In this document: positions 1-64,000 of the stretch, in pieces
How positions within the stretch are numbered: the first letter of the stretch is position 1
Layout of the letters: each line of letters begins with the position of its first letter
Source of the DNA: Utricularia gibba
Lineage: Eukaryota; Streptophyta; Magnoliopsida; Lamiales; Lentibulariaceae
NCBI GenBank assembly: GCA_002189035.1
Contig: NEEC01000002.1
Location: forward strand, 6,595,001 to 6,659,000
Direction of reading: 5' to 3'
Length of the DNA: 64,000 nt
Notes under the pieces: model-generated
The model's input: the letters and a program-made list of their open reading frames with translations, nothing else
Told to the model about the DNA's origin: nothing
Database searches by the model: none
Position numbers and translations under genes: made by a program

Positions 1-1536
1 GCTTACATGGGATAGAACCTTCCCCAGATGTTCAGAACCCATTCTGTAGGCAAGGTGTTTGTACTCCGGGGTTTGAGCAAAGTACTCCCTTTCTCTGCGC
101 CTGGCGGCAATCATGTCAACATTTTTGTTGATATCAGCTTGGGAACGATTAACAACTCCAATCCATGGAAACTGCAGCTTGTATGCTCTTCCTTCAAGGA
201 TCTACAGTTGACCATGAAAAGGAGATACTGGCAAAGAGACACAGAAACACCAGGTTAATTTTCTTTACTGATCATCTTACGTCTACAGCATCTGTTCCCT
301 GGTCCATAAGATCAATCTTTGTTAGAACCCCAAAGGTCCTTTCTCCTGAAAAGATTCAAAAGGAGCAACATAAAGATCCTGTGCAAGAATCCTTAAAAGT
401 CAATGAAGGTGTAGTGCCTTTCGGATCAACTTCACGGGAGATCTTAATAGCATCAGATGTAGCCAGGTCTTGATTTGCAGGAGAAACTGCCAATATGATG
501 CAGTTTGGCTGCAACAGTTTTTTACAGGAACAAGTTCAAGTAATTGACCAGAATGAACTTTTTGAACCACAATGCAGAAGGTACGTGCCTTTTCAATGAA
601 AGACCGCACCATGTTCTCAATGTCAGCTACTATGCTTTCCGACTGGCCCTCTGCCATTCAATCATTCTATCAGTTGGCAGCTCTTCAGGAGGATGAATGA
701 AGGGCGAGATAGATGATAGATATCTCACCAACAGCCACTTTTGTAAGCCCAGGAAGATCAATCAGTGTGAGGTTGACGACTGCAGTTGTGAAGCAGAAAA
801 CAGATTACTTCAAGTAACAGATGCTTCTGATCACATGGCATACTCACCATTTGGAGAATAGATGCTGAGATAAATAGGTACACTTGATATCTGCTTGCTT
901 CGTCCTGTCTCCCTGTCAGTCTCATCAGTTATTTCCTTCCTCACAGCAGCTATTCAAAGCAGCAGTCTCAGATATGAGAGCATGAAATCCATCAACTGAA
1001 ACCTCAGGAAACAACTTCCCTGAACACTCAAACGCCGTGGAATCCAAGATACTCACCAAAGTCAGTCAATCTCCTTCTAGGAAGATGTCCAAACTCTGCG
1101 TACTCTTTACCTTCATCAATCCTATGCAGCTGTAAGACGAGGGGACGGCGAGTTACAATACCTGAGGCCAACAAACAGACAGAGTTTGGAACTTGATGTT
1201 TCTGGATATCCAAGAAATCACTTCAGAAGTTTGGATACACACCTGATCCGCGAGGCAGAAAGTCCTTCCCCACAACGCTTTCCAAAACAGACGACTTCCC
1301 AGAGCTCTGGAGACCAAATCTCTTGTATTAATCATGATGCATATGGAGGGAAATCAGCAGTTCCATTAATGAAGAAAGCTTTACCCGATCAGCCACATGG
1401 ACCATACCTGGCCACCGACGACGGCGATCGAGGGAAGTGCATCCCACAATGTGGGCAGTGCCTTTTCTCCGCCGTGATCCCCAAGCGCAGTGCATGCTCT
1501 CTGGAGTCGGTTTATCAGCGGTATCAGGTTCTCCAT
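1..1536 (-). CDS. DRP1: Phragmoplastin-type dynamin-related protein (DRP1 family), 5' part
   Basis: Dynamin-family GTPase that pinches and tubulates membrane at the cell plate and in clathrin endocytosis. Nine exons are visible on the minus strand: 1536-1408, 1306-1243, 1161-1057, 949-848, 779-729, 650-589, 508-418, 345-281 and 201-7, giving 288 residues; a donor at 6-1 shows the gene continues beyond the window, so the middle, GED and C terminus are missing. The start [15 protein letters not shown] is a typical DRP1 N terminus. The GTPase motifs are present: P-loop GGQSSGKSS split by intron 1, switch 1 GIVTRRP, G3 DLPG, and G4 TKIDLMD. EVDPKGERTFG and [14 protein letters not shown] match phragmoplastins better than the DRP1C/E branch. 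Two introns, after 589 and after 418, need GC rather than GT donors. Confidence 0.93.
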
Positions 1537-2139
1537 CTCGAGTCTCAGATCAGAATCGGGGTTCTTTGTGGAACATCCGGAGTGGAAATACAGATACTCT
1601 CCTCTCTAAACACTCATTTTGCCTGATCGCGTTCTGGGTTGATACAAGATCGTGAAAATGGATCAAGAAATAGCTGCAGGAGATCAATGCGGACAACAAA
1701 ATGAGGGTGGCTGGTATCTGTTGCCGAGGAATATTGAAACGTTCAAGACCGTTTCCTCGTAGGTAGTTAACTGACGGTCGGCGTGGCGTCGTGCTCGTTC
1801 TTCTCTAACTTCAGGTACAATTTTTTCCCCAACAAGAAGCTTCAAAAATAAAACAAATGGCATCGGACAGATGCCCAGATCGGTCCATCTAACTGACTGT
1901 CTCCCCCGTTTTTCAGGGCGCTGTGCTAAAGCCGTTACTTGGGGAGATGAAGAAGACATTGAACAAGGAGAAGAAGCTTCCTTTCATGGAACTCGGGTAT
2001 GTATAAACGTGAGATTCATATCTATTGTTCATGAACGATCCTGCAACAGCTTCAGGTTTCCATCAGCAGCTTATGTACAAGCACCCAATTGATGGGATCG
2101 AAATGGGATTCATCATATGTAAACGAAACAGTACGCGCA
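1537..2139. other. Intergenic, promoter side of DRP1 and 3' flank of the next gene
   Basis: This stretch lies between two minus-strand genes and should hold the DRP1 5' leader and promoter and the 3' end of the upstream gene. Short open frames occur on both strands but none resembles a protein family or shows splice-supported extension. Confidence 0.5.
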
Positions 2140-3552
2140 TCACATAGTCGATCCATCGCCAGGGAGGAGCATCCACGCCATGCCCCATCCGATCATCAAT
2201 CCGATGCTGACGAAGCCAATGGCAAAAACAACGGCATACCTGCCGTCTGGTTTTTTGCGGCCTGTATTCATCCTTGACCTCCTCCTCGCAGGCTTCAAAG
2301 GTTCAAGAACTGGAAACCCGGGCAGCGCTTGCTGGCCTTCACCGCGTAGAGCCAGCAAATATGTATTCTTTTCCAGTTGCAGAAGACGAAGCCACTGTTT
2401 GTAGGCAAAGAGGTGAGATGCTTGTCTCAAGAAAAGCTTGACTATGCGCTGTTTCTCATTACATGCTTGTTTTGCATTGTTATCTGATTCTCGAGCGCGT
2501 GTTTGAGAATGATGCAGGGCATCTAGTATCTGCAAAGTATCTCCATCCATCTTCCCAACCTCTCCACCACAACAACTACAGCTAAACATTACAAGACATT
2601 CAGAAGTTAGAGGATGAAATCTAAGCCACAAAAGAATTGCAGCATGATGGTTTGGTAGAATGAGAGACACAACACAGTATAGAAGCTCAAAGAAGACCCA
2701 GAACATAAAAGTTTACCAATGTCCTATTTCTGATGGTAATCTTCGCCTTTGGTAAGAACTCAAATTGCTGGGTGGCTGAAGTAGATCTTGATGAGTTAAT
2801 GGAGTGGAAGCTCGGGAGTGGTATGGAGAGGCTGTTCGAATATCCAGGCAAGTCTTTCCAAAAGCACTCTGAGGCAGGGGAAGGTCACAGTTCTGAACCA
2901 AGCTATGAGATCTTTGAGCAACTAATAAAGCAAGTTCTTCTGCATCTGCATTCCGCCACCATGGGCCACTCTTTTCAAAGGATTCAGGATCAAAATAGTT
3001 ACCAGGAGTACTTTCAACAGACTTAAGTCCACCAACATGAGCTTTCTTCCCACCATCCTCAACATCAGATTTAAGAGGATCATTGCAGATATCACAAGAA
3101 TCTAGTTTCCTGAAGTTTGTTTCTTTAACCAAAAAGTGGTCACTAAAGACAGATATGGCAGGAGTTTGATCAACAATTGCAAAATCAGTTTCAGTGACTG
3201 AAAAGTCTAGTGAACTTTCTCTCAAGTTGGATGTTTCATCATGATCAACCATCACAGCAAGGTTTTCATCCATTAATCTGCTCTGATATCTATAACCATG
3301 CTGCGGATGAATCCACCACAGAGAAGTAGTTGCTAACTTACCATACACAGGATCCGGATATAATGGCATAAAATCTCCAGAAAGAATTTCTCGGCCACAA
3401 GCTGAATCTGGAGACCTCAGCTCATGTTCCTCAATTGGAGGAGTAAGCAACGGGCGACATGCTAATTTTGGAGCTCTCTTCTTTGCATCTTCCTGAAGAA
3501 AGCACCTACTCGCCGCTCTCTGCCACGCAGCTCTAGCTTCTGCTAGTGCCAT
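2140..3552 (-). CDS. Uncharacterised plant protein with C-terminal membrane anchor
   Basis: Two exons, 3552-2717 and 2575-2140, join in frame across a GT-AG intron (donor GTAAAC, acceptor TGTAG) to give about 423 residues. I recognise this as a plant-specific type of unknown function but cannot name it. The first exon has tryptophan motifs SLWWIHPQHGYRY (near residue 80) and GPWWRNADAEELALLVAQR (near 200), an acidic middle, and a basic RRRLPSEIGH segment before the intron. The second exon encodes a probable helical stretch (LDALHHSQTRARES through LRLLQLEKNTY), a basic patch KPARRRSRMNTGRKK, and one hydrophobic segment from about residue 395 to 418 (YAVVFAIGFVSIGLMIGWG), then a few residues to the stop. 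That suggests a tail-anchored protein facing the cytosol. It sits 604 bp upstream of DRP1 on the same strand. Confidence 0.8.
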
Positions 3553-5059
3553 TTCTGCTCATTATCTCTGAAGGTGTCATGTAAAAGCAGAAGCATATCA
3601 GAGAAAGGTGACAAAAAGATGAACCTATACGAAATCCCAAATTGCAATAGCACCACAGCTAAGTTACTTCAAACTATCACATCCCCCGACCGTAAAAGAC
3701 TTCACATTTCTTGTCAAAAAAGCAAACGCATCGAACAAGAATCCCAAGTTACAATCAGGGCTGGAAGCAGATACCAAATGAGGGCATGGGATCATCACAA
3801 AGAACCAATCATGAAGAAACAGGGCGAGCCTTTCTGTAAAATCCAGATTCTTAAACAGATTTGAGTTAAAAAAACAAAAACTAAAGATCAGATTTTGACG
3901 CAAATCTATAGTCCCCCGATTAAACCCCCCAAAACCCAAATCAGCAACTCGCCGATGCGTCCACAGAAAACAGAGTAAATGTAACCTGCAGCGATAAATC
4001 AAGGGGCCGTGAATAAGCACGAGTTCATATATAGCAGTAGCTCTTTCCCAAAGTCTACCTTTTACCCACTGAAATCCGCGGATCCTCCTCATTCCGAATC
4101 CAAAGCCGCTGTTTTTGCTCCGCTTGTTCCTGGCTTCGTGCATTCATGGTGTTTAGAATTCCAGGTCACATGCGACGTTTTACATGTCACTTTCCCGCTT
4201 CCCCACCTTCACTATCTCCCTCAACAGCTGGTTGCTTCGGGTTTAATACACCAACAACGAGGCTTCGGCATTAGTCAATAAATGAGCTTGAGACTGATCG
4301 AAGAATGAATCTTTACCCAATATGAATGGAGTGTGGGAGAGTACAAGAGCCAGCTCTCTGAGGTCCACGGTTATCTGGATATGCCTCGACAAAAAATACA
4401 CGCAAGTGATATATTTTCCTTGTGGGGAAAAAGATGGCCCATGATTGGCTACATCCCCGTCAGACACCATTGCCTTCAAAACCTTGGACCCAGAATCCTC
4501 ACAGTCAACCATCTACAGATTGCTTGGTAAGATCATCTGAGCCAACCCATGAAGGTGGAGATGTTTTGCGCGTTAGATCCACATCCGGTTGCGGGTGATC
4601 CAACTCAGTCACAGTATTCTTTCCTCCTGATTCCCATCGCCGGGAATCTGCTTCTCAACAATGAAAAGAGACACTTTTTAAAGCAATTCACTGTTCACCG
4701 TCCTCCACTCTTCATGCTGAGACAAAGCTTGTGTTTTGACATAAACCCAAGCCGATTTGATTGAACAGGGATCGGTAATCTGATGTCATGAAGATCTATA
4801 GCAAAACTTGCATAGAACGTAATGATGCTTCATCGATACCAAGAAGAAAAAAAGGGCTAATGACCTTTGCTTCAATTGATTTCAGAGATGATTCCAATCT
4901 TGTAAAATCGTTGGGTTCTTTCTCCCAGATCACATGAATCTGATGCTTACCGTGAGCCTGCCTCTGCTTTTTCCCTGTAGCTCCATAGTCCTTGTCCCCT
5001 CGTCGTGCATTGCTTTATAAGTCAGAATTGCTGCATTGGTTTAACAATTTCACTACGCG
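3553..5059. other. Intergenic between divergent genes
   Basis: About 1.5 kb between the minus-strand uncharacterised gene and the plus-strand proline-rich gene, so it should contain both promoters and leaders. Several frames of 65-160 codons are open (for example minus 4143-3664 and minus 4512-4243), but they match no family I recognise and lack splice-supported extension. No repeat or RNA gene was recognised. Confidence 0.5.
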
Positions 5060-6589
5060 ATGGCCGGCCAGCCCCCACGTCCGGCATGGATGCGATACCC
5101 AACTCGCGCCGCTGCCCTCTTCCTGATCCTGTTGATCCACCGCCGGTCCCGGTTCCCACGCCGGCGCCGCTGCGTCCTATGTTTACATTCAGGATTCCTG
5201 CTGTCACACCGCCGCCATTGCCTCCTGCGCCGGCTCCCGTTGCTGTGGCACCAACGCTGCCGCCTCCTGTAAGGCCGCGAGTTGCGGTTACTTTAGCACC
5301 ACCCCGCCAGCGCCACCGATCGTTGTCCCACGACCAGTTTTGGTTTCTGTAGCGCCCCGCCGCCTCCGATCGTGGCCCCGCGTCCGGTTTCGGTTGTTGT
5401 TGCGCCGCAGCCTCCGGTGATTGTTGAACCTGATCGCCGGCGTTCTCCTCCGCCGGTGTCCCCGATTGCGACGCCGTCTGTTAGAAGGTCTCGGTCGCCG
5501 CCTCTGGTACAACCAATTGTTACGTTTGCTCCTCAGCCATCTCCTCCGCAAATTTCCTCCATAGCAGCGCCGTCTCCTACAAGGTCTCCGTCGCCGCCTC
5601 CACCGATTGTTGCGCCTGCTCCTCGACCGTCTCCTCCGCCAACATCCCCGATAGTAGCCCCATCTCCTACAAGGTCTCCTCCGCCCGTATCTCCGATTAC
5701 AGAGGGCCCGTCGCCGGAAAGGTCTCCGATTCAAGAATCGCCGCAGACAGCAGTGATTCCACCCATGTCTCCCATTACCCTTCCGGCTCCTCGTCCGTCG
5801 CCAACAAGGTCTCCGATCCCACCGCCATCTCCACCACACTCTCCCCTGGTAGCTCCAACGCCGCCTCCTCCCTTCAAAGATTCAAACTTTATTAAACCCC
5901 AGTCCTCTTCTTCTCTCAATAAATCGCCACTACCAAAAATCAACTCCCCACCACCAAAAAACCCCACTCCCCCATCTCATTCCCCACTTCAAAAACCCTC
6001 AGAAACAGCAATCAGAGACGCTATTCCATCACCACAAACGGTGAAATCTGTGGATAAATCTCACCCTCCATCACCCTTAACTCTACCCGCAGCCAGATTA
6101 AGGAGCATCAACAACGGGGTGCCTGAAATTGAGCAGAAAAACGTCCTGGTTCAACATACAATACACAAACCAACGGAAAATCCTCACAGTCACAACAATG
6201 GCGATACGTCTAATGGAAACGGAGATCATAAATCTAAAGACACCCGCAAAAAACCCACCCCGGAAGATCTTGGAATGAGAGTTATCACGCTTGCAGGAGA
6301 AAACAAAGGAGCAGTGATGGAATTCGGCATCAATCCTACAAAAGGTCGCACTTTGGGAAATGGAACAAAACTGGGAAAAGCGGATGGTGATCAATCTGGT
6401 AAACAAGTCGAAGAAGGGATGAAAAAAAAATCAATGGCGATTCAGACTCCATTTACATCGTATTTGAACAGCAACGTTCAGGGACTAAACAACTCAATTA
6501 TGTATAACTGTTGCTTCAGGAATAACGATCCTGGTATTCATCTGTCCCTCAAAAGGTTCCCAAATGGCCGCCGCAACTCCAAGGAATGA
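5060..6589 (+). CDS. Proline-rich protein with conserved C-terminal domain (frameshifted as written)
   Basis: Single-exon gene for a proline-rich protein of roughly 510 residues, of the type often annotated as hydroxyproline-rich or gp1-like; its molecular role is not known to me. The body is built of SPPP, PSPTRSP and PIVAPRP repeats. The C terminus carries the conserved part of the family: DLGMRVITLAGENKGAVMEF, then SYLNSNVQGLNNSIMYNCC and NNDPGIHLSLKR. As written the frame breaks three times: the reading moves from the ATG at 5060 (MAGQPPRPAWMRYP) to a second frame after the C run 5115-5117, to a third after 5302-5305, and back to the first after 5355-5358. Three one-base losses in C runs would explain this, and the net change of three restores the phase of the 5060 start, which is why that ATG was chosen. 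No clear signal peptide is seen, so a cell-wall location is unproven. Confidence 0.72.
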
Positions 6590-7035
6590 AGTGAAATCAA
6601 GATGGAAGCTTGATGTGAGTTCTTTGCCTTTTTAATTGTCATCTGAGTTTACACCTACTACAACTCATGGATTCAAAGAGAAAGTGTGATAATAAGTTGG
6701 ATTGGATTCTGATGCCTCCAACTTGTAATATTCAATGGAGAAGAATAAAAGTTTTTCCTCTTATGTCACTGTTACGCAAATCCTACAACTTTTTCCTTGT
6801 GAATAAAAATAATTCGAATTCGAATGTTTGAAAAATTGTTGGGACGATGAAACGGACGCAGATGCGGACAAGGGCGGGGAGTTGGACAATTTATTTAGGT
6901 TGTTGGGTTCGAAAAGGCCTCCCAATAGCGAGAGGATGACCTAACCGTAAATTTGTCGCTTCAAAACACGCTACACGTCTCTCATTTCACTCTACTCCAC
7001 AGAAAAAGGCCCTTCAGTGTGCTTGGTTTGCAGGT
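6590..7035. other. Intergenic: 3' end of proline-rich gene and cytochrome b5 promoter
   Basis: This 446 bp stretch carries the downstream region of the proline-rich gene (AATAAAA-type signals near 6745 and 6801) and the leader of the cytochrome b5 gene. No other feature was seen. Confidence 0.5.
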
Positions 7036-8425
7036 ATGGCTGGAAAACTGTACACTTTTGAAGATGTAGCCAAACACAATAACAAGCAGGATTGCTGGCT
7101 GATCATCTCCGGAAAGGTCAGATCTTGTTTCTCCCTTGGAAAAAAAGCTTCTTGAGTCGCAGATTGCTGACTGGCGATGGAGTCTGCAGGAATTTTTGTT
7201 CTTTTTACCTCATTCTAACCCAACCCACAATCAGAAGTTGGAAGCTTTATTCTTTTGTTGTCGTTATTGTTGAGCTCTGTGGTTCTCCTTTCAGTTGAGT
7301 TAGTGAAATTTTTCGATTAATGATCATTGCTAATGGTTGGGCTAATCTGGAAAAATCCCGAGTAATTTGGTTGGGTTGTTTTCTGGGTTTTGAGATTTGT
7401 GAGTGAATTTAGGAGCTCAGCATCGAATTCAGACAAATAAACGAAATTGACATGCATACCTAAATTTTAGGGCTCAATGTGAAACACTCTCCTGCAATTT
7501 TTAACCCCTTGCCTAGAAGAGCAAAAGCATAGGGGGCGTTTTGGTTGATCTGAATTTAACTAGCAGTTTCCTGCAATTTTTTGCCATAACTGAGTTCTGT
7601 GATATTACACCTTTCTTAGATGAGCCAAATCACAAGCTTTCCAATGAATTTTACCAGCACTTGCCTGCAAATTGTTGCCACTGAGTCACTTTATGATGTT
7701 ACACCTTTCTTGGAACAGCAAAAATCATCGGCATTATCGTTTCTGATGATCCGATTTCGATGAACCTAACCAACACTTTCCTTGCATATCTTGCCATTAA
7801 TCAGTTTATGATGTTACACATTTCTTGGAAGAGCAAAACTCATAAGGGTTATCGTTTTGGATGATCCGATTTCGATGAACCTAACCAACACTTTCCTTGC
7901 ATATCTTGCCATGAGTCAGTTTATGATGTAACATCTTTGTTGGAAGATCAGAACTCATAGGGGTTATCGTTTTGGATGATCCAATTTCGACAAACCTAAC
8001 CAACACTTTCCTGTGATGTATCCCCACTGAGTCAGGTTTACGATGTTACACCTTTCCTAGAAGAGCATCCAGGAGGAGATGAAGTCCTAGCACAATCAAC
8101 AGGTTAGCATGTGCTTCATCTCCCACCACAGCAGCAGCTGCTAACTCATTTCCTCCACTGCATTCCAGGGAAGGATGCAACTGCTGACTTTGAAGACGTG
8201 GGTCACAGCAACGACGCACAGGAGAAGATGAAGGAATTCTACATCGGCGATATCGACGAATCAAGTATTCCGTTGGAGCACAAATCAGGGATATCGCCAC
8301 AAAGCTATACAACTACCAGTGCTCGCAGCTCCGGTGATTCTTCCAAGCTGTTCCTCTACATTGCTCCCCTGTTGCTGCTGGGAGTTGCATTCCTTCTCCG
8401 GTTCTTCTCCAAGTCGGCTGAATGA
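7036..8425 (+). CDS. CYB5: Cytochrome b5, tail-anchored (ER type)
   Basis: Small haem electron carrier that feeds electrons to desaturases, hydroxylases and other ER enzymes. Exons 7036-7116, 8036-8102 and 8169-8425 join in frame to 134 residues, the usual plant length. The start [15 protein letters not shown] is typical. The two axial haem histidines are His38 in [10 protein letters not shown] and His62 in FEDVGHSND. After the haem domain and a serine-rich linker, residues about 108-127 ([20 protein letters not shown]) form the C-terminal membrane anchor, followed by SKSAE. Intron 1 is unusual: it contains a degenerate tandem array whose units repeat the start of exon 2 (see the repeat entry). 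All three splice junctions are GT-AG. Confidence 0.95.
7503..8066 (+). repeat. Degenerate tandem array in cytochrome b5 intron 1 carrying exon 2-start copies
   Basis: Units of about 115 bp. The segment TTATGATGTTACAC-CTTTC-TGGAAGAGCA recurs at about 7597, 7691, 7806 and 7921, and the real exon 2 (GTTTACGATGTTACACCTTT) begins at 8036. Spacing is 94, 115, 115 and 117 bp. A still older remnant with CTTGCCTAGAAGAGCAAAAG lies near 7507. Between these cores the units share GGGTTATCGTTTTGGATGAT and CCTAACCAACACTTTCC. Copies 2 to 4 also keep an AGTCA(G)/ATCAG string where the true acceptor GAGTCAG lies. The array stops inside exon 2 after GAAGAGCA. Confidence 0.85.
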
Positions 8426-8903
8426 ATGGAGCCGGCGGTTGCAGTTCGATGGCTGATCTTCTTTCTCAATGTGCTTGAAACGAAGGACTACTTATTTTCC
8501 TGCTCATTAACGACATTGTTCCTTCATCTGCCATTAAAGCTACTGTAAATCCGAGCCAACACCATGTTTTAGTTTTCATAATGTATTCTAAAATTGGAGA
8601 GGGGGAGAATATAAAGTTTAGGAGTTTAGTAATAGTATATTACATTAATTACAGATAAAAGAAAAATATGTTTAAATAAAAATATTTTTTTTAATTTGGT
8701 ACGATGTTAATTTATTTTATAATAATTTGAATAATTATTTACTCTTAATTTCAATTTTTAAAAAAATTAAAAATAATGGTCTCACTTTTATTTGAATTTG
8801 TAATAATAATAATGAAATTGAGGAAGAATTTTTTTTAAAATATGACCAAAAATGAAAAAAAGTGCAGGGCGGCTCACAGAGTGGATGAAGCCACTAATCT
8901 GAC
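8426..8903. other. AT-rich intergenic between cytochrome b5 and LHY
   Basis: The first part is the likely 3' UTR of cytochrome b5; from about 8590 to 8860 the sequence is very AT-rich with no open frame or repeat that I recognise. Confidence 0.5.
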
Positions 8904-8913
8904 GCCACGTGGC
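8904..8913. promoter_or_regulatory. Palindromic G-box upstream of the LHY/CCA1-like gene
   Basis: A perfect 10-base palindrome GCCACGTGGC contains the core CACGTG at 8906-8911. It lies just upstream of the probable transcribed leader of the clock MYB gene. G-boxes in LHY and CCA1 promoters are known binding sites for light-linked bHLH and bZIP factors; function here is inferred from position. Confidence 0.55.
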
Positions 8914-9797
8914 AGTATATCACGCACTCCCATATATTGCCCCAAATAAATGGCTCATTTTTTCTCTTTTTTTTTCTTGGGAATTTACTACCACTCGCTG
9001 TGGTTGTGGCTCTGGATTTTCCCAATAAAAACAAAAAAATGGAAAATTCAAAAAATTATACCGTTTCCTTCTTCCACGTCTGCGTATTCGGGAGCTACTT
9101 GCTTCACCAGTCACTATTCCTCTCTGATCTCTCGGCTTCGCTTCTTGCAGTGGTTTTGATGTATGAAAGTTGGCAGGTGATTTCAGTTTGCTCTTCAACG
9201 ATTGAGTGAAGTCCAAGGTCCCGGTGGCGGTATGGGTGGCTTCAATGGTATTTCCTGTGGACATTTCTTTTTTTTTTTTCCGAAGTGATTGTAATGCTTA
9301 CAGTTTTGGTTCAGCACCTTCTCCTTTTTTTTCCGTATTGCGTTTGAATTTTTTGTTATATTCCATTAGACGAGGAGGATAAAGGTGAATCCTGTTTTAT
9401 ATTCCCAAGTGTTATTTTATGCTACTACTATCTGACTTCTTCTGGCTGTTGGATAAAGATTCGCGTATCTATGGTTCCGCTCATTGCTTGTTTTAAAGTT
9501 TTATGGCGCTTAGATTGGCGTAAAAATGTTATGTGCTTTCTATTGCAGTTGTGTGTGAAATAGATTTTGGGGTTGAATTTCAAGAGAATATACCGAACAC
9601 TAGGTGTTGATGATGGGAAGCGAGAACAATTTTCTTAATTCTTCCTGATACAATATTTTCTCTTTTGCAGTACTTATTGATCTGTCAGGTGGCTTTCCAT
9701 CATCTCACTGCAAGAAGGAAGCTATTTTGCGGTTATTGTGCCAAGTGAGGAGGCAGTTTGTTCTCAGGATTTGAACCATGCTCATATATCCTTTTAG
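8914..9797 (+). other. Probable intron-containing 5' leader of the LHY-like gene
   Basis: This region precedes the start codon at 9798, which directly follows a splice-acceptor-like string CCTTTTAG. It contains several plausible donor and acceptor sites (for example TTGGCAG/GTG near 9178). LHY and CCA1 genes commonly have several non-coding 5' exons, so I read it as leader exons and introns, but their exact borders cannot be set. Confidence 0.5.
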
Positions 9798-12700
9798 ATG
9801 GATCCTGATCTGTATAGAGAAGACGTTGTGATCAAGGTTCGATTATCGTACTTTTTTTAGTTATTTTTTATTTTCTTCTGTAGTACTAGCTTTTGGTTCA
9901 TTTCCCGCTGGCAGACAAGGAAACAGTATACAATTACAAGGCAGCGTGAGAGATGGACCGAAGAGGAGCATACAAAATTTTTGGAGGCCCTCAAGCTTTA
10001 TGGCCGTGCGTGGCAGCGCATAGAAGGTGTTCACTCTTCTGTTTATTCTCCTTGATAATACGGATGTTTTTATGAGTTGACTTTCCTAAGGTCATGCCAT
10101 ATTTTGCATACGGGAACTATATATCCTGGAAACGCTTTTTTTAACGGGAGAAATTAACCTATTCCTCATTCCAATTTACTTCGTAATTGTGCAGAACATA
10201 TAGGAACAAAGACCGCGGTTCAAATAAGAAGTCATGCACAGAAATTTTTCACAAAGGTTCACTAATCAGTTTCTTTTTTGCTTTGTTAATGTTAAGGTTC
10301 AGACTTTTCCCTTGCCTCACTTACGGATTAAGGAAAATTATACAAAATTACTTGCATGATCGATGTTATGTCTGTAAAGCAAGTGAGTTTTTTTTTAATC
10401 TCTGTGTATGAAATTCGAACCTTGATCAATGCATGCTCTACAATATCTGCTATTCCTTCATATAGGGAATTTTCCTAAATCATTAGGGTGTTAATGAATA
10501 TATGCATGTTTTTGCTTACAGTATCATAAGGTTGAACCTTGGATGTGTATCACTAAAAGAACACATGGCCTTATGTTGTTCCAGTTATCTGAATGTATAT
10601 TCTCTAATTTTTTTTTGCTTGTGTGCTTCATTCAGTTGGAAAAGGAGGCCACTGTTAAGGGAGTAGGGAATACTCATGATATTGAGATACCCCCACCACG
10701 CCCTAAGAGGAAACCTACTAATCCTTATCCTCGAAAAACTTGCATAGCTCCTGTGTTTCAGTTGGAATTGAAGGACGGAAATGTCTCAGATGCGAGTTCT
10801 AATTTGCTGCAGGAAAATGATCCCGAGGTAGGTCAATGCTTCTGTGATTTTTCCTATGGTGGATGATGTCTGCTTTTCTTCTTTTGAATCACTTTGTGTG
10901 GCAAATGTCTCTTTAGTACTGTTTTGCTGCAACTGACCGGTTTTTCATTCACTCTACATTGTACCTTACCAGATACTCTACGACCATGGAAATATTCAAA
11001 ACAGCAGAAAATGCCACGAAAACGATAGTTGCTTTGATGGTCCTTGTGCATCCCCAGCTTCAACTGATAACTATTCTTTTTCATCTAAGGCACCTATGAC
11101 ATCTCGTGCATGTAGACAGTATATCCAGGTAATGGATGATGATTCGAGCAATCAGGATGAAAGTGCAGCAGTATCACTAGTCACCGCCGATACTGTGGGA
11201 AATCATGCAGAACATTCTGATGAAAAACAGCTCTTCCCTGAAAATGCTTTGAATGGTTCATTAATCATGAGTGCATGGCCTTCTTGTGAAGAACCTCACT
11301 GCGAAATGGTACCTGAGCCGAAGCAGTCTGGAAATTGTTGCCAAACGTCAATTATTGATGAGCAATCGTCTCAGAACTATCCTCGCCATGTTCCTGTATA
11401 CATTCTTGCTGGGAGCTTAGGAACAAGCGCACAACATTTTTCTGCAGATATGCAATCAATGCTCAATCATGGTGCTCAAAGCCTTTGTATTAATCAAGCT
11501 GCATCTGCTACTTCTGAATATCATAGTAATGCAGCAACACCATCCATAAGTCAGCCAATTTTCAGTTGTGATCATTTATTCACTTCAATTCAGAACTCAG
11601 ATGACTATCAGGCATTTTTGCAGATGCAATCCACCTTTATGAGGCTCATCTTGTGCTATTTGTCTCAAAATGCAGCGGTGTATGCTGCCGCCAGGTTTGC
11701 CGCAACCTTGTTGCCATGGTTCAACATGGGAGCTCCAGTAGAACCGTCAGCAAATTTATGTGGGCTTTCTCTGTCGCCGCCAACAAGTTCAACATCTAAT
11801 CTGGAAGCAATTGCTGCAGCTACACTTGCTGCAGCAAGTGCCTGGTGGACAGCCAATGGCCTTCTTCCTTCATGCCATCATCCTGGATTCATGTTTTCTA
11901 CTGCATCAGCTACTGCAGCCCAAGCGGCTTGTTGCCAAAGTGGAAACGTGGATGGAGAAGCAACAGAAACTACTCATGATCCTGCCCTGGAAAATCAACC
12001 GGATGTGGAGTTCTCAGAGGCTCAGAATTCCAAATCAAGAACTTCACCATCAGACAGTGAGGCAGGTGAAGCTGAAAAGGCTAAGGGCGAATTGACTGCC
12101 GCTGGATCTGCAGAGGCTGAAAACGAAGATGCAATCCACGACTCATACAAGTCAAAGAACAACAAACAGTTAGGCCGCTCTTCATGTGGATCAAACACCA
12201 CTTCAGGCAGCGAAGTTGAAACTGACACAAATAAGCTTGGCAAGGGAAGGGAGGAAAAATATCTCAGTACAAATGAAGACAATAATGTACTTGATGCAGC
12301 TCCTCCGATTGCAGATCTCTTTAGTCGTCGCTCTAGAACCAACAACAGCGTAGCTGACTCCTGGAAAGAAGTATCAGAGGAGGTACTGACACTTTCTCCT
12401 CAAGCTTCTATATTCCCATCCCCCCTCCTGCTGTTTTGTTAACATAAGATAGCTGCAGGGACGATTAGCATTTCAGGCTCTCTTCTCCAGAGAAGTGCTG
12501 CCTCAAAGTTTTTCCCCTTCTCATGACATAAGTGGTGATGTCAAGAAACAGAGCAGTAATCATGAAGAAGGCAATAAACTAATGTTAAACCATGATGGGA
12601 GCACCAGCACCAGCACCACCTCTGGAAAGCTAGAGATTAGAAGGAGCTCTACCATAACAGGAAACAAGCGAGAGGGGCTCTTCAACGAGGAGCTAGGTCA

Positions 12701-12854
12701 AAATAAACTGAAGACATTCCGAACCGGATTCAAGCCATACAAGAGATGCTCAGAGGCTAAAGAAGCTATAATCCCATCAAACCATCAAGAGGAAGAGAAG
12801 GATCCCAAGAAGTTATGCCTCGAAAGGGAGGTGAACGGCGGCTCCGCCTCTTGA
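9798..12854 (+). CDS. LHY: LHY/CCA1-type single-MYB clock transcription factor
   Basis: Morning-phased repressor of the plant circadian clock that binds evening elements. Exons 9798-9836, 9915-10026, 10195-10256, 10636-10827, 10973-12382 and 12459-12854 join in phase to about 736 residues, within the range of LHY proteins. The start [13 protein letters not shown] is followed by the single MYB repeat ([39 protein letters not shown]) ending in SHAQKFF near residue 65, the hallmark of the CCA1/LHY/RVE family. [19 protein letters not shown] follows directly, as in LHY and CCA1. The long fifth exon carries the family's mid region with [11 protein letters not shown]-like and WWTANGLLP-like blocks. 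The last exon keeps [20 protein letters not shown] and [12 protein letters not shown], diagnostic of LHY/CCA1 rather than shorter REVEILLE proteins. All junctions are GT-AG and no frame breaks are seen. Confidence 0.95.
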
Positions 12855-13369
12855 TCGGTACGCCATTTTCCGTTACCATGTATCTGATCTTCAATCCCAC
12901 GCAACTTGTCACTCTGGTCTTTGTATTTAAACATCACCGTCTCTCTTCTAATAAATCGGAATTCAGTTTGCCTTTTGGAACGGCGACGGCGGTTGCGCCA
13001 CCGCCCGCCGGCGACTTTCCGCCGGGAATTAGCTGAAAATTAATGCAGTAGTTGTTCTTGTATTCATATTGTTCTAAAAATATGCCATTATATAAATTTC
13101 ACTTTAAATATTGTAAATAATGTTTTGTTCTTCTTTCATCATATCGTTAACTTCGGAAAGTTCGATCGTCAAGGCGGGCCGCCCGCAGCCTTTTGATTTC
13201 CATCTCTCGCATCAAAGCAATGACGGGGGGCTGGCGGGGATCGATTAAACCCTAATTGCTGATTTGGGGGAATCTGGTCGCAGCATGTTGGAGAAGAGGA
13301 TCTGCTTGGATTTTTGTCCCGCGAGATCGAAAGCGTTTTTGGGTAATCATTCTCCTCGTGTGACGGTGA
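12855..13369. other. Intergenic between LHY and the VPS38-like gene
   Basis: The LHY 3' UTR with AATAAAT-type signals, a short AT-rich stretch at 13040-13140, and the leader of the next gene from about 13170. No gene was seen here. Confidence 0.5.
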
Positions 13370-15518
13370 ATGGAATCCTCGACTAGTCAGCCTGTAGTGA
13401 AGGCGCAAGGGGAGAATCGTGGAGCTCGAGAGGATCAATCCGTGAAGCTTGTTGAATGGGAGGATTATGAGCAGGAGCTAGTTCGTCTGTGCAGTTTAAC
13501 CTCCGCGCTTGAAGAGGCCAAGAATAAGAAAATTTTGCTTGAGGAGAAGCTTAATTCTATGATACAAGTAAAAAAAAATGACTTTTTTCTTCTGGGCTTT
13601 TTTGTTTTCGTCCTAGAGAAGGATGAAGGGCTGTATATTCCACGGCCTAATGTCCATCTGTGGTACTGTGCAGATTGAAGGTGATTCATTAATTAGGTCT
13701 AACAAGCTTGATCAGATGCGTCAAAAACTAGAATCCCGTAAGTTTCTCATGGGAAACATGTCGATGCAATCAAAGGTTGAGAAGGAAAAAGTGAAAAAGC
13801 AGGAAGAGCAACTTAGTGCTGAAATTAGGTCTCTACTGCTTGGAGGAAGCATACTTTCTGCAGCCAAGAAACGTTTGCAGGTAGCATTTCAATTCTTCCA
13901 TGTTTTTTGCTATCTTCGTTTTGTGTTGCCTTTGGAGTGTAGAATTCCATTCACGTTCATCATATAATTTATCTCCTATAAATGAAGGATTCAAGTTGGT
14001 CCTTTACTGGAGAAAGAGGCCATGATGGTTTAAAAAGATTGATGAAGTTATTGAGGGCTAGGGAACAATATATGGTATCACAGGTCTCCTCGTTATATCC
14101 TGTAAAATTTGAGATGCGGAAGGCGCCTGAGCAGGAACTTGAATCATTTCGCAGCATCAATGGAGCAGGTAAAGGATTTTGTATTTATTCAATACGGTAA
14201 GATGAAGATGCTATCTTTCTGTGGCCTTATTAATTAAAATGACTACTGCTTCCTAAATGATTGGGCAAGCCTGTATCTCTATTATCATTCTTCTATAAGA
14301 TATGCTTACATTGTTCTGTTTCTGATAAATGTGTTTCTGAGCAAGCTGCAAAGACTGGATTTTTCTGTTTTTTTTTCACGTGTAATCTCATGTGTACCGT
14401 GCAGCTTGCGCACCATAAGCTTTGATGTAGGAATGGAAATATCAATGAAAATCGTAACCTGTTTGATACATCTTGGGCCTTGTACTGTTCGCCTTGTGTA
14501 TAGAACCTCTTTGGTTTCATTTGCTGACTTTGAACTTTTTGGGCTTTCATGTGCACAGTCTTGATGTTCATTTTTCAAAGTTTTTCTGATGCCTTTACAC
14601 TTTGAAGCCATAGCCTAGCTGAAGTGATAGTTGAGAGCTTTGAAATCAATCAGAACATTCCCCTTGATTTGGTTCAAAGTGAAGATAATTGTAATTTTTT
14701 TTTTGTCTCGTTCTTCAGTGTTATTGAAACTATATGAATCTTTAAGCAAAATGTTCTTATCCTTTACTTCTTTTGTGTCCAGGTGTTTCTGATGGACTTA
14801 GACATAATGAGCAGCGAACACTGACAATTTCAGGTCTGCACCTTACTGTGATCCCTTTTACGAAGATGAGTTTTTTCTCTGACAAGAAGGAGGTCCAGCA
14901 ATCTTCCACTGCTCTGGGATATGTAGCTCATGTGTGTCCTTCCTTACAATTTTTTTTTTTACTCATGCTCATTACTAAGTTTCCGTTTTTCTTTAACATG
15001 TGAGAAAATGTGATTGCAAAACGATAACCTCTTCCCTAGGCTTGAATTCTACTGAAAAATACTTGGTTGCTGTTCTTTCTATGTAGGTGGTCTTGCTCCT
15101 TGCTTCATATCTGCAAGTTCCTCTACGCTATCCATTACGCCTAGGAGGGTCGAGATCATTCATATGTGACCATTCCCCTTCAGTCGACATATCCACAACC
15201 TCGGATCCTTCCATTCCAGCAACCCCAAAAACAGTAGAATTCCCCCTCTTCATCGAAGGTCAAGACTCAACCAGAGCAGCATACGCAGTTTTCCTGCTAA
15301 ACAAGGTGATTTTTCATGCTTCTCTCTATGATCCCTGCTTATAACGAATGCCTTTCAACTCAAGAATCTTCGATCAACTGAGCTAGTTTCACTTGCAGGA
15401 CCTGGAGCAGCTCCTGAATTTTATTGGAGCCAGGAGCCTCGGTCCAAGGCACGTACTAGAAAATCTCAAGGAGCTTATGAGGTGCATTCTTTCTCCAAAT
15501 TACATAGATATGTTGTGA
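13370..15518 (+). CDS. VPS38: VPS38/UVRAG-like subunit of the class III PI3-kinase complex
   Basis: Probable partner of VPS34, VPS15 and ATG6 that directs the PI3-kinase complex to late endosomal and vacuolar sorting. Exons 13370-13567, 13674-13880, 13988-14168, 14783-14931, 15087-15305 and 15399-15518 join in phase to about 357 residues, close to the Arabidopsis protein. The N-terminal half is coiled-coil ([40 protein letters not shown]). The C-terminal half has the conserved block [51 protein letters not shown] and [15 protein letters not shown]. The acceptor before exon 3 (ATAAATGAAG) is weak but is the only one that keeps frame and similarity. The stop after NYIDML lies where a donor-like ATGAG/GTGCAT also occurs, so an alternative 3' exon is possible. 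Confidence 0.85.
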
Positions 15519-16235
15519 CCCTTGATGTGTTTACTCTTCCAAGAGTGCTGTTTTGTCTAGTCATCCAGCACCAATGGGGTGATACTACATTATAGATACA
15601 AATGTAGATGCAACTTCACTTTTTGAAACTCAAGCACTAACTCTTACCATTTTGTTCAACATCTAAATCTTTGCGCTTAATCTCATTCTACTAAAAAATG
15701 TTGTATGGTTTTCGACGTGAATTCAGTTTTAGAACCAGAGTTTCATGTTTTGCAATCGTTTTTCATTTTATAGTAGTTGCAATATTTGAAAATGGATTGA
15801 AATGGGGAGTTGGAATTGTTGATTTCAAAGTACAACTGAAACAGATGGTTTCCATTGTTTATTTTTTGAATAAATTTAAATTAGTTCGTAATTAAAATTT
15901 ATTGTTCTTTTTATATTATAATTCAAAATAAAAAATGAGTATAATGAGATTAAATATAAAATTAAAAAAGAATATTTGTTTGTGTTTGCGCGGTGAATAA
16001 CGATTAAAACGGTCGGATCCGGAGGATTGCAAAAGGATGCGGTCGGGTCGGATCAACCCGGTTTATAAGTATCGGGTTATATAAAAGCGTGCCAACCCTT
16101 TCACTCCCCTGGTCTTCGTAGTTTGGTTCGCCGCGCAAAATTCCCCGACGTTTCTGCGACCTGTTTAAGTCGGCGCCTTTTGCTGTCATGCGAAGCGGAG
16201 TAGAGGGGACTTAGGGTTCATTCTCCGTTGCAGTA
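15519..16235. other. Intergenic between the VPS38-like and NO VEIN-like genes
   Basis: The 3' flank of the VPS38-like gene, an AT-rich block at about 15660-15980, then the promoter and leader of the next gene from about 16000 with a short run of GGTCGG-type motifs at 16011-16050. No coding feature was recognised. Confidence 0.5.
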
Positions 16236-19200
16236 ATGAGAAGGCATCGCGGCTACTCCGATCATGGCGGCGCCGGCAGTGGGTATCGACGGGCTGAGCA
16301 GCAGCCGCCACAGCAGTTCGTTTTATACCCGCGCCCTGAAGCACTAGTGAATCCCACTTCTGTTCCCTACTACCAAAATCTCAGTTTCTTGCCTCAGTTC
16401 CCTCCTTTTTATCCAAATCCCTCTCATGTTCCTCCCCAGTTGCAACATCCGTTTCCAGATGCTGGGTCTACGAGTAGAAAGTTTCAAGCGTTTCCTAATG
16501 CACAGAAGCATGATAAAGCACAGGATGAGATGGTGGAGAAAATAGATAAGGCAACGAAGAATGCTTGGGCTGAACTTTTGGCATCGAAAAAGAATGTTTC
16601 GGCTTGGGAAGTTTCACAAGCAGCTTTGATGATGTTGAACGTGGATTCCTGGGAAAGTTTGGGGTTCCAAATGCAGCAAGTACCCTCACTCAGTCATCTC
16701 TTGGCTACGGAGTGGAAGGTGAGATAATAATTTCCGTTGGTGGGGCATTTTTTTTTTTTTTTTGGTTTTCTTCATTCCGAGTAAAAAAGAATCTTGGTCG
16801 TCCGACGTCTTCTGCGCTTCATGGTGGTGTATTTTGTATTTGATGCTATTTCCTTGGGCTCATTATCTTTTTCTTTCCTTTTGTGCTCAATAATTCCCAA
16901 AAGATCAATGCATTCATCCACTGCTTCGTTGCGGCTAGAAGAATTACTTCTTTACATGATTTGGAAGTTGCAATCTGTGAGAACGAAGGAGTTAAGCAAT
17001 TTAAGGAGCTGGGTTTGGGGCCCTTACTCCAGCATCCTCTTGCCGTGCATTATTTTTCTCTGGGATCTGGAGTCACTGAAGTACACAAAATAAGAACTGA
17101 AGCAATAATTTCTTATCTCTGTGATTTCATTGAAACCCACAAAAAGGAGGAATTTGAAGTTTGCAATTTCTTGGATTTTCTATCTGAAAAGGAATCTGTC
17201 ACCAGCAGGGAAAAGCTTTGCATCCGTCTTCATGGCTTTCGGTATGTAAACCTTTTCTTGATTTGTTGCAATATTTAAAGATTGAAGTGCGTATTGTTTT
17301 GGACTCAAATGGCTCACTGTACGTCAACCACCTCACCATTGTTGGTTATTGCTTACCTTGAAGCCTAGGTATTTGTTGGGAGCTGAGCCTTTTTCGCATG
17401 ATGCTTATAAGTTAGATTAGTCACAAGTGTGAGAAGAGTTGTGGTTTTAGTTACTTTTTCATGTCATAACATATTTTAATCAATATTATGGTCAAGCACA
17501 CCTGTTTTCGCAACCATAAGTTTTCTCTACGAACTTGAACTTTTTTGTGCCCCGCATATGTCCCCATTCTTCTGTCTGTGTGGAAATAAGTGTTACCATT
17601 CTTGTCATTATGCTACATAAGTTAAAGGGGTGGTACTTTTTGTGTGGTTCATATAGCTGAGCTTTGTTTCCTCTACTGCTATTAGTAGTCAGTCATTTTC
17701 ATTTGTTTTTATTTCTATTATGCCTTTCCCCTTGAATGCAACCACAAAAGAGTGCACTGGTAAGTAAGTTTAATACCAGAGTTACATGTGGAATTATAGT
17801 TAACCATCCAATTTTGTCATTCTCAGATTTTATGTCAATCATATCACACGAGTGATGCAACTTGAAGACAGATTGGTGGACGGAATTTCTGGAAAGATAA
17901 GATTAAAATCTACTAGAACTAAAAGGGAACTTGATAGCAATTTCAAGGCAATATCCCACCGTGTGAAGACTTTTTCTGCTAGTGCTGAATTTTGTGGCAA
18001 GCATATACGATTTTCCTCATCGTGCTCAGAGGATGATGACTGTGAAAATAACGAGCGCCTGAATGTGGAAAATTCAGGTACTAACTGCCGTGCCTCATTG
18101 CCAAATGCTGGATCGGACCGTGTCAGTAGCTGTCCTTATCCCTCGGCAACTGAAGAAATTACGAGGCTGGCAATGAAAAGTGCAGACACTGATACTAGTT
18201 TGCATGCTGGGGTTGTGAAGTCTAATGCTGACAGTGAACTTCCTCAGAGAAAGAGAACATCAACTTCGAAGACTCCGCCTTACAAGAAGGCAAAACGAGT
18301 GAAGCCTAGAAGCTGTAATAAGGTCAGCGATCCATTAATAAGTAATCCATTTTCCCATGAGTCGCTGCAGACTTTTGTTTCAACATGGAAGGAGGCATGC
18401 AGAGAAAACACAGAAGAAACGGTAATGTTTTTGTTAATTGAAGTTTTATGTTATCAATCATCTTGCAGTCTTGTTTTCTGTGAACGATTACTAACATGGC
18501 AAGCAGTTGCAATAGCATTCAACACCATCTCGCTGATGTAGCATGTTGACCTGCTTGTAATTTGGCATGCTCATATCGTTTATCTGTTTTTCTACCTCAT
18601 TTCCATGAGAATCATTTTGTGTAATAAATTCAACCTTTTGTGTACCATAGCACATGCACATTATGTGGTTTACCAGTCCCCTTTTATAGTTACTTTCTTT
18701 TCTTGTCGTGTCTTTATTTTATTATGTATATGCGTTTTCTCTGTTTTCTAATGTCTATTTTTTCATAACTATTCCTTTCTCTCCCCCACATTTTTATGTG
18801 AAATTAATTTCTTATATTTCACTCCTTAATATGTCACTTCTTTCACCTCCTTGTTCATTTCTTCTTACATAACCATTCAATACTAATTATTACATTATTG
18901 AATGGTTTATATGTTACGAGAAAAATACTCCAGCCTTTTTCTCATGGGAGAGAGGCTACATGAAGCTCACTTGGTGGTTTTAGTTTTCTTGAAAGAGTTC
19001 TGAAGTGTTGAATTTGGTTCGAGTTATTTCAGTTAATGGTCCTTTTTCCACCCCATTAGTTTGATATGTTCCTCGCGCTTTTAGTCTCAGTTATTGTCAC
19101 AGCCAAACCCAGTTGTCTTATGCGTTGTATCATGTGTTGTAGTGTATTCCAAGTCGATTTACAGATAGATATATCTTTTATCTTTTGGCTTTGTCTAATC

Positions 19201-22200
19201 CAGTTGTAGGAATTACATGCCTGCGAATATTTTTTTGCTATTGTATTGGCTTAACTATTGTTTTGCGAAGGAAATAATTTAAACTTCAGTTTACACTTTG
19301 GTCTGAAGTCCATAATTGTTTTAAAAAAATTCCTTATCACTTAGAATTGATTATATATTCACGTATATTACCTTTTTCTTATTCATTTATTTACCCATCA
19401 TTTTACAGTTGAAAGACTGATTTTAGGCGACTTGATCACAATCAAAATCTTGCATATCTATCGCATCAAGTTTTTAATTAATTTTCCAATGTATGAACAT
19501 TCATTTGGATTGGGATGATTTTAGAGATTCATAAATTATTTCTATTTGATAGTTGTGGAGTACATATCCTCTATGCATATATCTGATAATTCATGTGCGT
19601 TTGAAATTTTTGTATTTTGTGTTTGGATCATAGACTTCACTCCAGTTTTTCTTTGTTAATAGGTTCTTCAAATGATGGTTGAATTTTACAACCCCAAAAA
19701 ACCAAACAAGTTGAAAAGAATATTCACCATGACTCCTTTTGGTGGACTGCTTTCTGCTGCTGTAAGTTTAGAATTTATTTGTATCCTCAAATTTACATGT
19801 TTAAATGTCAGGCATAGCATTGTCTCTTTCAATATGTACTTCAGCTTGTTCGGTGTCGCTAATTTTGTTGTTGGTGATACTCAGCTTGGCCACTTGACTA
19901 TCACTGCACACATAAAATAGTTATTTTCCTTAGGAAGGAATAGAAATTGTCTTCACGGAACAGAGTTATGCTATAAGTACATTTTATTGGACAGGGAGTT
20001 TTTTTATCTGTTGATAAAATTTATGAATGAAGGGATGTGCCATATCTCGATTCCCCAGTCCACTGCTTAGCCATCCCATTGAAGACCTTCACAGATATTT
20101 TTAGCTTGCTGCTATGTGACTTTGCAGGTTGCTTTTATTAGACTCGTAAATCCAAATAATGTTCACAAGATTTCTCAAGCATTAAGCCATCAAGATGTGG
20201 ATAAGGTGTCACAAGAGACTGTGGATGCTTTTTTAGGTGATGCAGAGGTGGCTACAGAGTCTAATGTTGTTTCAAATGTGGACAGTGTAACATGTAAACG
20301 TGGTAAGCATTTCAAAGAAAACTTATGGATTTGCATCTGTGAGGGAGCTTGTTGCACGGAATAGCACTGAATCTCTTTTAGTTTGAAAACCCGTAAATTT
20401 TATATTTTCACCTATGTTTTTACTTATAGCATAAATATGTGAAACGTGAGTGTTTCCAAATAAGAATGAATACATGCATCATACTAGGTATTTTTTGGCG
20501 AGTATGAAACTTGGAAATCCTGATGTTTTGTATTCATTCAGTCTTTGGTGTTATTGCAGATGTAAGAGCTGAAGATATTTTGATGAAACTTTCTGAATAT
20601 TTTGAGGCTGAGATGATCAGCAACAGAAGTCCATCCATTAGTTATAAATTTCATTTGTTGAAAAAGTTTTGCATGTTAGAGAGTTGGCTGACTGAAGTAT
20701 TTTCTGTTGGCATGTTTGAATCTCTGGGTCATGGAGACTATTTTATGTTCTTAGAGAAACATGTGCACCTATTGCCCATCAACTTCAAAGTTTCATGATA
20801 GGGGGTGCAACTGAAGGCTTCCTTTTGGAAGCTCGCTTGCTTCCAATTCAGTTAGATCTGCTAATATCACAAGCTGTTATTGCCTCAAGTGAAAATGAAG
20901 CGTTAAGCTTGCAGAGCATTTCCAACTTACTAGTCAGGCAATTTCCGTTAGCATGCTTCAAACTTGCAAAAGATGATCTAACTGAAAACTTGGCAGGAAA
21001 TTTTCATGAAAGAACAGGAGCCTTTGCATCATCTTGTGTGCTTTTTTCTACACCATTATTAGGTTTAGGTTGCAATGGCGACTCATCAGATCAATGTGGG
21101 AAAAAAACAATTGGAAATGCTGGTTTTTCTTTTATTGGGAAAACAGAAGAAAGATTGTTTGATCCAGTGGCCACTGCAGACGCCATCCAAGCTTTAATTA
21201 AGGCTCCTATGCTGACTGATTTAAGCTTGTGGCTGCACTGGGACATTGTATTTGCACCATCACTTGGTTCCTTTATGGAGTGGTTACTTAAGAATGTGAA
21301 GACAAAGGACTTCCTATGTTTAGTCACCAAGGACAGTAAGGTGATCCGTATCAACCATTTGGCCACCATTGATACGTTTATGGAAGCTTTTGTACAGGGA
21401 TCTTCATTTAAAACATCCTTAGAGTTATTGTCAATAATTGCCACATGTGGTGGCCGACATAATGTTCCTGTGGCGCTGATAAAATCTCATGCACAGAAAG
21501 CATTTGAGGTGCTTTTGGGCAATTATATTGTAAAAAATCCAAATGTTAATTCGGGGGTCCTGTGGCAGAAGCCATCTGATGATGATGATACACCTGTGAA
21601 TGGCGGTTTTTGTAGCTTTGCTCGGACACCATCAGGTATGAATGCAGTCAACAAAGCCGCTCCATTTATGTCAAAGTTCGTTCTTGATTGCTTGAGTTAT
21701 ATGCCGAGTGAGTTTTGCAGTTTTGCCACCGATATCCTGATTTCTGGGATGCGAGCCTTTGTGATGGATGCTTCTAAGGCTATCTTGACTGAATGTAAGC
21801 AGTTACACCAACGGATTATGCTGCATGACGTTGGGATGGCACTTGGAGTAACAGAATGGGTTAATGACTACAATTTGTTTTCTTACCCAGTGGATGTTGA
21901 ATCTTTTTCTGGATCGTGCTGCTTAATGGAGGCATCCTATGGTAATGTAAAACCACCAAATGGGAGAAATGAAATAAACTGCCATTCATCTTCATCAAGT
22001 GAAATACTTGGTCTCCCAGATGAGGAGAATGAACTTGATGCCAGTGTTAAACAAGTCCTTGACCGGGTTGATTCAGATAACATTTTCATCAATGACCATG
22101 AATTAAAAAAACAGGTCATAAGTGATTGTCACATTGACGATGATCCTGCAAAAGTAATTGAATCTATTCGGAAGGAGGAATTTGGTCTGGATCCAAGTCT

Positions 22201-25200
22201 CTCAGCGAGTGAGAACAAAATGTTGGAGAAGCAGCATTCTCGTTTGGGTAGAGCCTTACGTTGTATTTCACAAGAGCTGTATTCCAAGGATTCACACTTC
22301 CTTTTGGAGTTGGTATGCCTACTTTTTTACCTGTATTTAAGACATGATTTTTCACATTCACACAAGGATTTTAGTGTCTTCATCTGCAATTTAGGTATTT
22401 TTTTATTGTCACTTTCATGACCAGTAAATTAAGATCAAACTCTTCTCCCAGTCATAAAAAAAATGCTCAAGGCTTTTTACAGTATTATTTAGATACTGGA
22501 AGCCTAGCTTGTCTGTGATTTTGCAATTGTATCACAATTCAATGCCTGGTGGGTTCAGATTTGCTCTCTGGATGATCCTATCTTTCTTAATATCGGATTA
22601 ATTATTCTGATTTGTAAGTTTCTTCTTGTTTTAGCTCACATAAACAGGTAGTATGTTAAGTAAATAATTAGCCAAAGAATTGTGACATGTCACAAATTGC
22701 ATAAACCGTCTTGGATATGAAATATTTGATCCATTTTCTCCCTTTATTCCCAAAATCCTGCCATCCTTGATAATTTGCATTCTACCACCCGTAGTTCATC
22801 TTAGAAGTGCAGGAATTGGCTTTTCTCTTATGCTGTCATGGTTGTTTAGAAAATGTTTATAGTTTGAGACAGATTCAAATGGATTCCTAAAATCATTAAA
22901 TGATTATTTATTATCTTCTTTTTTTGTGTGTAGGTTCAAAATGCTGATGATAATGTCTATCCTCATAATGTGGTACCCATGTTAGTGTTCATTCTTCAAG
23001 AGAGAAGCATCAAAGTCCTAAATAATGAAAAAGGTTTTTCGGCGAATGATGTCAGAGCACTTTGTGATGTTGGAAATTCTACAAAAAAGAATCATAGAGC
23101 TGAACGCATTGGAAAGAAGGGCATTGGCTTCAAATCTGTATTCTGTGTAAGGATTGAAGGCTCTTCTTGTATGTTGCATTTGTCTTTTCAAGTGCTCCAA
23201 TTTGAGCGCATAATAATCTTTAATTGATTAGATCTAAGGTGGAGATGAAACATATGGATAAGACCTGGCTTTAAATGGATTCCGTTCTTAGATTTGATTG
23301 ATAGCATATGTTTTTTTTTTCCCTGTGACTATCTTCTGTTCGTAAAATGTAGGCATGATTACTGTTCCCTTGCCCATCAAACTGGTTGAGTTACAGTTGC
23401 CAAGTTAACGCTAGATAGGTCAATTGTAGGCTTCCATTTGAGATTTTGTACTTTGGATTCTAGTACTTAATGTGGTTGATTTTTTTTTTCAAAATGTATT
23501 GTAACATCCATATTAGTTTGAATTCACCTCTTTTCTCATTCTCAGGTTACGGATGCACCAGAGATACATTCTAATGGGTTTCATATCAAGTTTGACATAA
23601 CTGAGGGACAGATTGGCTTCATTTTACCGACAGTTGTCCCTCCACATGATATTGAATCTTACGCAAGATTAGCTTCTTCAGATGCAGATTGTGTGGATAA
23701 GAATGCATGGAACACTTGCATTGTGCTACCACTGAAATCGAACTTATCAGAAGTTTCTGTGAGGAACAATGTCTTCTCCATGTTCTCTAGTCTCCATCCA
23801 TCATTGTTACTGTTTCTTCATCGTCTTCAATCCATTACATTTAAAAACATGCTTGACGGCACATGTGTTGTTATGAGAAAGAAAGTGAGGGGCAATGGCA
23901 TTGTTCAGGTCTGTATGAACGGAGATGAGATGACTTGGTTTGTGGTATCCCATAAGTTAAAGGCTGATGTTATCCACTCTGATTTCCACACTTCAAACAT
24001 ATCTGTTGCTTTTACATTAAGGGAGATAAGTCATGGAGAATATACTGCTGTGTTGGACCAACAACCAGTTTTTGCTTTTCTTCCATTGAGGACATATGGT
24101 CTGAAGTTCATAGTTCAAGGTGACTTTGTTTTGCCTTCTTCCAGGGAAGATATTGATGGGAGTAGTCCTTGGAACCAGTGGTTACTGTCGGAAGTTCCTG
24201 ATTTGTTTGTTAGAGCTGGAAAGCTATTTTGTGATCTTCCTTGTTACAAAAGTTGTCCAGGAAAAGCGGTTAGTTTGTTTATGAAGTATGTTCCAATGGT
24301 CGGTGAAGTTCATGGATTCTTTTCTAGCTTACCACAATTGATCATTTCTAAACTACGTATGTCAAGTTGCTTGCTCCTTGAGGATGATAAAAAAGAATGG
24401 GTTCCTCCTTTCAGGGCCCTCAGGAATTGGGATAATCATTCTCGCTCTCTATTGCCTAATAGCTTGCTTCAGAAGCATCTTGGCATGGGATTTCTGGACA
24501 AGGATATAGTTCTATCTGACACATTAGCAAGGGTTCTTGGTGTTGAGAATTATGGCCCTTCAGTTTTGCTGAGAGTACTTTCTTCTTTATGTTCTGTGGA
24601 TAATGGTTTAAGTTCCATGGGCTTGGATTGGTTAGCTTCTTGGCTTGGTACCGTCTACATGATGCTATTTAAGTCCTCACAGAATGAATCTGATTTTATA
24701 ATGGAGGTTAAGAAAATCCCATTCGTTCCCCTTGGCGATGGTAAATATAGCTCACTGAATGAAGGTGTAATTTGGCTGCATTACGACGGGGTAGGTCAAG
24801 GTACTAAGGATGATTGTTTTCTGAAAGAATTCCCAAATTTGCTTACTAAACTTCGATTTGTGAGTCCAGAACTTTTAAATGCAGCTTCTTCGATTGAAAG
24901 TTCATGCCCTGACGCAACCATGCTTGAAATTGTTAAAAGGATGCTTCTTAAAGTTGGTGTCCAGAGAGTGTCTGCTCATGAAATATTAAAGGAGCATGTT
25001 TTACCAAAGTTATCTGATTATAAAACAGCCATGGAACAGAATGGATTGATTGTTGAGTACCTAGCCTTTGCAATGTTTCATTTGCACTCAAGCTGTAGTA
25101 CCTGTGGTAAAGAAAGAGAGGACATAGTTAATCAGCTACAGACAAAAGCTCATATTCTCACTAACTTCGGTCTTAAACGGTTGAATGAAGTTCCCATACA

Positions 25201-28200
25201 TTTTAGCTCAGGTTTTGGGAATCCTGTTGATATAAATAAACTAACTAGTGGCTTTGATATCAACTGGCATGAGATTGACTCCTCCTATCTAGACCATCCG
25301 ATCACCAAATCTACGTCAGATGGGAATTTTAGCTGGAGGAAATTTTTTCTGGAAATTGGGGTGACTGATTTTGTAAAAGTTGATGAAGTTCGGAAACAAA
25401 TTTCTGGCATTTCTTCTGTGGATTCACTGGGTAGTAAGGATTTTTTGGTAACCAAGATGGATGTTAAAGATTGGAAATCTGAAGAATTGTTTTTGTTTTT
25501 GTCTGCACTGTCATTGTCAATAGATGATGGTCAAAAGTCTAAGTACCTCCTGGAAATTCTTGATATGTTGTGGGATGAGAATTTTGGAGATAAAGTAACT
25601 GGCTATTCCATTGACTGCTCTGGGAATTCTAAGCCATTTAAATCGTCATTCATTAGCATCCTTCAAGATTTTCCTTGGATGTGTTCATCTTTGGGCAAAA
25701 ATCTTAGTTATCCGAAAGATCTGTACCATGAGTGTCATGAGGTGAATTCAATTCTTGGTGCAAGTGCCCCGTATGCTGTCCCCAAGGTGTGTTATGCTTC
25801 ATTTCGCACTCATCTTTCATTTTTTTTTTTCAGCAGTACTTGTCCTTCACATGTTTTTTTTTTTTTTTTTTTGACATGTGCGGTCTTGTCTTTTAATTTT
25901 ACCCAAGGTAAGAAGCGAAAAGCTGATTGCTGACATTGGCTTAAAAACTGAAGTTACCCTTGATGATGCATTGTCTGTGCTGCGACTTTGGAAATCTTAT
26001 GGTCCTCTTAAGGCCAGGTAATTTTCTCCTTTCCTCATCTCATATCTGAGATTAAGACTCTGCATTAGAATTTCTCCTCAACATGTAGCATGGTTGAAAC
26101 TGAACTGTCTTTTTTATCAGTGTTTCACAGATGAGTAATTTTTATACATTCATCTGGAAAGGAATGGGTACCTCAAAGAAAGCAATTATTGAAGAGTTAC
26201 TTCCGGGTCCTTTTATATTTATTCCCAATGCTACAGGATATTCTCCAGAAGATGTTGTGCCTGGTACTCTGGTTTCATCTCAGGAAGTGTACTGGAATGA
26301 TTCAAATAGCCAAGCAGTATCACCTCACTCTAAGTGTGTTACAAGCATAAAATGTCACAGGGAAGAAAAGATGCTATGTGCCTTGTACCCAAAGCTTCAT
26401 GATTTTTTCGTGGGTGAATGTGGGGTGGCTGAAGCGCCTCCATTGTGCTCTTATCTCCAGTTCTTGCAACAGTTATCTAATAGTTCTTTGCCTCATGAGG
26501 CAGCAAAGAAGGTGTGGCCTTTTTTTTTTTTTACTGTAACACATTAACGAACTATAAAATTTGGACATGCCTATAGCATAAACACTTTTAAGGTGTTGGG
26601 ATGTGCCTATATTTGTCTTCCTGCATGAACTGGCTCAGACTACGTATTGATGTATGATTTGTTATCCTATAGGTTTCTGAAGTGTTTCTGATTTGGGGTG
26701 ATGCACTGAAATCTGGAACTTTGAGCTCTCAAGACATTGAGTACCTCAAAGAAAATCTTCTGAAAAAGGAGTGCACTGTACTTCCTACAAGAAATGATAA
26801 ATGGGTTTCTCTGCATTCTTCTTATGGACTCATCTGTTGGTGTGATGACGATGATTTGGAATTGGAATTCAGGTATCTTCAAGGTATTGAATTCATTTAT
26901 TTTGGGGAGTCTACTAACGAAGCAAAACAGATGCTTCGAGGCAATGCTGTTACGGTCATGCGATCTCTGGGAATTCCTTCTATTTCTGAGGTTCCCTTTC
27001 TTTCCCTTACCAGCTATTTCTTTTGTCTGTGTGAGCTAGCTTGTCAATCTGGGGCACCTTTTTCTTATGCATTAAATTATAATCCATCTAGACAGATCTT
27101 CCTGGGAGTGAAGGAAAAACAGTCTCGGAATTCACACAAGCATCATATCAATTTATGTGTTTTTTTATTGTAGATGAACCAAGTACTAAGATAGAACCCT
27201 GCAAATGTATCATGAAAATTTGATGCCAATATGATCTTATCCATACAAGTAACAGTTGCATACCATCATGCCATTATATGCAAGTTATTGGGTTTATGTT
27301 ACTTTTATGCATGTTGCTTGTAGTGAGTGACCAAGTTATTCATTGTAGCAGCAACTCGTGCTCTTTATGCATAATCCATTGATTTGTTTTTCCTTTTGTC
27401 TTTCCAGATTGTGACTCGTGAAGCTATTTATTACGGTCTCACAAACCACAGCTTCTTTCATTCTTTGGTGAACTGGGCTCTTCCTTATGCTCAGCGTTAC
27501 ATTTATATCACGCATGCTGAAAAGTACTCTCAGCTAAGGATGTCTAATTTTCACAAGATTAGACATCTAAAGATAAAAGTTGTTGAAAAGCTTTTCTACA
27601 GGAATGTCATTACCAGTCATGGAATTTCATCAACGAAAAGAACTGAGATAAGTTGCCTTCATCAGGTTGGTATCACTGAAGCATATTGCTTTCCATCAGG
27701 CACTTGAGAAGGTGAGGTATGCTTTACACCCATCTGTTTAAATACATGCAGGGTGACATCTTGTACTGCACTGCAAAGTCGGATCCACATTCAATATTCT
27801 TGGAGCTGTCTTGCTTGCTATACAGGAAGTCTCCAGATTTGCTCTTCGCAAATTTTCTTCATATGATCACAACTATGGCTGAATCGGGTGCCACTGAGGA
27901 GCAAGTAGAATTTTTCATCTTCAACAGCCAGAAGGTGGCGAAATTGCCTAATGAGGAATGCGTTTGGTCTCTCCAATCCGCCTCATTGGAGGGTGATGGT
28001 AGAGTTTTAGAGGACCTTCTACGCATTAAGTTGAACGAACAAAAATCCTTCATGTCAAGAAGAACTGGTGTCAACCCAAATTGGCCACCTGCTGATTGGA
28101 AGACTGCCCCTGGCTTCAGACCTGCAGTATCTTTTACATCTAAAAAACCAGAATGCAGCAGTTTTCCAGTCATAGAGAGGAACATTGCAAAGGAGTTGGA

Positions 28201-28756
28201 ACAGGCTTGCATCACTCCAACCATTATGCGCAGTGATTCTGAGGCTGGTTCAGCTGAAGAGCCACCTTTTCTTGACAATGAGATGTCAATTCCCCCAGGC
28301 ACGAATGTTGTGCCTGATTCTGTTGATGTTACTGCAATGGAATCCGGGAACTCAGCCTCAGAATGTGACATCAAAGATCAGGAGCAGACAGATCAGACAT
28401 TTGTTACAGGGAGATGTGGAGAGCTTATAGCATACAAACACTTCGTAGAGAAATTAGGTGAGGGATCTGTTATATGGGTGAATGCAGCTACTGAAACTGG
28501 GCTGCCGTATGACATTGTTGTTGGTGGAGAAAATGACAGAGAATACATTGAAGTGAAGGCCACCAAATCCAGCAGCAAGCTCTGGTTCTTCATCTCAATG
28601 AAGGAGTGGGAGTTTGCTGTTGAAAAAGGCGAATCCTTCAGCATAGCACATGTAGTTTTAGCAAATAACGGCATGGCCAGGATCACTATATACAAGAACC
28701 CGGCAAGATTATGCCGCCTCGGCAACCTTAAGTTAGCAGCGGTGCCTGCACTGTAA
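16236..28756 (+). CDS. NOV: NO VEIN (NOV)-like protein: GHKL ATPase with C-terminal DUF3883 (one frame break)
   Basis: Giant plant nuclear protein; the Arabidopsis relative is required for leaf vasculature and auxin-dependent patterning. Exons: 16236-16718, 16904-17241, 17827-18421, 19663-19761, 20128-20302, 20560-22312, 22934-23146, 23546-25786, 25908-26017, 26121-26511, 26673-26990, 27408-27665 and 27752-28756, about 2,659 residues, similar to the known protein. Near residue 1149 starts an HSP90/histidine-kinase-like ATPase fold: N-box LLELVQNADDN, then GFSANDVRALCDVGNSTK and glycine box GKKGIGFKSVF. The C-terminal ~110 residues are DUF3883, with GELIAYKHF, GLPYDIVVGG and YIEVKAT, a D...ExK arrangement as in PD-(D/E)XK nucleases. 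Exon 6 needs one added base at the C run 20775-20777: upstream reads FLEKHVHLLP, downstream QLQSFMIGGATEG. Exon 3 encodes a basic KRTSTSKTPPYKKAKRVK nuclear-signal-like patch. The intron at 18422-19662 is the largest in the gene. Confidence 0.93.
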
Positions 28757-28959
28757 CATCACTTTCTTGTACACTACCATATGGATTGAATTTCGAGTAC
28801 TCACATTTTTGTGTATCGGTGTATTACAAAATTGATCATCGTTTTTTGAATGTGAGAAAATTGGTATGATGATCAATTTTGATTGTAGCGTATGAGATAG
28901 AGATATACGATAATCAATTTTTTAATTGTTTGTTTCAAAAAGAAATTGTAATTTTTCAA
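28757..28959. other. 3' flank of the NO VEIN-like gene
   Basis: Short AT-rich region holding the presumed 3' UTR of the plus-strand gene. It includes the local inverted pair GATGATCAATTTTG near 28867 and CAAAATTGATCATC near 28826, which could form a hairpin at the transcript end. Confidence 0.4.
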
Positions 28960-29225
28960 ATATATTAGTGTTCTGGAAAATTTTTAGACTATGTTTTTAT
29001 TTTTTCAAAATTATTTAAAATAATAAAAATAAATTATAGCTATTCTAGAAAAATGTACTAGTTAAGAAATAGAATTAAAATGAAAAAAATACTTCATTTA
29101 TTATTTTTCTAAAAATATTTTTTATAATATGATTTTAAAATTATTTATTGATAGTATTTTAGAATAAAATTATTTTATTTTTTGAAAAATAAAAATGGAT
29201 TTCAGTAATTGATTAAATGATTTGA
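28960..29225. repeat. AT-rich fold-back element, copy 1
   Basis: The left edge TAGTGTTCTGGAAAATTTTT, then TATGTTTTTATTTTTTCAAA, matches in inverted orientation the right edges of two further copies at about 33040 and 34590. The other edge (AAAATTATTTTATTTTTTGA, then AAAAATGGATTT) resembles the opposite terminus. The element is a non-autonomous, MITE-like fold-back sequence with no coding capacity. Confidence 0.55.
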
Positions 29226-29586
29226 AAATTTAGGATGGAATCAAATTATTTATTATTATTTTATATGAAATAAATATAGAAATCTTTTATATTCATTTTC
29301 TAGTGATTAATAATTTTGAAATAACGTGGCCCCCACAATCACATCTCCCATGGTTACTATTTTTGTGTGGTATTTCTGACTGAAAAAATAGCTATTTTTA
29401 TGCTTTTTTTTTCAAAATTAAAAACATTTAGGCCTGGAAGCCACTTCCCATTTATAGAACACTGCTTATTTTTACAAGGAACAATTCCATTTTTGGAAAC
29501 ACAAATAACAAAAGAACAGTAACCGACACGAGAGCAACACATTTATTTGATAAAAAGTTGAGTTCAAACTTGGTTCTTCTTCACGA
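29226..29586. other. 3' flank of the CER2-like gene
   Basis: AT-rich stretch downstream of the minus-strand acyltransferase-like gene. No gene was recognised. Confidence 0.4.
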
Positions 29587-31185
29587 TCACGCGGCAACAA
29601 TGCCTTCCGCCACGAGCTCCGACTTCAGCTGAGCCACCTCCTTTTCCGGCAGGATCGCCGTCACCGATCGCCCTCCGTCGCCGCCGCGTCCTTGAAGCAC
29701 GAGAATAGCGCCGTTCGCTCCTACTCCATCAATTCGATAACTGACTCTCACTGGTTTCTCTCTGTTGTATTCGAACCCGTACAGATCCGCTTCTCCGAGG
29801 TCCAGGAAACTCAAGTTCGCACCATACACAACAAAGTCGGCCAGTCCCTGGCTCCTCTCCATCGCGCTTTCGATCTTCTCCCGCTCATCCACCGCGTCCT
29901 GCAGCAGAGCCGCCAATTCGCTCCGATCCATTTCGATCACCGATTCCGGACCCCTCGCCACGCCCACAGTCTGCGTATTACTTAGGTAGATCTCACCGTC
30001 GCCGTCTCCTTCGCGACTGCCCTTCCTCAACACCGTCACGACCTTGGGCTCCGCACCCGCGCCACGGATCTTGGCGACACATTGCCAGATGACGGCGGAA
30101 ATCGCCTCGAATTCGCCTTTCGCACGCAATCTCGACCGCAGAGTACTCAGCTCCGCGGCGGAGATGTCGAATGAGAACAGCTCCATCTTGCCCTCCGGGG
30201 AATGGATCCAATGGTCCCCCACCGGGTCGACCCGCAGAACAGAAAGCGGATCCTTCAGACTCTCTCCATTGGGTCTGAGCCCATTGCTTTTGAGCGGCGC
30301 AGAATAATTTGCCAGATCAACGGGCGGCCCAATATCCAGGCCCGCAACTGTTTTCCCCCACAGGTTCACAAAATCCACCATCGCAAAGGCATCCCCCAGA
30401 ACGTGGGCCCAGCTCACACCCACCGCCGCCCCCCTCCTTCGAATTTCGTCAGCTGCATTTAAAAACCTCACGTAATTTCAAAAAATAAACTAATTTTAAT
30501 AATTAAAAAATCCCATCAAAAATAATATAGGATTTTAATTCTTTTAATGAGCACGTCGCAGTCGGACGTGGAACGGACAAGCATCCCGCGTGGGCCCACC
30601 AACAAAATAATTAAATCCTATTTTGTAATCATTAAAAAAGGGGGCAGTTATTGTTCTCCATTATTTTATTTTTAACCAACGGTAACTCTAATTAAAGCTG
30701 TGGTTTTATTTTATTTTTTTATTCCTTGGAACTGAACCAGCAGGAGCAGAGGCGAGGCGCACCTGGACGTAGACGGAGGGAGAAAATTGGAGCTCCGGAC
30801 CCATAACTTGACCCGAAACCAGAAGCTTCTCCTTCTCCTCCAAGTCTCTAGCCTCAAGCCACTCCTCTAGGGTTTTCCGGCACTTCAACTCCACGAACCT
30901 GACGCCGCAGTCATTGCATTTGATGTAGGGCCTGCCGGAATCATCTCGCCGGAATCTTCCGTTGTGGACGGGGAACTTGTTGAGCCAAACGAAGGTGGGA
31001 TCCTTGATATCCTGTACTTTCAGCCCATCAAAAGCTTCTCTTTTGAAATAGTACACGCCTCTGATGTAGTGGAGCTTCATCGCCAAATCAATGTTACCGG
31101 GCTCCACCTCCGTGTTGAATCCGGCCACTTTTCCGGGTCCGATCGACGACAGCTTCAGATCGTAGACCAGATCCTGCTCACCCAT
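29587..31185 (-). CDS. CER2/CER26-like BAHD-family protein (one frame break)
   Basis: CER2-like proteins are BAHD acyltransferase homologues that act with the CER6 condensing enzyme in the ER to extend very-long-chain fatty acids for cuticular wax. Two exons: 31185-30763 (141 residues, MGEQDLVYDLKLSSIGPG, then DLAMKLHYIRGVYYF) and 30452-29587. Exon 2 begins LTKFEGG and then changes frame within the run of six C at 30429-30434 (G on the coding strand); one more G would continue into AAVGVSWAHVLGDAFAMVDF. The BAHD HxxxD motif is present as HVLGD, about residues 158-162. The usual DFGWG motif is absent; the equivalent place reads ADLYGFEYNREKP, as expected for the CER2 group rather than catalytic BAHD enzymes. 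Total length is about 430 residues, normal for the group. Confidence 0.86.
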
Positions 31186-32814
31186 GTCTGCGAAGCCCTT
31201 GGTTGGCCAGTGTAAGTGAAAGAAGGGAGGAGGTAGTGGTCTTAAATAAATGGTGTATGATTGTCTTTTTTTTTTCAATTAACCAATAATTCCTTCATTT
31301 TTTAACCATAATTTATTTAAAATAAATATCCTTCACAATATATTCCACTTTGAAAACATTCTCATGTTTAAAATAATATTTAAAATAAAAATTGAAAATT
31401 CAATTATGGCTTTATTTCTCTCTCATATAATTAAATCATGATTGAATCATAATTAATTTTTAAATATTTTTAAATATTTAATTAAAACTCTTATTCATAA
31501 TTTAAAACAATTCAATTATGATTGAATCGTAATTTTTCAAATACCAATAATCACTTGATATGTATGTATGATCAAGATTAATCGAATTTCAATTGATCAA
31601 GAGAGTAAGATGATCAAACATATATTGATCTTGGCACACACACATGCTAATTTTTAATTTGAATATTATTTATTATTAATATTTTTTTAAAAAAAAAAAA
31701 GGAATGTGCATATTGTATGTTTTTTTTCTTTTTTTGTTAGGGGTGGATATGATGAATGTCGGGTGAGGATTTAAAGTTGTCAACTAACTACCTGCCTTGG
31801 CATTCAATTCGATCTCATTGGAGAGTACCCTTACAGTGGAATCGAATAGGAGGAGCAGCCAAAAACAAGGACACGTGTCTGTCGCTTGCAGAGGATGGCA
31901 TCTTGGATACCAAGGCTAGTGACCTGCTACTAGCCGCCAACCGGTTTCCAGACAAAAGAAGATGGAGTTTTTTTTGTTCTTTTAAGAGTTCATTCAGCAA
32001 GTCCACATTGGACTTGTTGCACATTCCCTCACTTCATTTCTGTGACATCTCCAACAAAACACCTCCAGATAACTAATTTTTAATTTAAAGTAGTCATAGT
32101 TGAGAAACGCATTGTGATTTTTTAGAGCATTTTTGTGGTACTTATTTGTACCACAAAGATATGAAGCTTTTTTTGCACATTATTAATAGTGGGTATTAGA
32201 AAAGTAGTCATACTATTTGGAGTCTATTTGGAATGTATGATAAAAATAATCATCATATGTATAAAAAATTAATCATAGTATATAATAAAATAGAGTGGTT
32301 GTGATTACTTTTCAAAATGACTTATATTAATAGTTTATTTGGTGTATTTTCTAATTTGAATAAAGTTACGACAATGCTTCAATTTTTGTGATTCTAAATT
32401 ACTTTTTTTTTTTTTTGAAGTCATTTGTAAGGAGTCATTTTAAATAGATTTGAAATAAAGATTCGCTTACTCAATTGGAAAGAATTAGAAATTGTGCAAT
32501 AAGAAAGAGTATAATTGAATTAAGAAATCAGGTTGATAATTGATGAAATGGATATGAATAATTGAATATGTTGTCAATTGAAGATGGATGGATGATATAA
32601 TAGATCACGTGACTCGCCAGATTGGCGGAATACGCCTTTGCAAGATCATTATTTTATTGATTATGTATTAAATTTAATTTATAAAAACTGCATTTATGAT
32701 ATATAATTTTTTATTTAATACAAATTATATGTTATACAGCCCATGTGCTTTTTTTTATTTGAAGTTGATTAAGGTTGAGGTTGAAAAACTAAAGCATTGT
32801 TCTTAAGAATTTTG
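31186..32814. other. AT-rich intergenic upstream of the CER2-like gene
   Basis: Promoter side of the minus-strand CER2-like gene followed by AT-rich DNA. A more GC-balanced island at 31740-32080 is open on both strands (about 106 codons plus, 69 codons minus), but neither frame resembles a known family. The rest (32100-32810) has no recognised feature. Confidence 0.4.
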
Positions 32815-33045
32815 AAGATCTATTTCTATTTTTTAAAAATAACAATAATTTTATTTTAAAACAATATCAATTATAAAATAATTTTATCAAAAATAATTTT
32901 AAAATTATATCACAAAAATTATTTTTAAAAAAGTAAAAAATTGATTATTTTTATTTTGTATTTATATTTTTTAAAAATAATTTTAAAAAGTAAAAACATA
33001 TTTCAAAAATTTTCTAGAATACTATTTAAGATTTCATTTAATAAT
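32815..33045. repeat. AT-rich fold-back element, copy 2
   Basis: The left end GAATTTTGAAGATCTATTTC, then TATTTTTTAAAAATAAC, is the imperfect inverse of the right end (GTAAAAACATATTTCAAAAA, then TTTTCTAGAATACTATTTAA), giving a fold-back of about 230 bp. The right end aligns with that of the copy at about 34590 and, inverted, with the copy starting near 28960. Confidence 0.6.
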
Positions 33046-33059
33046 AGTATATTAATATG

Positions 33060-33600
33060 TTCAAGTATAATGTAATTTGTTACGATTGAAAATCGACATT
33101 TGAATCAGAATGGATTATTGGTTTCATGAAAATGGACGGATGTGTCAAATCCGAGTATGGTTTGAATGCGTTGGTTGATGTGGTTTACCAAAATAAAAAG
33201 AGGCGGAGATTTTTTACATGAAAATTGTCGAAGGATGGAAAAAAATCACAAAGCTATCGAAGTTCGTCGGAGAAAACCTTCACTAAATGGAGGTGAGAAG
33301 AGAAGATATTAGTTGGAAAGCTAGGAATTCAACCCTTTTTCGTTTTGGATTTCTCCTATTTATAGAGGAGGTCGAACTGACCGAATCCTGACTACTATAA
33401 TTGTCGATTGATTTCTACGCCTGGACTATGATCTTGCTTTTCAGATAATCGCTGCTTGCTCTGTCGTAATTAAGTCACTTTTCAGACTGTGTCTCTGGCA
33501 CATATTAGCCTATCGAACGACGTTTTTCCGTCAGAGCATCTTTTTGCAGATTTTCAAATATCGATATATCCGATTTGTGTCCCATCATAATTAAATATAT
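33060..33600. other. GC-balanced island, possible LTR remnant
   Basis: About 540 bp of mixed composition set between AT-rich blocks, without a long open frame. Near 33353 it contains the near-palindrome TCCTATTTATAGAGGA, a TATA-type motif seen in plant LTR promoters. I did not find flanking LTR ends, so this is a tentative reading. Confidence 0.25.
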
Positions 33601-34136
33601 ATATAACATTTGATATTTGAGAATTGAAGTTTGAATATATAATTGATATAAATATAATTAGGTATTTCTTAAATTTATATAAAAAATGAGTACATAGTCA
33701 ATATAATCACAACAAATTTATAAATATAAACTTGAAATATCGTAGCATTGACCGAGAGGGGGTCTGCGGCAAGAGAGTATGATTGAAGTTGGAGGGGTTG
33801 GTGGCGGAGTGGGCATTCCAACAGGAAAACTGATGAGGCAAAGCGACGGGGATTAATGGAGGAGGTTGAGGGTTGTGCGTTTTGAGGATATCAAACCCAT
33901 TTCCCCTTCAATCATTTATTTGTGTTGCTTGGGAGGTAGTTGCAGCACTTAAAGCCAGCGAGAGACCATCCTTCAATCAATCAACGAATTGGATGCACAA
34001 CAACACCAACGAGAAGAAGAAGACGAAGAAGAAGCTCACATGTTCCATCACCCACGGTCACCAACTCCCACGACTTGGTCCTTCCTGCTTTTCCATTGTC
34101 GTAGGATTAACTTATCTATTTTGACTTCATTTATAG
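33601..34136. other. Intergenic, no recognised gene
   Basis: AT-rich to about 33740, then a more GC-balanced piece (33750-34110) with a lysine-rich low-complexity frame that I do not accept as a gene. It runs into the MITE-like element at 34137. Confidence 0.35.
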
Positions 34137-34350
34137 CATCTTTACTGATTTCATGAAATAATGACATGGTTTTTCGAAAATCAGTTTTATTTTTATGGAA
34201 ATGATTAATTTTAGTAAATTTTATATTGCGAAAACCATTTTGAGGAAATGGAGTTTTCTCATGGAAACTCAATAACGGAATCCACGTCATCATTTCCGGA
34301 AATCACTAAAGATGTCCTTATCAATTTCCGGAAATCACTAAATATGCCCT
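34137..34350. mobile_element. MITE-like element with terminal inverted repeats, copy 1
   Basis: The left terminus CATCTTTACTGATTTCATGA, then AATAATGACATGG (34137-34169), is the imperfect inverse of the right terminus CCACGTCATCATTTCCGGAA, then ATCACTAAAGATG (34282-34314). The right terminus is duplicated in tandem about 32 bp further on (AATCACTAAATATGCCC). The 178 bp core has no coding capacity. A second copy, cut by the window edge, begins at about 63873 in the same orientation. No clear target-site duplication was identified. Confidence 0.7.
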
Positions 34351-34367
34351 TATCAATTGGTTTAATT

Positions 34368-34590
34368 TTTTTTTTGAAAACTATTTTTAATTTTCAAGAT
34401 TATTTTTGAAAAATTAAAATAACAAAATCTTTAATTTTTTAAAAATAATTTTATAGTATAATTTTAAAAATGTTTTTGATATAATTATTTCAATCAAAAT
34501 TGTTCTAAAACAAAATTATTTTTACTCTTGAAAAGTAAAAATAGATTTTAAAAATTTTCCAAAATACTATTTTAATTTTTTTCATACTTT
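34368..34590. repeat. AT-rich fold-back element, copy 3
   Basis: The left end TTTTTTGAAAACTATTTTTA is the imperfect inverse of the right end GTAAAAATAGATTTTAAAAA, then TTTTCCAAAATACTATTTTA. The right end matches copies 1 (inverted) and 2. Confidence 0.55.
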
Positions 34591-35135
34591 TAATAAATTA
34601 AGTAAGTTCTATTTTATTTAAAAAAGACTATATTTGGTATATGTATTTATAATTTCAAAAATGTATCCATTGATATCTATATTTATTGGATAGATCAATT
34701 TTTTAAAATACTTATTTATTTAGTTTTTTTAATCAAATGAGTTGTAATTTATTTTTATAAATATAATATATATTAAATATAGTATTTTTAAGTATATATT
34801 TATGAAATTTACATTTCAATTATAAAATGTGTATTTATAATACACAAATCTTTTTGATTCACAAGCGAAAACCTGAGAGCCTAGTTGCCAGACAGCCCAT
34901 TGACCTTAATTTGGGCTTTTAATGAGCCTAGTGCATTATTAAGTTCAGCCCAACAAATGAATTTCCTTTATTTATTTTTGTTGGAATTTCAAGTCAAAAT
35001 CAAAACGATTCCTCTGCCGTCCGGAGTCCGATACACGATAGGTGTCCCAAGTCACCCGCGTCCTACGCTAGTCCAACTGCCGTGGTCGCTTCTGATCTCC
35101 GCCATTCTTGCCAAGTTGTGCGTGATTAGGAAGCC
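34591..35135. other. Promoter region of the signal peptide peptidase-like gene
   Basis: AT-rich to about 34860, then a more GC-balanced leader region before the start codon at 35136. No other gene was recognised. Confidence 0.45.
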
Positions 35136-38100
35136 ATGGCTGTGTCTTCGGCCTTGCGGTTGTCTTTTGGATTAGCTCTCGTGCTGCACCTGGGACTTGC
35201 CTTGTTTTTTCTGTCATCGGCAGTGGCTGCGAATGAGGTGTCGCGTCCTGCTCCAAACGGGGAGTCTGATGTCTGCCGAAATGATTTCCGATTGGTGAGA
35301 TATCCTGAGACTCATTGATGAAAAGTCTCTTCTTTCTTCGTCTTCCTATTCTGTGTTGGTTGGATACTTATCTTCTAAGAGAATCAGATTTTGATGATAT
35401 GCTCTTAGTACTGATGGTAATTGCCTCTTTTCCTTGTTGATTGGGTTTGTGACATTGGTTTCTATGGTTGGCAATAAATGGGCACTTTGTTCTAGCACTA
35501 GATCAAGTTTACTGATTTGATCAGGCCGTGACTTATGAGTGGAGCGGTATTAGAGATACTATCGCAACTTGTACTATAACAATGTGAAAGTTTGCATGGT
35601 GGTCTGATAATAAATTTTTGAACTTTCTCTGCTCAGGTGCATCTTTTTTCTAGTGGAAAAAAAATATATTTACGAATGATCGCCCAAGTGATCGTTTTTC
35701 TTCTTTCTTTTCCCCAGGTTAAGGTGAAAAGATGGGTAAATGGGGTTCGAAAAAAGTCATTTGTGGGTCTGAGTGCGGATTTTGGCTCCATATTGCCCTC
35801 TCAAGCTAATGACGCTCATAGAATGCCAGCTACTTTTTCGAAACCCTTGAACAGTTGTTCAGCCTCTTCTTCCAAGGTATCTGTGTGTCCTCTATGTTAG
35901 TCTTCACATGCCTTTACGTGGAGCCTGCAACGCTATGTTTTTGTTTCTGTCTTGCATTCTTTTGCTAATTTCATGCCAAGCACTCAATTGCTTTCTTTTT
36001 ATGCAATCCTTTTGTAGCTAACAGGCTCTATTGCTTTGGCTTCACGTGGTGATTGTGCCTTTACAACTAAAGCAGAAGTTGCACAGGCTGGAGGGGCTGT
36101 TGGATTGTTGGTTATAAATGATGAAGACGGTAATTTTTCTGTTGCGAAGCCCCTTTAGAAAACTATATTTTTTATACATATATATGTATCAATGAATATA
36201 TGCGTACATAAATGTTGAATTGCTGCTTACTTGTTTTTGCTGTTGTAGATATTGTGCAGATGGGTTGTGGAAAGGAAACTGCTTTAAATATTTCAATACC
36301 TGTTGTCATCGCCTCAAAGTTGGTAGGAGAGAAACTGAAGAACTTAATGGATGAAGGGTTGAAAGGTGATTTTGTATACGATTGGGTTATAGTTCAAATG
36401 GAATAATTACTAGCTTATCCTTCATAATATTCATGGGAGTTTTGTTGAGCTGGGGTTGGTTTTGGTTTTGCTGTCTTTAATTGATGAATTTTCAACGCTA
36501 ACACTTTTCTTCTGATGTAGTGGAACTTCTTCTATACTCTCCGGATAGACCTATTATGGACTACTCAGTCATATTTATCTGGCTGATGGCTGTCGTAACT
36601 GTAGTTTATGCATCACTTTGGCCTGAAATCGCTGGAATGGGGAGTATCGTAGAGGAACACAGCGAAGTTTTAGAAAGGGTATGATTCAAATTTGGATTCA
36701 GAATTAAGTAGGATTTTCCTATTCTAAGCCATGATATGAACGGGGTGTATATATGCATTTAATCGCACTGTGTTTTCTAGTGCTGAGTTTGTTATTGATC
36801 CTTCTTTGTTCATATGCAGGATTTTTATTCTCTTCCCGATGATGGAGAGAAGGCAATCTACCATATCAATACAAAAAGTGCTATTTTTTTTGTCATTGTT
36901 GCGTCAAGTTTCCTGCTATTACTCTACTTCTTTATGTCACCATGGTTTGTCTGGTTGCTCATCGTACTTTTCTGCATCGGGGGCATTGAGGTAACAAATC
37001 CATATTATTCTTCTCTTGCCTTCGGCCAACTCTAGAAGTAATTTGATAGTACACAAGTTTGAGAAACTGTGCTCATGGCCCCTAGTGCATTTTTTCAGGG
37101 AATGCATTTTTGCATTATGTCATTGGTGTTGAGGTACGCATGAATCATACTCATCAGAACTATGGAAGTGAAATATTCTGAATTTCCTGTTTCATCTTCA
37201 GCAGCCAATACAGAGGTTGTGCACAGAAGAAGTTGAACGTGCCTCTCGTCGGAGAAATTTCAGTTCTGTCTCTAGTTGTTCTCATAGCCTGCATAGTTTT
37301 AACCGTCATTTGGGCTGCCAACCGTAAATCATCGAACTCTTGGATGGGCCAAGACATTCTTGTAAGATGCCATTTATACGTTGTCATATCCTGTTTTCAT
37401 GTGACTACAAACATTGCAATTGCTAATTGATGCTCTTCGTTGCTTGGGGATTTGATCACTTTCATGGATATCAGGGTATATGTTTGATGATAACTGTTCT
37501 GCAATTCGCTCAGCTACCAAACATCAAGGTATTATGGATCTACCGTGTTAGCTGCAGTGCAATTGTTTATTTCCTTCAATCTTACTTTGTTCTTTTTCAA
37601 TGGCTTTTCTTCTTGCAGGTTTCAACTGTGCTTCTGTGTTGTGCATTTGCATACGACATCTTTTGGGTCTTCTTATCTCCTCTTATATTCCATGACAGCG
37701 TAATGATTGCGGTGAGTTTTCTTCTCTTTCTATCTTCTTTGCTAATCCACATGAATCTGAATGCACAGATCGTCACTTCCTTAAGTTGCAGCTACCCATC
37801 CACACGTCACCCTTATAATTTGCTGTTGGAATGATTTTTTAGGTTGCACAAGGTGATAAGAGCGGTGGAGAGTCCATACCCATGCTCCTGAGGGTTCCTC
37901 GGATTGGTGACCCTTACAATGGTTATGACATGATTGGCTTTGGGGACATCTTGTTCCCTGGTTTGCTGGTGTCCTTCGCCCGCAGGTAACCAAATCTACC
38001 GCAACTGAACTGTCATATGAAGCCTCAGCCTACTCCGTAAGGGTGTAAAACAGGCTTCTGATGTTTTCAGATTTGACAAATCCTGCAAGAAGAGCATATT

Positions 38101-38548
38101 CAATGGGTACTTCCTGTGGTTGTCAATTGGCTATGGAGTGGGTAAGAATCTTGATGCGTGAACCACATACATAATAAATGCAAAGTGAGGTAAATTTACT
38201 GAACAGTGACGAATGACATGTTTTCTTCAGGCCTTGTGTTTACTTACTTGGGGCTGTATTTGATGAATGGCCATGGTCAACCTGCTCTTCTATACTTGGT
38301 GCCATGCACTCTGGGTGGGTTCTTCACATCACCACTTTCATTCTGCAAAACTTGTCCCAGTTTCGATTCCTTTGACTTTAAAATACATGTATGTGTATCT
38401 GCTAGGAACTTGCATCATACTAGGGTTGATAAGAGGAGAGCTGAAGCAACTTTGGAGCCACGGTGACAACTCCAGACAAGTCTCCGTTCCCCCCCATGGG
38501 GAGCTTGATGCACCACTCAGCCTGGACTCCAACCACACACGAGCGTGA
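35136..38548 (+). CDS. SPPL: Signal peptide peptidase-like aspartic protease (SPPL2/SPPL4 group)
   Basis: Intramembrane GxGD aspartyl protease of endosomal or vacuolar membranes. Exons: 35136-35294, 35718-35876, 36018-36129, 36249-36365, 36521-36678, 36820-36990, 37099-37133, 37202-37361, 37475-37528, 37619-37711, 37843-37985, 38071-38141, 38231-38314 and 38406-38548; about 552 residues. An N-terminal signal peptide ([20 protein letters not shown]) precedes a luminal protease-associated domain with [17 protein letters not shown] and [11 protein letters not shown]. About nine membrane segments follow. Catalytic motifs are intact: YD in [10 protein letters not shown] (about residue 388), GFGD in [13 protein letters not shown] (about 441) and the PAL motif in [10 protein letters not shown]. 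The acceptor before exon 8 is CAGCAG, a tandem site that would add or drop one serine. No frame breaks were seen. Confidence 0.93.
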
Positions 38549-38832
38549 CCGATGAGCTGCCGAGCATGAGCATGAGCATGAGCAAAACAAGTTGTATCTT
38601 ATAACTATATATATGCTTTAGATTTCATTGCAGTGGCCAGTCCCATGCATATACATCCTAATTTCTGGTGACTGCAATGCATTGCAATTGTTTTTGGTAG
38701 CTCCCTCGATGATAAAATTGATGCCAAAGCCCATGTTCAGAGATACTATCAATGAATTCCAACCATGACTGAGATACTGGAAAACAACCAGTGGAACCAA
38801 GAGAAGACAATGTGAGACATCATGTTTAGGCC

Positions 38833-39063
38833 TTCGAGCGAGGAAGTGTTTTGGATTCTGAGGATAAGAGAATGGGAACATACCCTGAAGAAGTTCTGCC
38901 GCTAATAAAGCTTGTGCTTGTGTTTACTTATCTGACACCTTCTACAAGACCTTCAATGCCGGAAGTAGTGCAAATATTGGAGCTCATCAAGGTGCCATTT
39001 CCAGAAACTAAAGCTCTTTGTCAAAAGCTTAGATTGGACCATGTAGTCTCAGTTCAGCCATGA
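38833..39063 (+). pseudogene. Fragment of an LRR receptor-like kinase (C-terminal end of kinase domain)
   Basis: An open stretch reads VLDSEDKRMGTYPEEVLPLI, then PSTRPSMPEVVQILELIKV, which matches the last helices of plant LRR receptor-like kinases (the ARPSM-type motif after the kinase core). Nothing upstream encodes the catalytic loop, the DFG motif or leucine-rich repeats; a TAG lies in frame just before it. It lies between the 3' ends of the SPPL gene and the TTC27-like gene and is best read as a relic. Confidence 0.6.
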
Positions 39064-39477
39064 AAACCTGAATGAAAAGTTTTCATTCGATTTGGGAGCT
39101 CATATTCAAATTTGTGCAATACGGACACCTCAGGGATTAGAACCATACATCATAAAATTCAGAACATTGTGATACATCAACTAAATTCAGAAGCTGTCCA
39201 GCACCATGCCCGTTGCCAAAAAACTTGCAACTCCATGATAAATTGGAAATTATGGAGTCTTTTCACGTAATTGTGGCTGTGTTGTTTTGATACAATAATA
39301 AAAAAAAAGATAATACATAGAAGATTTTTGTTACATATTTTTGAAACCTAAAGCACAAAACTTTGATAGCTGAGAGAACAAACTGAATGTAGGCTCTCCT
39401 CTCCAATTCATGTAAGTTCTACATGCTGACAGGTCATATACGAGCACAGCATAAATATGGCTGGCCGGTTGGCTTTT
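39064..39477. other. 3' flank of the TTC27-like gene
   Basis: Region downstream of the minus-strand TPR gene, with a poly-A-like tract near 39299; probably its 3' UTR. No gene was seen. Confidence 0.45.
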
Positions 39478-42400
39478 TCATGAGCCAGATGATGAAACAG
39501 ACTTCAATCCCAGTTGCACGTTTTCGAGGCAAGCTACGAGGTCGCGGTATTCTTCTGTGTCCTTAAAGTTCTCAGCCTGTCTGATGGAACTCTTCAAATG
39601 CATCTCCGCAGCGAACAGTTCTCTGCGGCTGGAGCCACGGGAAGCAAGAGCATGATAAACTTTGCAAAGCTCCAAAGAAGAGTGCGCAAACTTTGTGAAA
39701 CGATCCTTATCGTTCCATAGATTGGTCCCCTGGTAGGATCTCACCTGTTTTAGGAGAGCTTCTGCACACATAGCAAGATCTCCCGTCAGCTTGTGCCACC
39801 TTGCATAAAGTCCCCATGTCTCTGCTGTTCCACCACTCTGAATGATCTGCTTTAAGATTCTCCCTAGCGTATCTACCATTCGCTGGGCCTCCCCATCAAT
39901 CAGGGGTTCGAATTCGGAGCAGCTTGCTTTGGTCCCATGAACCAAATTTGAGTTGACGTTCACACGTTCAGAGTGCCTGCTATCACCATTCACCAAGGGA
40001 TGCTGATCAGCAGGAGTTGAAACTCTGGTTTCAACCGCCAGCATTATTCTCTCGAGAAGAACGGTGTCGATTCTCTTCTTCTTAGTCATATCTAGTACTT
40101 TTTGCATGGCTTCCATGGCCTGGCCAAAGTTTCCAACATCAGCAGCGACATGGCTAAAATTTTCCCACATTTCCCAGCTATCTCGCTTCAGTTTTAATGC
40201 CTCCTTGAAAGCAATAAAAGCCTCCTTGTTTCTCTTTTTGATCATATGTAAGCAAGCGATATTATTCCACGCCTCCCCATTATCAGGATCTAGTTGCACT
40301 GAACGTGTAAAAGCATCCAGTGCCTTGTCAACGTCCTTGGACTTCAAGGCAGCAGCCCCAAGTGCAAACCAGCCATTCGGATACATGGAATTCAGAGCCA
40401 ATGCAGACTCAAATAACGCCTTTGCTTTGTCATACTCACCTCGATTGTATGCTGAGCGCGCAAGAGAGTGGAATGCTCGAGCAGATCGATTTCCAGAGAC
40501 CTCCAGGGCTTTCTCAAAATAGGTATCATTAAACGTGACATCACCAAGTGAACACCACAACCTGGGGTCTAATGGCTTCTCCAACAGACGCTTCTTAATG
40601 AGTTCAACAGCTGCTGGTTTCTTATCCATCAACTTGTAACAAAGAATTAGATCATCCCACAGCTCAAGATCCTCGTAAATTCTAATAGCTTCCCCTATCA
40701 AGCCAATACTGACTAAAAGATGACCATGTTCCCTGCATGAACATTTGGATGTCAGTCATTCAACGAAGAACTGACTATGCAGCAACAAACATATTTCATG
40801 GTTGTTATTGCAAGCTTTACAAAGAAAAAATATGAGGGATGTAGTTGCATACTTGCGCAGTAAAGGAATCAATGGCATGCTAACTCCAAAAGAGTAAAAT
40901 AATCTTTCAGCACAAGCAGGAGGTTGACATCGTACTCTTTCTACCTACATGATGAAAGTCCTAGATTAGAAAGAGCCATACAAGCAAATGGTGGTCCATA
41001 ATGCAATACTGCAAAATATAAGTACCAAGTTATCCATCATCAATAGTGCACGCTCCTTTGTTCTTCCACGGCTGGATTCCCATCGAATACGCAATATGTT
41101 GCAGAAACATTCAATCTACAATTTAAAATGTTAGAATTGCTAACATGGGAAGCTCATTCGAAAGTCAGGAAAAATGACCACACAACAAAAAAGGGGAAAA
41201 AATAACTACAAAAATTTAAGTTCCAATTCCCCCAAAGAAATGTGTTTGGCCATCATGCATAAATCACGTAACATCATGGACATCAGCAATTCTGCCCAGT
41301 CTTAGAAGTTTGCTGAAGTCAGATTTATGGAGATGGTGACAATAAAATTAATACGTCATGAAAACCAAAAGTTTCCTTGATGAAAATTAAGGTTAATTTT
41401 CACTTACCATGAAAGGAGATGAATTCTGTGAATCAATAGCCTCAATATATGGAGCCAACTCCCATTCTGGAACAAAGTTGACCCATTAGACCATCAATTA
41501 TATGTATAGATTAAGATAATAGCCATGCCATAAATAAGATGTGACATCTGCCATGAGAGCATTCTCATGCAAAGCTCACTCAGAACTTGGAAAATTTGGC
41601 ATAAAAGAATATGCAGCCTTAGGTAAAACTCAAAGACCGAACAGCAGAGAGGTTAAGACAGTTGCGGCAAACTCTTTAGATTTTCAATATGTAAGAAAGC
41701 ATGAACACCACAGTTTACCGAGGATCCAAGCACATTCACATTGGAAAAAAAAAAGAAGAGAACATGCAAGAGATTTCAGCAAAAAAAATATATAGCATAC
41801 TTTGCAACTCATCACTACGAGCATCTTTCTCTATACAGAGACAATGAGCCAGAACAATTGCCTGGTGCACAGCCTTCAACTGAGAGGGTACAATAGAAGT
41901 GTTTTCGATATCCAGCTCTGCAGTTGACAAATCTTCTGAATCTCTCACAAATCTAGGTGTAACTAGAATATCAGATGCTTCATCTGTATCAGAAGATTTT
42001 TGACGTGAAGGGTTATCAGGGATGCCTACAGGACTGCTAATGGGTGCATCAGTGCGTCCAGATTTTACTCGTGTGACAAGGCGAAGCTGAGCTTTTGGTT
42101 CTGTCTACAAAGATAAAACATGGCGCTTTGCAGTGAAAAAGATTAAAACGTAACTTCACTCAGCAGAGAGAAACCTGATACCTGATGCCTAGTCCGAAAT
42201 CCAAGAGCTCCACTAACAAAACAATCGTAATTTGAAAACTTTGCAGCAGAGTCTAGATGATTCCTAGACACCAGAATCAAAGAACGCTAATCAAAAAACC
42301 AAATGTAAAATGTGATAAGAGAGCCATGGTTAAATAATTAAGTCAGGCACCCAAAAACATCATTCATTCATGAACAGAAACCAACAGGTAATAAATCTAT

Positions 42401-43943
42401 TTGAAGGAAAAAGAATAAGAATCAATTGAGAAAGATCGCTTCCTCCAGACACAAACATCAACTAGAAACCCACAACTCTCGTGAATACTGTACACAGCAC
42501 ATAAGTCAATGGTTCACTGAAGTAAACCTGCATATAATTAGGGCATGTATGAGAATGACTCACTTGAAACTGTCTATTCGTCCATAGTATAGATCCACAA
42601 TGCCCTTTTCTAGATGCAGCATTGACAGAATAGATGCGGAGTCTTCATTCTCTTGCCAGTAATCTTCTATTTTCTCTACTGTTCCGAGACACATCACGCT
42701 TTCATGCATATAAACTTGCAGAAGATCAAACAGAGATGATGAACGCTCATCCAGCAGCTTCTGCTGTATAAACAAAGCCCTGGCAAGCCACCATGTGATA
42801 CTTCTCACTCCATCTATTACAGAAATGCTCCCTTCATATACAAAATCTCTTGTTCTCATCAGCAAAGTCTTTGCAACGATCAGATACTATCGGCAATGGA
42901 GTAAGAGGAAGAGAGTACCAAAATTAGATAACATGCAAAATGGACGGCAGATACAAGCTTCGGTTTGAAACTTTAGCAAAAATTACATTATTCTTTGAAT
43001 ATATCACTAAAAAAAACAACAATTGAGTTTCAAAAAGGCCGTTTCTTCTTGCACTTTCACTCATTGAAAAATGAACTAAAAAGCGACTGAAATTACCTGA
43101 AAGTTAGAGAACTTCGCACAAAAGTCTGAGCCAACAGGCAAGATCTCCTTACATGCCCATTCTTCCCAATCGAACCAATTAGAGCATTCTGCTTCATCTT
43201 TCGAACTCACTAGTTCCTCAAATGGCATTAAAGGAAGATTATCAACTGGCCTATCATGAAGATGCAAACAAAGAAAATGATGTCCAATTGGCTCGAAGTT
43301 CGCTCTCATTCCATGCTACTGGCACGTTAGGACAGAAAACGCATAAAAGCCTTGAAAAGACTGTGTTCATGAATAGAAAAGTAGCATATAAAATGACAAA
43401 AGTACACTATCAAGTGATATATCTTTAAAGAACTTTTTTTTTCCACAGATTCTGGCACTCGAAATAAAAAGTTTAAACTGGACACCACCAACAATAAAAC
43501 TGATATATAAGCCGCAGGTGCCGGGATAACATGACTGACCCAGTGATATTGCATTGAGTAAAGGCAAGCAAAGCCGCAGTGCCTAAAGCCATCAAGATCA
43601 AAGCTTTATAACCCACTTTCAGAAAATCTTTGTTGCCATCAATACTCAGAAAGGCACTGACACACTCAGCGAGAGTCTCGTTGTAGAATATGCTGGCGGA
43701 ATCGGAGAAGCCAATTTTGACATTCGAAAATAGCGCAACGGAAGCGGAAGAGGAGGCGAGTGCTTTCCCATAGTCACCAGACTCGATAATGGACACAAGA
43801 GAGTTCAAGAGGGAGTAAAGCTCAAAAAACTCCGCAGAACAGCAATCAGCACTAGGCTTCCCCGGAGGACACTCAAGCGGTATTGTACAGCGAAGGAGGC
43901 GGAGCTCCAGAGAGCGAAGAAGAGCGCCGTCCTTTGCCGCCAT
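39478..43943 (-). CDS. TTC27: TTC27-like tetratricopeptide repeat protein
   Basis: Plant homologue of animal TTC27 and yeast Emw1, an essential TPR protein whose plant role is poorly known. Exons on the minus strand: 43943-43540, 43250-43097, 42886-42564, 42263-42182, 42104-41801, 41466-41408, 41115-41026, 40944-40853 and 40732-39478, all GT-AG and in phase, about 920 residues. The N terminus has MAAKDGALLRSLELRLLRC and AFTQCNITGPVDNLP; the middle has WWLARALFIQQKLLDERSSS and IRWESSRGRTKERALLMMD. The C-terminal part holds tandem TPRs: LWCSLGDVTFNDTYFEKAL, AFHSLARSAYNRGEYDKAK, GWFALGAAALKSKDVDKAL and AWNNIACLHMIKKRNKEAF. The short exons 4, 6, 7 and 8 were placed by phase and similarity. No frame break was found. 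Confidence 0.92.
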
Positions 43944-45167
43944 TAGTCCACTACGTCTCTACCAGAAGGCCAGTTCTCTTATGGTTCATGCAGTGGCAAC
44001 CATCTTTCGTCCCCTACGAAGCTTTTAGGGCAAAAACTCACGCCCACGGAACATCCATAGCTCGCGATTCTTCCGGTGTCCAGAATCCTTTCTCCGTACA
44101 GGCGCCAAGCAAGACATCTTTATTCCCGGGCCCAGGACAAAAGCCCCATAATCCGCCATCTGAATCTTCAAGAGCCCAATGGGCCAGTAAGTAGTTTGGA
44201 CGGTTTGAGGTAAGGCCCATAATTCTTAGCAACCCGTTCGGCACAGGCCCAGTTCCATACTCTACAAAGATGCATTAGGCCCAGAAAGATCTAGGCGTGG
44301 ACTGTATCATACTTGTTCTATACACGTGTCAGCATTACTTAGGTACTCAATAATTGATAATTTAATGTTTTGAAATGAGATTAACATTTAAATTTATGAT
44401 CGTTCTACATTCAATTTAGAATTGGACCTAAAGTCTGAAATTTCCGTAGATATCAAATTCTATTAAATTAAAGATATATATATCACATTGATTAGGAATA
44501 CAAACGAAATACGTTTAAATAGAGAAATATTTTTATTTTTAAATGAATAATGTAATCTATTATTAAAAACGTAAAATTATAATAATTAAGTAATACGTGC
44601 CTCAAATGCTTGGAGGCGTCCGACCCGACCCGACCCGTCCGTACATCAAGTCTCAACCTAACAAAGATACCAAAGATTGATAGATAGACGTAATAGAGGC
44701 GTATTCCCATTTACTTCATGAGAGTACACTTCGTTGGGTTGGGTTGGGTGGGTAGATGGGGCAATTTAATAGTGGGTCCCATCCAACGTGTGGACCCCAT
44801 GCTTCTAGTTTGGTAGGTGGGAGGAGGACTGGTATCATTATTACAAGTGAGCTTATGGTTGTTGAATTTTCTGATGTTATTTACTATTTTTTTCATTCGT
44901 TGAAAGAGATTTGAATTAAATAAAAGTAATAAGCGACTAATCCTTTTTTTAAAATAAAAAAACATTACATGTGTTTAATAAATGATTACTTTTTAATTAA
45001 AAATAATTAGTTTTTCAAAATAATATTTAAAAATGAATATTTTTATTTTATTTTATAAAGTGCGTGGATTAGAAAAAACGGGATGCGTCGTCACCGGCTA
45101 GCTACTAGCTATAAAAAAGATGGGTGAAATAGGGAGTGTAAGGTCTGTGTTACTGTGATCGGCGGCA
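43944..45167. other. Divergent intergenic region between the TTC27-like and hydrolase genes
   Basis: About 1.2 kb with promoters for genes running in both directions. The TTC27 side is GC-balanced to about 44300; the middle is AT-rich. Simple repeats GACCCGACCCGACCCG (near 44623) and a G-rich tract (44736-44752, listed separately) occur. No gene was recognised. Confidence 0.5.
44736..44752 (+). other. G-quadruplex-type motif
   Basis: GGGTTGGGTTGGGTGGG has four runs of three G separated by loops of two, two and one bases, which meets the usual G-quadruplex pattern. It lies in the divergent intergenic region about 430 bp upstream of the hydrolase start. Confidence 0.6.
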
Positions 45168-46362
45168 ATGGCGTCGAAGCCGAGGTGTATCAGCTTGACG
45201 GCGTCGAGGAGCCGATGCCTGAAGCTCTATTTCTCCCGATCGGGGCTACGCCCCACGACGACGGACTTGGGAGGAGGGACGGTAATGCACTGCTGGGTAC
45301 CGAGGAACCCGAACCCGACCCGAAGGAACGTGCTCCTGATCCACGGCTTTGGAGCCAACGCCTTGTGGCAATTCTGTGATGCTGTGCCGGGTCTGGTGGC
45401 CCGGTTCAATGTCTACGTCCCGGATTTGCTCTTCTTCGGGAAATCGTACTCGGCGGAGAGTGACCGGAGCGAGGGGTTTCAGGCGCGGTGCGTGAAGCGG
45501 GTGATGGAGGCGAACAAGGTGGAGAAGATGGCGGTGGTGGGTCTGAGCTACGGGGGTTTGTGGCGTATAGTATGGCGAGCCAGTTTCCTGAGAGCGTGGA
45601 AAAGGTAGTGATCTGCTGCGCTGGAGTTTGTTTGGAGGAGAAGGATTTGACGGAGGGGCTGTTCATGGTGTCCACTGTAGACGAGGCGGCGGGGCTGTTG
45701 ATGCCCAAGACGGTGGAGAATCTCAGGGAGCTCATGAGGCTCACTTTCTACAAGTTCCCCAAATCCATCCCCTCTTTCATCCTCGAGGACTTCATTGAGG
45801 TCAGCAGCCGACACCTCTGATCCAACCATCCACCTCGCATTTCGAATCACTCGAAATCCGGTAAATTCATATCCTACTCTACAACGGTAAATTCTACAGG
45901 AAATGTGCGTTCAATACGTACAGGAGAAATCGGAGCTGCTTCACGCCATTGCACGGGGTAGAAAGCTCTCAGAGCTTCCCAAGATATCTCAGGTCAACTG
46001 AACCCATCACATCCCTTCTACATAAACGTGCGGCTTCCGAAGGTGAAGCGCGTTAACTGTTTCCTGTCATTTGCAGCCAACTCTGATAATGTGGGGTGAC
46101 AAAGACCAGGTTTTTCCAATGGAATTGGCCCACCGATTGGAAAGGTCGAGATTAAGCAGCATTCTAACAGGTTGTGGAATTATTTACCTTTTTTCCGGCG
46201 TTTACTGGTTGGTTGTGCAGGCATTTGGGGGAGAACGCTGAGCTGGCCGTAATCAAGAAAGCAGGGCACGGCTTCTTTCTGGAGAAGCCAAGACAATTCA
46301 ACCGCCGCCTGAAAGCATTTCTTGAGGCTACCACCACCGCCCCTGCCGCCTTGAAGGCCTGA
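45168..46362 (+). CDS. Alpha/beta hydrolase-fold protein (one frame break)
   Basis: Serine hydrolase-fold enzyme of a plant family with unknown substrate. Exons 45168-45799, 45900-45992, 46077-46144 and 46221-46362 give about 311 residues if one base is restored. Family signatures include MHCWVPRNPNP, the oxyanion-side LLIHGFGANALWQF and VPDLLFFGKSYS. The catalytic triad is visible: Ser127 in GLSYGG, Asp in MWGDKDQVFP and His in AGHGFFLEKP. As written, the frame breaks immediately after SYGG in the run of five G at 45552-45556; the next frame continues FVAYSMASQFPESVEKVVIC, exactly where the family continues. Exon 1 to exon 4 junctions are GT-AG and in phase. No transit peptide is obvious. 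Confidence 0.87.
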
Positions 46363-46701
46363 AACCAACGGCAGAGCGGGGTTTTAGTCCGCCGCAGTTA
46401 AGACTCCGCTGGAAGTTGATTGTATTATTGGCGATGCACTTAACGCCACCGTTTTCATTTTTCTTGTTGTTTTAAAAAGAAAAAGTTAATAATCGTTAAT
46501 TAGCTAATTAATTCCAATCTTCCAACATTAACCATTAATTAACAGATAAATTAAGAAAATTACATTAAAAAAAAAAAAGAAAACAGCAGGGGTCCCTAAT
46601 GTTGAGGCTGCCGGTAGGGAGATCGGATTTCATGGTATATATAGGCTATGTGACGCAGGAAACACAAAGTCCCAGCGAATCTGTTCCATGTTTTTGGTTG
46701 T
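46363..46701. other. Convergent 3' flanks of the hydrolase and pseudouridine synthase genes
   Basis: 339 bp between two gene 3' ends, AT-rich in the middle with a poly-A tract near 46565. No gene was seen. Confidence 0.5.
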
Positions 46702-49189
46702 TTATACCAAGTAGGAAGACATGAGGCTCCAGCTAGTTTTCATGTGAAAAGGCATTTCTGCTACAAACCTCAGCAAATCAGGCTGCAATCCAGCTTCTGC
46801 TGCTGCATCTCTCTTCACTTGCTTTCTGTTGTGGAGTTGAACGAACTTTGATATATTGGGCAGCACCATTTCCCTGCAATGGAGATGAAGAAGGGGAACT
46901 TTGGACAGCACGCTACCTTTCTGAACTTGCAGACCCTCAGGGCGCCTCAGCTTGTAGGGTGCTCCGGTCGTCGGCTCGTAATCGACTCTCGGCGTTTGCT
47001 TCCATCTGCTATGGACGAACCATCCATATCTGTAGTCTCCAACGATCGGAGTACCGAGAGCTTCTGCACAATGGACCCTTAGCTGCCGGAGGAGGAAGGC
47101 AGTGTGAATCTCAAGTTCATGTGAAGTTGCATTCATTGGAACAGGGGATTAGAATTGACTGAGGATGATGGGGGGCTATTTGATGTTCTGTTACCTGATG
47201 TTTACATCTTGTATGTGGTCGCAGCTCGATCCAAGAACATCCATTGATCGTTGGACCAAGTACACGGTACTCAGTCACGGCGGGTTGGGAAGAGTCCATC
47301 CCCAGATCATTGGCTAGGATTATTCTCTGTGTTTCTCCATCATCAAGGAGCAGCTGCCATCATAGAAATCAAATGATCCAGGGTAGAGCTAGTTCCTTGT
47401 GAAAAACTACTTGCTGAATTCAGAATTGCAAACCTTCGATAATGGTGCAGATATTAACCCTTCCTTATGTTTTGGTGAACCAATAACCAAAGCCCAATAC
47501 CTCTGATACATAGCATCGCAAGCATCACTCCACTCCTTTTGATTAACAAAAACGAAGTTTTAGCTGATTTGTAGCAAAAGATCAACCACAGGATTTATGT
47601 TTTAGAGCAGTCAAAGAGAGGGTCACAAAAAGCTCGAAAATCTCAGATCACAAGAAGCTCAAATACCTTGGACAAGGGTTTGGCTTTTTTAGTGTCACTG
47701 AACAACCACTGAAGATGAGAAATGCTTTCCTTTGTTCGTCCCATCAGCAGGAGGCCGCAACTCTCTCTGTCAAAGCGATGCACCTATAAGAATATTCACA
47801 AATAATCGACTATGATGAACTCATGCTTGCAATATTTTGGAAACATGTCATTTTGTGTTGGAAGAGTACTTGATTTTTCGTATGGACCAGATAAACATTA
47901 GCACAACACAAACGGCTACACCTATTACATAGTTTATGAAATTTGACTATATTGATCAGCTTTCTCTTCAACTTTCGCGTCAGATATCATTTATTCTTCA
48001 ATCCCAACTCCTCACATTATATATTCATCAAAAGTAGGCCTAGAGAAGCTCACCAATTTCGGACCCTCTGCCAAATCATATGACAATGCAGCAGCTGCCA
48101 TGGCATCCATGCTGTTAAGAACCGAAAGGTTCCCCTGGTTGCAGAGATAATGTCAAAGGAATCGACAGTATAATAAACACAAGATAAAAAGTATTGACGA
48201 TTCTAACCTTTAACGGAAACTTGGGGGCTTATTTAGAACAAGTATAGCAGGGTCCTGAGATTATAAGTTAAACTGATCAGCAATGATATCAATGCCATTT
48301 GAATGAAGTTCATGGCTGAGATTCTCAACAGTAGATATGGAGCTTTTTTTGTTTGCCATCAAAAATTATACCTCACAAAAATAGCTTACAAAAAAAAAAA
48401 CGTCGACCTATCATAAAAAACATGCCTTGTAATCCACAAGCCTCTGCAAATACTGAATCTCATCAGCATTCGGGTTAGCAGTTCCAACAGGTATAACATC
48501 AAACCTCTTCGATGGTCTACTTTCAGCCACAGTAACGGGGACATGAACTCTCGAACCACCTTCCATGATATGTTTTCCTCCAATCTACATATTAAATGTC
48601 TCGATAATGAAAATTTCAATCTGTATATCTATGTAGTACGCATAAGAATGCAAGGTGAAAGCAATAACTGCAGCCAGTGTATGTCTTGACTCCTGTAGCT
48701 TGCAACCGTCAATAAGTTAAGCATCATTACCTTCTCCAATGACCTTGACCTTCCAGTGCAATCTCCCATAGAATCTACTGAACCCCGACATTCAATCTGA
48801 ACCTGCTAAGCCAAAGAAAACGGGGAATACTAATAGCAGAGAATTTGAAACGAGTAGCATAAGATGAAAAATGAGAGGACACCCACGAGGCCTTTCTTAA
48901 AATAATCCTGAATAACTGGAGGAGGGATGTCTTTGAAGTAATATTGGAGCCAACTTAGAGCAGTAACATGTCCAGTTGACGTTGACCTTCGGCCCGGCAA
49001 GGGGTGCCCTGGAAATGCAGGTAAAGATAGCAACTGCCGAGGCTTTGCGTCCTGTTTCCGCTGGCCCAAACGAGCAATATTGTTCGACACCCGAATTATA
49101 GGCTCTGCAGTAGCCGGCGGTGGTGGGCGAATCTTCGATCTCGGCCGGCAGGTGGCAGTCTGGCTGAGGAGCCTATTCCGCATAAACAC
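46702..49189 (-). CDS. RluA-family RNA pseudouridine synthase, probably mitochondrial (one frame break)
   Basis: Enzyme that isomerises uridine to pseudouridine in organellar RNA; closest to plant RNA pseudouridine synthase 3/4 proteins. Minus-strand exons: 49189-48887, 48802-48731, 48584-48426, 48254-48208, 48134-48054, 47783-47667, 47535-47434, 47353-47195 and 47082-46702, about 473 residues. The arginine-rich, acid-poor N terminus looks like a targeting peptide. An S4-like segment follows (YYFKDIPPPVIQDYFKKGLV, QIECRG). The catalytic motif is HRFDRESCGLLLMGR with Asp at about residue 226; most relatives have HRLD. The C-terminal part keeps LRVHCAEALGTPIVGDYRYG. The 47 bp exon 48254-48208 reads DPAILVLNKPP and then breaks at the five-G run 48223-48227 (C on the coding strand); one more base gives KFPLK and restores phase. 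The donor after 48426 is GC. Confidence 0.87.
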
Positions 49190-50511
49190 GAGCCGTGAAA
49201 CAGCAAACTATTCCAAAAGTTCAACATGAAGGCATTTACGCGAACACGTCGCGCGCGTGATTATCATCCTCAAATATCAATACAGAATAGAAGAAAATGC
49301 ATCCGTGTCGCTTCTACATCAAAATTCTCCAAGAACGCTGAGGCAAACCATGGTGAGGACGACGACCAACATAGGTTACCAGTTACCTGGATTGAACCAA
49401 ACGCAGACTGTTGGAATGGGCCCGTTTTGAGTACTTTGTTATGTAGCCCATTTATTATCTCTGTTGGCAACCCAACACACCTCGGCCCGGCCCAAAAAAC
49501 GCATATGAACTATTAATCCCCTATTCCATTTATATGAACAATTAGAAGCACTCTTCAAATTCTTCATGTTTGGAATTTTCAAATTTAGGTAGTATTTTCT
49601 TGATGTTGGAATTTTCAATTCTTCATAGCATGTGGATATAATTTAAATCCTTTTTTATTTTAAAGCAATTTTGTTGTTTTGATTGTTCGAGGTTTAAAGA
49701 TTGATTGATGGGAGTAGGATAAAAAAAAATTATTTATTTGAGTTTAAATAAAATTAATATAGAGGAATTAATTTTTTATACAACTTTAGTTAATGAAATA
49801 AGAATTGGTATTAATTAAAATAAAAGGATACTGTTTTAAAAAAACGCGTAAATAGAATTAAAAAAATTCACATAATCTCAAATTTATTTAAATTTATAAA
49901 ATAAACATTATATTATTTATAATATTACCTCAAAATCCATCTAATCCCATCAATCAAATGCTATTTATGGTTATATGATTCTAAAATGCAAGTTCCATTC
50001 AAAACAACTCATGTTTGATTAATTTAATATTTTTTAATTCAAGATATTCATTGTAGCACGTGTATCATGAGTCACGCATCAATTTTTTTTATTTATCAAA
50101 GAGATTTTCTTTTATTTTTTTAAAGATATACTTAATTAAAACTATCGATATTGAATATTACCTAATTTATATAATTTTTTAAAGCAGTTAATGAATTAAT
50201 TATTCGATAATATGAATATAAATCCTCAAGTACATAGTTACTTGCAACCGTATCATTGGTATCGAGTACACAAAACAACTACGTTCGTCTGGATAATTAT
50301 CCTAAACTATTTTATTAATAAATGATTACAAAAATAACTAATTTGTTTATCTAAAAAAAATGTGTGGATAAGGCAAATTTAATTATAATATTTTAAATAG
50401 GGCGCCATAATTGAAAAATCATGCATTTTCTAAGAGACATTTCAAACAAGAGGATTGGTGTGCATGTGTATATATATCTCCAGTTTGCGCGACGATCAAC
50501 TACAGATTCCG
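49190..50511. other. Intergenic between pseudouridine synthase and beta-glucanase genes
   Basis: The promoter side of the minus-strand gene (49190 to about 49520, GC-balanced) followed by about 900 bp of AT-rich DNA and the beta-glucanase promoter, with a TATATATAT tract near 50468. Short open frames occur at 49226-49516 but match nothing. Confidence 0.5.
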
Positions 50512-51677
50512 ATGGCTTCCAGTCTACGTGTCTTCGTTCTTGTCCTAACAGCCGCCGCTCTTTTTGCTTTCTCAGGTTTTGTTTCGTGGAATGTAATGCT
50601 TTAGTATCATAACTTGAGTCCTCATTTTGTTGGTAAGAATGAGTTTTTTGGCATGGCAGATGCTCAGATCGGCGCCGCGTACGGGAGGAATGGAAACAAC
50701 CTGCCGTCGGCGGCGGACATCGTGCGTCACTACAACAACAATGGGATTCGGCGGATGAGGATCTACGACCCCGCCCAGGATACCCTAAACGCGCTTCGTG
50801 GTTCCAACATCGAGCTCACAGTTGGGGTGCCCAACTCCGACCTCCGGTCGATCGCCGGAAGCCAGGACGCAGCCAATTGGTGGGTTCGAAACAATATCCA
50901 GAACTACGGGAACGTTCTGTTCCGGTACATCGCTGTCGGAAACGAGGTAACTGATTTAGTGTTCACTTTTTTGACAACAACAGACTTGAAGACTTGCTTT
51001 TTTTCTGTCAACAGGTCAGCCCTCTTAGAGGGGATACTTCGCAGTACGTGCAATTCCTGCTCCCGGCCATGCAAAACATTCAGAACGCCATTAACGGCGC
51101 AGGGCTCGGCGGCCGGATCCGGGTCTCGACGGCCATTGAAACCGGACTGATCGGAAACTCTTACCCCCCGCAAGATGGGGCTTTCCGCAACGACGTCCTC
51201 TGGTTCATCACGCCCATCGTCCAGTTCTTATCAAGAAACAGCTCCCCGTTGCTCGCCAACGTATACCCCTACTTCTCATACATAAACAACAAGGCGCAGA
51301 TCAGCCTCCCCTACGCGCTGTTCACCTCCGACGGAGTCGTCGCTGGCGGCGTCAGGTACCAGAACTTGTTCTTCGCAATCTACGACTCCGTAGTCGCCGC
51401 CGTACAGAGGGTGGGCGGGAATGGAATGGACGTCGTTGTATCAGAGACTGGGTGGCCCTCGGCAGGCGGAGACACGACGAGCATTGATAACGCCAGGACT
51501 TATGCCACTAATCTGGTCCGCCGTGTCAACGACGGCACGCCGCTGCGTCCTGGTCGTCCGATTGAGACGTACATATTCACGATCGTGGATGAGAATCTGA
51601 AGAATCCAGAGGTCGAAAAGCATTGGGGCATCTTCTATAACAACTTGCAGCAGAAGTACCCCATCAGCTTTAGTTAA
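50512..51677 (+). CDS. Glucan endo-1,3-beta-glucosidase (GH17, PR-2-like)
   Basis: Secreted enzyme that cleaves beta-1,3-glucan (callose or fungal wall). Exons 50512-50575, 50660-50946 and 51015-51677 give 337 residues. The signal peptide MASSLRVFVLVLTAAALFAF is encoded by exon 1, with cleavage expected before QIGAAYGRNGNNLPS. The catalytic acid is Glu117 in IAVGNE, and the nucleophile is about Glu261 in VVSETGWPSAGG. LANVYPYFSYI and GIFYNNLQQKYPISFS are family signatures. The protein ends at the conserved catalytic domain with no C-terminal vacuolar extension and no X8/CBM43 domain or GPI signal, which points to an extracellular PR-2 type. The first intron in the signal peptide is standard for the family; the second, only 68 bp long and directly after the catalytic acid codon, is not usual in my knowledge of this group. 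Confidence 0.94.
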
Positions 51678-52763
51678 AGCTTATTACCCGTCTGTAATAA
51701 TTGGGACAAATAAATAAATGAAATGCTTCATGTCCCATTTTACAATAATAATAAATTCCTTTTTATTTCTGGTCTTTAATTATTTTATCATTTTGGGCCT
51801 TTTCAAATTTATATCATATTCACAGAAAAGCACCAGCCTAGGCCCAATCAAGTTCACACCCTTTTCCTAAAAAAAAAATTAAATAAATAACATAGTTTAC
51901 AAACATATAAGTTTTATTTTCTGATTAAATAAACAAATATATAAGTTTTAGGGTTCAATGTTTGATAATATAGCATAATTAATAATATATATGAAACATT
52001 TATATTTAAATAGATATGTATTATAAGGTTAATATTAAAATTTGTTTGATACTTGAATTTTAAATATGTATGTTTAAAATGATATTATGTATTGGGAAAT
52101 GTGTTAAAATAAATATATTATAAATTGGATTATTTAGTAAAATCCATCTAAAAGTTGAGTTTTAAAATATTTAATTTTATTTATTTTTTAATTTTTAGTA
52201 ATTTGTAAGACGCTTGTATATTGTTAAAATAGTCTATTAAACATATACAGATACTTAAACAGTAAAACCAATATACCAAACATGCTCTAAAAGAAATACT
52301 AACTAATTCATTATGGATAATGATAGATAAATTGAGATTTAAGTGATAAAAATGATTAAAATATTCTAAAAATCAATAAATGTAAAGTATGATATTTATG
52401 AATTAAATTTGTTATTAATTTTTTAAGAAAATCCTCAGTATCATATATTTTGACAATAAAAATAATTGGTTCTTGATTACGGAGTTATTAAATGACAACT
52501 TTGCCCTGGTAATAATTTTGCATATTTTAAAATATTATCTCCTCCCAGTAAATTAATGACGATGAAATTATTAATTCTAATATTTAAAATATATTTTTTA
52601 ATTTAATTGACTATCGAAAAAAATATTTTGATTAATTTACGAATATAATTGCGATTTTGCACCGCCCACCGCCAGCTGAGTCCCTGTAAAAACGGAAAGC
52701 CCTATGTTTCTCAAGACCACCTGACTTCCCCATCACCGGAATCCCCGCGGTGGCCGCAGAAAA
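51678..52763. other. AT-rich intergenic between beta-glucanase and Dof genes
   Basis: The beta-glucanase 3' UTR (AATAAAT signals near 51711) followed by about 900 bp of very AT-rich DNA without recognisable genes, then the Dof leader from about 52650. Confidence 0.5.
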
Positions 52764-53425
52764 ATGAAGGTGCCGGCGCCGGCGAGACCAAAATGTTCAA
52801 AACCGAAGCCGGGGCACCGCCCTTGTTGCCCGCGTTGCGACTCTACCGACACAAAATTCTGCTACTACAACAACTACAATCACTCCCAACCCCGCTATTT
52901 CTGCAAATCCTGCCGCCGTTACTGGACACTCGGCGGCGCGTTGCGCAACGTCCCCGTGGGTGGCGGCACTCGCAAATCGAACAAAACCCCCCGGCCCTCC
53001 GTCTCCGATAACAGTTTCAATAATCCTGGCTCCGTCCTCCCTTCCGATGCCACTGATGGTAAGCTGAAAGTCCACGAAATGGGAAACTCCGGCAGCCTCA
53101 GTCCTGCTTGCAGCAACGGCGGCGGTCTTCTTCCGTTCACTCTGTACGGAACCGAGTCAGGTTCGTAAAATTACAATCATATAGTAAATACGAAGCCTCC
53201 ACATGTCGCTAACGTTTGAGCTATCTACAATAAATAGATGCCAGCTTTGAGCAAGGTCTGTTCAGTTGGCCCGACGAGGAGCTCTGCGGCGGTGGTTCAG
53301 AATACGTGGCGGCGCCCGGCGAGTTTCCAAACTGCGGTACCTGGGAAATCGGCGGCGATTTGGTTAACCTTGACCTTTCCTGGCCGGAGCTCGCTGTCCC
53401 GGCCCCGGCGGACAGTAACAAGTGA
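52764..53425 (+). CDS. Dof zinc-finger transcription factor
   Basis: Plant-specific DNA-binding factor that recognises AAAG cores. Exons 52764-53160 and 53238-53425 join through a GT-AG intron to 194 residues. The start at 52764 is the first ATG in frame after a TAA. The Dof finger is complete: Cys22, Cys25, Cys47 and Cys50 ([17 protein letters not shown] and [10 protein letters not shown]), followed by [17 protein letters not shown]. The remainder is short and of low complexity, with a tryptophan-containing C terminus ([29 protein letters not shown]), possibly the activation part. This is short for a Dof protein. An intron downstream of the finger is less common than one upstream, but phase and composition support it. 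Confidence 0.88.
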
Positions 53426-54116
53426 CGTGTCAGGCGGCGGAGGCAGCGAGTCTTCCGGTAACAGTGACATGTTACGTCGGCGTCAGTAAAAATTCGATGT
53501 GACGATAGTTTTTACTGTGCAATATATGTAACTACTATTCGGGATGTTATTATCATGATGATGACGTATCCAAGCAGGAGTGGTGACGTCACTTTGAAAA
53601 TGAAATAGTGCAATCATTCTGGTGCATGCTTTTCCACCACGTACAGTAAATACCGAATTAATAAATATAAGTATTTTAAAAAATCAGTAATTCGAATTTT
53701 AATATTAATTTATAAAATTATTACAATAATCACAGACTTGACGTGACGAAAACGCCCCGACCGTTTTGGTCCACTTGGTGCGCCGGAATTGATCCTGGCC
53801 CAAATGTCTCTATGGCGAATTGGGCCGTTTTCAAGGCCCAGGTTTGGGAAGCTTCTGGAGCCTCCCAGCTTTGCAGCCAATGATCGACTTGTTTGATGAA
53901 GGTTCCTGGGCGTTTCGCCGCTGCGTGTAGCGGTTCTCCTCCATTTTGTTTCGATATGCCCTTCTGAAAATTTGACAAGTAGTCAGTCGTGTACTGAATT
54001 TCTTGGGGATCTCTTGTGTCCGAATGATTCTGTCGATTTTGGTGGTAGTCGACTCATCTGGGTAGCCTTCTTGACTTCACACGCTTACCATTTGATCTGT
54101 TCGGTGTTCGCTGCGT
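53426..54116. other. Intergenic between Dof and processing peptidase genes
   Basis: Contains the Dof 3' region, a short AT-rich stretch at 53640-53730, and a GC-balanced region from 53740 that is probably the promoter and leader of the next gene. Open frames of about 80-96 codons here match no family. Confidence 0.45.
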
Positions 54117-55893
54117 ATGGCGATACGATTCACTGTCTGCTTCTCGGCTTCAATCGCCTCAAACATCGCGGCTTCCGGGAAATGCCCAACTTCACGCTTT
54201 CTTTACGAGTGCCTCGCTCGATCAGGGGGCTTGCAGAATTCTTCTTACCAGAAGAAATCTGATTGTTCTGGGTTCGGCCAGCCGTATTCAAGATGTGATC
54301 TTTTAAGTATGCCGACATCGGCCATGTATTCGACTCTGGCCGGGGAGGCTTCCGGCAAGCATGTGGAGTCGCCCCTGGTTATGGGTTTGATCTCTTTGGC
54401 GAAGAGGTCAACGGGTACTTCTTCGGCTGTCAGTGTTTTAGGAATTTCTCCTGTTAAGCTTTCTTCTTTCATTCCATTTCTTTCGGGTTCAAAATGGTTA
54501 CCTTGTAGTGAACCCGTGACCTCCGGGGTCGATAAAAAGGCTCTCGTTGTACGAGGACTAGGTGTTAGCAGTAGCAAAGGGACGGTGAAGAAGAAGGAGA
54601 ATGGTTTTGAGGCGTATGCCATGGACAAGAGTAGTGGTGGTAGTACTAAAAGCCTTTCTCCACGTAGCGACTATGTCAATGATAGTTGGCTTTCCAAGTT
54701 CACGAGATTCAGCAGCGAGGATGCCAAGGCTGCTTTTACTGCGTTTAGTGTTAGCCTCTTGTTCAAGTCTACATTGGCTGAAGCGAGGTCCATTCCATCT
54801 ACTTCAATGTTCCCAACCCTTGATGTGGGCGATCGAATTTTAGCTGAAAAGGTACATATTTGCATCCAAAATCTGATTCCTGATGTTGAACTGGATATGC
54901 TGCCTAGATTTGATATGATTGCATCGCGTATATGCCTATCCGGTTGCTGATTGCTTGAGTCTTTATCAATGTCCCATAACAATTCAGAGGTCTCTTTTCT
55001 GGTTTTCTACCGCTTACAGCCTACAGACTACTTCATATAGTTGACAATTCTACTGTTCATTTAACATAGTAGATCATGGATCTCTGGACAAGAAAAGCGT
55101 ATGCTGACCGTAGCTCTAAAACATCTGCTGTCTTCCATTTGTGCCCGGTTTCAGGTTTCCTACTTTTTCAAGAACCCCGAAATCTCAGACATTGTTATCT
55201 TCAAGGCACCTCCTATTCTTCAGGTATCTCGTCACTTTTTAGATTAGTGCACACTCTCTACTCCCCAGATGGAGTCCACTAAATGCCAGACTACTTGCAT
55301 ATTATGCAGCAAGTTGGTTTTAGTTCGTCTGATGTTTTCATCAAGAGAATCGTAGCTAAGGCCGGTGACTATGTAGAAGTAAGCCACAGAGCTCAAATTC
55401 CCTGCACCTGTTTGTTCATTGCAGCACTTTCCTCACATGCCAATTTGTCATCTTCCCCAGGTTCGTGACGGGAAGCTATTCATAAACGGCGTTGCTCAAC
55501 AGGAGGATTTCATCCTGGAGCCCCTCCAATACAACATGGATCCAGTGGTACCCGTCCACCCTCCACACACTGTCATCTGATCATCCTCCCCATTTGGGTC
55601 AATCTTTCGTTTCCCATATCGCAGCTTGTACCAGAAGGGTACGTCTTCGTGCTGGGGGACAATCGCAACAACAGCTTCGACTCCCACAACTGGTGAGCGG
55701 CCATCATTCTTCTCCCTGCTTTTGACACATTGCAAGCAACTTTGTGAACCCAAAGGTATGCGCTTTCAGGGGTCCCTTGCCTGTTTCCAACATCTTGGGA
55801 AGATCCATGTTCAGATACTGGCCTCCCTCAAAAGCACTGGACACCATGCAGAACGCCTCCACCCCAAGGACTCCTGCTGCTGTGTTTTCATGA
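54117..55893 (+). CDS. TPP: Thylakoidal processing peptidase (chloroplast type I signal peptidase)
   Basis: Membrane serine protease (S26) that removes thylakoid-transfer signals from lumen proteins. Exons 54117-54851, 55155-55223, 55310-55378, 55461-55547, 55625-55692 and 55770-55893 give about 383 residues. The first ~200 residues are serine-rich and weakly conserved, as expected for a chloroplast transit region. A hydrophobic stretch (AFTAFSVSLLFKSTLAEA) precedes the catalytic Ser230 in IPSTSMFPTLDVGDRILAEK. The catalytic Lys is about residue 280 in VFIKRIVAKAGDYVE. Later signature blocks are GDNRNNSFDSHNWGPLP and GRSMFRYWPP. Length and exon order match the TPP/Plsp group. The acceptor before exon 3 (ATGCAG/CAAG) is followed by a second AG, so its exact border could shift. 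Confidence 0.92.
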
Positions 55894-56604
55894 ACTGCGA
55901 GTCTTTTGTTCCCGTGTCCTAGTCGACACGCGGACGCGAGTCATCTCTACCAGTTGTTTATGGTCTATAGATCTCTTTTTTTTTGACCGAGATTCATTTA
56001 TTATGTATTTTGATGAATAAAATATATAATTAAATGGATAAGGTAGTACGTGGTGGCGAGGAGGTAATATGTGAGGAGATCAGGGGTATTAATGTAAAAT
56101 CACAGGGTCGGCGAAGGTACGGCTTGCCCCCCGACTCCTGAATCCCAGAGCTTAATCCAGGATGCTGACATGTATTACCATAAAAAATGAAGAAAAATTG
56201 AAGATGCTGAGTGCTGACAACGTCTTTTTTTGTGAGAAGGGTGATGCCGACAAGTTAAAAAGGTCTAAAGGAGTCAAATTTACACTCGGATTCTGCTCTG
56301 AAAGGAGTAATGGTGGACAATGCAAATGAGGGATTACTTTCTTAAACCGTTGCTAGCACGCAGTAGTGTGGTCAATACTCAATTGTCTCGATATGTCTAT
56401 GCTCGCCCCTCTGATCTGCTAAATAATGCTTCTTTAAAAAAGTAAGCTTCTTTCTTTCGTATCTTTTTGGAGAGGAGATTGGGTTTGTGGGTGTGGATAG
56501 AAAATCACTGTTTTCAGGTGTCGGTGATTCGGGTGCTCTGTGTCTTGCTTTGGGTGGCTTGATTTGAGGAGGGAGAGTTCGGCCTTTAGTGGGGTGAAGG
56601 AGAA
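55894..56604. other. Intergenic between processing peptidase and transporter genes
   Basis: The 3' end of the peptidase gene (a T-rich tract near 55975, AATAAAATATATAAT near 56016) and then the promoter and leader of the transporter. No coding feature was recognised. Confidence 0.5.
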
Positions 56605-59600
56605 ATGGGGGAAGGGCATCATCATAACCATAACCATGGCCATAACCATAGCCACCCGCCGCCGGTGATGCTTCCGCCGCAGATGGTGGCTGCGCCGCCG
56701 ATGGGGTTCCTCCGATGGGTGCTGCAAGAGGGCCTATTTATGCTCCAGCTGAGCAGCTTCAGCAGCTCAATTATTGCATATTCTCTAACCCCTCTTGGGG
56801 TCAGTAATCGGTTGCTAAATTCTTGATTGTTTTTATATTGTTTTGTTTCAGTGGGGTTAGCAGGATTCCCGTTTCCTCCTTTATTTTCTCTTCATTTCTT
56901 TGGGTGATATTAATTTGCAGTAGGTAAAAGAAGGGAGGAAGTTGGTTTCTTCAAATATAAAAAAGAAATTCGCCCATGTGTTGAAAAACCGTATCTGGCA
57001 TTCCATGTGCTGTGATGAAATTAGGAAAAGAGGAAACTTTAGATGCGTGCCTGAAAGAAAGTCAGCTTTTCTATATAAAAAGTTGTTCTCTTCGATGGGA
57101 ATCATAGAATTGGTGCTTTTTGGATTGTGGATTTCTCGAAGAAAAAGCGGACATGAAGAAGCTGCACAAACGGAGACTTTTTTTTTTCTGTCACCTTTAC
57201 TATATATTTCGTATGAATTCCTGATACCGGCGGTATGATTAGGGAACTCTGTATACATTTGCAGTTCAAATAATCCTGCTCGGTTTCCAACACTATGTGG
57301 TTATGCTTGGGACAACTGTTATGATTGCTAATCTGCTCGTGCCTCAGATGGGTGGTGGCCCTGTAAGTTCCTTCATACTCGTTGGCGTGTTCCTAAGCTG
57401 GGACAGAATGATCTTCGTGTTCCATTCTTTATTCTGTACTTTTGTAGCATTGAGTGTCTTATTCACAGGGTGATAGAGCTCGAGTTATCCAGACATTGCT
57501 CTTTTTGTCTGGACTAAACAGTCTCTTTCAAACTTGGATTGGAACTCGCCTTCCAACTGTTATGGGCCCTTCGTTTGCTTATGTTATACCAGTCATGGGG
57601 ATCACCAATGATCTTTCTGACAATGCTTTCGTAGATGGTCATCAGGTGCGCCTGACACCTTTAGATAGATTAGTTTTGTTGCGTATTTGCAGCATCAAAG
57701 ATTTATATTGAGCCCCATTTCATTTCAATATGTTCCATTTTAGCTTTTTCCTGCTATGCTTGTGCATTGATTGATTATTGTGCTTATAGAGGCAGCGAAT
57801 TCAGTTTTGAAAGAGTAGAAACAGGTAGTAGTAAGTGAGTTGGTGAAATGTAGAATGTAGAAACTTAGGTGATTGGCCAATGGAAGCACTGTAAAGATGC
57901 TTTGGGACAGTCAGTGCCTTGAGCTCATCAAAGTTTCTAATACATGAATTCTATGTCCACAGAGATTCACCTACACCATACGAGCCGTTCAAGGCGCATT
58001 GATAATATCATCTCTCATTAACATCCTACTTGGATACAGCAAAGCTTGGGGAAGGCTTGCAAGGTTTTTTATCAGTCCTTGTGTTCTATCTTCAGTAGTT
58101 TTGATGTTCCTGGCTGGTTTGATGACCTCCCCTTCCCTCTTTGCTTCCCCTTAACCAGACACTGCAGTCCCGTGGTGCTAGTACCAGCAGTTAGTGCAGT
58201 GGGCCTTGGCTTGTACTCTAGAGGATTTCCACAGGTGCCATTCATTATCTTGAAACTTTAAACCAAGTTTGGTAAACTATAGTTACTTATCATCATGCAT
58301 CCTCTACAGCTTGCTAACTGTGTAGAAATCGGCTTGCCTATGTTGATTCTCCTGGTTGGCACCCAGCAAGTGAGGAATCGTTTTATATCTGCAGATCTTC
58401 CCTTCTTATTCTATCTACAGAGATAGTTGAGTAACAGAGATGCTTTCCTTGTAGTATTTGCAACATGTCCACTCTTGGGCTCAGTCGAAGCTTGAGAGAT
58501 TTGGCTTGCTTCTCTGCATTGGCGTCATGTGGGCTTTTGCTGCAATTCTTACTGCTGGTGGAGCGTATAGAAACGCAGGCTTACAGAGACAGCAAAGCTG
58601 CCGCACTGATCGATCCTTCCTCATGACTTCCGCTCCATGGTACGCCCGGCACAGGGAGTTTGTTGAAGTAGATGGTGGCTTCCTCTGAACCATCTTTCTT
58701 GTGATTGCTCATTACAGGGTCAGCATCCCTTATCCTTTTCAATGGGGTACACCAGTATTCAGAGCTTCTCATGTGTTTGGGATGATGGGTGCTGCACTAG
58801 TTTCATCTGCTGAGGTTATCTTCTTTTCTGGAGATGGAATTTTACTTTCATTCTTTTGCCTTTCGGGATGACTCCTGTTTCAGGCCACAGCAACATTTTA
58901 CGCCGCCTCACGTCTCGCCGGCGCTACAATACCTCCAAACCATGTGATCACCCGGAGCATTGGCCTTCAGGTTAGAGAAGAAACAGAAGATACCCTGACT
59001 TTTAGCATGGCTAATCGCAGTTGCATGAGATCATGTGGAACGTGATTTTCAGGGTATCGGTCAGCTGTTTGAAGGGCTGTTCGGCTGCGTCGTTGGGACT
59101 AGCGCCGCCGTGTAAGGCCCTTCTTCTTATCCAGCTTGACGGAAGGGGTGTTCCAGGCTAATCGGTCTCCCCTGTTTTTCCCTGGTTTCTGCAGAGAAAA
59201 CGTTGGCCTCCTCGGACTAACTCGCGTAGGCAGCAGAAGAGCAGTCCAGATAGCTTCGGTGTTCATGGTCTTCTTCGCAATCTTCGGTTAGTTGATTCGC
59301 CTGAAAATCCCATGCTGGTTTCCCACCTCCCTGAAGCTGACCATCGGAACTTTACAGGGAAATTCGGAGCCTTCTTTGCCTCCATACCTATACCAATCTT
59401 CGCCGCCATATACTGCATCCTATACGGCATAGTTGGTGAGTAGCAACACCTCACTCACTGCTCTTTCCCCGTCGATCCAACGCCGCTAGCTCATCTCTTC
59501 CTTTTCGCAGCCGCCACCGGAATCTCCTTCCTGCAGTTCGCGAACGCCAACTCCCTCCGGAACATCTACGTGATGGGAGCCTCCCTGTTCCTAGGCCTCT

Positions 59601-59976
59601 CCATATCCCAGTTCTTCGTGATGCGCACAGACCTCCTGTCGGGGCGCGGACCGGTCCGAACCAACGGAGGATGGGTAATGAACCGACCCTTCTGCAACAA
59701 GGAAAACAAAGCTGCAACGCACATCATGATCCTGATGCTTCCCCTGTTTTGCAGTTCAATGACATCCTGAACACGATATTCGCCTCCGCCGCGACGGTGG
59801 CCCTCCTCATCGGCTTGCTGATAGACAATACGCTGCACGCGAAGCACGCGATGCACGACCGGGGAGTTCAGTGGCTGCTTCCGTTCCATCGGTGGAAGGG
59901 AGATGGCAGAAACCAGGAGTTCTACGGTTACCCCGGGGCCATCAGGGAATGGGTGTCCTCCAGATTCTCCTCGTAG
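56605..59976 (+). CDS. Nucleobase-ascorbate transporter (NAT/NCS2 family; one frame break)
   Basis: Plasma-membrane permease for purines, uracil or ascorbate; plant substrates are often undefined. Exons: 56605-56799, 57265-57362, 57469-57645, 57963-58063, 58159-58234, 58310-58369, 58455-58639, 58718-58814, 58884-58970, 59053-59111, 59195-59286, 59358-59435, 59511-59674 and 59755-59976; about 563 residues with one base restored. Family signatures include LLGFQHYVVMLGTTVMI, RARVIQTLLFLSGLNSL, SAPWVSIPYPFQWGTPVF and the NAT motif ENVGLLGLTR. Some 12 membrane helices are expected. Exon 1 starts with a histidine- and proline-rich head (GEGHHHNHNHGHNHSHPPP) and breaks frame in the four-G run 56703-56706; one more G continues PPMGAARGPIYAPAEQLQQL and CIFSNPSW. 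The remaining exons are in phase. Confidence 0.9.
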
Positions 59977-60894
59977 GCCGTGTGTAGATCCTTCTAGTTC
60001 CTTCTAGAACAACGGTTCTATTCCACGTTCCCCTTATCAATGATCTTTTGCCTCAACATTTTTAATTTTTATTAACGTATTTTTCATATTTTTTTCTATT
60101 AAATTGGAATGTTCTAGAGTATATTTTACACCTCTTGGCTAGAAAATGAAAAATTATTTTATATTAAAAATTAATCATAAATTTAATATCTTGGGAATTT
60201 TATTCTTTCGTATATGATTTATAGTGAATTAAAACTCATTTATTTTTGCTCCAAAAAAAAAATTTGCATTCCAAATAAAATTTTAATAAAACTTTATATC
60301 AAACAAATAATTTTTTTTTAAAAATGAATTACATTCAATCTGGAATAAATTAAAATATTCTATAAAAATAATTACTAAAATAATAAATTTTAGGACAGGG
60401 AGGCGCGTGGAGGCGAAACGCGATGCGACCAAACTCTCTCACTCGTCCTAAACACCTGACTCGAGACTCAGAGAAGATGAAATAGAGGAGAATTAAGAAG
60501 GGGGGTTCAGCTCTAAGCTGACGCTTATGTGGACTCTTGAACTTTTCCAACACGCTTAACGTCGTGTCGTCACCAAATGCAGCCAAAAGAAAATGGGAAT
60601 TGACTTTGGGATTGGGAAGGTGGAGAGGGATTGGTCAAGGCAGCGCCTTTGAATTGGTAAACCAAAGGAAATGTGGGACGTGGGGGATGAAGCCTTCCGA
60701 GATTTCTATATTTCCGCGGCTTTCTCCTTTACACGGAGCTGGAGCCTTTGACTTGCTATAGCTTGACCGTTCTTCGATTTCGTGCATATACGACGACCCA
60801 TTTGTTCCACCCGTTAGGATTTGCCTGATACCTACCTGGGTAGTTCTTGGAGATCGGTGTCGGTGGTGGGTTTGGAAGTTTTACACTTATAGTA
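59977..60894. other. Intergenic between transporter and MAPKKK genes
   Basis: The transporter 3' UTR, an AT-rich block at 60055-60390, then a GC-balanced promoter and leader for the kinase gene. No other gene was seen. Confidence 0.5.
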
Positions 60895-63721
60895 ATGCCA
60901 TCCATCTGGGGTTCGCTGACGCCTTCTCCTGGAGCTAGCTCGGAGAGTAGCAGCAGCTTGGATAGGAAAGTGGCGGGTAATGAAGAGAGAAGGAAGTTGA
61001 ATCGACAGAGGAAGTTGCGATATGCGACGGACGATGAAGTTGGCCTTAATTCGAGTAGCTTTCGTGATGTTTCGCAGTCCCCGCAGGTTTCAGGTTCGGG
61101 TTTTGGGTGTAATGCTCATTGGTCCTACTCCGCCGTGCCGCAGCCGTTGCCTCTTCCTGATGTGAATTTTAATCCTCTTCCGATTGGTGATGAGCCTCGC
61201 CGTTCAAGGTTGACCTTTTGATTTCGTAGTTCAAATGATGAAAATTAGTAGTATTTCTTCCTTTAAGTTTATTCAACTTGTTTGTGGATACGCTGTTGAT
61301 CTCAATTTTGTTGGGTTTGCAGTAATCAGCCTCATCAATCGTTTGCGAAGAGCACAGATGATGCACTCAGAAGCCAATCTTATGTACCCACAACTTATGT
61401 TCGCAGAGGATTCCCCTCTGGCTTAACTATTGACACACCAGAACATAACCTTAGTCTGCATTTCCCTGTCCGAAGTGCACCGAGCAGCGGCTACTGCAGT
61501 CCTAACCTCAGCCCAAGATACAACTCGCCGCACCCTCTAAGTCCCTCATTTCAAGTCTCATCAGCTAGAGAGAACCTAGTTTCAGAAGGATCTTCAGCTC
61601 CACATTCAAGTCCGAAGCACACTTCCGCTCATAGTTCAGCATCACACAACCCAACTATTGGTGTGAACTCGAGGAACCGAAATGGTGTTTCAGCAAATAT
61701 ACCCTTAGAGACTTCTGTAGCAAAGGCGGACATAAACAATACCAGCCACCGTTTGCCTCTCCCACCAACTCAATCTAGGCCATCACCTATTCAGAAAAGC
61801 TTTGACAGACCTGATAGCTCATCAACTAAAGGCCAATGGCAGAAGGGGAAACTAATAGGCCATGGTACATATGGAAATGTGTACATTGCAACTCACCGGT
61901 GAGTAAAGGCACCTAATTCTTTTTGTGATTCTTAGTTTGCTTGCTCCTAAGTAGTTTTTCCAACTGATAGCGAAACTGGAGCTACATGTGCGATGAAAGA
62001 AGTAGAAATGATTCTTGATGACCCAAAATGTGTGGAATCCTTTAAGCAACTTGAACAGGTAGATGTAGAATTCTCATACTGATATTGAAGCATTCATCTT
62101 GCCATCTTAATTTCTTTTTTTCTCTATTCAGGAGATGAAGTTTTTGAGAGATTTAAGTCATCCTAACATTGTTCAATACTACGGTTGCGAAACTGTAAGT
62201 AAACTTTGTTCTGGCAAACTCATGAAATGCTACATTGTGAAAGTTACTTAGTACAGCGTGCTGTTTGCTGCAGATTGGCGATCGTTTTTGTATCTATTTG
62301 GAATATGTGCATCCCGGGCCGATAAACAAATATGTCCGTGAAAACTGTGGAGTGATGACAGAAAGTATTGTTCGGAGTTTCACTCGGCATATTCTGTCTG
62401 GTTTGGTGTACTTACACAGCAAGAAGACGATACACAGGTTGAGAAATAAAAAAAATTCCTGTACATCATCACTTCATGTGCTTGCACATTTCTGAAGCCT
62501 CATCTCAAAACCATTTCTTCATGACTGTGAACAAACAGGGATATCAAAGGGGCAAACTTGCTAGTCAATGCCTTCGGTGTCGTCAAGCTTGCGGACTTCG
62601 GGCTTGCAAAACATGTAATTAACCTTGATTTGTATGCAGCTGGATCACCTTGAATTTAATTGATCTCACATCTGCTCTTTTTTCCAGCTTTCAGGGCAGA
62701 ACTATAATCTCTCTTTGAAGGGGACTCCACATTGGATTGCCCCAGAGGTACTGCAAAAACTCATCCCTGAGTGTTATTTTTATCAAAAAGGCTGATGGTT
62801 GATTCTTTCTTTCAGGTACTGCAGGCGGAACTGCGAAAAGATTCCAATCCTGAGCTTGCATATGGGGTCGATATATGGAGCCTCGGCTGTACAGTCATTG
62901 AAATGTTCACTGGAAAACCTCCTTGGAGTGAGTGTAGTGAGGTAGGAGCCAGCATCAGGCCACTTTGGCTTTGATCTTTTGAAATAATGGTGTATGAACC
63001 CGGTGGCTGTATGTATTGTGATATGGAGCGAGTTGATCGTGTAGGTTTTCCGTTTGTAGGTTCAGGCAATGTTCAACCTTCTGCACAAACCACCACCTAT
63101 ACCAGAAAATTTGTCTGTTGAAGGGAAGGATTTTCTCCAGAGGTGTTTCCAGATGAGACCTGCTGATAGACCCTCTGCTGCTAATCTTCTTGAGCACCCT
63201 TTTGTCCGAAGTTCATCGGATCATCGCGGGCAAGACTTTTCCGGGAGAAAACCCAATGTAAGTTTCAGACCAGATCATCGACACCTTCATCTTACTTCAT
63301 TGGATCCTGACAGAAAATATTAGCAGGGTATTGAAAGTCCAAGCGAATCAACTCGAACCTTGATGCCATTTCCATCAGCAACGAGGATTCGACCAGGGAA
63401 CTCGTTGCTACTTAACGTGTAAGCTTTTCCATTGATGAAGTGTTCACTGTACACATCCAGGCATTCCTTGCGCAATTCTCATGATCCTGCAATTGCAGAG
63501 AAACAAATCTCCCATACGGCTTCCTCGACTCACTAGGGACGGATCCATCATACCAGAACTTGTCTCGTGAAGGCAGAAGCAACGGCGGAGGCTCCCGTCT
63601 GGCTTCACCGGAACCCGCAAGAAACTCCATCATCTGGAGCCCCTCAGGCGTTCAAAGTATCGTAGTCTCCAGAATTGTTCCCAGGAACATTTTTAGATTC
63701 CCCGGCCACAAGAAAGCATGA
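60895..63721 (+). CDS. MAPKKK5: MAPKKK5-like MEKK-type protein kinase
   Basis: MAP kinase kinase kinase of the plant MEKK group (YODA/MAPKKK3/MAPKKK5 clade), linking surface receptors to MAPK cascades in immunity and development. Exons: 60895-61208, 61323-61898, 61971-62058, 62132-62194, 62274-62437, 62539-62614, 62688-62747, 62816-62941, 63060-63257, 63327-63418 and 63499-63721; about 659 residues. A long serine/proline-rich N terminus with [20 protein letters not shown] precedes the kinase domain (about 279-540). The domain has the glycine loop [16 protein letters not shown], the lysine in [26 protein letters not shown], catalytic loop [14 protein letters not shown] in [19 protein letters not shown] and [19 protein letters not shown]. 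These closely follow MAPKKK5. The serine-rich tail ends in FPGHKKA. All introns are GT-AG and no frame breaks are seen. Confidence 0.94.
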
Positions 63722-63872
63722 TGTTGACCAAAAAACGAAGCAGGACATGCTGCTTCCAGATTCAAACATATTCGCGGTTGACAGCATGTAATAACCATGG
63801 GGACGATGTGATTCGTCTTTGTAAGAAAGCATCTGTGAATAGAAAAATTTCTATGTTTGCAGGTTTTTAGAC

Positions 63873-64000
63873 CATATTTAGTGATTTTTGGAAATAATGA
63901 CATGCTTTTTTAGAAATTATTTTTATTTTTACGGAAATAATTTATTTTAATAAATTTTATATTATGGAAATAACTTTTAGAAAATTTCGTTTTCTCATCA
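63873..64000. mobile_element. MITE-like element, copy 2 (cut by the window end)
   Basis: Starts with CATATTTAGTGATTTTTGGA, then AATAATGACATGC, and matches the copy at 34137-34265 along its whole visible length, including TTTTATATT near the middle and GTTTTCTCAT near the end. The right terminus lies beyond the window. Confidence 0.65.

Follow-up and report, generated by a model that had tools for sequence, protein, structure and literature searches.

In actinobacteria, a passage of the report on their PacBio genomes states that the consensus "tends to miss a G or C" (PMC4849082). The account of the Thermus thermophilus NAR1 PacBio genome gives, in the part considered here, 2927 deletions versus 1 insertion, with G/C runs of 5-6 as essentially the only sites affected (PMC7694296). 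In the excerpt that describes the assembly of Enterococcus faecium, HGAP followed by three rounds of Quiver still left 561 homopolymer deletions (PMC4888979). The genome of Utricularia gibba was also assembled with HGAP, at 88x (PMC5793159), and the assembly analysed here fits this PacBio HGAP genome. In our window, i.e. the whole 64 kb stretch of U. gibba DNA that was analysed, six unrelated genes carry apparent one-base frame breaks, eight in total according to a sequence-only reading that had ascribed them to a long-read assembly under-calling its homopolymers. The frame jumps and their restriction to C/G runs are plainly observed, and the same signature occurs outside the window in pentatricopeptide-type (PPR) genes and in 5S rDNA, i.e. 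in sequence of unrelated function, which supports that explanation. We therefore consider the breaks of the window to be most probably PacBio HGAP consensus errors in which one C or G was dropped per run, while the genes themselves are probably intact (probability about 0.96).

The eight runs stand at the coordinates and have the lengths that had been claimed for them (CCC, CCCC, CCCC, CCC, CCCCCC, GGGGG, GGGGG, GGGG):

5115-5117, plus strand: CCC, first site of the proline-rich gene; break doubtful, an ATG at 5086 being already in the downstream frame
5302-5305, plus strand: CCCC, second site of the proline-rich gene; frame jump of one base, the repeat motif PPIVxPRPVxVxVAP runs on across the frames
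5355-5358, plus strand: CCCC, third site of the proline-rich gene; frame jump of one base with the motif PPIVxPRPVxVxVAP on either side
20775-20777, plus strand: CCC in the NO VEIN-like gene; frame jump of one base, continuous reading DYFMFLEKHVHLLP/HQLQSFMIGG
30429-30434, minus strand: run of six in the CER2-like BAHD acyltransferase gene; frame jump of one base, QLTKFEGGG/AVGVSWAHVLGD
45552-45556, plus strand: GGGGG in the alpha/beta hydrolase gene; frame jump of one base within the GLSYGG motif, VVGLSYGG/FVAYSMASQFPE
48223-48227, minus strand: run of five in the pseudouridine synthase gene; frame jump of one base, ILVLNKPPK/FPLK and then the next exon
56703-56706, plus strand: GGGG in the N-terminal region of the nucleobase-ascorbate transporter (NAT) gene; frame jump of one base, MVAAPPMG/VPPMGAARGPIYAPAEQ

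The claim of a one-base break stands convincingly at seven of these eight runs, where three-frame translation gives an uninterrupted protein on either side of the jump and one added base at the run rejoins the frames. It does not stand at 5115, where no break is required: as the ATG at 5086 shares the downstream frame, the protein could start there unbroken, and a reading in the upstream frame is possible but not conserved. The other two sites of the proline-rich gene are backed by its internal repeat (PPIVVPRPVLVSVAP / PPIVAPRPVSVVVAP). The break in the CER2-like gene is the best supported of the window: in exon 1 the Pfam Transferase match reaches model position 138, and only if the break is bridged does it carry on at 139 across the intron, in exon 2. 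In the hydrolase gene, Abhydrolase_1 matches in two stretches (the best covering model positions 3-81 with 55.2 bits), which become a single stretch (3-103, 63.4 bits) once the break is bridged; the GLSYGG motif at this site is the nucleophile elbow of the alpha/beta hydrolase fold. For the three remaining genes, the breaks were recognised by the continuous reading together with a family domain elsewhere in the same gene, namely a PseudoU_synth_2 match in the pseudouridine synthase gene, a NOV_C domain further along the NO VEIN-like gene, and Xan_ur_permease exons in the NAT gene, where the break lies upstream of the transporter domain and an in-frame ATG is also found downstream of it.

Frame changes of this kind might also be short introns or alternative starts that were misread as breaks. 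A frame change in a GH17 beta-1,3-glucanase gene of the window (50947-51014) fits a 68-base GT-AG intron, two cases among the PPR genes were likewise read as introns, and usable downstream ATGs are present at 5115 and 56703. At the CER2-like and hydrolase sites, however, the conserved residues abut without a gap and leave no space for an intron, and we consider it very unlikely that introns or alternative starts account for the breaks. The GH17 intron sits inside the conserved AVGNE/VSPLRGD stretch. The NAT gene has what looks like another jump close to its end (about 59.6-59.8 kb), which was read by eye as an intron.

Every site in the window is a C/G run, in agreement with the earlier statement that no break lies in an A/T run. 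Of all runs of at least 3 in the approximate coding sequence of the window, about 35% consist of C or G, and on this basis the probability that all breaks would fall in C/G runs by chance is about 6e-4 for seven of seven and about 2e-4 for eight of eight. Three-frame Pfam scans of most genes in the window, combined with reading by eye (by eye only for exons without a Pfam model), yielded introns only, and no further break, gain-type break or break in an A/T run. Apart from these breaks the six genes read cleanly, and neither a stop nor a further shift was found in any of them. The mixed decay that would mark true pseudogenes, i.e. stops, substitutions, and gains and losses of varied size, was looked for in these genes and not found.

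The sequence-only reading had proposed to check whether C/G-run deletions are enriched genome-wide, and samples of PPR genes and 5S rDNA from the assembly (100.1 Mb in 516 contigs, the window's own contig measuring 6.82 Mb) bear such an enrichment out. PPR genes were chosen because they are mostly intronless and built of a repeated motif, which lets a frame break be seen irrespective of the base behind it. The sample of 69 loci with 135,117 coding bases on several contigs contained seven clean breaks in six genes, each of the seven corresponding to the loss of one base. Six of the seven lie at C/G runs (GGG in L017, GGGGG in L051, CCCC in L066, two sites in L068, and GGG in L075), their placement within the scoring plateau being made partly by eye, while C/G runs account for 28% of the runs of at least 3 in the sampled genes. 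At the second site of L068 the plateau includes GGG, TTT and CCC, and the usual motif results from the GGG or the CCC reading. The seventh break, in L020, is likewise clean and of one base, and is not assignable to any run. Six of 69 PPR genes (about 9%) appear broken, and in five of these six a break could be assigned to a C/G run. The frame changes in L052 and L067, at first counted as breaks, are the two PPR introns mentioned above. In coding sequence, the loss rate relative to the true length of the C/G run was 1.3% at 4, 4.9% at 5 and 25% at 6.

The 5S rDNA sample consisted of 24 near-identical tandem units of about 549 bp each, located on small contigs whose quality may be below that of the large ones. 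These units differ by a single substitution, as opposed to 52 one-base losses at C/G positions, where only 4 gains were counted; short A/T runs had 4 losses. Beyond these, a T16 tract varied among the units, A was gained twice, and 13 differences spanned two to five bases. Among runs of 3-6, losses affected 39 of 432 C/G runs versus 4 of 264 A/T runs (P 1.6e-5), and loss at C/G runs climbed with length, from 4% at 3 to 15% at 4, 23% at 5 and 33% at 6. The conserved 5S gene itself was read one base short in ten of 27 copies, each time in a C or G run (L082-L085; C223, C224), which makes the 5S rRNA gene copies a handy internal gauge of error in this assembly. The near-absence of substitutions in these units speaks against sequence evolution, as evolution would leave substitutions too.

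These data also bear on the possibility that the broken genes are real pseudogenes, in which C/G runs lost bases by slippage while the small U. gibba genome contracted. This genome has indeed contracted, and at least one published loss, the N-terminal part of DCL3, is real in the DNA. On the other hand, every broken gene is clean apart from its run break or breaks, losses greatly exceed gains and C/G greatly exceeds A/T even in 5S rDNA that is nearly devoid of substitutions, and conserved 5S genes carry the same loss. Real pseudogenes are thus a highly improbable explanation for the set as a whole. It is also unlikely, though somewhat less so, that one or two of the eight sites might be true frame-breaking mutations among artefacts, e.g. 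a CER2-like wax gene lost in this aquatic plant.

DCL3 of U. gibba has been published as truncated, with support from transcript and 5' RACE (PMC8333044). We take the locus L086 (C213:2755600-2762970) to be DCL3; in this putative DCL3, Pfam matches PAZ once and RNase III twice, and no helicase or Dicer_dimer match was found within about 5.5 kb upstream of PAZ. We considered whether its truncation might be the same frame-break artefact and rejected this, the N-terminal part being absent from the adjoining DNA. The lack of helicase and Dicer_dimer upstream of PAZ points to a loss of another kind, and the error in C/G runs does not explain every reported loss, that of the N-terminal part of DCL3 being a case in point.

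A consensus error, our preferred explanation for the window, would have its source in PacBio continuous long reads of U. gibba that were assembled with HGAP and presumably polished with Quiver as the usual last step. The consensus would lose one base from short C or G runs, more often as the run lengthens, and the true runs in the plant would be one base longer than written. Across the genome, and whatever the function of the sequence, losses far outnumber gains, are concentrated in C/G and not in A/T runs, and become more frequent with run length; from this pattern we infer that each individual site of the window is an error. Programmed ribosomal frameshifting at the runs might restore the proteins as well, and a homopolymer is present at each point of frame change. 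However, the pattern is common to six unrelated genes in the window, to PPR genes elsewhere and to non-coding 5S rDNA, and we regard frameshifting as exceedingly improbable. One point against a consensus error is that breaks per C/G run were 5 to 7 times more frequent in the window than in the PPR sample (P 6e-4; 0.015 when the proline-rich gene is left out), which a uniform error does not predict. This excess could stem from the reader's choice of the window or from low local coverage.

As the genes are probably whole, any numbers of gene losses or pseudogenes derived from this assembly would be overestimates if its C/G runs were left unchecked. The finding is thus useful as a warning on this assembly and of low biological interest: judged by its sequence signature, it is an artefact of an already published kind and no new biology.

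The HGAP/Quiver assembly of E. faecium resembles that of U. gibba in its residual single-base losses, and differs in that Illumina reads were used for correction; the passage describing it does not state a base bias (PMC4888979). In T. thermophilus NAR1, as far as the cited part of the report goes, the affected runs are mostly of 5-6 and deletions amount to about one per 1000 bases, whereas in U. gibba runs of 4 are affected too and losses are rarer; both have losses far above gains, and both have them in G/C runs (PMC7694296). The actinobacteria are high-G+C bacteria in which, according to the passage cited, Sanger and Illumina sequencing provided confirmation, while for U. gibba the evidence is internal to the assembly; the PacBio genomes of these bacteria share with that of U. 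gibba the signature of one G/C missing in homopolymers and reading frames shifted as a result (PMC4849082).
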